Shown here one piece after another: positions 1 to 36,250 of a stretch of 36,250 nucleotides of DNA. The position numbers were made by a program, and so were the translations under genes. Location of the stretch: assembly GCA_030524715.1 (NCBI GenBank), contig JAUNGB010000056.1:1-36250 (forward strand). Direction: 5' to 3'. Source of the DNA: Eubacteriales bacterium (lineage in GTDB: Bacteria; Bacillota; Clostridia; Lachnospirales; Lachnospiraceae). The first letter of the stretch is position 1, and each line of letters opens with the position of its first letter. The notes beneath the pieces were generated by a model. It was given only the letters and a program-made list of their open reading frames with translations. It was not told the DNA's origin and ran no database searches.

Positions 1-7
1 GGGGAGT

Positions 8-70
8 TTGAGGGGGACCTTCGGGCTTCGCAACTTCGAGATGGTCCCCCTCAAGGTTTTCTATTTTCTT
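8..70 (+). terminator. Strong hairpin with T-rich tail, left edge
   Basis: A 12-bp perfect stem (8-19 with 43-54) encloses a 23-nt loop. Read on the + strand it is followed by a T-rich tail (57-70), so it best fits a terminator for a rightward gene lying left of the window. On the minus strand it sits just after fhs and is preceded, not followed, by the T/A-rich tract, so it may also end the fhs transcript, with less support. Confidence 0.6.
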
Positions 71-95
71 AAAATAATTTCTTTAGAATAAAGAA

Positions 96-1781
96 TTAGA
101 ACAATCCAGTGATTTTTCCATTCTCGTCTACGTCGATCCTCTCCGCAGCCGGTACCTTCGGAAGACCTGGCATGGTCATGATCTCGCCTGTCAGGGCTAC
201 GATGAAGCCTGCGCCTGCGGAGATCTTCAGGTTACGTACCGTTACCTCAAAGTCTGTAGGAGCGCCGAGCTTAGTCTGGTCGTCTGTTAAGCTGTACTGT
301 GTTTTAGCTACACAGATCGGGCAGTTGCCGAAGCCGAGAGCTTCCAGTTCTTTCGCCTGTTTCTGAGCGTTTGCGGTCAGGACAACTCTCTTGCCGCCGT
401 AGATCTTCTGTACGATTGCGTTCAGCTTGTCTTCAATGCTGCCTTCCAGTTCGTAGGAGTAGGTGAAGTCGTTGGGTTCTTCCACAAGACGGATAACCTC
501 TTCCGCAAGCTTGACGCCGCCCTCGCCGCCTTTTGCCCATACTTCGGAAAGAGCAACGTTAACGCCCAGTTCCTTACATTTCTGCTCAACCAGGTCAAGC
601 TCTGCCTTGGTATCGGTAGGGAATGCGTTGATGGCAACTACGCACGGCAGTTTGTATACGTTTTTGATGTTGCTTACATGCTTCAGAAGGTTCGGAAGAC
701 CTTTTTCCAGAGCCTCCAGGTTTTCATTGTTCAGCTCAGCCTTCGGTACGCCGCCGTTGTATTTCAGGGCGCGTACGGTAGCTACGATAACGACTGCGTT
801 GGGTTTCAGGCCTGCCATACGGCACTTGATATCCAGGAATTTCTCCGCGCCCAGGTCTGCGCCGAAGCCTGCCTCTGTGATGGCATAGTCAGCCAGCTTC
901 AGGGCCATCTTAGTTGCGGTTACAGAGTTACATCCGTGAGCGATGTTCGCGAACGGTCCGCCGTGAACGATGGCCGGAACATGCTCTAAGGTCTGTACCA
1001 GGTTTGGCTTCAGGGCGTCCTTAAGAAGCGCGGTCATAGCGCCCTCTGCGTGAAGGTCGCCTGCGGTAACCGGTTTCTGTTCGGAAGCTTTGCCGTATGT
1101 ATAGCCGATGATAATTTTGGATAATCTTTCCTTCAGGTCCTTGATGTTGCTTGCAAGACAGAGAACTGCCATGATCTCGGAAGCAACGGTGATATCGTAG
1201 CCGTCTTCACGAGGCATACCGTTGGTCTTTCCGCCAAGGCCGTCTACTACGTTACGGAGCTGACGGTCGTTCATGTCCACGCATCTTCTCCAGGTAATCT
1301 TTCTCGGGTCAATGTTCAGAGCGTTGCCCTGGAAGATATGGTTGTCGATCATAGCTGCCAGCAGGTTGTTGGCTGCGCCGATCGCATGGAAATCGCCTGT
1401 AAAGTGCAGGTTGATGTCTTCCATAGGAACAACCTGAGCGTATCCGCCGCCTGCAGCGCCGCCCTTAACGCCGAATACCGGTCCCAGGGACGGCTCACGA
1501 AGAGCAACCATAACGTTTTTGCCAAGCTTCTGCATACCGTCTGCAAGACCTACGGTTGTGGTGGTCTTCCCTTCGCCTGCCGGTGTGGGGTTGATAGCGG
1601 TAACCAGGATCAGCTTGCCGTTTTCTTTGTCAGAATCTTTCAACAGGTTGTAGTCGATTTTTGCTTTGTACTTGCCGTACTGCTCCAGATATTTGTCATC
1701 GATGCCTGCTTTAGCCGCAATGTCAGTAATTGGAAGCATTTCGCATTCCTGTGCGATTTCGATGTCTGTTTTGAATCCCAT
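96..1781 (-). CDS. fhs: Formate--tetrahydrofolate ligase
   Basis: ATP-dependent activation of formate to 10-formyl-THF, the second step of the methyl branch of the Wood-Ljungdahl pathway; cytoplasmic. The protein is 561 aa, a normal length for the family (about 556-560). The nucleotide-binding loop [11 protein letters not shown] lies near residues 66-76, and family stretches such as [20 protein letters not shown] and the C-terminal [14 protein letters not shown] are visible. The frame stays open to 1853, but the ATG at 1781 is chosen because AAGGAGG stands 8 nt before it and because homologues begin [11 protein letters not shown]. It is the last gene of the leftward acs cluster. A 10-bp hairpin (1864-1892) separates it from the DUF3786 gene, so it may also have its own transcript. 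No damage is seen. Confidence 0.97.
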
Positions 1782-1863
1782 AAAAATTACCTCCTTTTTC
1801 TTTACGCCATCCGGACGATTATCACCAGGACGGCACCCTTTGGGTTTATACACATCTTCGTCT

Positions 1864-1892
1864 ATTAAAACAGATACCCCGCCTGTTTTAAT
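1864..1892 (-). terminator. Hairpin between DUF3786 gene and fhs
   Basis: A perfect 10-bp stem (ATTAAAACAG / CTGTTTTAAT) with a 9-nt loop lies 12 nt after the DUF3786 stop codon. On the minus strand the descending arm contains TTTT followed by AATAG. This suits a weak intrinsic terminator or attenuator before fhs. There is no long U-tract, so partial read-through is likely. Confidence 0.45.
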
Positions 1893-1903
1893 CTTCAGAA
1901 TAA

Positions 1904-2566
1904 TCAGAGGACTTTCCCGAAAGCCTTCAGAGAGCCGATGATCACGTCTCCCATAACCGCCATATCCTCTGCCTGGAAAGATACCGGAAAGTTATCAGAA
2001 AACAGGATCTGGGAAGACGGCGGAAACTCTTCGTCTCCCTCCCACAGGATCATCTGTATCTGATATCCCGGATAAATCTCCACTTCATAAGCTATATCAC
2101 CGTGCTTCACCGGCGCCCCATGGATATGCTCCATAATCGCCCGAAAAGCCTCCAGCCTGTTCCCGTAGGAAAAAGCAAGACGTTTGATACAGCGCCCGTC
2201 AAACTGCCTCAGATAGACCTCTCCCCAAGGCATTTCCCGGTAAGTTTTAAATTTGCCGCTCCCTGTGGATTCCGCGCCTGAAAGCAGGAAACGAATCGTA
2301 AGGATTTTGGCATAGATCATTTCCTCCAGAGGGTAAAAGCCCATGTGGTCAGCCAGGTGCGTTACCTGAAAATTCGGAAAGGAAATCTGGTAGACTGTCC
2401 CAAGAAATCTCAGGGTAAAAAGCCGTGTTTCCTGATCATAGGGAATCCCCAGACGTTTGGCGATCTCTAAGGGATCTGCCTTCTGATACTGCTCCATATA
2501 ATGTTCCCAGGGCATCCTTTCCTTGCTGTCCTTCTCATATCCTAAATCATTTAAGTTAAAAGCCAT
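1904..2566 (-). CDS. DUF3786 domain-containing protein
   Basis: A 220-aa soluble protein with no signal peptide or membrane segment. Its overall pattern (an early [23 protein letters not shown] segment, a central [39 protein letters not shown] region and a C-terminal ILFSDNFP motif) fits the uncharacterised DUF3786 family. The biochemical function is unknown. From general knowledge, the family occurs in anaerobes near corrinoid and Wood-Ljungdahl genes, and its place here between acsV and fhs agrees. It probably acts in C1 metabolism or corrinoid handling, but this is inference. The start ATG at 2566 is preceded by AGAGGTGG at good spacing. There is no Cys-rich motif, so it is unlikely to carry an Fe-S cluster. 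Confidence 0.8.
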
Positions 2567-2769
2567 GTGCCACCTCTGTTAATTTTGTATAAATTTGCCG
2601 CTGTCTGCATCTGCAGTCTGCAGGCAGCAGCAGTGATTTTATTCCTGCGGGCAACGGGCCGAACAGACATGCCTGCATCCATTTGGCGGCTGCCGCAAGG
2701 GTATTTAACATAATTTCAGATGCTGTCCGCAGCCGTCGCTGCAAACAGTATCCTTTTATTTATAACTGT
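2567..2769. other. Intergenic spacer acsV / DUF3786 gene
   Basis: A 203-bp spacer rich in GCAGC and CTGCAG words with several short inverted repeats (for example GGCGGC-T-GCCGC near 2682). A 62-codon open frame on minus overlaps it, but it has no ribosome binding site and no recognisable product. No convincing promoter was found. Confidence 0.4.
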
Positions 2770-4701
2770 TTATAACTGCGCCATCACATCCGGGAACAAA
2801 GTCGTATCGGTGTGAGGGATAAAGCATGCGCCCACAAATTCATCCATGTAGGTGGGAACCGCTGAAAGTTCCAGATACGTCATATTGGACGCCAGGCTGT
2901 AAACTTTCTTCTCTGCCTCTGTGGAAAGAAGCATCAGGTAAGAGCCTGTCAGGGATGAATTGCCGATATAGTGGAATTTTTCCAGAGGAATATCCGGGAA
3001 CATTCCGATATTTACTGCGTTTTTCATATTGATTCCGCTTCCGATGCCGCCCGCCACATATACGTCGTCGATCATGGATACGTCGAAATCCAGGGAACTG
3101 AGCATAGTACGGATCGCGGAGAAAATAGCTCCTTTGGCACGGATGAAGTTGTCGATATCCACCTCCGTGATCTCCACATCCTTCACAGAACCGGCCTCTT
3201 CTTCAAAAGCAAGCACGTAGCTTCCCATGCCGTACTGGTCATGCCTTACACGCTTACCCTCGCGGACAAATTTGCCCTTGGGGTTAATAATACCCGTGAT
3301 AAACAGCTCGCTGATCACATCAATGATACCGGAGCCGCAAAGGCCGATCGGCTTCGTTCCGGGCTCTCCCACAACCTTATAGGAGGGTTCCATGGTTTCT
3401 TTATCGATGGTACATGCCTCAATGGCTCCGTCTGTAGCACGCATGCCGCAGCTAATATCCCCGCCCTCAAAGGCAGGTCCTGCGGAACATGCGCAGCTCA
3501 TCATGAAGTCAGAGTTTCCAAATACAAGCTCTCCGTTGGTTCCAAGGTCAATGAACAGGGAAAATTCCGGCCTGTTCCAGATCATGCTCACCAGCGTTCC
3601 GGCAGTGATATCACCGCCTACATAGCTTCCTATATTGGGAGCCACAATAATATGGGCGTCCTGGTTAATATCAATTCCCACGTCGGAAGCAAACAGGGAA
3701 TTTGTTTTAAAGAATGCAGGAATGTATGGTTCCATACGCAGCGGATCTGCATTGATTCCTGCAAACAGATGATTCATAGTCGTGTTGGATGCAACGCACA
3801 TCCGGTAGATCTGATTTCTGGAAATACCGGCACTTTTGCACATTTCGCGGATCATGGGATTAATGGTCTCCTTGATCACTGCGTCCTGCAGCTTCTTTTT
3901 GCCGCCCGGCTTCTGCTGTTCAATAATACGGTTGATCACGTCCGCACCATAGCGGATCTGACCGTTGCCTGCAGAACCCTTTGCCAGAATTTCGCCGTTT
4001 TCCATATTGATGATCACGGCTGATACAGTTGTTGTACCAATATCTACTGCAAGACCGCATACTACAACATCCTCGCTCATTCCGTAGATGTCATAGACAA
4101 ACATGTCGTTCGGCGTTGTCCGCAGGATACATTTTACTTGATAGTTATTGTCGCGCATGACATCCGGCAGTTTCTTAAGGACTGCATACGGAATCCGCAC
4201 ACGCTTAATGTTCAGGAATTTACGAAGCGCCCTTGTAAGGCGTTCATTGTCCGGCATGGTATCGTCCAGGCTCGGAGGATCCATCGTCACCTCCACAACA
4301 TCCAGACTGTTATTTAACATAATGCCGGTTAGTTCAATCTCTCTCTTGGCTTTTTCAAAAATGGCAATTTCCTCTTTGGAGCTTAAATCCGCCACTTTCA
4401 TTCTGCTCTTGTATGCAGAAGCAATATCCGGTACCAGCACAGTCACGTCCGCGCAAACCGTACTTACACAGGCCAGTCTCCAGCCGTTATTGTATTCTTC
4501 ATCCGCAATATGAAGTGTTTTCTTGGAATTTAATTCTCCGCCTTTTAACTGCACCCGGCATTTCCCGCAGGAAGCGTTTCCGGAACAGGGGGCGTCAATA
4601 GCGACATTGGCCTCCCGTGCAATTTCCAATAAATTATCCCCCGCATTGGCATATGTTTCTACCACACTGCCATCTTCGAATGCAAATGTTACCTTAAACA
4701 T
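2770..4701 (-). CDS. acsV: Corrinoid activation/regeneration protein (RACo-type)
   Basis: Reductive activator of the corrinoid iron-sulfur protein: it uses ATP to return accidentally oxidised Co(II) to catalytic Co(I). The protein is 643 aa. An N-terminal [2Fe-2S] ferredoxin domain has Cys39, Cys45, Cys48 and Cys78 (C-x5-C-x2-C ... C). A linker follows, then an ASKHA-type ATPase region starting near residue 219 (VDIGTTT) with further motifs FIDLGTNGE and GLCGSGIIDV, typical of the DUF4445 C-terminal part. The frame extends to 4767, but the ATG at 4701 has AAAGGTGG at proper spacing and gives the family's usual N-terminus. It lies downstream of a factor-independent terminator after acsE, which suggests lower expression than the AcsCD substrate, as suits a repair enzyme. 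Confidence 0.93.
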   Translation of the reverse strand: MFKVTFAFEDGSVVETYANAGDNLLEIAREANVAIDAPCSGNASCGKCRVQLKGGELNSKKTLHIADEEYNNGWRLACVSTVCADVTVLVPDIASAYKSRMKVADLSSKEEIAIFEKAKREIELTGIMLNNSLDVVEVTMDPPSLDDTMPDNERLTRALRKFLNIKRVRIPYAVLKKLPDVMRDNNYQVKCILRTTPNDMFVYDIYGMSEDVVVCGLAVDIGTTTVSAVIINMENGEILAKGSAGNGQIRYGADVINRIIEQQKPGGKKKLQDAVIKETINPMIREMCKSAGISRNQIYRMCVASNTTMNHLFAGINADPLRMEPYIPAFFKTNSLFASDVGIDINQDAHIIVAPNIGSYVGGDITAGTLVSMIWNRPEFSLFIDLGTNGELVFGNSDFMMSCACSAGPAFEGGDISCGMRATDGAIEACTIDKETMEPSYKVVGEPGTKPIGLCGSGIIDVISELFITGIINPKGKFVREGKRVRHDQYGMGSYVLAFEEEAGSVKDVEITEVDIDNFIRAKGAIFSAIRTMLSSLDFDVSMIDDVYVAGGIGSGINMKNAVNIGMFPDIPLEKFHYIGNSSLTGSYLMLLSTEAEKKVYSLASNMTYLELSAVPTYMDEFVGACFIPHTDTTLFPDVMAQL

Positions 4702-4773
4702 CCGGCAACCACCTTTCTCACAGCCTTTTAAAAAGGAATCCTGCTGCTCATGAACAAAGTTTCCCATTTGATG

Positions 4774-4802
4774 AAAAAGGCTGAAGGCCGAAGCCTCCAG
4801 CC
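4774..4802 (-). terminator. Intrinsic terminator/attenuator between acsE and acsV
   Basis: On the minus strand a 10-bp stem (GGCTGGAGGC / GCCTTCAGCC, one G-U pair in RNA) closes on a TTCG tetraloop and is followed directly by TTTTT (complement of 4774-4778). This is a textbook intrinsic terminator placed 36 nt after the acsE stop and 72 nt before the acsV start. It probably reduces expression of acsV, DUF3786 and fhs relative to the genes before it. Confidence 0.85.
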
Positions 4803-4838
4803 TCCGATTGTGTTTATTAAGAGAATCCCTGTTTTAAA

Positions 4839-5624
4839 TTAGATTTCCAGATAGGAATCAGCGTACAGAGTATTGTTCTTGAATACATCACAGGATTTGA
4901 TCGTTTCCATCAGACGAAGGTCGTTCGGGTTTACGATTGCAGATGTCAGGCCCTGCATCATAGCCATGGCAACCAGAGCGGAGTCCATGATCGGACGGAT
5001 GTGCTTCGGCATACCATTGCTGTTATTGGAAAGACCGCCTGTGGAGTTTAATCCCATTTCGGAGAACATTTTGATGGCTTCCAGAACTTCCATCTGTTTG
5101 TCCTGCATTCCTTTCACTACCAGGAACAACGGGTCAAACCAGAGATCCTGAGGATCCATGCCAAGCATCATACCTCTCTCTAACATGTTCTGACAGTGCA
5201 TCATACGCTCGTCATTATCAGAAGCAACCATACCGGAAGAACAAAGTGCGATAACGATCGCATCATTGGCTGCGGCAAGGTCGATATTTGCGATTCTGTC
5301 TCCTGCGTCCGCGGAGTTAACGATTGGTTTTCCTTTTGCTCTGTTGTATACGGAAATACCGGCTTCGATTGCTTTCATATTTGTGGTATCCAAAGCAAGC
5401 GGAACGTTGTCAAATTCTCCCTGAAGGAGCTGAACAGCCCATTTCATCAGGTCTTCTCCATCGTTCTCTGCCGGTCCGATATTCACATCCAGATATGTTG
5501 CACCTGCATCCAGCTGCTGTTTTGCTCTTTTCAGGATCGGCTCAGGGTCTCTTTCGGTAAATGCTTTGTTTACCGCCGGTGCTGTTGTTGAAAGTCTCTC
5601 CCCAATAGTTACAAATTTTGCCAT
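4839..5624 (-). CDS. acsE: 5-methyl-THF:corrinoid Fe-S protein methyltransferase
   Basis: Moves the methyl group from 5-methyltetrahydrofolate to the cobalt of the corrinoid iron-sulfur protein AcsCD, linking the methyl and carbonyl branches. The protein is 261 aa, the same size as characterised MeTr enzymes (262). It is a single pterin-binding TIM barrel: an early DAGATYLDVNIGPA strand, LALDTTN, PIVNSADAG, and the GLSNNSNGMP loop that carries the Asn known to hydrogen-bond the pterin. The ATG at 5624 follows AAAGGAG at good spacing. It lies 103 bp downstream of acsC in the same direction and is followed by a strong terminator. Confidence 0.97.
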   Translation of the reverse strand: MAKFVTIGERLSTTAPAVNKAFTERDPEPILKRAKQQLDAGATYLDVNIGPAENDGEDLMKWAVQLLQGEFDNVPLALDTTNMKAIEAGISVYNRAKGKPIVNSADAGDRIANIDLAAANDAIVIALCSSGMVASDNDERMMHCQNMLERGMMLGMDPQDLWFDPLFLVVKGMQDKQMEVLEAIKMFSEMGLNSTGGLSNNSNGMPKHIRPIMDSALVAMAMMQGLTSAIVNPNDLRLMETIKSCDVFKNNTLYADSYLEI

Positions 5625-5727
5625 ACTCTTGTTCTCCTTTATCTTTACTATTGATTATGCACGGAGGATATCAGGTGTCCTCCTGCTGATTTCGTGGAAC
5701 CCGGCCCTTTTACAGGCCGGATCCGTC

Positions 5728-7074
5728 TTATGCCTGCATGTCTTTTAAGAACTTCACAAGCTGTACAGCTTCTCTTGGTCCTACGATAATCTCCCATCCC
5801 GGAAGTTTTGCTTCAAGATCGCCCTTGAGGACGGCAACCTTACCAGGAATCACAAGCTTTCTGCATTTTACCTTCGGCTCAACGTTCTCGATGATATACT
5901 TGGAAATGCTGTTGCCGGAGAATTTACCTGCAGCCCAGGAGGTCAGTACGGATAATCCGCCCGCATCGTTGATAACCAGGTTAAGCGGAACGCCTGAGCG
6001 CTCCAGCTCGCCGGATACTACGAAGTAGGTCAGGGCGAAGTCTACGGTGGTTACAACCAGAGAGTTCTCGTCCGCGCCGTTTAACTGGTAGATACCCGGT
6101 TCTACCTTCATCGGCTTCTGCGGGTCAGTAAACAGGTTCTGGCGCAGTCCGTATAACGGAAGTGCTTCTGCATATGTCATCTGCTCCATAACGATGATGG
6201 AACCATATTTCATAGTGAACAGAGCTGCCAGGGCTGCCTGCATATGTACGTCGCCCTTAGCGATCTTAACCGTATTTACGATGGACGGATAGCCAAAGGT
6301 TCTGTCCTGATCCTTGATCGCTGCGCGGCGGACCAGTACTGCGTTTTTGAAGGTTTCTTTTAAGTCTGCCCCTGTTACATCCAGTACAAGATTCTTGTTT
6401 CCAAGCTTCTCAAGTGCTGCAACAGTGTCATACAGTTCATTGATATCTTTGCCGGATACGCCGAGAACAACGCCGGCTCCGGTTGCTGCGGCATTCATTG
6501 CTTCGTAGTTGGAAGCGTTTGCTCCGTTCAGAACCGGTTTGCTGTCTTTACATACTTCCAGAGCTGCCTTTGCGATTTCAACGTCTGAACATCCAAGAAC
6601 CAGAGTTCTGCCAAGTCCGGCAGCCTTTTTCACCAGTTCTGTGTATTTAGCAGCATCTGCGTCCTCGCCGCAGTTTACGTATACAAGCTCTGCGTACATT
6701 CTCTCGCCGATACGGTCATAGTCAACCTTCGGGATCTCCGCAAGCTTAGCGTCTACTGCCGCATCGTCCATATCTGTGCAGAGTGCGACTGCATATCTGG
6801 TTTTGCTTACAAATGTTTTTTCATGTCTGAATAAAACAGTCTCGCCGCCCAGGGAGAATTCTCCGTCGCCTGTGCCGATCTTGATTGTTTTCATTGGCGG
6901 AGCGGTTGCCTCAGACAGAGAAGCGATCGCTTCGTCAGACATGTGCGGACACTGCTCAATTTTCATAGCGCCCTGTGCAACTTTCATAGAGAAAGCCATA
7001 CATGTCGGGCATCCACATTCCTTACAGTTTTTCTTTGGTGTTAATTTAAAGATCTGAATACCATTCAGTGCCAT
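5728..7074 (-). CDS. acsC: Corrinoid iron-sulfur protein large subunit
   Basis: Large subunit of the heterodimeric methyl carrier that takes the methyl group from AcsE and gives it to the A-cluster of acetyl-CoA synthase. The protein is 448 aa. The N-terminal [4Fe-4S] domain has the NCKECGCPTC motif (Cys17, Cys20, Cys25) and Cys42 (QCPHM). A TIM-barrel domain follows, and a C-terminal Rossmann-like corrinoid-binding domain (DAGGLSVLTSWAAGKF region) ends near GWEIIVGPREA. The ATG at 7074 has AGGAGG 8 nt upstream. It starts only 20 bp after acsD, so the two subunits are almost certainly cotranscribed and made in equal amounts. Confidence 0.97.
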   Translation of the reverse strand: MALNGIQIFKLTPKKNCKECGCPTCMAFSMKVAQGAMKIEQCPHMSDEAIASLSEATAPPMKTIKIGTGDGEFSLGGETVLFRHEKTFVSKTRYAVALCTDMDDAAVDAKLAEIPKVDYDRIGERMYAELVYVNCGEDADAAKYTELVKKAAGLGRTLVLGCSDVEIAKAALEVCKDSKPVLNGANASNYEAMNAAATGAGVVLGVSGKDINELYDTVAALEKLGNKNLVLDVTGADLKETFKNAVLVRRAAIKDQDRTFGYPSIVNTVKIAKGDVHMQAALAALFTMKYGSIIVMEQMTYAEALPLYGLRQNLFTDPQKPMKVEPGIYQLNGADENSLVVTTVDFALTYFVVSGELERSGVPLNLVINDAGGLSVLTSWAAGKFSGNSISKYIIENVEPKVKCRKLVIPGKVAVLKGDLEAKLPGWEIIVGPREAVQLVKFLKDMQA

Positions 7075-7094
7075 ATCTTCTTCCTCCTATTCCA

Positions 7095-8036
7095 TTACAC
7101 AAGTGCTTTGATCATCTGGGAAATTGTAGCCACAGACTGAGGATGTCTCAGGATAACTGCGTCAGAGCCTGCTGCCAGGTCTGCTGCCGCTGTCATGATC
7201 TCCATTTCGACTCCACGAACGTCCTGGGGTCCCCATTCCGGCATATCAGCTTCAGAAGCGGATGCTTCTTTTACAGCCCATGTCTCGGAAGCAACTGGTG
7301 TAATAATAGGCATCTGCAGCATGTTGTCGTTCTGACCTAATGCTGCACCTTTGATACGGTCCATAGTGGATACAACATATTCGTATCCGTATCCGACGCA
7401 TGCACTTCCGACGTTCATAACGATCTTCTGCGCATTAACACCTAACTGTGTTGTCACAACGTTTAACTGCTTTGCAAGGTTGATATCTACAGCGGACTCC
7501 GCACCGACGATCTGATTGTAAGCAAGTCCGGCTGCAGCGCCGATTGCTTTGTAGTTTTCTTCTTTTTCGGACATGACCAGAACGTTCCGGCCCTGCAATA
7601 CTTCTGCAACCTTCGGAAGAAGCTCAGCGTCCTTCTCAACGTTCTTGCAGCCCTCAACTACTAATGGACAGTCGATCGCCCCTGCAACCTCTTTTACTAC
7701 TTCGATTAACTCGTCAACAGATTTGTCAGCACCGTTCGGGTCTCCGCCTTCCAGAACAAGTGCAACAAAATCAGCACCTTCCATAGCTGCCGCCTTCTTA
7801 GCGATATCAGCCATGGTAGCGGCGCCTTCATAGTATGCCGCGATGCCTTCGGATGCGCCTTCTAAGCCCATGTCAGAAATTTCAACACCGACCTTTGGGG
7901 TGTTCTCTGACGGAGCGTCAAAGGTATAGAAAGGAAATGTGCAATCTCCTCCTAACGTAACAGTCTTGTCGCCGCTTCCGATCGTGACTGTGTTAATCTT
8001 TGCGTTAAACTTTTGTGGTTTCTGATTAAACGGCAT
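7095..8036 (-). CDS. acsD: Corrinoid iron-sulfur protein small subunit
   Basis: Small subunit of the corrinoid iron-sulfur protein; with AcsC it encloses the cobalamin and helps dock AcsE and AcsB. The protein is 313 aa, close to the usual length of about 310-325. It is a TIM barrel without an Fe-S motif, with the family pattern KVGVEISDMG near the N-terminus and the conserved C-terminal AVKEA...EWGPQDVRGVEMEIMTA region. The ATG at 8036 follows AAGGAGG. It precedes acsC by 20 bp and follows the second acsB by 139 bp, a spacer that holds two hairpins. Confidence 0.96.
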   Translation of the reverse strand: MPFNQKPQKFNAKINTVTIGSGDKTVTLGGDCTFPFYTFDAPSENTPKVGVEISDMGLEGASEGIAAYYEGAATMADIAKKAAAMEGADFVALVLEGGDPNGADKSVDELIEVVKEVAGAIDCPLVVEGCKNVEKDAELLPKVAEVLQGRNVLVMSEKEENYKAIGAAAGLAYNQIVGAESAVDINLAKQLNVVTTQLGVNAQKIVMNVGSACVGYGYEYVVSTMDRIKGAALGQNDNMLQMPIITPVASETWAVKEASASEADMPEWGPQDVRGVEMEIMTAAADLAAGSDAVILRHPQSVATISQMIKALV

Positions 8037-8067
8037 TTCTCGTTAGCCTCCTTAAAAAAATTATTTA

Positions 8068-8097
8068 TGCAGGCGCGCCAGGCCTGACACGCCTGCA
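8068..8097 (-). terminator. Hairpin before acsD
   Basis: An 8-bp stem (TGCAGGCG / CGCCTGCA) with a 14-nt loop. On the minus strand a T-run (7 T) begins about 8 nt beyond the stem, directly before the acsD ribosome binding site. It could be an attenuator, a processing site or an mRNA stabiliser. The gap before the T-run makes strong termination unlikely. Confidence 0.35.
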
Positions 8098-8124
8098 ATT
8101 TAACAATATTATTATGATACCTTC

Positions 8125-8142
8125 TGTCATGCGGGCATGACA
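8125..8142. repeat. 18-bp near-perfect palindrome between acsB and acsD
   Basis: TGTCATGC-GG-GCATGACA is an 8-bp inverted repeat with a two-base centre, 33 bp after the end of the downstream acsB. It could be a dimeric regulator site or an RNA hairpin. No matching second copy was noticed in the window. Confidence 0.5.
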
Positions 8143-8175
8143 AACAGGACATTTTTGCCCTGATATCATATTATA

Positions 8176-10302
8176 CTACATCATCGGGTCCATTGACAAG
8201 GCAGGATGCTCATGTTCTGTCAAAAAGGCCACCAGAGTTTCCGGATCTGTGGCAATTGTCTCATCACCGATTTTATCAGTGAAATTGTCAATTCCGTAAA
8301 GCTCCTTCGCGGTTTTGTTCAGACGCTCCGCCACCGTCTCCTTTAATTCCTTTGGCATCCATACGATACGCTCAATACCGCCTTCTGCCTTCATGAATTT
8401 CTTGGAACCGATAAAGTGTTTCCCATGTCCCATAAATCCCGGAGTCTGCACACCGCCGCCGGTCATGGAAGCCATCTCCGGGAAGGTCATTCCCAGAGGG
8501 GTCATCCCGGCGTATTCGCGGTTGGCAATGACAACGCCATTGGAGAACGGCTCAATACCGCAGATACATTCAAAGCATCCGCAGGAAGTCATGGGATCCT
8601 GCATAATGGAATACAGGGTAACGTGCTCCAGGGCGCCCTGGGAATATTTCTGTACTGCTTCATCCACATCCTCGTAAGAGCCAAGCTCTTCATCAATGAC
8701 TCTTTCCTTGGTAATCACCTGGCAGGGGCCTGCCGGGTCAAGCTCGTTTGTGGCCTTGGCATCCAGCCAGGATACCGCGCCGCAGAGTCCAAGCCTCTCA
8801 GGAGTTACCACGCATACGTGAGATGGAGAGAATGCCTGACAAAGAATGCAGCTATAGTATACATCCACAGATTCGTCGGTCAGATTGTCCAGACGCTCGT
8901 CACGTTTATTGAATGCCGGAATGGCTATTTCATGACGGATCCTGGTACATTCCGCCGGATCTGTATAGATCGTCACCTGACATTTGTCCACAACAGCTTC
9001 AAACTCATTCTTCACCTGTGCATACAGCACTTCACCGAAATGTTTTGCGCGGAATCCTGCGTTAAAAGCGTCCTTGCTGATACGGATACGCTGCATATCA
9101 CGCTGGCCTGTGTGATATACGCCTTCGATACAGTTAATATAATTATGGAATTTACGTTCGATAACAGGTTCAAAATCCGGCTGCATCCTGCGGCCTGCTA
9201 CTTCTACCACGTAAGCAATGCTGTGTTTGCTGCCTTCTTCAAACTCATCCACCTCGGGGCCCACAACCGTGATCTTATGATCCTCGATCTCATCCATCTG
9301 CCTGGTCTGCACAAGCTCTGCACAGTCTACACGGGAGCCGTCAAACTCCACCTGCATATCCTTACGGCGGATGATCTCGCCCTCAAAGGCGGAAGCGAAC
9401 GCTACCGGAATATCAATATTCGTGATCTTGATCTTGATATTACGGGCTTCCAGGGAAACCTTATTAAAATCTGCCACATTCGGGCACGCGATCAGTGCGC
9501 CCGGTACTTCTGTGATATTTTCATCCTCATTGGAAATTACCGGGAAGCCAAGCTTGATCGCACCTGCACCGGCAGCCAGAATGACATCGTCAATCGGCTT
9601 GAATGCATTTACGAATGCAGGAACTCTTTCTGCTGTATAGGTAATCAGACTGCCCGCATCTCCGGGAGTCACATTACCGAAAATAAGCGCCGCACGAAGC
9701 GCCACGGATACGACGTGGATCACAGACGTCACGTCTTTTCCCAATGGTACGATACGTACGTTGTAGCCCATCTTCAGTCCCAGCTCCTGCGCCTGGTCAA
9801 TGATCCCGCCAACCAATGTGACCAGAATGCCCTGCGCCTGATAACTCTTAATCAGATCCACACCTTCCTGTGCGGTGGGGGCAGAGCCGAGGATAACAGC
9901 TACGCCGGGAATGTCGCCTGTTACAAGCGGCACGCCCAATTCACGGATGATCGCATCGGCCAGATGACCGTAGCACGGTTCGCTGTAAGGCTGTGCGCCG
10001 TCCATGTATTTCAATACTTCGATAAATTCTGCACAGAGAGCGGTTGCCACACCGGACATCAGGGCGTCGTCTAACTGGTGTTCTCTGGTCATCAGAGTTT
10101 TTACCACACCAAGAGCCTCTTTTAAATCACCTAAGGTCTTCACCTTAACGCCGGTAACTGCATAATAGCAGGGAAGGCAGTATGCCGTGTTCGGGAAGCC
10201 AACAGCCATGTCCGCACCATACTGCTGGACAGCTCCCTCTACAGCCTGTTCTGTCAGGCCGAAAACAGCATCATTTCCGCTGAAAATTCTGTTGATCAAC
10301 AT
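8176..10302 (-). CDS. acsB: CO-methylating acetyl-CoA synthase, downstream copy
   Basis: Makes acetyl-CoA from CO (supplied by AcsA), a methyl group (from AcsCD) and CoA at the Ni-Ni-[4Fe-4S] A-cluster. Counted from the ATG at 10302 (708 aa; family 700-730), the cluster ligands are Cys485, Cys488, Cys497 and Cys507, and the distal nickel site is Cys574-Gly-Cys576. Phe491, next to the proximal metal, is kept. The frame is open to 10320, but the earlier ATGs lack a usable ribosome binding site. The 10302 ATG has GGAG 12 nt upstream and gives a start that aligns with the other copy, so the start is only moderately sure. This copy is about 60% identical to its neighbour over the N-terminal 290 residues, but about 90% over the rest. 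Confidence 0.95.
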   Translation of the reverse strand: MLINRIFSGNDAVFGLTEQAVEGAVQQYGADMAVGFPNTAYCLPCYYAVTGVKVKTLGDLKEALGVVKTLMTREHQLDDALMSGVATALCAEFIEVLKYMDGAQPYSEPCYGHLADAIIRELGVPLVTGDIPGVAVILGSAPTAQEGVDLIKSYQAQGILVTLVGGIIDQAQELGLKMGYNVRIVPLGKDVTSVIHVVSVALRAALIFGNVTPGDAGSLITYTAERVPAFVNAFKPIDDVILAAGAGAIKLGFPVISNEDENITEVPGALIACPNVADFNKVSLEARNIKIKITNIDIPVAFASAFEGEIIRRKDMQVEFDGSRVDCAELVQTRQMDEIEDHKITVVGPEVDEFEEGSKHSIAYVVEVAGRRMQPDFEPVIERKFHNYINCIEGVYHTGQRDMQRIRISKDAFNAGFRAKHFGEVLYAQVKNEFEAVVDKCQVTIYTDPAECTRIRHEIAIPAFNKRDERLDNLTDESVDVYYSCILCQAFSPSHVCVVTPERLGLCGAVSWLDAKATNELDPAGPCQVITKERVIDEELGSYEDVDEAVQKYSQGALEHVTLYSIMQDPMTSCGCFECICGIEPFSNGVVIANREYAGMTPLGMTFPEMASMTGGGVQTPGFMGHGKHFIGSKKFMKAEGGIERIVWMPKELKETVAERLNKTAKELYGIDNFTDKIGDETIATDPETLVAFLTEHEHPALSMDPMM

Positions 10303-10408
10303 GTTGCTTTTCATCTCCATTTTTTAATACGCGGTTAATAGGGTAAAGCGGACATTTTCATTCCGCTTTGCGTTCATACATTTGTATGATATCAGGAAAC
10401 GCCTGCAA

Positions 10409-10434
10409 GACACCGGGCCGGACAGCCCAGTGTC
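10409..10434. repeat. Hairpin between the two acsB genes
   Basis: GACAC and GGGC on the left pair with GCCC and GTGTC on the right around a 6-nt loop, with one internal mismatch. There is no T-tract on either side, so it is not a typical terminator. It may stabilise or process the long transcript between the two acsB coding regions. Confidence 0.4.
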
Positions 10435-10445
10435 CTGTAATGGCA

Positions 10446-10504
10446 GTTATACATTATCAGCCCATAGCCCTGCAGCCAGTGCAGGCCTGTAAATGAACAA
10501 TAAC
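10446..10504 (+). repeat. Dispersed palindromic repeat, copy A
   Basis: Member of a repeat family found about six times in this window. The core CCCATAGCCCTGCA, loop GCCAG, TGCAGG and the right end TGAACAATAAC match the other copies; the left end is degraded to GTTAT. It lies in the 209-bp gap between the two acsB coding regions, just before the stop codon of the upstream copy. Confidence 0.75.
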
Positions 10505-10511
10505 GTCTTTA

Positions 10512-12641
10512 TTACATCATCGGGTCAAGCATCAGCGCCGGATGTCCTTTTTCGGTCAGGAAGCTAACCAGTGTCTCCGGATCTTCCGCTACAGTTTCGT
10601 CGCCGATCATATCGGTAAAGTTGTCGATTCCGTACATTTCCTTAGCGGTCTTGTTTAATCTGTCCGCAACGAATTCCTTCAGTTCCTTGGGCATCCATAC
10701 GATACGCTCAATACCGCCCTCTGCCTTCATGAACTTCTTGGAACCGATGAAATGCTTGCCGTGTCCCATGAAACCAGGCGTCTGAACACCGCCGCCGGTC
10801 ATGGAAGCCATCTCGGAGAAGGTCATTCCAAGAGGAGTCATGCCTGCATATTCACGGTTAGCAATAACAACACCGTTGGAGAACGGCTCGATACCGCAGA
10901 TACACTCGAAGCATCCGCAGGAGGTCATAGGATCCTGCATGATGGAGTACAGGGTAACGTGCTCCAGAGCGCCCTGGGAATATTTCTGTACGGCTTCATC
11001 AACGTCTTCATAGGAACCGAGATTCTCATCGATTACTCTCTCTTTTGTGATGATCTGGCACGGGCCGGCCGGGTCAAGCTCGTTGGTAGCCTTTGCATCC
11101 AGCCATGAAACAGCTCCGCAGAGTCCCAGTCTCTCAGGCGTAACCACACATACGTGAGACGGGGAGAATGCCTGGCAGAGGATACAGCTATAGTATACGT
11201 CTACAGATTCGTCTGTCAGGTTGTCAAGACGCTCGTCACGTTTGTTGAAGATCGGGATTGCCACTTCATGACGCATTCTTGTACATTCTGCAGGATCTGT
11301 GTAAATAACAACTTCACATTTATCAACAACAGCGTCAAATTCATTCTTAACCTGAGTATAAAGAACTTCACCGATATGTTTGATACGGAATCCGGCATTG
11401 AATGCATCAATGCTGATACGGATACGCTGCATATCACGCTGGCCGGTGTGGTATACACCTTCGATACAGTTGATATAGTTGTGGAACTTACGCTCGATAA
11501 CGGATTCAAAGTCAGGCTGCATGTTCTTGCCTGCAACTTTTACCAGATATACGATGCTGTTCTTGCTTCCCAGAGCCATTTCGTCAGCTTCCGGTCCGAT
11601 CACGGTGATCTTGTGGTCTTCTACTTCAGAAGGCTCACAGGTCTGTACAAGCTCTGCACAGTCTACACGGGAACCGTCAAACTCAACCTGCATGTCTTTA
11701 CGGCGGATGATCTCACCTTCGAATGCAGATGCAAATGCTACAGGGATGTCTACGTTTGTAATCTTGATCTTAATGTCACGAGCCTCAAGGGAAGTAGCAT
11801 TGAACTCTTCTACGTTCGGCTGTTTGATCAGGCTCTTCGGTACGCTTGGTGTGTAGTCCATATCATTGGTAACTACCGGGAAGCCATAGTAAATAGCTCC
11901 TGCACCGCAGGCAACGGTCTTCTCATCCAGAGGTGCAAATGCATTGACAAATGCACGGAATCTGTTGAAGGTGTACTCCTGAAGAGCAGCCTTGTCGCCA
12001 GGTGTGATATTACCGAAGATCATAGCTGTTCTGCATGCTGCAGATACGGCATGACAAACGGAGGAGATATTCTCACCGATCGGGAATACACGTACGTTAA
12101 AGCCGGTCTTGTAATTTGCTTCTTTTAACTGCTCAATGATTCCGCCAACCAGACAAACGAAGTTACCCTGTGCCTGGTAGCTCTTAACCAGTGCGCATGC
12201 TTCTTCTACGGTCGGAGCTGCATTGATGATAACTGCAATACCCGGGATATCGCCTGTTACAAGCGGTACACCAAGCTCACGGATCTGAGCATCTGTCATA
12301 TGTCCAAGGTAAGGAGCCTCATACGGGGTCTTGCCGCCAACATATTTCATAGCCTCGATCAGCTCTGCTGCCAAAGCAGTCGCTACACCGGATTTGAAAC
12401 CGGAATCCAGACGTCTCTCACGGGTCATCTGAGCTTTAATATATGTAAGGGCTTCTTTCGCTTCTTTTAAAGTTGTAATCTTATTTCCTGTCTCTGCATA
12501 GAAGCAGGGAAGGGAATATGCGGTTTCAGGAAAACCTACTGCCATGTCTTCGCCGTATTCAGCGATTGCGGCATCAACAGCTTCCACTGCTTCTGCATAC
12601 ATGGTATCATTTCCGTTAAATACGATATCAAATAAAAGCAC
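10512..12641 (-). CDS. acsB: CO-methylating acetyl-CoA synthase, upstream copy
   Basis: Second complete acetyl-CoA synthase subunit, directly after cooC and acsA. From the GTG at 12641 it has 709 aa. The A-cluster ligands are Cys486, Cys489, Cys498 and Cys508, with the Cys575-Gly-Cys577 nickel site and Phe492. An ATG lies two codons earlier (12647), but AGGAGG is only 1 nt before it and 7 nt before the GTG, so the GTG start is preferred. The gene lies 24 bp after the CooC ATPase gene. Between this copy and the next, residues around the A-cluster (about 470-655) differ at only about 3 positions, although many codons differ silently. This argues for an old duplication under strong selection, not an assembly duplicate. 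Confidence 0.95.
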   Translation of the reverse strand: MLLFDIVFNGNDTMYAEAVEAVDAAIAEYGEDMAVGFPETAYSLPCFYAETGNKITTLKEAKEALTYIKAQMTRERRLDSGFKSGVATALAAELIEAMKYVGGKTPYEAPYLGHMTDAQIRELGVPLVTGDIPGIAVIINAAPTVEEACALVKSYQAQGNFVCLVGGIIEQLKEANYKTGFNVRVFPIGENISSVCHAVSAACRTAMIFGNITPGDKAALQEYTFNRFRAFVNAFAPLDEKTVACGAGAIYYGFPVVTNDMDYTPSVPKSLIKQPNVEEFNATSLEARDIKIKITNVDIPVAFASAFEGEIIRRKDMQVEFDGSRVDCAELVQTCEPSEVEDHKITVIGPEADEMALGSKNSIVYLVKVAGKNMQPDFESVIERKFHNYINCIEGVYHTGQRDMQRIRISIDAFNAGFRIKHIGEVLYTQVKNEFDAVVDKCEVVIYTDPAECTRMRHEVAIPIFNKRDERLDNLTDESVDVYYSCILCQAFSPSHVCVVTPERLGLCGAVSWLDAKATNELDPAGPCQIITKERVIDENLGSYEDVDEAVQKYSQGALEHVTLYSIMQDPMTSCGCFECICGIEPFSNGVVIANREYAGMTPLGMTFSEMASMTGGGVQTPGFMGHGKHFIGSKKFMKAEGGIERIVWMPKELKEFVADRLNKTAKEMYGIDNFTDMIGDETVAEDPETLVSFLTEKGHPALMLDPMM

Positions 12642-12665
12642 TGTCATACCTCCTAATAACAGATC

Positions 12666-13433
12666 TTATTGTTGTTGATCTATTTTCTCTTTGATTTTGA
12701 TAATTTCATCAGTAACTGTCTTGCTGAAATCATATGGTGATTTCCCCTGACGGTCAGCGTCAATAACCTCTGTATTATAATGGATCATGCCAAGCAGATC
12801 CTCCGGAGGGATCCTGTCTGTGATAAACGCCTCATCCTCTTCGTTGCGAACCTTATTGGCCACAACCTTAACCTGGGAAACTCCCAGATCCTTTGCAAGA
12901 CGCTTCACATTTCTGTATGTCTGTACGCTTCTTGCCCCGGGCTCGATCACGACGATAAAGGCGTCCATGCTTTCTGTGGTTCCTCTTCCCAGATGCTCCA
13001 GCCCGGCTTCCATATCAAGGATCACTACGTCGTCCCTGTGAAGCACCAGATTGTTGATGATCCGTTTCAGCATCACATGTTCCGGGCACACACAGCCGCC
13101 TCCGCCCGTTTCCACCGTTCCGAGAACCAGAAGTTTCACGCCGTTACAGACCTTTCCGTAGGTATCCGGAATGTCGTCTACCTTTGGATTCAGCTTATAA
13201 AACTGGTTCTGGCTGTTGGCTCCGGTCCGTTCCTCCACCAGCTTACGCATTCTTGAGATCGGCACTATGGAATCCAGCGTCTCCTCGTCAAAGCCAAGGG
13301 CAAGTCCCAGGTTTGCGTCCGGATCTACGTCCGCCGCAAGAACATGCCTTCCTTCATCTGCGTATAATCTGGCGAGGGTAGCCGCAAATGTGGTCTTTCC
13401 TACTCCGCCTTTCCCTGTGACTGCAATTTTCAT
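12666..13433 (-). CDS. cooC: CooC-type nickel-insertion ATPase (between acsA and acsB)
   Basis: MinD/SIMIBI-class ATPase that inserts nickel into CO dehydrogenase or acetyl-CoA synthase. The protein is 255 aa. The deviant Walker A motif GKGGVGKTT starts at residue 7 with the signature lysine. VLAADVDPDANLG follows as in CooC, and the nickel-binding Cys-x-Cys lies at Cys114/Cys116 in GGGGCVCPEH. The switch II aspartate is in VVILDMEAGLEHLGRGT. The ATG at 13433 has AAAGG about 11 nt upstream. It lies 32 bp after acsA and just before acsB, the position often called acsF, so the A-cluster is a plausible target, but the sequence alone does not decide this. Confidence 0.92.
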   Translation of the reverse strand: MKIAVTGKGGVGKTTFAATLARLYADEGRHVLAADVDPDANLGLALGFDEETLDSIVPISRMRKLVEERTGANSQNQFYKLNPKVDDIPDTYGKVCNGVKLLVLGTVETGGGGCVCPEHVMLKRIINNLVLHRDDVVILDMEAGLEHLGRGTTESMDAFIVVIEPGARSVQTYRNVKRLAKDLGVSQVKVVANKVRNEEDEAFITDRIPPEDLLGMIHYNTEVIDADRQGKSPYDFSKTVTDEIIKIKEKIDQQQ

Positions 13434-13465
13434 AAGTTATCGCGCCTTTCTTTCTTAAACCAACA

Positions 13466-15358
13466 TCAGATTCCTAATGCAGCTCTCTTTTCTTCGATTC
13501 TTTCGATCATCATATCGCCTAATTTGTCGATATCATGCTCTACAGTGTAAGCAGCCTCAACCCAGTCTCTGATGCCGCCCTTCAGAAGTCCATCAACCTC
13601 GGAGGAACCATATGCATACGGCTCAACGCCAAGATATGTATCAATACCGGTTGCTACTACATAGTTACCGATGGAAACCGCTTTTTCGGACATCCACTCA
13701 GGAGCACATCCTACCAACGGGATCTGGGAGATATTCCATCCGGAATCCTTTGCGATCCTGGAAGCCAGAACCATCATACGGCTGATATCTACGCAGGAGC
13801 CCATATGTAATACAGGAGGAATGTCAACAAGCTCACAGACACGTTTCAGGCCCGCGCCGCAGAGATCCTTCGCACGTTTATCCATTAAGCCGGCTTTTGC
13901 GGCAGCCTGTGCGGAACATCCGGAAACCACCAGGATGATATCGTTTGCGATCAGCTTCTTCATAAGTTCAATATGAGCTGCGTCAGGACGGACCTTCGGG
14001 TTGTTACATCCAACCATGGCAACTGCTCCGCGGAGAACGCCGGATTTCACGCAGTCAACCAGCGGCATCATAGTGCCTGTCTCATCAACGTGGCTGTTGG
14101 TAACTCCGTCCAGTTTCTTCTCGATCTGTTCTACAGAGAAGCCTACGGTAGCCTTCTGTTTCATCTGAGGAATGTATACCAGGTCTTTATTTCTGTTCTT
14201 GAAGTTTTCGATCGCTGTCTTAACGATCAGTTTTGCGTTTTCTCCGGCCGTCTTGGAATTGAATCTGATAAAATCAGAATCCGGCATCTGAGCGATCGGG
14301 GAAGTGGTGATAAATTTCGTATGGAAACACTTGGAAAGCGGTCCTAACGCAGGGAAGATACACTGCACGTCTACAACGATCGCTTCACAGGCGCCTGTGA
14401 GGACTACGTTTTCCTGCTGTAAGAAGTTACCTGCCATCGGAATACCACGGCGCATTGCAACTTCATTGGAGGTACAGCAGACGCCGGATACGGTAATTCC
14501 CTGTGCTCCCATGGATTTTGCGTAGTCGATCATTTCCTTGCTGTCCGCATATTCGCAGATCATCTCGGAAAGCGACGGATCATGTCCATGGACAACGATG
14601 TTTACGTTCTCTTCCACCATTACCCCAAGGTTGGCCTCTGTCTCAATTTCCTTCGGAGTTCCGAAAAGAACGTCGGAGAATTCAGTACCCATCATGGAGC
14701 CGCCCCATCCATCGGACAGACCGGAACGAAGGGCCTGACGGATCAGAGCCTCCGGCTTGGAAGAGTTACCCATATGGGTCATATGCATGGAGCAGGAAAC
14801 CTCACGGTCAATGGCACGGGGACGAATTTCCTCTCTGTCCCAGATTTCCTGGGTATGCTCCGGAGCACGTTTGGTGAATACCTGTGTTCCGAAAGGTTTG
14901 CCATATTCCATCAGACCTGCTTCCGCAACCTCGTGAGCAACATCATAAATATCCTTTCCTTCTGTCTCTACGCCGAATTCAGCAGCCAGACGGAGAAGCT
15001 TTTCAGGATCCTTTACCTTGTAATTGCCGTCTGCTGCAGATTCATACAGTGTATGGGCAATTTCACGGCCATGGTCAGAATGTGTTGCGGAACCGCCGGA
15101 GGTAAAGCGCAGGAAGTTTCTTCCTACGATACCATGAACATCGCATCCGCAGATTCCTCTCGGAGCCTTCGGGGTAATACGGCACGGTCCCATGGAACAG
15201 ATACGGCAGCACATACCAGCTTCACCGAATTTACAGTGTGGAGTCTGATTCTTAACACGCATCTGCCAGGAATCAGCACCGACTTTGGCGCCTGTCTCTA
15301 ACAGTCGATTAGTGGCAGCTTCAAATTCTTCCACTGTAGTTAATTTGAATTCACTCAT
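13466..15358 (-). CDS. acsA: Anaerobic Ni-Fe carbon monoxide dehydrogenase catalytic subunit
   Basis: Reduces CO2 to CO and passes it through a tunnel to acetyl-CoA synthase. The protein is 630 aa (family 620-675). D-cluster cysteines are Cys42 and Cys50. B-cluster cysteines are Cys51, Cys54, Cys59 and Cys70 or Cys72. C-cluster ligands are visible as His257 or His259 (VVHGHDP), Cys295 (GVCCTSNE), Cys333, Cys451, Cys481 and Cys522, and the catalytic Lys559 (WMSEKA) is present. All key residues are intact. The ATG at 15358 has AAAGGAGG upstream. It is the only CODH in the window while there are two acsB genes. A candidate internal promoter lies about 80 bp upstream. Confidence 0.97.
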   Translation of the reverse strand: MSEFKLTTVEEFEAATNRLLETGAKVGADSWQMRVKNQTPHCKFGEAGMCCRICSMGPCRITPKAPRGICGCDVHGIVGRNFLRFTSGGSATHSDHGREIAHTLYESAADGNYKVKDPEKLLRLAAEFGVETEGKDIYDVAHEVAEAGLMEYGKPFGTQVFTKRAPEHTQEIWDREEIRPRAIDREVSCSMHMTHMGNSSKPEALIRQALRSGLSDGWGGSMMGTEFSDVLFGTPKEIETEANLGVMVEENVNIVVHGHDPSLSEMICEYADSKEMIDYAKSMGAQGITVSGVCCTSNEVAMRRGIPMAGNFLQQENVVLTGACEAIVVDVQCIFPALGPLSKCFHTKFITTSPIAQMPDSDFIRFNSKTAGENAKLIVKTAIENFKNRNKDLVYIPQMKQKATVGFSVEQIEKKLDGVTNSHVDETGTMMPLVDCVKSGVLRGAVAMVGCNNPKVRPDAAHIELMKKLIANDIILVVSGCSAQAAAKAGLMDKRAKDLCGAGLKRVCELVDIPPVLHMGSCVDISRMMVLASRIAKDSGWNISQIPLVGCAPEWMSEKAVSIGNYVVATGIDTYLGVEPYAYGSSEVDGLLKGGIRDWVEAAYTVEHDIDKLGDMMIERIEEKRAALGI

Positions 15359-15432
15359 TATAGACCTCCTTTAAATTGCGCACGAGCCGAACCCGAAAGG
15401 TTATCCGGACCGTACTTTTGTCTTATAAATAA

Positions 15433-15460
15433 ATTATATTAATAAGCCCACGTTTGGGAA
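15433..15460 (-). promoter_or_regulatory. Possible internal promoter for acsA
   Basis: On the minus strand TTCCCA (15455-15460), a 16-bp spacer and TATAAT (15433-15438) lie about 75 bp before acsA. The -10 is perfect, the -35 only 4 of 6. The 213-bp spacer around it also holds two stem-loops (15459-15480 and 15520-15537), consistent with a separately controlled acsA segment. Confidence 0.4.
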
Positions 15461-15519
15461 CCCATCCCCTCCCATGGGTTATTTTCGTAAAAAATAAAAG
15501 CATTCTCTTTTTTAGGACA

Positions 15520-15537
15520 AAGAGGGCAAGCCCTCTT
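15520..15537 (-). terminator. Hairpin after the second cooC
   Basis: A perfect 8-bp inverted repeat AAGAGGGC / GCCCTCTT with a 2-nt centre lies 35 nt after the upstream CooC gene. On minus it ends in CTTTG, with only three T, so it would be a weak terminator or an attenuator between the nickel module and acsA. Confidence 0.35.
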
Positions 15538-15571
15538 CCACTTCCTGAATTTCTCACTCATGAGAGACTTG

Positions 15572-16342
15572 CTATAAATCTAATTTGTCAACGATGACAC
15601 GCAGCGCAGCCTTGACAGGATTGTCATCCGGCAGGGAGGCTGTAGGACGGCCTTCACAATCGTATTCGTAAACCTTGTCATCCTGTGGAACAACCCCCAG
15701 GAGCTGAAGTCCCTGGTTTTCGATTTCTTCCCGGATGCCTTCGTTTAATTCGCCGTTGGGAGCGCGGTTGATGATCAGGCCTACCTTGGACGGATGCATA
15801 TCGCATTCTTCAATAAGTCTGGCGATCCTGCCCACGGCCTGAACGCCTCTTCTGGAGCAGTCGCTTACCAGAATGGCTGTCTGCATTGTGGGGAGCACGC
15901 CTCTGCTGATATGCTCCATACCCGCCTCGTTATCCACTACAAAGTACGGATAACTGTTCTGGTATTTCGCCAGTTGTGTCTGAAGAAGCCCATTGACAAA
16001 GCAATAACACCCCTTCCCCTGTGTCCTGCCCATAACAAGCAGGTCAAAATCATCATCCTCCACCAGGGCGTCCTCAAAACGAAGTTCCGCATAATCCGCC
16101 TTGGACATTCCCGTGGGAATGGGATTCTCCTTTGACATTTCCGCGCGTGCGATCTCTTCACGCACATCGCCGAGAGTCGTATCTACCTTAACTCCTAAAA
16201 CTTCATTCAGGTTGGAGTTTGCGTCGGCATCTACCGCAAGAACGGGACCCTTGCCCTTCTCACAAAGGTACTGGATCAGCATTCCGCATAATGTTGTCTT
16301 TCCTACGCCGCCTTTTCCTGCGACAGCAATTACATGGGCCAT
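15572..16342 (-). CDS. cooC: CooC-type nickel-insertion ATPase (upstream of acsA)
   Basis: A second, clearly different CooC/MinD-family ATPase, 256 aa. It has AGKGGVGKTT near residue 8, VLAVDADANSNLNEVLG, the Cys-x-Cys nickel motif at Cys112/Cys114 (GKGCYCFVN) and VVDNEAGMEHISRG. It is the likely nickel-insertion ATPase for the CODH C-cluster, given its place before acsA and after cooT; this assignment is inference. The two ATPases share motifs but differ in most other residues, so they look like old paralogues with separate clients. The ATG at 16342 has GAGGTG at fair spacing. Confidence 0.9.
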   Translation of the reverse strand: MAHVIAVAGKGGVGKTTLCGMLIQYLCEKGKGPVLAVDADANSNLNEVLGVKVDTTLGDVREEIARAEMSKENPIPTGMSKADYAELRFEDALVEDDDFDLLVMGRTQGKGCYCFVNGLLQTQLAKYQNSYPYFVVDNEAGMEHISRGVLPTMQTAILVSDCSRRGVQAVGRIARLIEECDMHPSKVGLIINRAPNGELNEGIREEIENQGLQLLGVVPQDDKVYEYDCEGRPTASLPDDNPVKAALRVIVDKLDL

Positions 16343-16414
16343 TACTTCGGCACCTCAACTTTCTTCCTAAAATCACGTTGTTTCAATGATTTGTTTCGGT
16401 TAATTTCAAAGCTT

Positions 16415-16451
16415 ACTGACGATATCAGTAAAATCCACTGACGGTATCTGT
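16415..16451. repeat. 15-bp direct repeat at the cooT 3' end
   Basis: ACTGACGATATCAGT (16415-16429) is repeated as ACTGACGGTATCTGT (16437-16451) with two mismatches and a 7-bp gap. The first copy is itself an inverted repeat (ACTGA / TCAGT). It lies between cooT and cooC and might be an operator or an RNA structure; no function is shown. Confidence 0.4.
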
Positions 16452-16633
16452 TATTCACAGCGCAGCTTCACTATGCTGTTGGCCAGATCCACCATAAGGA
16501 TGCGGCCTTCCACTACCCTTTCATCGCCCATGATATCGCGGAGAATCAACTTGTCCCCGTCCACATCGATGCGGCTTACATTTCTGAAAATAACAGAATC
16601 ATCGCTTTCTTTATATACTGTTGCCAAACACAT
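16451..16633 (-). CDS. cooT: CooT family nickel-binding protein
   Basis: A 60-aa protein starting MCLATVY. From family knowledge, CooT proteins are small dimeric nickel-binding proteins whose Cys2 is the metal ligand and which help mature CO dehydrogenase; that Cys2 is present. The predicted fold is all-beta (short strands SVIFRNVSRIDVDGDKLILRDI and IVKLRC). It lies 12 bp after the His-rich gene and 108 bp before the first CooC ATPase, so it forms part of a nickel-delivery group. The ATG at 16633 follows GGAGG at 6-7 nt. Confidence 0.88.
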   Translation of the reverse strand: MCLATVYKESDDSVIFRNVSRIDVDGDKLILRDIMGDERVVEGRILMVDLANSIVKLRCE

Positions 16634-16645
16634 AGCTTCCGCCTC

Positions 16646-17053
16646 CTATTTCATCTCTTCTTTTACCAGCGTCAGGGCAAGTCCGAGACGCATGTTGCCC
16701 TTCTGAAAATCCGCAACGCCTTCTTTGATCGTCTTCGCCGCTGCCTCCATTCCCATTTTCTTAAGGTTCTCCGCCATCTGGTCAAGCTCTGCCGCGTGAT
16801 GCTCGTTATGCTGCAGCATATAAGTCAGAAGCGCAACCGTCTCATTCTTACAGTCGCCGCTGCTGCAGGAGCCGCAGTGCTCATGGCTTCCGCAACCGTC
16901 CGCGTGGGTATGTCCGTGGCCTTCTCCATCCGCATGGCTGTGGGAATGGCTGTGGGTAACGCCGTCCGCATGGGTATGCTCGTGAGTATGTTCTTCTGTA
17001 TGTTCATGTCCGTGATGGACAAGATTGCCGTTTTCATCTTTAATTAAATGCAT
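16646..17053 (-). CDS. His-rich nickel-binding protein leading the acs operon
   Basis: A 135-aa protein with two parts. Residues 1-70 hold about 18 His in HxH runs (HEHTEEHTHEHTH, HSHSHSH), then four Cys in GCGSHEHCGSCSSGDC. Residues 70-135 are a helical domain (LLTYMLQHNEHHAAELDQMAENLKKMG ... LALTLVKEEMK) with three more His. The composition suggests nickel storage or delivery, like the His tails of CooJ or HypB, but the His-rich part is at the N-terminus and no named family is certain. The frame extends to 17086; the ATG at 17053 is chosen because AAAGGGGA stands before it. It is the first gene after the best promoter of the cluster. Confidence 0.8.
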   Translation of the reverse strand: MHLIKDENGNLVHHGHEHTEEHTHEHTHADGVTHSHSHSHADGEGHGHTHADGCGSHEHCGSCSSGDCKNETVALLTYMLQHNEHHAAELDQMAENLKKMGMEAAAKTIKEGVADFQKGNMRLGLALTLVKEEMK

Positions 17054-17124
17054 GAAAGATTCCCCTTTCTTCAGGATTGCCTGCATTTAGGCATACTTAT
17101 GACAAGAATTTATCAATTGGTTTC

Positions 17125-17153
17125 ATTATACATCTTTTTTTCTTGATTAGCAA
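17125..17153 (-). promoter_or_regulatory. Promoter of the acs operon
   Basis: On the minus strand TTGCTA (17148-17153), a 17-bp spacer and a perfect TATAAT (17125-17130). The expected transcript starts near 17118, giving a leader of about 65 nt before the His-rich gene. It is the best sigma-A-type site upstream of the Wood-Ljungdahl genes. No obvious operator overlaps it. Confidence 0.7.
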
Positions 17154-17307
17154 GGTTATAATCATAAAATTCTACTAATTTTTTTGTTAAAATGCCCCTG
17201 TTTTTGTCCTTTTTTATATTGTTTGTCAAATTTTGTTAATTTAATAACCAGAACGTTACGCACTTAACAAGCATATCAGATGTGAAATGACGCCCGCCTC
17301 TATGGCC

Positions 17308-17373
17308 GTTACTGTTCAGTGTTACTGGCCCATAGCATTTCTGACAATATAAGACTTGGGAGTGAACAGTAAC
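17308..17373 (+). repeat. Dispersed palindromic repeat, copy D (variant centre)
   Basis: Perfect 11-bp terminal inverted repeats GTTACTGTTCA / TGAACAGTAAC bound 66 bp. The inner CCCATAG and CTTGGGA words match the other copies, but the centre is replaced by an AT-rich piece lacking the GCCAG loop. It lies between the divergent acs and aldo/keto reductase promoters. Confidence 0.8.
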
Positions 17374-17632
17374 CACGTACAAAAAAATGTGTGATAGCGT
17401 CCGGTCCTTTGGGTTGAATAACCAGAGTTTCTATGATAGGATTGAATCATAAAAAATGCCGTCCGGCATTCATGAGGAAAGGCGGGTGTAACATGAAACC
17501 GGAAATTTTGTAAATTTCAAAAATATATTTTATATTTGCATAATCATATTAACCCCTGCTGTGTAACATATTCTTAATAATTATATCGTAGCAAATTTGT
17601 AATATTTTTGATGAGATTCTTTCATATTTATG
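17374..17632. other. AT-rich non-coding gap upstream of the reductase
   Basis: No gene is supported here. A 7-bp inverted repeat AATGCCG-TC-CGGCATT lies at 17455-17470. A six-codon open frame follows a purine-rich stretch near 17484 but is too short to claim. The rest is AT-rich spacer. Confidence 0.5.
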
Positions 17633-17641
17633 TGGTATACT
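17633..17641 (+). promoter_or_regulatory. Extended -10 promoter of the aldo/keto reductase gene
   Basis: TGGTATACT is an extended -10 (TGn plus 5 of 6 of TATAAT). No good -35 is present at 16-18 bp. Transcription would start near 17648, about 40 nt before the start codon. Confidence 0.4.
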
Positions 17642-17687
17642 TTGGCAGATATACTTGTTGATAGATGTGTATAGAGGAGGAATGATT

Positions 17688-18515
17688 TTGAAAAACAGCG
17701 TTTTCCTGAACACGGACAGAGAAATGCCCCTTCTGGGGCTGGGAGTTTATAAAGCAACCGGGGACAACGAGGCCGAAGACGCCGTCTGCGCCGCAGTCCG
17801 GGCAGGCTACCGGTTAGTCGATACGGCTTCTGTTTATAAAAATGAAGAAGGCGTCGGACGCGGTATCGCGCGCTGCGGCATTCCCCGCAAGGATCTGTTT
17901 ATTACCACCAAGGTCTGGAATACGGCACAGCGCCTGGGAGATATCCAGGGTTCTTTCGTTCGCAGTCTTGAAAGGCTGAATCTGGATTATATTGACTTAT
18001 ATCTTGTACATTGGCCGGTTCCCGGATGTTATTTAAGTACCTGGAAGGAAATGGAATCAATTCTTGATTCCGGCCGCGCGCTCGCCATCGGCGTGAGCAA
18101 TTTTGAAATCCGGCATCTGGAAGAACTCCGTAAGGTATCCGGTATCGTCCCGGCAGTTAACCAGATCGAATGCCATCCTCTGTGCTATCCCAAAGACCTG
18201 ATCGACTACTGCCAGGATAACGGCATCCAGGTGCAGGCATACGCGCCCCTTGCACGCGGCGCTTATCTTGACCATGACGTTTTGTGCGTCCTTGCCACCA
18301 AATACGGCCGGACCACTGCCCAGATCGGTCTTCGCTGGGCTGTCCAGAAGGGAATCTCCGTCATTCCTAAATCCGTTAATCCGGAGAGGATCGCCTCCAA
18401 CGGAAATATCTTCGACTTCTCTATTGAGCAGGAAGATATGGATATTCTGGATACTTTAAATGAAAACTACCATAGCGCCAGCGTTCCCGAAGATCTCCGT
18501 GACATTTTATTCTGA
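17688..18515 (+). CDS. Aldo/keto reductase
   Basis: NADPH-dependent reduction of aldehydes or ketones; the substrate cannot be told from sequence. The protein is 275 aa, a normal AKR length. The catalytic tetrad is visible as Asp45, Tyr50, Lys75 and His108 (VDTASVY, TTKVW, LVHWP). The NADPH-phosphate loop is PKSVNPERIASN near the C-terminus. AGAGGAGG lies at 17673-17680, 7 nt before a TTG (17688) and only 1 nt before an ATG (17682), so TTG is the preferred start; the ATG would add two residues. The gene is alone on the + strand, divergent from the acs operon, with a GC-rich body unlike its AT-rich upstream region. Confidence 0.9.
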   Translation: MKNSVFLNTDREMPLLGLGVYKATGDNEAEDAVCAAVRAGYRLVDTASVYKNEEGVGRGIARCGIPRKDLFITTKVWNTAQRLGDIQGSFVRSLERLNLDYIDLYLVHWPVPGCYLSTWKEMESILDSGRALAIGVSNFEIRHLEELRKVSGIVPAVNQIECHPLCYPKDLIDYCQDNGIQVQAYAPLARGAYLDHDVLCVLATKYGRTTAQIGLRWAVQKGISVIPKSVNPERIASNGNIFDFSIEQEDMDILDTLNENYHSASVPEDLRDILF

Positions 18516-18521
18516 ACGCAG

Positions 18522-18643
18522 ATAAGTATCCCCCGCTTCAAGTGCGCAGAGCACTAAGCGGGGGATGCTTATGTCAGCGGGAGTTCAAAGCTTCCACTGA
18601 CAAACCGCGCAGCGGAATGCGAATGTCCGCCGTACGGTTGTAC
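18522..18643 (+). other. Run of nested hairpins after the reductase gene
   Basis: Three structures follow each other closely. H1 (18522-18572) has arms ATAAGTATCCCCCGCTT / AAGCGGGGGATGCTTAT with one mismatch and an inner AGTGC/GCACT stem. H2 (18573-18601) has GTCAG / CTGAC arms with an inner GGGAG/CTTCC stem. H3 (18605-18643) has alternative CCGC/GCGG or GCGGA/TCCGC pairings followed by GTAC-GGTT-GTAC. The run leads into a perfect terminator hairpin. It could be a structured RNA or the terminal remnant of a mobile element; no open frame is believable here. Confidence 0.5.
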
Positions 18644-18688
18644 AACATCAGCCCGCCTTATGGCGGGCTGATGTTGTATAGTTTTTTA
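18641..18688 (+). terminator. Strong intrinsic terminator
   Basis: A perfect 17-bp stem (18641-18657 with 18662-18678), loop TTAT, followed by TAG and six T on the + strand. It ends transcription from the aldo/keto reductase side and overlaps the stop codon of gpsA, which converges on it. Confidence 0.9.
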
Positions 18689-19699
18689 ATCTTCCCAGGG
18701 AAGCATCGGTGTTTCTACTTTTTTGTCGCGCAGCATCAGGTCGATCACTGCCTCCGCTGCCTCTTTTCCCTCAAAAAGCACTTTATTCACTTCATTGATG
18801 ATCGGCATTTCCACTCCGTATTTCTCCGAAAGCCCCTTTGCGGCTTTTGCGGAATAAACGCCCTCCACAACCATCTTCACCTCGTCCATTGCTTCCTCCA
18901 TGGTGTATCCCTTTCCCATGAGGAACCCGGCCTTACGGTTACGGCTGTGAACGCTTGCGCAGGTAACGATCAGATCCCCGATACCTGAAAGCCCATAGAA
19001 GGTCTCTGCTCTCGCTCCCATTTCCACCCCAAGCCGGGCGATCTCAGCGATTCCCCGCGTGATCAAGGCGGCCTTGGTATTGTCCCCGTAGCCCAGTCCG
19101 TCCGCGGTTCCCGCCGCAAGAGCAATGACATTTTTCAGCGCTCCCCCAAGCTCCACTCCCAGAATATCCGGTGTGGTATACACCCGGAAAACAGGGCTCA
19201 TAAAGATTCCCTGAAGATATTCCGCCGTTGAACGCTTCTTTCCGCTGACCACACAGGTGGTAGGAAGCCCCCTTCCCACTTCCTCCGCATGGCTTGGTCC
19301 TGAAAGGACATTTACATCCGCCTGCGGGATCTCCTGTTCAATGATCTCGCTCAGAGTCATCAGCGTCACTTCTTCCACGCCCTTGGCCACGTTGACGATC
19401 TTCTGCCCTTCACGCACAAAAGGCGCCATTTTGTGGGCAGTGCTCCTGGTATACGGAGACGGTACGGCCAGTACCGCCACATCCGGATCCTTCAGACAGA
19501 CCTCCAGATCTGTTGTGATCTCCATACTTTCCGGAAGCTTCACCCCCGGAAGCTTGGAGGTATGCTCCCGTTTCTCACGGAGCATTTCCACCTCCTCAGG
19601 AAGTACGGACCATAACGTCACTTCATGGCCGTTGTTGTATAAAAGCAGGGAAAGCGCCGTTCCCCAGCTTCCGGCTCCTAAAACACTGATTTTCGCCAT
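18686..19699 (-). CDS. gpsA: NAD(P)H-dependent glycerol-3-phosphate dehydrogenase
   Basis: Reduces dihydroxyacetone phosphate to sn-glycerol-3-phosphate for membrane lipid synthesis; cytoplasmic. The protein is 337 aa. The dinucleotide loop GAGSWGTALS starts at residue 8. Family motifs KGVEEVTLM, LSGPSHAEEV, GALKNVIALAAG (catalytic Lys) and GLSGIGDLIVTC are visible. The ATG at 19699 follows AAGAGG. It lies 12 bp after plsY, whose enzyme uses its product, so the two form a lipid-precursor pair. The 3' end overlaps a terminator stem of the convergent reductase unit. Confidence 0.96.
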   Translation of the reverse strand: MAKISVLGAGSWGTALSLLLYNNGHEVTLWSVLPEEVEMLREKREHTSKLPGVKLPESMEITTDLEVCLKDPDVAVLAVPSPYTRSTAHKMAPFVREGQKIVNVAKGVEEVTLMTLSEIIEQEIPQADVNVLSGPSHAEEVGRGLPTTCVVSGKKRSTAEYLQGIFMSPVFRVYTTPDILGVELGGALKNVIALAAGTADGLGYGDNTKAALITRGIAEIARLGVEMGARAETFYGLSGIGDLIVTCASVHSRNRKAGFLMGKGYTMEEAMDEVKMVVEGVYSAKAAKGLSEKYGVEMPIINEVNKVLFEGKEAAEAVIDLMLRDKKVETPMLPWED

Positions 19700-19711
19700 A
19701 TTATTTACCTC

Positions 19712-20365
19712 TTATTCTTTCTCTCCCCTGGCTTTGCCAAGGAAAATCTTGTTTTCTGTTCCGTTTATCAGGCGCCCGATATTGGCCCTGTGGCGGTAGA
19801 TGGCAAGCGCCGTCAGCACAGCCATTACACCGTACAGTTCAAACGTGTGCATGCGGTCCATGCCGTAATATCCCATCTCCCCGAATACGATCATGCAGAT
19901 CAGCGCGCCCAGATACGAGCAGACCGAGCAGAGGGATACATAATGGAATGCGAAAAACAATCCGAAAAACAAAACCGCACAGATCAGGAAGATCCTCCAG
20001 TCAAAGGCAAGGATCATCCCCACAGAAGCGGCAATCCCCTTTCCTCCCCTGAAATTCAAATAGAAAGGAAAATTATGGCCAAGCACGCAGCCGGCGGCCG
20101 CATACAGGCTCAAAAGGGGCAGGATATCCCCATAGCTTTCCCGAAACAGTATTTTTACAAGTAAAATGGAGATCACACATTTCAGGCAGTCGCCGAGCAG
20201 AGTAAGCGCGCCCGCTTTTTTCCCGAAGGTACGCAGAGCGTTGGTGGTTCCCGCGTTTCCGCTTCCGTGCTCACGGATATCTGTCTTATGCATCCTTCCG
20301 ATAATATAAGAGGTCTGGAAAAGCCCGCACACATACCCGATCGCCAAACAGATCAAACGTTCCAT
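19712..20365 (-). CDS. plsY: Acyl-phosphate glycerol-3-phosphate acyltransferase
   Basis: Membrane enzyme that transfers an acyl group from acyl-phosphate to glycerol-3-phosphate, the first step of phospholipid synthesis. The protein is 217 aa with several hydrophobic segments. PlsY motifs are present: HGSGNAGTTNALRTFGKKAG near residues 33-52, GHNFPFYLNFRGGKGIAAS near 96-114, and a C-terminal HRANIGRLINGTE near 192-204. The ATG at 20365 is preceded by AAAGGA. It sits between der and gpsA in one minus-strand run. Confidence 0.95.
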   Translation of the reverse strand: MERLICLAIGYVCGLFQTSYIIGRMHKTDIREHGSGNAGTTNALRTFGKKAGALTLLGDCLKCVISILLVKILFRESYGDILPLLSLYAAAGCVLGHNFPFYLNFRGGKGIAASVGMILAFDWRIFLICAVLFFGLFFAFHYVSLCSVCSYLGALICMIVFGEMGYYGMDRMHTFELYGVMAVLTALAIYRHRANIGRLINGTENKIFLGKARGEKE

Positions 20366-20414
20366 ATTATCCGTCCTTTACTTTTATTTGCGTTTATTTG
20401 CTTTTATTTATTTT

Positions 20415-21740
20415 TTATTCCTTCTGTCCGCGCTCACGGACAATGAACTTCAGTGACGTTCCGCGGAACCCAAAGGCTTCGCGGATTTTATTTTCCAGGT
20501 ACCTGACATAGGAAAAATGCATCAGCTCCCTGTCATTTACAAAAATCACAAATGTGGGCGGGCGCACGGAAACCTGTGTCATGTAAAATATCTTAAGCCT
20601 CTTTCCTCTGTCAGACGGCGGCTGCTGCATAGCAACGGCTTCCGTAAGGATTTCGTTGAGAACTCCTGTCTGGATACGCAAAGTCTGATTCTCAATGACC
20701 GCGTCGATGGTTTCAAAAAGCTTCTGGATCCTCTGCCCGGTCTTGGCCGAAATAAATACCAGTTCCGCATAGGGCATGTACGACAGCACCTCCCGGATAC
20801 GGTTGGTATGCTTATAGATCGTCTTGTCGTCCTTTTCCACCGCATCCCACTTATTGACCGCGATAATAACGCCCTTGCCCTTTTCATGGGCAATTCCGGC
20901 GATCTTTGCATCCTGCTCCGTAACGCCCTCGGACGCGTCGATCATCACGACAACGATATCGGCGCGTTCCACGGCCGTTACGGTACGGATGACGCTGTAG
21001 CGCTCGATCTCTTCTCTGACCTTGCCTTTTCTGCGGAGTCCGGCGGTATCAATAAAGATGTATTCTTTTCCCTGCCATTTTACTTTCGTATCAACAGCGT
21101 CCCTGGTGGTTCCCGCGATATCAGACACAATCACACGGTCCTCGCCCAAAATCTTGTTGATCAGGGAGGATTTCCCTACATTAGGCTTGCCCACGACAGC
21201 GATCTTCGGGATATCCTCTTCCTCGTCCGCTCCTGTCTGCTGAGGAAATTCCTTCACCACCTCATCCAGCATATCCCCGATGCCCATACGGTTGGCAGCG
21301 GAGATGGCAATGGGTTCGCCGATTCCGAGATTATAAAATTCATAGACGTCCATCATATATTTCTGGACGCTGTCCACTTTATTGACGACCAGGATCACCG
21401 GCTTCCCGCTGCGCCGGAGCATATCAGCCACCTTCGCGTCAGAGTCCACAAGGCCCTGCTGCACATCTGTGATAAAAATGATCACATCCGCAGTATCAAT
21501 GGCGATCTGCGCCTGTTCGCGCATCTGGGAAAGAATGATATCCCGGCTGTCCGGCTCAATCCCTCCTGTATCGATCAGGGTAAAGGATTTATCAAGCCAT
21601 GTAACGTCCGCGTAGATCCTGTCCCTTGTCACACCCGGCGTATCCTTGACGATCGAGATCATCCCTCCCGCCAGGGCGTTGAAAAGTGTGGATTTGCCCA
21701 CATTAGGCCTTCCCACTATAGCTACTACTGGTTTGCTCAT
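20415..21740 (-). CDS. der: Ribosome biogenesis GTPase Der (EngA)
   Basis: Essential double-GTPase for 50S subunit assembly. The protein is 441 aa. The first G domain begins GRPNVGKSTLFN at residue 8 with DTPGVTRD and NKVD. The second begins GKPNVGKSSL near residue 181 with DIAGTTRDAVD, DTAGLRRKGK and NKWD. The C-terminal KH-like domain ends with the usual RGTSLKFIVRERG. The ATG at 21740 follows AAGGAGA. Its first 38 bp overlap the 3' end of the upstream DUF512 gene, which suggests translational coupling. Confidence 0.97.
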   Translation of the reverse strand: MSKPVVAIVGRPNVGKSTLFNALAGGMISIVKDTPGVTRDRIYADVTWLDKSFTLIDTGGIEPDSRDIILSQMREQAQIAIDTADVIIFITDVQQGLVDSDAKVADMLRRSGKPVILVVNKVDSVQKYMMDVYEFYNLGIGEPIAISAANRMGIGDMLDEVVKEFPQQTGADEEEDIPKIAVVGKPNVGKSSLINKILGEDRVIVSDIAGTTRDAVDTKVKWQGKEYIFIDTAGLRRKGKVREEIERYSVIRTVTAVERADIVVVMIDASEGVTEQDAKIAGIAHEKGKGVIIAVNKWDAVEKDDKTIYKHTNRIREVLSYMPYAELVFISAKTGQRIQKLFETIDAVIENQTLRIQTGVLNEILTEAVAMQQPPSDRGKRLKIFYMTQVSVRPPTFVIFVNDRELMHFSYVRYLENKIREAFGFRGTSLKFIVRERGQKE

Positions 21741-23085
21741 ATATCTGTCTCCTTCTGAGTTTTCTGTTTACGGGCGGATTCAGGATACACGAAACCAAAT
21801 CCCCTCCGCCCTCGTCTACTACAACGATTTCTGTTCCAAGGTAATCCTCAAGTTCCTCCACTGTCACATCGTCCAGGAAAACATCCTCGCCGCTGCGCAG
21901 CATATTGCAGGGAAGCAGAAGTCTGTCCCCGGTCACATGGCCTTTCAGTTGTTCTTTGAGATCGCTTCCTGTAATCAGCCCGGACACGGTGATCTCTTCC
22001 CCGAAATAGGTATTTACAATAGTCCTGATCTCCACTTTTACCCGTGGAAACTTCTCCGTGATCCTGTCTGTGTAGGTTTTCAGGAAAGGCGCGGCCAGCC
22101 TGCCTGTTGCAAGGGTTACAGAAATCTCTCTGTCATCGCCCTGATATCCTTTCAGGGCCTCCGTAACCTCCGTATCCAGAAGCCGCAGCATCCCCACGCC
22201 GTTTTCCAACTGAAGATAGCCGTCATAGCGTTCTTCCTCCGGAAGCGGCCATTCCGCAAGAATGTACCATTCATCCGAAGCATGTATAAAATGGATGCCG
22301 TATTGTTTCATCATCATCTCCTGCCAGCGGTGGATCTGCTCCAGGACCTGACGCGCATCCTCTTTCGTAAACGCCTGTAAAGGATACAGCCCTTCCCGGT
22401 ATTTTGTCAAGCCTACAGGGACAACGGACACGCTCTGCAGAACCGGCGCATAGGCGGAAAGCTTCTCCAGGCTGTATTCAAGTTCCTCTCCGTCATTGAT
22501 CCCTTTGCACAGCACGATCTGCCCGTTCATGGTAATTCCCGCTTCATAGAGCATATCCACTTTTTTCAGGGCGTCTCCCGCAAAACGGTTGTGGAGCATC
22601 CTACACCGAAGCTCGGGATTCATCGCCTGAAAGGAAATATTGATAGGGGACAGGTGATACTGGATGACCCGCTGGATATCGTGTTGGCTCATATTGGTCA
22701 GGGTCACGTAATTCCCCTGCAGAAAGGACAGCCTGGAATCATCATCCTTAAAGTACAGCGTCTCTCTCATTCCCGGCGGCATCTGGTCAATAAAGCAGAA
22801 AATGCAGTGATTGGAGCAGGAACGGTATTCATCCATCAGTCCGTTCTCAAACTCGATCCCCAGATCCTCATCATACTCCTTCTCGACCTCCAGCTCCCAC
22901 TGTTCGCCGTCCGGCTTTTCTATCAGCAATACAACAAACTCGTCGTTCAGCAAATACCGGTAATCAAACACATCCTCCACCGGAGTATCATTTATGGAAA
23001 GAAGAATATCTCCCGGCTCTAACTCCAGTTCCTCCCCGATGCTTCCGGGCAGGACCTTTGAAATCACATGTTTTTTTTCTTTCAT
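21703..23085 (-). CDS. DUF512 domain protein with PDZ-like and radical-SAM-like parts
   Basis: A 460-aa protein. The N-terminus looks like a PDZ domain (VLPGSIGEELELEPGDILLSINDTPV compressed: GSIGEELELEPGD ... LLSINDTPV). A C-x3-C-x2-C motif follows at Cys90, Cys94 and Cys97 (CSNHCIFC), as in radical SAM Fe-S proteins. The C-terminal half is DUF512 (GLITGSDL ... LPCNMLRSGEDVFLDD). The function is not established for the family; it is widespread in Firmicutes, often beside der, as here. The frame is open to 23097, but GGAG lies 6 nt before the ATG at 23085. Its stop codon lies inside der (38-bp overlap). Confidence 0.85.
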   Translation of the reverse strand: MKEKKHVISKVLPGSIGEELELEPGDILLSINDTPVEDVFDYRYLLNDEFVVLLIEKPDGEQWELEVEKEYDEDLGIEFENGLMDEYRSCSNHCIFCFIDQMPPGMRETLYFKDDDSRLSFLQGNYVTLTNMSQHDIQRVIQYHLSPINISFQAMNPELRCRMLHNRFAGDALKKVDMLYEAGITMNGQIVLCKGINDGEELEYSLEKLSAYAPVLQSVSVVPVGLTKYREGLYPLQAFTKEDARQVLEQIHRWQEMMMKQYGIHFIHASDEWYILAEWPLPEEERYDGYLQLENGVGMLRLLDTEVTEALKGYQGDDREISVTLATGRLAAPFLKTYTDRITEKFPRVKVEIRTIVNTYFGEEITVSGLITGSDLKEQLKGHVTGDRLLLPCNMLRSGEDVFLDDVTVEELEDYLGTEIVVVDEGGGDLVSCILNPPVNRKLRRRQIYEQTSSSYSGKA

Positions 23086-23116
23086 TGCATACTCCATTAT
23101 CAGGTGCTTCGCACCC

Positions 23117-23195
23117 TTATTGTCATCAGCTTCTTTATCATGTTACCAGCCCATAGTCCTGCAGCCAGTGCATGGCTATGGGTGTGAACAATAAC
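23117..23195 (+). repeat. Dispersed palindromic repeat, copy B
   Basis: The core CCCATAGTCCTGCA, loop GCCAG, TGCATGGCTATGGG and the right end TGAACAATAAC match the family. TTATTGT at 23117 pairs with ACAATAA at 23188. The inner CCATAG/CTATGG arms fold into a long hairpin. It lies in the predicted 5' leader of the DUF512-der transcript. Confidence 0.75.
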
Positions 23196-23198
23196 TTT

Positions 23199-23227
23199 AC
23201 TATACCAATTTTATGAGTAAAAATCAA
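23199..23227 (-). promoter_or_regulatory. Promoter of the DUF512-der-plsY-gpsA run
   Basis: On minus TTGATT (23222-23227), a 17-bp spacer and TATAGT (23199-23204). The transcript would start near 23192, about 107 nt before the DUF512 start, and would carry repeat copy B in its leader. Confidence 0.55.
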
Positions 23228-23235
23228 TAAATTCC

Positions 23236-23264
23236 TTGACGTGATTTAGGGCAAATGTTATAAA
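23236..23264 (+). promoter_or_regulatory. Promoter of the PRPP synthetase gene
   Basis: TTGACG (5 of 6), a 17-bp spacer and TATAAA (5 of 6). Expected start near 23271, giving a leader of about 100 nt that contains the repeat hairpin at 23280-23312. It is back-to-back with the divergent DUF512 promoter. Confidence 0.7.
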
Positions 23265-23279
23265 TGTATTAGAGTCATG

Positions 23280-23312
23280 GTTACTGTTCACACATACGGC
23301 GCAAACAGTAAC
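23280..23312 (+). repeat. Dispersed palindromic repeat, copy E (short form)
   Basis: The 9-bp inverted ends GTTACTGTT / AACAGTAAC of the repeat family enclose a 15-nt loop without the usual core. It lies just after the predicted start of the PRPP synthetase transcript, so it should fold in the mRNA leader. Confidence 0.65.
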
Positions 23313-23372
23313 TACTAAATAACTATTGTCACAGCAGACAGTATTTGATTATGAATACTTAGGAGGAACATT

Positions 23373-24545
23373 ATGCCGAACATAGAGTTACTTGAAAAAT
23401 CTCTTCCTGTGGCGCCTATCCGTATCGCCGCCCTTGAGGGCTGTCAGGATCTTGCCCGGGAAGTAGACAAGAAGCTTGTAAAATTCCGTAAGGAGCTGGT
23501 TGCAAAGAAGGAGCTCAGCATCATTCCCCAGGGCTACAGTGAGGAATCCTTTCTGGTGGAATGCGAATGCGTCCGCTTCGGAACCGGCGAAGGCAAAGGT
23601 TATATCAAAGAATCTGTACGCGGCACTGACCTTTTCATCATGGTGGATATCACCAACTACAGTCTGACCTACACAGTCTGCGGGCATGAGAATCATATGT
23701 CCCCTGACAACCATTATCAGGATCTGAAGCGTATCATCTCCGCCGCGACAGGTAAAGCGCACCGTATCAACGTGATCATGCCGTTTTTGTATGAAGGCCG
23801 CCAGCACAGACGTTCCAAGAGAGAATCTCTGGACTGCGCCCTTGCCTTAAAGGAACTGAGCGATATGGGGGTATCCAACTTTATCACCTTTGACGCTCAC
23901 GACCCGCGTGTACAGAATTCCATACCGCTGAACGGTTTTGACAATTTCTTTCCTACCTACCAGTTTTTGAAGGCTCTGGTGAAAAATGTACCGGATTTCA
24001 AAGTGGATAACGACCATCTGATGATCATCAGCCCGGATGAAGGCGCCATGTCAAGAGCCGTATATTTTTCCAATATTCTCGGTGTGGATATGGGAATGTT
24101 CTACAAGAGACGCGACTACTCTACCATCGTAAACGGAAAGAACCCCATCGTCGCCCATGAATTTCTGGGTGATTCTGTGGAAGGCAAGGACGTCATCATC
24201 ATCGACGATATGATTTCCTCCGGGGAAAGTATGCTGGATGTTGCCAGACAGATCAAGGAACGTCACGCCAACAGAGTATTTGTCTGCACCACCTACGGCC
24301 TGTTTACAGACGGCCTGGATAAATTTGACGATTACTATGAACGTGGATGGCTGGATAAGGTCATCACCACCAATCTCAATTACCGTATTCCGGAGCTGCT
24401 CACAAAACCATACTATATCGAGGCGAACATGAGCAAATATCTGGCAAGCATTATGGATATCATCAACCACGACGTATCTGTTGACAAAGTCCGTTCCAGC
24501 AACGAAAAGATCATGGAACTGGTGGAAAAAGTAAATAAGCGTTAA
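23373..24545 (+). CDS. prs: Ribose-phosphate pyrophosphokinase
   Basis: Makes phosphoribosyl pyrophosphate from ribose-5-phosphate and ATP for nucleotide, His and Trp synthesis. The protein is 390 aa, longer than the usual 310-320, with an unusual N-terminus (MPNIELLEKSLPVAPIRIAA) that fits a clostridial long form. The catalytic region YEGRQHRRSKRES and FDAHDPRVQN is present near 140-180. The PRPP-binding loop VIIIDDMISSGES lies at about 274-286. The ATG at 23373 has AGGAGG 6 nt upstream. It is monocistronic: its own promoter lies in front and a hairpin terminator directly follows. Confidence 0.93.
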   Translation: MPNIELLEKSLPVAPIRIAALEGCQDLAREVDKKLVKFRKELVAKKELSIIPQGYSEESFLVECECVRFGTGEGKGYIKESVRGTDLFIMVDITNYSLTYTVCGHENHMSPDNHYQDLKRIISAATGKAHRINVIMPFLYEGRQHRRSKRESLDCALALKELSDMGVSNFITFDAHDPRVQNSIPLNGFDNFFPTYQFLKALVKNVPDFKVDNDHLMIISPDEGAMSRAVYFSNILGVDMGMFYKRRDYSTIVNGKNPIVAHEFLGDSVEGKDVIIIDDMISSGESMLDVARQIKERHANRVFVCTTYGLFTDGLDKFDDYYERGWLDKVITTNLNYRIPELLTKPYYIEANMSKYLASIMDIINHDVSVDKVRSSNEKIMELVEKVNKR

Positions 24546-24564
24546 ATGAAGATTCAGTATACAG

Positions 24565-24610
24565 AAAGCCCACGCTTCCGGTTCTCTTTCCGGCCGCATG
24601 GGCTTTTTCG
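24565..24610 (+). terminator. Terminator between prs and pgeF
   Basis: An imperfect stem AAAGCCCACGC / GCATGGGCTTT with an inner CCGG/CCGG pairing is followed by TTTTT on +. On the minus strand it ends in CTTTC, so it may also act, more weakly, for the convergent pgeF gene that ends at 24634. Confidence 0.85.
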
Positions 24611-24633
24611 GCTATGGCTTACTTCTGCTTTAT

Positions 24634-25491
24634 TTATATTTCTGCCTTTATTCCAAGGAACGCGCCGAGATTTCCTCTTTTTCCCCTGGACGCCCTGTGG
24701 GAAAACAGAAATTCCGGATTGCAGCAGGTACAGAGATTCGGCATGGAAATATGGTCTTCCGGAATCCCGGCTTCCATAAGAATCAGCTTATTTGCCTGCC
24801 AGAGATCCAACTGAAATTTGCCGTTGTCCTTAGCATAGTAGATATCGCTCCACTGCTCTTCCCTGAAAGCCTTCTGGAACTCCAGGATCACATCCTCGCT
24901 GACTTCATAACAATCCTGACAGATGGAAGGGCCGATCGCCGCATAAAGCTCCCCGGGATCTGTATTATATTCACATTTCATCTTTTCCACGGTAACAGAA
25001 CCGATTCTTCCTGCAGTTCCTCTCCAGCCGGAATGAGACAGTCCCACCGCCCTGTGCCCGGGATCCACAAAATAAAGGGGCACGCAGTCCGCATAAAAAG
25101 TAGCGAGCACCACACCCGGGACATTGGTGATCATTCCGTCCACATCTGTATAGGAACGGGGCCTGGTGATTCCATTTCCCCTGTCGCTTTCTGTGATCAC
25201 CCGCACATTGGTTGTATGCGTCTGGTCAGAGGTTACGATATCCTCCAAAGAAAAGCCTATGGCAGCCCCCAGTCTCCGGTAATTCTCAAATACATCCGCC
25301 TCACAGTCCCCTCTTGTGAAGCTTAAATTCATGGAAGCATAGATTCCTTTGCTTACCCCGCCCAGCCGGGTGCTGAACCCATGGACAAATTCCGGAAACT
25401 GCTCAAACGCAGGATAAGAAAGGTAGGTTACTCCGTCTTTTTCCTTCACGGTCATGCCTTCGGCACATGGATCATGCCATTTTATTTTCAT
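24634..25491 (-). CDS. pgeF: Peptidoglycan editing factor (YfiH/laccase-domain family)
   Basis: Member of the YfiH (DUF152) family, known in E. coli to remove wrongly incorporated L-Ser from peptidoglycan precursors; some homologues have purine nucleoside activities. The protein is 285 aa. The metal-site motifs are present: DQTHTTNV, ATFYADCVPLYF, LSHSGWRGT (with the conserved His), IGPSICQDCYEV and NLCTCCNPEFLFSHRASRGKRGNLGAF. The ATG at 25491 has AAGGAGG 5 nt upstream. It lies 60 bp after yraN, in the same direction, with a 14-bp tandem repeat in the gap. Confidence 0.93.
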   Translation of the reverse strand: MKIKWHDPCAEGMTVKEKDGVTYLSYPAFEQFPEFVHGFSTRLGGVSKGIYASMNLSFTRGDCEADVFENYRRLGAAIGFSLEDIVTSDQTHTTNVRVITESDRGNGITRPRSYTDVDGMITNVPGVVLATFYADCVPLYFVDPGHRAVGLSHSGWRGTAGRIGSVTVEKMKCEYNTDPGELYAAIGPSICQDCYEVSEDVILEFQKAFREEQWSDIYYAKDNGKFQLDLWQANKLILMEAGIPEDHISMPNLCTCCNPEFLFSHRASRGKRGNLGAFLGIKAEI

Positions 25492-25528
25492 TTTATCCTC
25501 CTTATATGGTGTAGCACATATGGTTCAG

Positions 25529-25570
25529 TACTAAAATCTATATACTAAAATCTATGTACAAAAATCAAAT
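25529..25570. repeat. Tandem 14-bp repeat across the yraN stop
   Basis: TACTAAAATCTATA, TACTAAAATCTATG and the degenerate TACAAAAATCAAAT follow each other exactly in phase at 14 bp. The third unit is the last part of the yraN coding region, so the repeat probably grew by slippage out of the gene end. Confidence 0.7.
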
Positions 25571-25905
25571 GCATTGGGAATCCAGCGGATTTCTTCGCCG
25601 TCAAAGCCCACAACGTCAAACCGGCAGGCAATCTCCGTGGTTCCATAATGAGTTACCAGATAGTATTGTGCCACCCGGCTGATCGCCCGGCGCTTTTTAC
25701 GGTCCACCGCGGCAAGGGAAGCCCCCGATCTGCCGTCGCTGCGGTACTTGACCTCTACAAACACCAGATATTTCCCGTCCGTGGCCACCAGATCCACCTC
25801 GCCCATTTTGCAGCGGTAGTTTTTCTCTTTAATGGCCAGGCCCTGCCTTTGTAAAAATCCGGCAGCCTTTGCTTCGTAGCCGCCGCCGATTTTCCGTTTA
25901 TTCAT
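25552..25905 (-). CDS. yraN: YraN family (UPF0102) nuclease-like protein
   Basis: A 117-aa protein with the restriction-endonuclease-like core of the YraN family: GGGYEAKAAGFLQ with the conserved Glu, NYRCKMGEVDLVATDGKYLVFVEVKYR with the D-ExK pair, and a C-terminal RFDVVGFDG. Its role is not settled; the family is linked to DNA processing. The ATG at 25905 follows AGGA. It is 107 bp downstream of rnhB, the common Firmicute order. Confidence 0.93.
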   Translation of the reverse strand: MNKRKIGGGYEAKAAGFLQRQGLAIKEKNYRCKMGEVDLVATDGKYLVFVEVKYRSDGRSGASLAAVDRKKRRAISRVAQYYLVTHYGTTEIACRFDVVGFDGEEIRWIPNAFDFCT

Positions 25906-25952
25906 AGTTTGTCCTGTTAGTTTTCGTGTCGGTATCTTTTGTAAAATCAGCC

Positions 25953-25970
25953 GCGCAAGCGAACTTGCGC
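25953..25970 (-). terminator. Hairpin between rnhB and yraN
   Basis: A 7-bp stem GCGCAAG / CTTGCGC closes on TTCG when read on minus. The TTTT stretch comes 6 nt later (GGCTGATTTTAC), so it is a weak terminator or a processing hairpin. Confidence 0.4.
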
Positions 25971-26012
25971 ATCTGCCCGGTACATTGTTGCTCCAGCCGC
26001 TGTCCGGGACTT

Positions 26013-26768
26013 TTACAGCAGCTTTCCGATAAAGCTTTCCCTGTGAATGGGACTGGGGCCGTATTTTCGAAGGGCAGCGATATGCGCAGCAGAGCCATAC
26101 CCCTTATTGGATGCAAATCCATACTGAGGCATAACCGCATCATATTCCACCATCATCCTATCCCTTGTCACCTTTGCCACAATGCTCGCGGCGGCAATGG
26201 AAACACTCTTTTCATCGCCCTTGATGATCGGCACCTGGGGAATGGTTATCTCCGGGATCGTCACAGCGTCATTGAGAAGAAGCTGAGGCACGACAGAAAG
26301 CCTGCAGACTGCCTCCCGCATAGCTTCATAGGTAGCCTGCAGGATGTTAATCTCATCGATCCTTGCAGGTCCCACCATGCCGATTCCCACGGAAACAGCC
26401 TTTTCCATGATGACATCGTATAATTCCTCTCTTTTCTTTGCACTGAGTTTCTTGGAATCATTCAGGTACAGAATATCACAGTCCCCGGGCAGAATCACAG
26501 CGCAGGCAACCACAGGGCCTGCCAGCGGTCCTCTTCCTACCTCGTCAATGCCGCAGAGGAACCCCAGATGCTCATACTTATGTTCGTATACTTTCATAGC
26601 TTCGATCCGCTGTTTCTCCGCTTCCAAGGCCGCTTCTTTTCTGCGGTACTGTTCCAGAAGCTTTTTTACTCCGCTCCGGGAGTCTTCTGCATATTTTTCG
26701 TACAAAGCAGCATATCCGTCCATCTGCGCCCCGGCAAATTCTGCTTTAATCTCTTCAATCTTTTTCAT
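26013..26768 (-). CDS. rnhB: Ribonuclease HII
   Basis: Cuts RNA in RNA-DNA hybrids and at single ribonucleotides in DNA. The protein is 251 aa with the N-terminal helical extension seen in Bacillus RNase HII. Catalytic Asp-Glu are in GIDEVGRGPLAGPVVA (near residue 74). Other motifs are LNDSKKLS, and SIAAASIVAKVTRD with the third acidic residues further on. The ATG at 26768 follows GGAG and overlaps the rbgA stop by 4 bp, so the two are translationally coupled. Confidence 0.97.
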   Translation of the reverse strand: MKKIEEIKAEFAGAQMDGYAALYEKYAEDSRSGVKKLLEQYRRKEAALEAEKQRIEAMKVYEHKYEHLGFLCGIDEVGRGPLAGPVVACAVILPGDCDILYLNDSKKLSAKKREELYDVIMEKAVSVGIGMVGPARIDEINILQATYEAMREAVCRLSVVPQLLLNDAVTIPEITIPQVPIIKGDEKSVSIAAASIVAKVTRDRMMVEYDAVMPQYGFASNKGYGSAAHIAALRKYGPSPIHRESFIGKLL

Positions 26769-27613
26769 TTGTCACTCCGCCATTCCAAAGTAATACGTCC
26801 GATCTTTCCGGCGCGGAAATCATCAAAAAGAAGCAGCGCTGCTTTCGCATAATCCAGCTCTTCTCCCTTTTTCAGACAGCCTCTTGCCCTGGCGATCGCT
26901 TCCAGAATCTCCACAGAGGTTCCTTCCTCTGAAATATGATAGCGCCCGGCAAGTACCCCCGGATACTGCGCCTGCAGATATCCGATCAGTTTCAGCGCAA
27001 GCTCTTCCATATTCAGGATATTGTCCTTGATCGATCCCACAAAGGCAAGGCGGATTCCCACCTCCTGATCCTCAAACTTCGGCCAGAGGATCCCCGGAGT
27101 ATCAAGAAGCTCCACGCCTTTATTCAGGCGAATCCACTGTTTTCCCTTTGTGACTCCCGGCTTGTTTCCCGTCTTTGCGCAGGCTTTTCCGGCAAAGGTA
27201 TTGATAAATGTGGATTTTCCCACATTGGGGATTCCCACTACCATTGCGCGGATAGGGCGGTTTTTGATTCCGCGGCGTCTGTCGCGCTCTGTTTTTTCCC
27301 TGCAGGCCTCCTGAATGGTATTCTGGATCGCCTTCATACCGGAGCCGTTTCTGGAATCCACCTTCACCACATAAAAGCCTTTTTCCTGAAAGTATGCCTT
27401 CCAGGCTTCATTCTGCCGCTCATCCGCCAGATCCGCTTTATTTAAAAGAATCAGCCGTGACTTGTTCTTTCCCAGTTCATCAATATCCGGATTGCGGCTG
27501 GACAGAGGCACCCGCGCATCTACAAGCTCAATGATCAGGTCAATGAGCTTAATATCCTCCTGCATCTGTCTTTTTGCCTTGGTCATATGACCTGGATACC
27601 ATTGTACATTCAT
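26765..27613 (-). CDS. rbgA: Ribosome biogenesis GTPase YlqF/RbgA
   Basis: Circularly permuted GTPase needed for late 50S assembly. The protein is 282 aa. The family N-terminus MNVQWYPGHMTKAKRQM is complete. The G motifs come in permuted order: NKADLAD (G4) near 58, GIPNVGKSTFIN (G1) near 126, then DTPGILWPKF (G3) near 173. The ATG at 27613 follows AAAGGA. It lies between lepB and rnhB as in many Firmicutes. Confidence 0.97.
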   Translation of the reverse strand: MNVQWYPGHMTKAKRQMQEDIKLIDLIIELVDARVPLSSRNPDIDELGKNKSRLILLNKADLADERQNEAWKAYFQEKGFYVVKVDSRNGSGMKAIQNTIQEACREKTERDRRRGIKNRPIRAMVVGIPNVGKSTFINTFAGKACAKTGNKPGVTKGKQWIRLNKGVELLDTPGILWPKFEDQEVGIRLAFVGSIKDNILNMEELALKLIGYLQAQYPGVLAGRYHISEEGTSVEILEAIARARGCLKKGEELDYAKAALLLFDDFRAGKIGRITLEWRSDK

Positions 27614-27740
27614 AAGTTAAATCCTTTCATTTACCATCGTCGGAAACCTGCTGCCTTCAGGCTGCGGTTAATTAACATTGTCTCTTACCCTTCCAAAAAT
27701 CCTATTTTTTTCACAGGGGAGCAGGTAAACCACAGTTTTC

Positions 27741-28301
27741 CTACGATATAGCGTTTTTTACCTTGCCGATATCTCCGTAGCGGCTGTCCTCGCTGTTATT
27801 CCGGTTGTCTCCCAGCACAAAGTATTCCCCTGACTGTAAAGTCACCGGGCTGGACGCTATTCCCGCATTACTGATAGAGGGAAAATCTTTCCCTTCTTTA
27901 TATGTCTCGCCGTTAATGAGAATACGTCCGTCTGAAATCTGGATGGTTTCCCCCGGCAGCCCGATCACACGCCGGATATGAAGGGCGGCTTCATCGCTTG
28001 CGTTTGTCTTAAACACGATGATATCGCCCCGCTGGGGAGAGCCCACCTTATATGCAACGCGGTTCATAAAAAATTTATCGCCCACTGAAAGAGTCGGTTC
28101 CATAGAGCTTTCCTGCATTGTGACTGACTGAAACATTCCGATCGCCACAACCGCCGCGAACACAAGGGTCACTGCGATCTCAAATATCCAGAGCAATACA
28201 TTCCGCACTTTTTTATTTTCCAGCTTTTCCTTTGCTTTTCCCTTCGCCTTCTCCTTTACGGCAGTAAGCTTTTCGCTTTTCTTCCATTTTTTTATGTTCA
28301 T
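27741..28301 (-). CDS. lepB: Signal peptidase I, frameshifted near the 3' end
   Basis: Type I signal peptidase that cleaves exported preproteins at the outer membrane face. A basic N-terminus and one membrane helix (near 33-56) are followed by the catalytic Ser66 in SSMEPT, box C RGDIIVFK, box D HIRRVIGLPGE and box E GDNRNNSEDSR. The reading frame stops at 186 aa. With one more A in the six-A run (27754-27759 on the complement), the frame would continue with KRYIVGKLWF and end at 27685, giving 205 aa with a normal family C-terminus. The position of the catalytic lysine (the K of YIKR in E. coli LepB) is Arg110 here. The ATG at 28301 follows GGAG at 10 nt. Confidence 0.88.
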   Translation of the reverse strand: MNIKKWKKSEKLTAVKEKAKGKAKEKLENKKVRNVLLWIFEIAVTLVFAAVVAIGMFQSVTMQESSMEPTLSVGDKFFMNRVAYKVGSPQRGDIIVFKTNASDEAALHIRRVIGLPGETIQISDGRILINGETYKEGKDFPSISNAGIASSPVTLQSGEYFVLGDNRNNSEDSRYGDIGKVKNAIS

Positions 28302-28341
28302 TTTCCATGTACTCCGTTATTTTTCCATGTACTCCATTGTA
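28302..28341. repeat. Two tandem 20-bp units before lepB
   Basis: TTTTCCATGTACTCCGTTAT is followed at once by TTTTCCATGTACTCCATTGT. On minus each unit carries a GGAGTACATGGAAAA block, so the lepB ribosome binding region is duplicated. It probably arose by slippage. Confidence 0.65.
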
Positions 28342-28353
28342 AAGCCATGATTA

Positions 28354-28387
28354 CAAAAGAGGGACAATAGCTTAAGTTATTGTCCCT
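28354..28387 (-). terminator. Terminator after rplS
   Basis: A 10-bp stem AGGGACAATA / TATTGTCCCT with an 8-nt loop, followed on minus by CTCTTTTG. It lies 26 nt beyond the rplS stop and before lepB, so rplS is probably made mostly as a single-gene transcript with some read-through. Confidence 0.7.
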
Positions 28388-28412
28388 GCTCTTTAAATCT
28401 CTGAAATTTTCA

Positions 28413-28760
28413 TTATCTCATGCGCTCTTTAACCTTAGCGGCTTTACCTACACGGTCTCTTAAGTAGTTCAGTTTTGCACGGCGAACTTTACCATGACGG
28501 ATAACTTCTACTTTAACAACGTGCGGGGAGTGCAGCGGCCATGTCTTCTCAACGCCTACTCCGTTGGAGCTCTTTCTTACAGTGAAGGTTTCTCTGTTGC
28601 TTCCGCCCTGTCTTTTCAGAACTGTTCCTTCAAAGACCTGGATTCTCTCGCGGTTGCCTTCCTTGATCATAGCGTGTACTCTTACTGTGTCGCCTACATT
28701 AAACTGAGGCGCTTCCGCTTTCAACTGAGCGGCTTCGATGTTTTTGATAATTTCATGCAT
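28413..28760 (-). CDS. rplS: 50S ribosomal protein L19
   Basis: Ribosomal protein at the 30S-50S interface. The protein is 115 aa, the full family length. The [28 protein letters not shown] segment, [18 protein letters not shown] and the C-terminal [20 protein letters not shown] are all typical. The ATG at 28760 has AGGAG upstream. A good promoter lies 80 bp before it and a terminator follows. Confidence 0.98.
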
Positions 28761-28839
28761 GTTCTTTCTCTCCTATTCTTCATGGATGTTCTTAATACAT
28801 GTCTGTAACAGCGGACCATCTTTTTTACAACATGTAAGA

Positions 28840-28867
28840 TTATACAATAGAACTTCTCCCATTGCAA
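28840..28867 (-). promoter_or_regulatory. Promoter of rplS
   Basis: On minus TTGCAA (28862-28867), a 16-bp spacer and a perfect TATAAT (28840-28845). The expected leader is about 72 nt. No known L19 leader motif was recognised in it. Confidence 0.65.
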
Positions 28868-28905
28868 GCAGTTTTTTCAGATTCGTCCTCTTTTGCTTTC
28901 ATACT

Positions 28906-28958
28906 GTTACTGTCCCATAGCCTTGCAGCCAGTGCAAGGCTTGGGAATGAACAGTAAC
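28906..28958 (+). repeat. Dispersed palindromic repeat, copy C (best-formed)
   Basis: A 53-bp element with perfect ends GTTACTGT / ACAGTAAC and an inner stem CCCA-T-AGCCTTGCA / TGCAAGGCT-TGGG around the loop GCCAG. Nearly the whole element folds into one hairpin. It lies between the end of the EamA gene and the rplS promoter. Confidence 0.85.
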
Positions 28959-28988
28959 TTCATACTCCTATATCCGCCGCTTAGTGTT

Positions 28989-29885
28989 CTACGCATTTGA
29001 AGCGGAGGAACGCTTGCCTGTGTTCAAAATCGTGATCGCTCCCAAAACCAAAAGAATACCGGCAAGGGAGGCTAAGGTCAGCGTCTCATGGAACACAACC
29101 ACCCCGGCGACCGTCGCAACCACAGGCTCTACAGACGCCATAATAGACGCAGAACTCGCCTTTGTGGATGCAAGCCCAACCGTATATAATAAATATGGGA
29201 GAACCGCCGTCACAAACGCGGTCAGAAGAATCAACAGCAAAAGAAATCCGCTGTCATCAGCCCTGTGGATCTTCGCCGCAATATCCGGCGGGTTACAGAT
29301 TGCCAGGGCTCCAGCGCCTCCGCACAGGAATGCGTAAGTCGTCACAGTAAGCGGCTCGTATTTTCTGAGGACATAAGTTCCAAGAATGCTGTACAGCCCA
29401 TAACCAAAGCCCGAAAGCAGCCCAAAGCCCGCCGCTGCCGCTGAAATCTGTGTTCCTCCGGTAAATCCGGTCACAAGGATACAGCCTGAAAACGCCATAG
29501 CAAGAGCCGCTGCTTTTCGCACTGTAAGCTTTTCGCGGAATAATACCAGCGACATCAGCATGACCATGATCGGCGCGGTATATAACAGAATCGCCGCCAC
29601 AGATAAGGACGCCATTGAAATAGTCGTAAAATAAAATACGGTAAACATCAGAATACTGCCGATACCAAGCCCGAGAAACCATCCCAGGTCCCTGAGCTCA
29701 ATCTTCAGTTTCTTTCTGTCAGCAAAAAAAATCACTGCCAAAAAGATCAGAGCTCCCACTATAATACGCAGCGACGCAATCTGCAATGAAGTAAACCCAT
29801 AGGTTCCAAGCTTACGCACAAAAATTCCCATGCTTCCCCAAAGTATTCCGGCCAAAATGATACAGACCGAAGCCTTTTTTTCCAT
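28989..29885 (-). CDS. EamA family (DMT superfamily) transporter
   Basis: Integral membrane permease, 298 aa, with about ten hydrophobic segments arranged as two EamA repeats (residues about 8-140 and 150-288). The first repeat begins with the typical ILWGSMGIFVRKLG; the second repeat shows the usual GxxxALxxxLYT-like VLPYLLYTVGLASTKASSASIMASVEPVVA. The substrate is unknown; relatives move amino acids or metabolites. The open frame extends to 29975, but the ATG at 29885 fits the family start and follows AGAGG. It has no partner gene. Confidence 0.88.
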   Translation of the reverse strand: MEKKASVCIILAGILWGSMGIFVRKLGTYGFTSLQIASLRIIVGALIFLAVIFFADRKKLKIELRDLGWFLGLGIGSILMFTVFYFTTISMASLSVAAILLYTAPIMVMLMSLVLFREKLTVRKAAALAMAFSGCILVTGFTGGTQISAAAAGFGLLSGFGYGLYSILGTYVLRKYEPLTVTTYAFLCGGAGALAICNPPDIAAKIHRADDSGFLLLLILLTAFVTAVLPYLLYTVGLASTKASSASIMASVEPVVATVAGVVVFHETLTLASLAGILLVLGAITILNTGKRSSASNA

Positions 29886-29980
29886 AATCCTCTCTCCCCG
29901 TTCTCTCCTGTATTCTCTTTTGCCGCCAATAACGGCAGGCTTGTTTATCATAATATGATTTTGGTCTTTTATCAAGGTAA

Positions 29981-30044
29981 AGTTCTACCCTGATATCGTA
30001 TCATATAAGTTCTACCCTGATATCGTATCTATAAGTTTTATCCC
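29981..30044. repeat. Tandem ~26-bp repeat at the ZIP gene 3' end
   Basis: AGTTCTACCCTGATATCGTA begins a 27-bp unit (29981-30007), repeats as a 26-bp unit (30008-30033), and a partial third copy AGTTTTATCCC (30034-30044) overlaps the ZIP stop codon. Each unit contains the palindrome-like GATATC. Slippage from the gene end is likely. Confidence 0.75.
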
Positions 30045-30814
30045 AATGCCACATCCAGAATCATCATCAGTACAAATCCCACCGCAAAAGCAATGGTTCC
30101 TATATTGCTGTGCTCTCCTTCACTGGCTTCCGGAATCAATTCCTCCACAACTACATAGATCATAGCTCCGGCGGCAAAGGCAAGAAGGTATGGAAGCACC
30201 GGAGCCACATAGGAAGCAAGGAGCAGTGTAAAGACTCCGGCAATCGGCTCCACGATCCCCGACAGGGCGCCGTAAAGAAAGGCCCTTCCTCTGCTCACTC
30301 CCGCCCCGCGCAGAGGCATGGAAATAATAGCCCCTTCCGGAAAATTCTGTATGGCAATACCCACCGCCAGGGTAAACGCCCCTGCCATCGTCACCGTATC
30401 GCTGCCTGTTACAGCGCCTGCAAAAACAGCCCCGGCAGAAAGCCCCTCCGGAATATTATGCAGGGTTACTGCAAGGACAAGCATGGTTGTTTTTTTTAAA
30501 GCGACCTTCGGTCCCTCAGATTCCTCGCTTCCTATATGAAGGTGCGGCACAGCATGATCCATCAGCAGCAAAAATCCGATGCCAAGGCAGAATCCCACTG
30601 CCGCCGGAACAAAGGCAAGCCGTCCCATCCCCTCACTCATATCCATTGCAGGAATCAGCAGCGACCACACAGAAGCGGCCACCATCACCCCTGACGCAAA
30701 ACCCAGAAAGGACTTCTGCACCAGAGGCTTTAATTCATTTTTCATAAAAAACACACATGCCGCTCCCAGAGCCGTTCCCAGAAACGGAATTAATAATCCG
30801 AAAAATATGTTCAT
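30038..30814 (-). CDS. ZIP family divalent metal transporter
   Basis: Membrane importer of Zn2+ or other divalent metals, 258 aa with about eight hydrophobic segments. The two metal-site motifs of the family are present: HNIPEGLSAGAVFAG (helix 4) and QNFPEGAIISMPL (helix 5). A short polar stretch HLHIGSEESEGPK lies in the loop before helix 4. The metal cannot be told from sequence; given the nickel-rich acs system upstream, nickel is only a speculation. GAGGGGG lies 9 nt before the ATG at 30814 and 3 nt before another at 30820, so the exact start is open. Confidence 0.9.
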   Translation of the reverse strand: MNIFFGLLIPFLGTALGAACVFFMKNELKPLVQKSFLGFASGVMVAASVWSLLIPAMDMSEGMGRLAFVPAAVGFCLGIGFLLLMDHAVPHLHIGSEESEGPKVALKKTTMLVLAVTLHNIPEGLSAGAVFAGAVTGSDTVTMAGAFTLAVGIAIQNFPEGAIISMPLRGAGVSRGRAFLYGALSGIVEPIAGVFTLLLASYVAPVLPYLLAFAAGAMIYVVVEELIPEASEGEHSNIGTIAFAVGFVLMMILDVALG

Positions 30815-30830
30815 ATTCATCCCCCTCTTC

Positions 30831-30918
30831 CACCAGACTTTTTGACATATCAGGCGTTTTCTCGTCATACCAGACTTTTCTGCCATATCAGACATTTTGT
30901 CATATCAGGCTTTTCTAT
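30831..30918. repeat. Five degenerate 15-20 bp direct repeats upstream of the ZIP gene
   Basis: Units begin at 30831, 30846, 30866, 30884 and 30901, each close to CATATCAGGC-TTTT (for example CATATCAGACATTTTGT and CATACCAGACTTTTCTGC). On minus each reads AAAA then a GCCTGATATG-like word. They fill the leader or promoter region of the ZIP gene and could be regulator sites or slippage products. Confidence 0.6.
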
Positions 30919-31008
30919 CCTATATTACCACAATCAACAAAAATTTAACACTGTTTATTCCAAAATCCCGGCCCGGCGCTGATATTATTAAACTATGCAG
31001 CATACCTG

Positions 31009-31072
31009 GCTACTGTTCCCCCTGTTGCAAACAAAAAAACAGCCAGTGCAAGGCTTGGGAATGAATAATAAC
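31009..31072 (+). repeat. Dispersed palindromic repeat, copy F
   Basis: The left end GCTACTGTTCCC, loop GCCAG, TGCAAGGCTTGGGAATGA and the right end ATAATAAC match copy C. An A-rich insert (near 31031-31038) disrupts the left arm. It ends 5 bp before the -35 of the thiT promoter. Confidence 0.75.
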
Positions 31073-31077
31073 CATGC

Positions 31078-31106
31078 TTGTCCTTTTTGCAGAAATGTGT
31101 TATATT
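31078..31106 (+). promoter_or_regulatory. Promoter of the TPP riboswitch-thiT unit
   Basis: TTGTCC (31078-31083), a 17-bp spacer and TATATT (31101-31106). The start is expected near 31113, right at the 5' edge of the riboswitch. Confidence 0.65.
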
Positions 31107-31112
31107 AATCCT

Positions 31113-31236
31113 TGTACCAAGGGAGCTTGCCAAAGCAGGCTGAGAGGAAGCGCGGATGCTTCGACCTTTGAATGTGACCGGAGGCTAGATTCCGGAACAT
31201 TCTGTAACTTGATTTGGATAATGCCAACGTAAGGAG
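31113..31236 (+). promoter_or_regulatory. TPP (thiamine pyrophosphate) riboswitch
   Basis: The THI-box words are present in order: CCAAGGGAGC, GGCTGAGAGGAAGC, GACCTTTGAATGTGACC, and GGATAATGCCAACGTAAGGA. The 3' end of the aptamer merges with the AAGGAGG ribosome binding site of thiT (31230-31236), which suggests control of translation: bound TPP would hide the site. No separate terminator hairpin with T-run lies between aptamer and gene. Confidence 0.95.
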
Positions 31237-31244
31237 GAAAAACA

Positions 31245-31943
31245 ATGTTTCAAATGCTCGTGACCGCAGACGGCGGTCTGACTACGGCGGGCTATGTGGT
31301 ATCCCTGATCGTGATACTGCTTCTTGCCGTCTTTGTTGTATTTTTATGCAGAAAAAACAGTTCTACCACCAAAATGACGACGCAGCAGCTTGTGACCTGT
31401 GCAGTGGCGCTTGCCCTTGCTTATGTCACCTCTTACATAAAGCTGTTCAAGCTGCCTTTTGGAGGCTCTGTCACTTTATTCAGTATGTTATTTATCGCAC
31501 TGATCGGATACTGGTACGGTACAAAAATCGGAATCCTGACCGGCCTTGTATACGGAATCTTTCAGTTTTTGCAGGAGCCGTATGTCCTGTCTCTCTTCCA
31601 GGTCTGCTGCGATTATATTCTGGCGTTCGGCGCCATGGGACTGTCCGGTCTCTTCTCCAAATCAAAGAAACACGGACTTCTCAAGGCTTACCTGATCGCC
31701 ATCTTCGCAAGAGGCGCCTTCCATGCACTGGGCGGCTATCTCTACTGGATGGACTATATGCCTGACAACTTCCCGAAATCTTTATCCGCGCTTTACCCGA
31801 TCATTTACAATTACAGCTATATCCTCTTAGAGGGTGTGCTTACCGTCATTCTGATCTCCATTCCGTCAGTTTCCAGGGCGCTGAATCAGGTACGGACGAT
31901 CACAACCCCTTCTGCCTCTGCGAAACTTTCAAATACGCTCTAA
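31245..31943 (+). CDS. thiT: Energy-coupled thiamine transporter ThiT
   Basis: Substrate-binding S component of an ECF importer for thiamine. The protein is 232 aa, about 35-40 longer than classical ThiT because of an added N-terminal membrane helix (residues 14-36). The following ThiT part has about six helices, with KLPFGGSVTLFSMLFIALIGYWYG, the family GxxTGLVYGIFQFLQEP motif and the substrate-site region YSYILLEGV. The ATG at 31245 follows AAGGAGG. The upstream TPP riboswitch supports the substrate. The ECF ATPase and T components must be elsewhere. Confidence 0.95.
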   Translation: MFQMLVTADGGLTTAGYVVSLIVILLLAVFVVFLCRKNSSTTKMTTQQLVTCAVALALAYVTSYIKLFKLPFGGSVTLFSMLFIALIGYWYGTKIGILTGLVYGIFQFLQEPYVLSLFQVCCDYILAFGAMGLSGLFSKSKKHGLLKAYLIAIFARGAFHALGGYLYWMDYMPDNFPKSLSALYPIIYNYSYILLEGVLTVILISIPSVSRALNQVRTITTPSASAKLSNTL

Positions 31944-31957
31944 CTCCTGGTAAGTAA

Positions 31958-32012
31958 AATAATCCTGTGAAATTCCGGCTGTTTCAAAGTCCTGAATTTT
32001 CACAGGATTATT
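31958..32012. terminator. Bidirectional hairpin between thiT and the esterase gene
   Basis: Arms 31958-31974 and 31995-32012 pair over about 17 bp with one bulge. On minus the stem is followed by TTACTTACC and on + by AAAATTCC, so neither side has a strong T-run, but it lies between two converging genes. A 16-bp direct repeat AAATTCCGGCTGTTTC (31970-31985 and 32013-32028) overlaps it. Confidence 0.6.
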
Positions 32013-32035
32013 AAAATTCCGGCTGTTTCTTTTCG

Positions 32036-32830
32036 CTATGCTTCCAACAGCCATTGAACAGCCGGCTCCAGGCTGCGGTTCCAAAATTCCCAATCATGTA
32101 TCCCGGGCGTCTCCACATAGGTAAGCCTGATTCCCGTCTGCTGAAGTTTGGCTTTTGCGGCCCGGTTTTCCTCAATAAGAAAATCATCCTCTCCGCAGGC
32201 CATGTAAATTTTCGGCGGCTTTCCATATTGGGCCGCCTGTCGCGCGCACCAGAACGGATCCATCGGGCTATCTTTTATCTGATCCAGATTTCCGAAGGTA
32301 CGGCGATAATAATGATAATCGCTCACCGTATCCCTGTACCCTTCTTTCTGTCCGGCAATTTTATCTGTAATAAATGCTCCCGATAGGCTCACGATCCTGC
32401 TGAAGCTTCTATAATAATAAAATCCCAGACGCGCCGCGCCGAAGCCGCCCATAGACAGGCCTCCTATAAAAGTGTCCTCCCTCTTATCCGACAGCGGAAG
32501 CAGTTTCCTGGTAAACGTCACCAGTTCTTCTCCTATAAACCTTCCCCATGCGGTTCCCTGAGCCGTCCCATCTACATAGAAGCTGTTCTCACCGGCAGGC
32601 ATCACAACCGCAAGATTGTATTTATCAGCCAGCATACGGATATTGGAATAGGTCAGCCAGTCATCCTGATTTCCACTGTATCCATGGAGAAGATAAAGAG
32701 TTTTAAACAAAGACGGCTTTTCCGGCTTCACTTCTCCCGGAATCCCCAACGTCTCCATCGGTACGATTATATTGACATCTACAGAACGATATAATTCCTC
32801 CGACAAAAAAGAAATACGCATAAGTGCCAT
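32036..32830 (-). CDS. Alpha/beta hydrolase esterase (esterase D / tributyrin esterase type)
   Basis: A cytoplasmic 264-aa alpha/beta hydrolase of the PF00756-like esterase group. The nucleophile Ser126 is in GGLSMGGFGA, the acid is Asp215 or Asp216 (ACGEDDFLIEEN) and the base is His245 (GIHDWEFW). The oxyanion region TLYLLHGYSGNQDDW is typical. Likely substrates are short acyl esters on sugars (acetyl or feruloyl groups). The ATG at 32830 follows GGGGAGG. It lies 21 bp after the SGNH hydrolase gene, so both probably deacylate the same kind of carbohydrate. Confidence 0.88.
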   Translation of the reverse strand: MALMRISFLSEELYRSVDVNIIVPMETLGIPGEVKPEKPSLFKTLYLLHGYSGNQDDWLTYSNIRMLADKYNLAVVMPAGENSFYVDGTAQGTAWGRFIGEELVTFTRKLLPLSDKREDTFIGGLSMGGFGAARLGFYYYRSFSRIVSLSGAFITDKIAGQKEGYRDTVSDYHYYRRTFGNLDQIKDSPMDPFWCARQAAQYGKPPKIYMACGEDDFLIEENRAAKAKLQQTGIRLTYVETPGIHDWEFWNRSLEPAVQWLLEA

Positions 32831-32851
32831 AAAATTTCCTCCCCGAAGTCC

Positions 32852-34042
32852 TTACTTTCCCATAACCTCATCAAGATACACCGCTTCCGCCATGGCCGCT
32901 CCGCCCTCATCATTAGGATGAAGCCCGTCTCCGATATGGTATTCTTTTCTCATATAACCGCTGCGCAAATCGTCCCTGACCGCTTCGTCATAGTCAAAAT
33001 ACCCGTCAAAATCCATCCCTTCCCGAATACGGCGGTTGACCTCCAGCCGGACGGACTCAAAAGCCGCCAGCCATTCTTCCGGATATTCCTCATTCCCGCA
33101 GGGAGGAATGGTAGCCCCGAAAATGGCGACCTGATGCCTGTGGGCAGTTTGTATGTATTCCCCATAGCCTGCAAGCAGTTCTTCCGGCGTAACCTGCTCT
33201 TCAAGACGCGAAAACTGGATCGGGTGCATAATATCATTGATTCCTTCCAGTACCAGAACAACGTCCGCCGGCTCCTGGCCAAACACATCTTTCTCAAAGC
33301 GCTTCACGCCGGCATCACCGAAGCAGCACCCGTTTCCCGGGATAAAATCCACACGGGTTGCGTCATGCAGCACCCGGTTTCCTCCGATTCCCCTGTTCAC
33401 CAAAGCGACCTGCCCGGGATAAGCGGCATAAAGGCGCTTGTACAGCGCGTTAGTCACATAGGACATGTGCGTTATGGAATCCCCAAACGCGGCAATAGTC
33501 TTTACCTTATCATCCGTCAGAACCTGCAGCCCGGTAAATCCATAAAATACCTGGCCCTTATTGGCATCCTCCCGGACAAACTGATAAACCTCTTCCGCCG
33601 GACACTCTTCGAACCTTCCGCCGGAAACATAATCGCCGTCTCTGCCAAGCCTCACCTTCGGTCCTGTTTTTGACCAGAAAAGGGAAACGCTCCTGATCTC
33701 CTGCGGCTCCTTCACATAAGTGGAAACCGCGATCCTGTCGCCTGCCGCAACAGCATATTCCGTTTCATCGCTCCAGCATTCTTCGCCAGGCTTCAGCTCT
33801 ATAACTGAATTTCCGTTCCGCGATACCATGCAAACATTCTGTACGGCGCCGTCCCTGACAATTCCTACGGAAACCCGCTGCAGTGTCAGAGGCTTTTCCG
33901 AATACCGGTTTGAAAAACGGATACGTATTCTGTTTCCGTTCAGATTGTTGTCAAAGGTAAGCCTTTGGGTCTGATTTTCTACTGTTGCCAGCAAAAAACC
34001 ATAATTGACAGGCAGATAGCTAAATGTACTGACCCATTTCAT
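32852..34042 (-). CDS. SGNH/GDSL hydrolase, carbohydrate esterase-like
   Basis: A 396-aa protein with no signal peptide. The N-terminal half (1-175) looks like a beta-rich domain (LTFDNNLNGNRIRIRFSNRYSEKPL). The SGNH half has block I GDSIT with Ser189, block II GGN at 220-222, block III GIND at 267-270 and block V DGLHPND near 373-379 with the Asp-His pair. It probably removes acyl groups from carbohydrates. The ATG at 34042 follows GGAGGG. A 7-bp hairpin (34067-34083) separates it from the Nif3-like gene. Confidence 0.88.
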   Translation of the reverse strand: MKWVSTFSYLPVNYGFLLATVENQTQRLTFDNNLNGNRIRIRFSNRYSEKPLTLQRVSVGIVRDGAVQNVCMVSRNGNSVIELKPGEECWSDETEYAVAAGDRIAVSTYVKEPQEIRSVSLFWSKTGPKVRLGRDGDYVSGGRFEECPAEEVYQFVREDANKGQVFYGFTGLQVLTDDKVKTIAAFGDSITHMSYVTNALYKRLYAAYPGQVALVNRGIGGNRVLHDATRVDFIPGNGCCFGDAGVKRFEKDVFGQEPADVVLVLEGINDIMHPIQFSRLEEQVTPEELLAGYGEYIQTAHRHQVAIFGATIPPCGNEEYPEEWLAAFESVRLEVNRRIREGMDFDGYFDYDEAVRDDLRSGYMRKEYHIGDGLHPNDEGGAAMAEAVYLDEVMGK

Positions 34043-34088
34043 TTTTTAATCCCTCCATAAATACTCTTCCGCCACAGGCGGAATCCTC

Positions 34089-34790
34089 TTACAGGTATTT
34101 AAACGGTTCTTTCGCATCCACGAAAGTAACCGGAATATTTGAAAAACGCTCAGACAGCCAGGAAGCCATATATTTCATCCCCGCTTCTTCGCTGCGCTCA
34201 TGTCCCAGCGTAAGCATTGCCCGGTTGAAGCCCATCTGATAAGCATCGTTAATATAGGCGCAGACCGTCCACTCGGTAATATCCCCGACTACTAACAGAT
34301 CCAGTTTATTGCGTTCCATAACCACCATGGGCATCTGTTCCACGCCAAAGCCCAGGCTGCCGCCTCCAACCAGGATCCCGACGCGCTTTATTTTCATTTT
34401 CGGATCGCCGATGATCTGGATCACATCCATGTTCAGCCGTTCCTTAAAAAAATCCGCCAGCTCTCCAAGAGACGTTTCCGGAATTTCATAAACCCACGGA
34501 TATTTTTCATCCGGCTGAAGATACTGATGCCAGTCCAGTTCATCCAGAAGGCCATGATAGATGTAATCCGTATCGGAACCCATATGCATATGATCATGGA
34601 GGCGCCATATGGTAATACCATGCTCTTCAATGTATTTACGTTTCGCAAGATACACACTGTCCTGACAGCACCATTCTGTCTCATCAGTCCCGGTAAACCA
34701 TGTCGGTTCATGGGTGATAATAAAATCAGCGCCCAAACGGACAGCCTCCCTGGATTCCTCCATTTTCTGATGTGGTATTTTGTAGATCAT
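34089..34790 (-). CDS. Nif3-like dinuclear metal protein, 5'-truncated
   Basis: A 233-aa member of the Nif3-like family, with metal-site motifs IITHEPTWF, WRLHDHMHMGSDTDYIYHGLL and, in the C-terminal part, LTLGHERSEEAGM. The function of the family is unsettled. From memory, homologues of this subtype have about 60 further N-terminal residues before the THEP motif; these are missing. The ATG at 34790 has no ribosome binding site and the sequence before it is AT-rich spacer. A possible promoter (34798-34827) would start the RNA at or next to the ATG, so either a leaderless message or a dead gene is possible. It faces away from a similarly truncated symporter. Confidence 0.75.
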   Translation of the reverse strand: MIYKIPHQKMEESREAVRLGADFIITHEPTWFTGTDETEWCCQDSVYLAKRKYIEEHGITIWRLHDHMHMGSDTDYIYHGLLDELDWHQYLQPDEKYPWVYEIPETSLGELADFFKERLNMDVIQIIGDPKMKIKRVGILVGGGSLGFGVEQMPMVVMERNKLDLLVVGDITEWTVCAYINDAYQMGFNRAMLTLGHERSEEAGMKYMASWLSERFSNIPVTFVDAKEPFKYL

Positions 34791-34797
34791 ATCTGAT

Positions 34798-34827
34798 ATA
34801 GTAAATCACTTTATCTTATATAGTCAA
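34798..34827 (-). promoter_or_regulatory. Possible promoter at the truncated Nif3-like gene
   Basis: On minus TTGACT (34822-34827), an 18-bp spacer and TACTAT (34798-34803). If used, the transcript would begin within a few bases of the ATG at 34790. The surrounding DNA is AT-rich, so a chance match is possible. Confidence 0.3.
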
Positions 34828-34835
34828 CTTATTTA

Positions 34836-35198
34836 TTTGAAGGCTTCCCTATGGGGCTGAATGGGGCTATGATCGGCGACTGTATCGATTACGGCGAATA
34901 TAAAACCGGCATCCGTGTCCAAAGCGTTCTTTTCTCGTCAAATTCCGTAGGAATTAAGATCGGTCAGGGCATTCTGACCTCTTTGTTAGGCTTCTTCCTC
35001 ACCGCCATCAACTATGACGGCTTAAAGCAGGTTCAGTCTGCCGCTACCATCTCCGGAATTGACAGCTTTTTTAAATACGTGCCCATCGTCGTATGCATCG
35101 TATTGATCATTTTCAGCTATCTGTTTGACCTTGAGAAAAAGCTTCCGGGTATCCAGAAGGAACTTACTGAGAGACGAGGTTCTATTGAAAATATTTAA
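34836..35198 (+). pseudogene. 3' remnant of a GPH-family sugar:cation symporter
   Basis: Only the last 115-120 residues of an MFS_2/GPH symporter (normally about 450) remain. The conserved GAMIGDCIDYGEYKTGIRVQ motif is followed by two membrane segments (near SVGIKIGQGILTSLLGFFL and VPIVVCIVLIIFSYLF) and the family's charged C-terminus. Similarity appears to begin about 34836, before the first ATG at 34851, and a stop codon (34821-34823) closes the frame upstream. No ribosome binding site is present. It is very likely non-functional. Confidence 0.85.
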
Positions 35199-35283
35199 CC
35201 AGCAACATTTTCTCATTGAAAGGATACCAGATAACACGCTCTAAGTTATCATAAGCTATTTTTTCTTTTAAATTGCCGTACAA

Positions 35284-35317
35284 AAGGAAGCCGGAAATCT
35301 ATAATTCCGGCTTCCTT
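35284..35317 (-). terminator. Terminator of the OmpA-like gene
   Basis: A perfect 13-bp stem AAGGAAGCCGGAA / TTCCGGCTTCCTT with an 8-nt loop. On minus it ends in CCTTTTG. It lies 4 nt beyond the stop of the OmpA-like gene and can also stop transcripts from the symporter remnant. Confidence 0.85.
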
Positions 35318-35321
35318 AATA

Positions 35322-36250
35322 TTAATTATCTGCCTCTGCCTGATCGGTCTCTGAGCTTGACATGATCTTATTCAGCTCGTCGATCATCTCGTCGTCCTTC
35401 AGGCGGAACTTTACTTCTACACGCCTGGAAGCATCCTTATCCACGTTTCCGTCCGCATCCAGAATCGGGTTTGCCATGGAGTGGCCGTTGACCGTCAGGT
35501 AATCCTCCAGGTTATCGATCTGGGTATCATCCAGAAATTCATACTGAATATCAAGAAGATATTGCGCTACCGCCAGAGATCTCTGCTGAGAAAGTTCCAG
35601 GTTGTAGCTGTAGTCTCCATCCGTATCGGTGTAGCCGTCAATGATGATCTCCGCAAGATATGGCATATAATCCTCTTCCAGAAGCACCTGACAGTAAATA
35701 GGAAGAACCTGACGCAGAGCCTGCTTTCCTTCTTCTGTCAATTCCGCCTCGTCATAGTCAAACATAACATTGGCATCCAGCGTCAGCGCCCCTGTCTGGG
35801 AATCGATATCCACATTCACATTATTCTTAGCAAACTCCTGCCTCAGCGATTCCACAACCTCCGCCTTAACGCCGATGATCTGGTCGATCTGCTGTTGCTG
35901 CACTTCTAAAAGGGCCGTCTTCTCATCAAGTGCCGTCTGTTGTTCATTCAGGGTCGTTTCCTGCTCCTTAAGCCTGGCGGCAAGTTCCGCAAGAAGCTGT
36001 TTCTGCTCTTCCAGCTTCTCATCCTGGGTCTTCAACTGCTCGTCCTGGGTCTTTAGCTGCCCCTCTTTTTCTTCCAGGGCAGACTGCTGCGCCAGGATTT
36101 CCAGAGTATATTCTTCCTGGAGGGCTATTTTCTCATCCCGCTCCTTGATGCTCTCGTTATAGCTCTGCTGAGCCTGAAAAAGCGTTACGCACATGATCAG
36201 CACGAAAAGAAGCAGGACACCCGCCATCATATCGGAATAAGAACGCCAGA
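35322..36250 (-). CDS. OmpA/MotB-like membrane protein with long coiled coil, 5' end outside the window
   Basis: The frame is still open at the right edge (upstream codons read WRSYSD before MMAGVLLLFVLIM), so the true start lies beyond 36250. One membrane helix with the MotB-like Asp just before it (SDMMAG) is followed by a long Gln/Glu/Lys-rich coiled coil (about 30-125) containing the repeated QLKTQDE, then an OmpA-type peptidoglycan-binding domain (about 150-285: MFDYDEAELTEEG, IIDGYTDTDG, LSQQRSLAVAQYLL, SRRVEVKF). It probably pairs with a MotA/TolQ-type channel outside the window. No flagellar gene is nearby. Confidence 0.85.
   Translation of the reverse strand, partial: WRSYSDMMAGVLLLFVLIMCVTLFQAQQSYNESIKERDEKIALQEEYTLEILAQQSALEEKEGQLKTQDEQLKTQDEKLEEQKQLLAELAARLKEQETTLNEQQTALDEKTALLEVQQQQIDQIIGVKAEVVESLRQEFAKNNVNVDIDSQTGALTLDANVMFDYDEAELTEEGKQALRQVLPIYCQVLLEEDYMPYLAEIIIDGYTDTDGDYSYNLELSQQRSLAVAQYLLDIQYEFLDDTQIDNLEDYLTVNGHSMANPILDADGNVDKDASRRVEVKFRLKDDEMIDELNKIMSSSETDQAEADN

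Follow-up and report, generated by a model that had tools for sequence, protein, structure and literature searches.

Six palindromic repeats, all in one orientation, are scattered over a 36,250-nucleotide stretch of a Lachnospiraceae genome (the window). What are they: mobile elements, and if so of which kind, or a regulatory element shared by several genes? The repeats are worn, shortened forms of an element of ~144 bp with three hairpins. Relatives of this element occur in many members of the Lachnospiraceae, often reduced to palindromes of 25-55 bases.

The copies in the window

All six repeat stretches described in an earlier note are present, and a profile of the element made from two copies in a congener matches each of them on the + strand once weaker overlapping matches are removed. 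None lies inside an ORF as called by a simple ORF caller, in agreement with the intergenic placement first described. The right-hand hairpin is found in five of the six; the copy at 23280 is the left-hairpin part of the element and hence lacks the GCCAG core. The ends were thought to be common to all copies. This holds on the right, where all six finish in TAAC, but by eye the outer left end is recognisable in only four (17308, 23280, 28906, and 31009, the last with GCTACTGTTC).

The first copy, at 10438-10504 (+; profile positions 77-144), is a right-hand part made up of spacer, right hairpin and right terminus, with core GCAGCCAGTGCAGGCC. Its left terminus is not recognisable, and the start originally proposed, 10446 (GTTATACATT), falls in the internal spacer. 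The copy at 17308-17373 (+; profile 86-144) has exact termini GTTACTGTTCA...TGAACAGTAAC and a decayed core; its flanks match at 2/8 positions, with no duplication left. The copy at 23117-23195 (+) is also decayed; its right hairpin remains, as does a right terminus, GAACAATAAC (profile 90-144 at 23140-23195), and its left end (TTATTGTC) is uncertain by eye. At 23280-23312 (+; profile 1-35) lies a 33-bp form, GTTACTGTTCA...AAACAGTAAC, consisting of the left hairpin only; it fits the left-hairpin pattern with 0 mismatches and its flanks match at 3/8. The best-preserved copy is a 53-bp right-hairpin form at 28906-28958 (+), bounded by a perfect (8/8) target-site duplication, TTCATACT, at 28898-28905 and 28959-28966. 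The last copy, at 31009-31072 (+), keeps an intact right half (profile 112-143 at 31040-31071) and is flanked by a probable decayed duplication, CATACCTG at 31001-31008 and CATGCTTG at 31073-31080 (6/8). A clear duplication is absent from four of the six; in these flank matches the best of several end choices was taken for each copy, so that no test is based on their numbers. As single-stranded DNA, the 28906 copy folds strongly (z -7.18) and the 17308, 23117 and 23280 copies moderately (z -2.22, -2.23 and -2.47); no excess of such folding was found for 10438-10505 (z -0.50) or the 31009 copy (z 0.13). A TPP riboswitch (aptamer 31109-31252) lies 36 bp downstream of the 31009 copy.

The complete element and its hairpins

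The complete unit, intact in the congener, is ~144 bp long with ends GTTACTGTTCAC/GTGAACAGTAAC. Of its three hairpins, H1, 33 bp long, holds the left terminus, H2 stands in the middle, and H3, on the right, finishes in the right terminus. For example, the congener genome G027 contains a 144-bp parent with a perfect duplication, CTTCTGTT, as well as a 305-bp case in which a second element is nested inside a parent. The element occurs in multiple copies, of 24 to 305 bp, none long enough to hold a gene.

Two of the hairpins keep their cores across genera (H3 loop CAGCNAGTG, H2 core CATTTAAAATCGCCTNCGGCGA) while their stems are altered in paired fashion. A paired-stem test gave 89% vs 53% in shuffled controls, a figure that leans upward because the hairpins were chosen partly by pairing (score at least 4). 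For H2 it gave 83% vs 59% (shuffled maximum 74%), with rows selected on core sequence, 3 of the 11 rows off-register or wrong-strand, and the best of 3 offsets taken for observed and shuffled alike. These conserved cores pose the question of what recognises H2 and H3. A tentative possibility is that the internal hairpins carry a conserved code that is read by a protein on the folded single strand or on RNA, as conserved cores with changing paired stems would then imply, and that is coupled to an 8-bp-duplicating transposase, the 24-35-bp palindromes perhaps being mobile. If such end-to-end palindromes do move, they would be among the smallest transposable units known.

Target-site duplications and an empty site

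Insertion of the element duplicates 8 bp of target. Among 56 copies of the 33-bp hairpin in the window's genome, 20 have 8-bp flanks matching at 7 or more positions, as against a mean of 0.44 and a maximum of 3 in 1000 shuffles; flank lengths of 6, 7, 9 and 10 give 1, 2, 2 and 0. This set comes from the window's genome alone, an earlier set of 59 having taken in six G027 loci; in both sets, some of the left hairpins are parts of longer copies. Among the matches listed in GTDB genomes, 121 palindromes of 26-56 bp were drawn from 119 stretches, in some cases several per genome. Among these listed matches, 48 have flanks matching at 7 or more of 8 positions, 31 of them perfectly (shuffled mean 0.47, maximum 4 of 1000 shuffles), 73 keep no clear duplication, and flank lengths of 4-7, 9 and 10 stay near the shuffles except for 2 at length 9 and 2 at length 7.

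The search for an empty site, proposed in the earlier note, also gave a positive answer. At the place in G027 orthologous to the 28906 copy, 86 bp separate the matching stretches vs 141 bp in the window, and the element is absent; the comparison is of one site in one genome, with a spacer too diverged for a base-exact join.

The duplications bear on the REP-like reading. REP/REPIN elements with their RAYT (Y1) transposases are, like the present element, dispersed intergenic palindromes, and the biased orientation of the repeats would suit them. The present element differs in its 8-bp duplications, of a kind not known from REP/RAYT systems, and in the conservation of the H3 loop and H2 core while the stems are not conserved. 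Movement by a RAYT transposase is therefore highly improbable, and this reading was dropped on account of the duplications.

ISBst12-type transposases as probable movers

The element belongs to a MITE family, as its inverted ends, its 8-bp duplications and the match of both to ISBst12-type elements indicate. The MITE reading offered at the outset thus stands, with terminal inverted repeats GTTACTGTTCAC/GTGAACAGTAAC, a fixed duplication length, multiple copies, an orthologous site free of the element, and a transposase of matching type. RUP, tied to IS630 and to TA targets, is likewise short, intergenic and geneless, with inverted ends, and is moved in trans; the present MITE differs from it in duplicating 8 bp, in its three hairpins and in the abundance of short forms.

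Judged by ends and duplication length, the family is probably moved by transposases of the ISBst12 type (IS66 family), which resemble it in both respects. The window's genome contains an 1893-bp single-gene element (PF03050, 66 bits) with ends GTAACAGTTCAGATA and a duplication, CTTCACTT, matching at 8/8. Its 12 terminal bases recur exactly at both ends of two M. agrestimuris MITEs (L292 and L409), and 12 and 11 of them match the termini of one MITE at L368. Its end GTAACAGTTCAG differs from GTTACTGTTCAC at 3 of 12 positions and matches the window's own ends at 9 of 12. When 52 long elements were compared with this 1893-bp element, nothing was shared beyond the termini and matches of 9-15 bases, whose E-values are those expected by chance.

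Relatives elsewhere have similar ends. Eight of 143 matching plasmid or phage-collection records were searched for ends by a method that did not specify the GTAACT sequence, and six have GTAACT-type ends and 8/8 duplications; they include ISGst1 and ISGka4, both members of the IS66 family's ISBst12 group. A viral-contig search (IMG/VR) with an alignment as query gave nine loci, four with GTWAC ends and one with GTAAGG, all five with 8/8 duplications; with the window-genome transposase or the MT837605.1 protein as query it gave none. The gut scaffold MT837605.1 carries such a gene, with a right end, CTGAACAGTAAC = GTTACTGTTCAG, 75 bp past the stop, the record ending short of a left end. The MITE end motif GTWACWGTTCAS can be compared with GTAACAGTTCAG of the 1893-bp element, GTAACTATTCAG of ISGst1 and GTTACTGTTCAG of MT837605.1. 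A 2026 paper gives the ends of ISDge4, of the ISBst12 group, as GTGACTACTCAGCA/GTAACTGCTCAGCA, with a repeat of 8 bp, and claims the first report of active movement in the group (PMC12898284). Group elements such as ISDge4, ISGst1 and ISGka4 share GTAACT-type ends and duplication length with the MITE; they differ in being autonomous, with one DDE gene and 1.45-1.9 kb here, and in their interior.

A pair scan of 2.1 Mb and a wider-end scan turned up no autonomous element bounded on both sides by GTTACTGTTCAC, and no long end pair exceeded 305 bp in window-genome stretches, six G027 loci, 2.1 Mb of loci or with the wider end motif. PF03050 matches occur in 9 of 18 genomes searched (8 of 17 if G357 and G455, with identical places, are one genome). 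Such ends were not seen at 17 of 18 PF03050 places, one of which, L452, has classical GTAAGCG ends.

The MITEs might instead be moved by another 8-bp-duplicating family, either a described one (ISL3, IS256, IS1595) or one not yet described. In favour of this, G218, a genome of another genus, has no PF03050 match although its copies are young. We consider this rather unlikely, since GTWACWGTTCAS resembles the ends of 12 duplication-bearing ISBst12-type elements (one from the window's genome, six from plasmid and phage collections, five from IMG/VR) and one further right end. IS6 elements have similar-looking ends and an 8-bp duplication; as a mover IS6 was rejected, its transposase being present in 1 of 12 element-rich genomes and not in the window's.

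Origin of the short forms

The short forms seem to have arisen by deletion between repeats within the element. In G218, forms of 132, 115 and 24-54 bp coexist, mostly with duplications of 7-8/8 (in a GTTACTGTTCAC search aimed at an autonomous copy, the 100 places listed out of 173 gave parents and remnants). Perfect duplications flank 5 of 9 copies at 24-26 bp and 4 of 8 at 132 bp. Short and long forms there look equally young, a pattern that deletion gives no particular reason to expect. Parents of 144-146 bp in M. agrestimuris occur beside 35-bp forms, in which position 9 has the outer base T in three copies and the inner base G in three, as fits deletion between the two repeats.

Could the 24-56-bp palindromes themselves be mobile, as roughly two abutted 12-bp ends with no longer parent? 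In favour of this, the same short form can occur at several sites and be perfectly duplicated at its flanks, as are the three T-type 35-bp copies of M. agrestimuris and the five 24-26-bp copies of G218. It is nonetheless unlikely: each of the four genomes examined closely (the window's, G027, G218 and M. agrestimuris) also has longer parents, the short forms correspond to one end of the parent, the T/G hybrids fit deletion, and a paired-end complex would have little room on 26-bp DNA.

There is good reason to favour instead a MITE moved by an ISBst12-group transposase, its short forms left by internal deletion. A DDE transposase of this group would act in trans on the GTTACTGTTCAC ends, and a staggered cut of 8 bp at insertion would produce the duplications. 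Additional copies of the terminal sequence (GTTACTG, ACAGTAAC) lie inside the unit, so deletions between direct repeats could remove most of it, leaving remnants of 33 bp (H1 only) or 53-70 bp (H3) with both termini and the duplication kept. This step is likened to the nearly precise excision of Tn10, in which deletion between repeats leaves a remnant with both ends and the duplication; unlike Tn10, the parent here is a ~140-bp MITE and the remnants are a major copy class. Such a scheme would account for a class of short intergenic palindromes in the Lachnospiraceae, a large gut family, tie them to the ISBst12 group, and provide natural experiments on hairpin-driven deletion and on the minimal size of a mobile unit.

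Distribution and orientation

The copies are not confined to the window. A 21-base hairpin core has 72 matches (up to 3 mismatches) in the window's genome of 5.28 Mb vs 0 for the reversed-pattern control, and the exact end GTTACTGTTCA occurs 79 times vs 1 in the control. In 0.78 Mb around the copies of that genome there are 84 right-hairpin and 46 left-only copies. Across the family, matches were found in 43 of 348 genomes vs 25 in the control; single matches do not exceed chance, and the count rests on genomes with at least two copies, 18 vs 1. The window's exact core gave no match in a genome-contig scan, and a plasmid search gave no DNA match to a window copy. Rfam searches (the window, then 11 and 12 loci) gave no convincing family match on any element, and the element was not found in the open-licence literature searched.

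A regulatory role, as an RNA or DNA element domesticated, spread and kept for its function at promoters, leaders and junctions, would explain why only 6 of the 84 right-hairpin copies lie in ORFs (vs 86% coding), why loops and cores persist across genera while stems change in pairs, and why copies tend to oppose the local gene strand. This is quite improbable: unrelated genes adjoin the window copies, several of which are decayed, no element stands at the congener site orthologous to the 28906 copy, and the Rfam searches gave no convincing family on any element.

The single orientation noted earlier holds for the six window copies, all +, but genome-wide it is only a bias of roughly 70:30, directed against the local gene strand (52 of 74 decidable right-hairpin copies) and against GC-skew. 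The proposed check against replication direction thus found a bias, but replication and transcription are inseparable because genes run against the skew at only 3 of 48 co-directional junctions. In counts where copies sharing a contig are not independent, divergent junctions hold 14 copies against skew and 6 with it, and convergent junctions 1 against and 4 with.

Copies of the element and their orientation

The dispersed hairpin repeats constitute a family of MITEs of probable ISBst12/IS66-type mobility (ISBst12 being a single-gene group of the IS66 family), in which a plan of three hairpins recurs and short remnants form a large class. All six stretches reported in the earlier note are present in the window, contig C194 in a draft assembly of 5.28 Mb with 210 contigs and 5.02% contamination. 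This genome matches the 21-base core GCAGCCAGTGCAAGGCTTGGG at 72 places with ≤3 mismatches (39 and 33 per contig strand as given), and the reversed-pattern control at 0; the end sequence GTTACTGTTCA occurs exactly 79 times vs 1 for the reversed control. The stretches fetched around copies gave 153 non-overlapping profile hits; by the cut-offs used, 84 of these bear the right hairpin (H3) and 46 have only the left one (H1). Copies are rare within genes: by a simple ORF caller, 6/84 H3-bearing and 6/46 H1-only copies lie inside ORFs, vs 86% coding.

The full plan is seen in two 144 bp copies of the congener G027, in which H1 (33 bp) is GTTACTGTTCAC...AAACAGTAAC, the middle hairpin H2 is GAATTCGGCAC...GTGCCGAATTC, and H3 is CTTGCAGCCGGTGCAAG, terminating in GTGAACAGTAAC. 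The window's own genome has few near-full copies (loci L115, L088 and L156) and many short ones; window copy 23280 is an H1-only form and 28906 an H3-only form.

The repeats had been described as all in one orientation. A bias does hold genome-wide: where it could be decided, 52/74 H3-bearing copies run against the strand of most genes nearby (binomial test, two-sided, 0.0006) and 56/83 against the local GC skew (0.002), and within co-directional gene pairs 36 run against the genes vs 12 with them (0.0007), these probabilities being optimistic because copies sharing a contig are not independent. The orientation is not uniform, and the window is a sample of this bias. The nearly symmetric H1-only copies have no orientation bias (18 against and 23 with the gene strand).

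Target-site duplications and an empty site

Around the 33-bp hairpins of the own genome, the 8-base flanks match at ≥7/8 in 20/56 and perfectly in 7, compared to a shuffled mean of 0.44 and a maximum of 3 (1000 shuffles); a first run that also took in six G027 loci gave 20/59. Duplication lengths of 6, 7, 9 and 10 gave 1, 2, 2 and 0. Window copy 28906 is flanked on both sides by TTCATACT, and 31009 by CATACCTG/CATGCTTG, a 6/8 match; no duplication was seen at 17308 and 23280 (2/8 and 3/8). The G027 ortholog of the 28906 site is without the element: the gene stretches that match lie 86 bp apart there vs 141 in the window, with a spacer too diverged for base-exact comparison.

A candidate transposase

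IS6, examined first, was present in 1/12 genome entries. IS66 (PF03050) matches were found in 9/18 (8/17 should G357 and G455 prove to be the same genome), and none in G218, a genome of another genus. In the own genome, contig C175 carries a 1893-bp IS66 element that is bounded by GTAACAGTTCAGATA and flanked by the perfect duplication CTTCACTT; such an end pair was not seen at the other 17 of the 18 PF03050 places, one of which, L452, has classical GTAAGCG ends. The product of the C175 gene is 515 aa long, has DUF6444 and DDE_Tnp_IS66 domains, and scores 136.8 bits with NCBIfam IS66 (cut-off 180). The M. agrestimuris MITEs L292 and L409 carry the 12 terminal bases of this element without mismatch at each end, and one of L368 carries a near match; no likeness was seen between the interiors of this element and the MITEs.

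Relatives on plasmids, which include ISGst1 and ISGka4, have GTAACT-type ends and 8/8 duplications in 6/8 fetched, and IMG/VR relatives have 8/8 duplications in 5/9, with GTWAC (four) or GTAAGG (one) ends. The gut scaffold MT837605.1 carries such a gene followed by CTGAACAGTAAC, terminating 75 bp beyond the stop, which is the window family's end with the twelfth base changed. ISDge4, which PMC12898284 describes as an ISBst12-group element with one ORF, has similar ends and an 8-bp repeat. Scans for end pairs found no exact transposase partner with GTTACTGTTCAC ends. No earlier description of such MITEs was found in open-licence literature on the end sequence, on MITEs in Lachnospiraceae or Blautia, or on MITEs and IS66.

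Origin of the short forms and conservation of the hairpins

Short forms would arise when internal repeats of the element's terminal sequence recombine and the DNA between them is deleted. Such deletion predicts parents and short forms side by side, as in G218, where 132-bp parents occur alongside 24-54-bp forms, mostly with 7-8/8 duplications. It also predicts the variants of M. agrestimuris, which has 144-146-bp parents plus 35-bp forms whose position 9 is T, the outer-repeat base, in three and G, the inner-repeat base, in three. The G218 short and long forms are similarly fresh (perfect duplications in 5/9 vs 4/8), and short forms may themselves be mobile.

In all, 52 candidate long elements have both ends and flanks matching at ≥6/8, the 6/8 ones possibly including chance pairs. 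Many keep the H3 loop type CAGCNAGTG while their stems vary (CCTTG/CAAGG, CAGCG/CGCAG, CTTTG/CAAAG, CCTGA/TCAGG, CTAAT/ATTAG and others); stem positions 1-6 are paired in 89% vs 53% shuffled (maximum 72%), across 15 distinct rows picked partly by pairing. An H2 core resembling CATTTAAAATCGCCTNCGGCGA is also kept, its outer stems varying yet pairing at 9-11/11 positions in 8/11 rows. Some long elements are without these conserved hairpins, and no Rfam family covering them was found. The conserved cores may reflect either selection on a recognized fold or hairpin arms that were copied repeatedly.

Distribution among genomes

The H3-type pattern is found in 2/116 genomes, the own among them, and BLAST with the window site gave one weak match in G009 (80% over 51 bp). 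The H1-type pattern is found in 10/64 genomes of the genus (control 0), with 88 matches in the own genome, 19 in G027 and 1-2 in each of eight others, all summed over both strands, where a palindrome counts twice. A looser palindrome, GTTACTGTN{5,35}ACAGTAAC, is found in 43/348 family genomes vs 25 with the reversed control, so single hits carry no meaning; at least two copies occur in 18 of the 348 vs 1 in the control (G218 42, own 29, G247 and G321 14 each, G174 13, G238 10, G357 7, G329 5, ten others 2-4).

Across GTDB, with each species represented by one genome, a scan gave at least 119 stretches with a palindrome. Of 80 listed titles, 25 say Lachnospiraceae and many others name genera, including Murimonas, Mediterraneibacter and Anaerocolumna, placed by NCBI in that family, and Blautia, Butyrivibrio and Hungatella, which also belong to it; the remainder are unplaced Clostridia, "uncultured bacterium", one Oscillospiraceae and three coriobacterial/actinobacterial MAGs. 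The 119 stretches listed, all of them tested, together hold 121 palindromes that are 26-56 bp long and comprise 107 distinct sequences, varying in interior, the ends being set by the search pattern. Among these listed matches, flanks agree at ≥7/8 in 48/121 and 8/8 in 31/121 (shuffled mean 0.47).

Neighboring features

The repeat at 10446 (profile match from 10438) lies between adjacent paralogous acetyl-CoA synthase beta subunits on the - strand (8176-10320 and 10512-12647; 714 and 711 aa) with the same three Pfam domains, which suggests a duplicated ACS gene in an acetogen. A TPP riboswitch (31109-31252, + strand) upstream of a ThiT/YuaJ thiamine transporter was missed by the default Rfam scan because its score, 42.6 bits, is under the cut-off of 54.3. 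A second inverted-repeat pair, CCGCTTCAAGTGCGCAGAGCACTAAGCGG, 87% complementary, is at 18529-18566 and 28972-29009, its 28974 side having weak matches in congeners G005, G037, G029 and G016. A 23-bp perfect direct repeat, AAGTTCTACCCTGATATCGTATC, with starts 27 bp apart, lies at 29980-30029, just upstream of the gene starting at 29975. Elsewhere, a different small palindromic element with ends ACAACGAATAATAAAT / ATTTATTTTTCATTGT is nested within a family copy (G027 contig 47, L062 1501-1805). The right end GTGAACAGTGACGAACGTTTGAACAGTAACGAATGTTTGAACAGTAAC is directly repeated three times, closely spaced, in G218 contig 33 (L239, about 4331-4460), possibly through tandem insertions or slippage.
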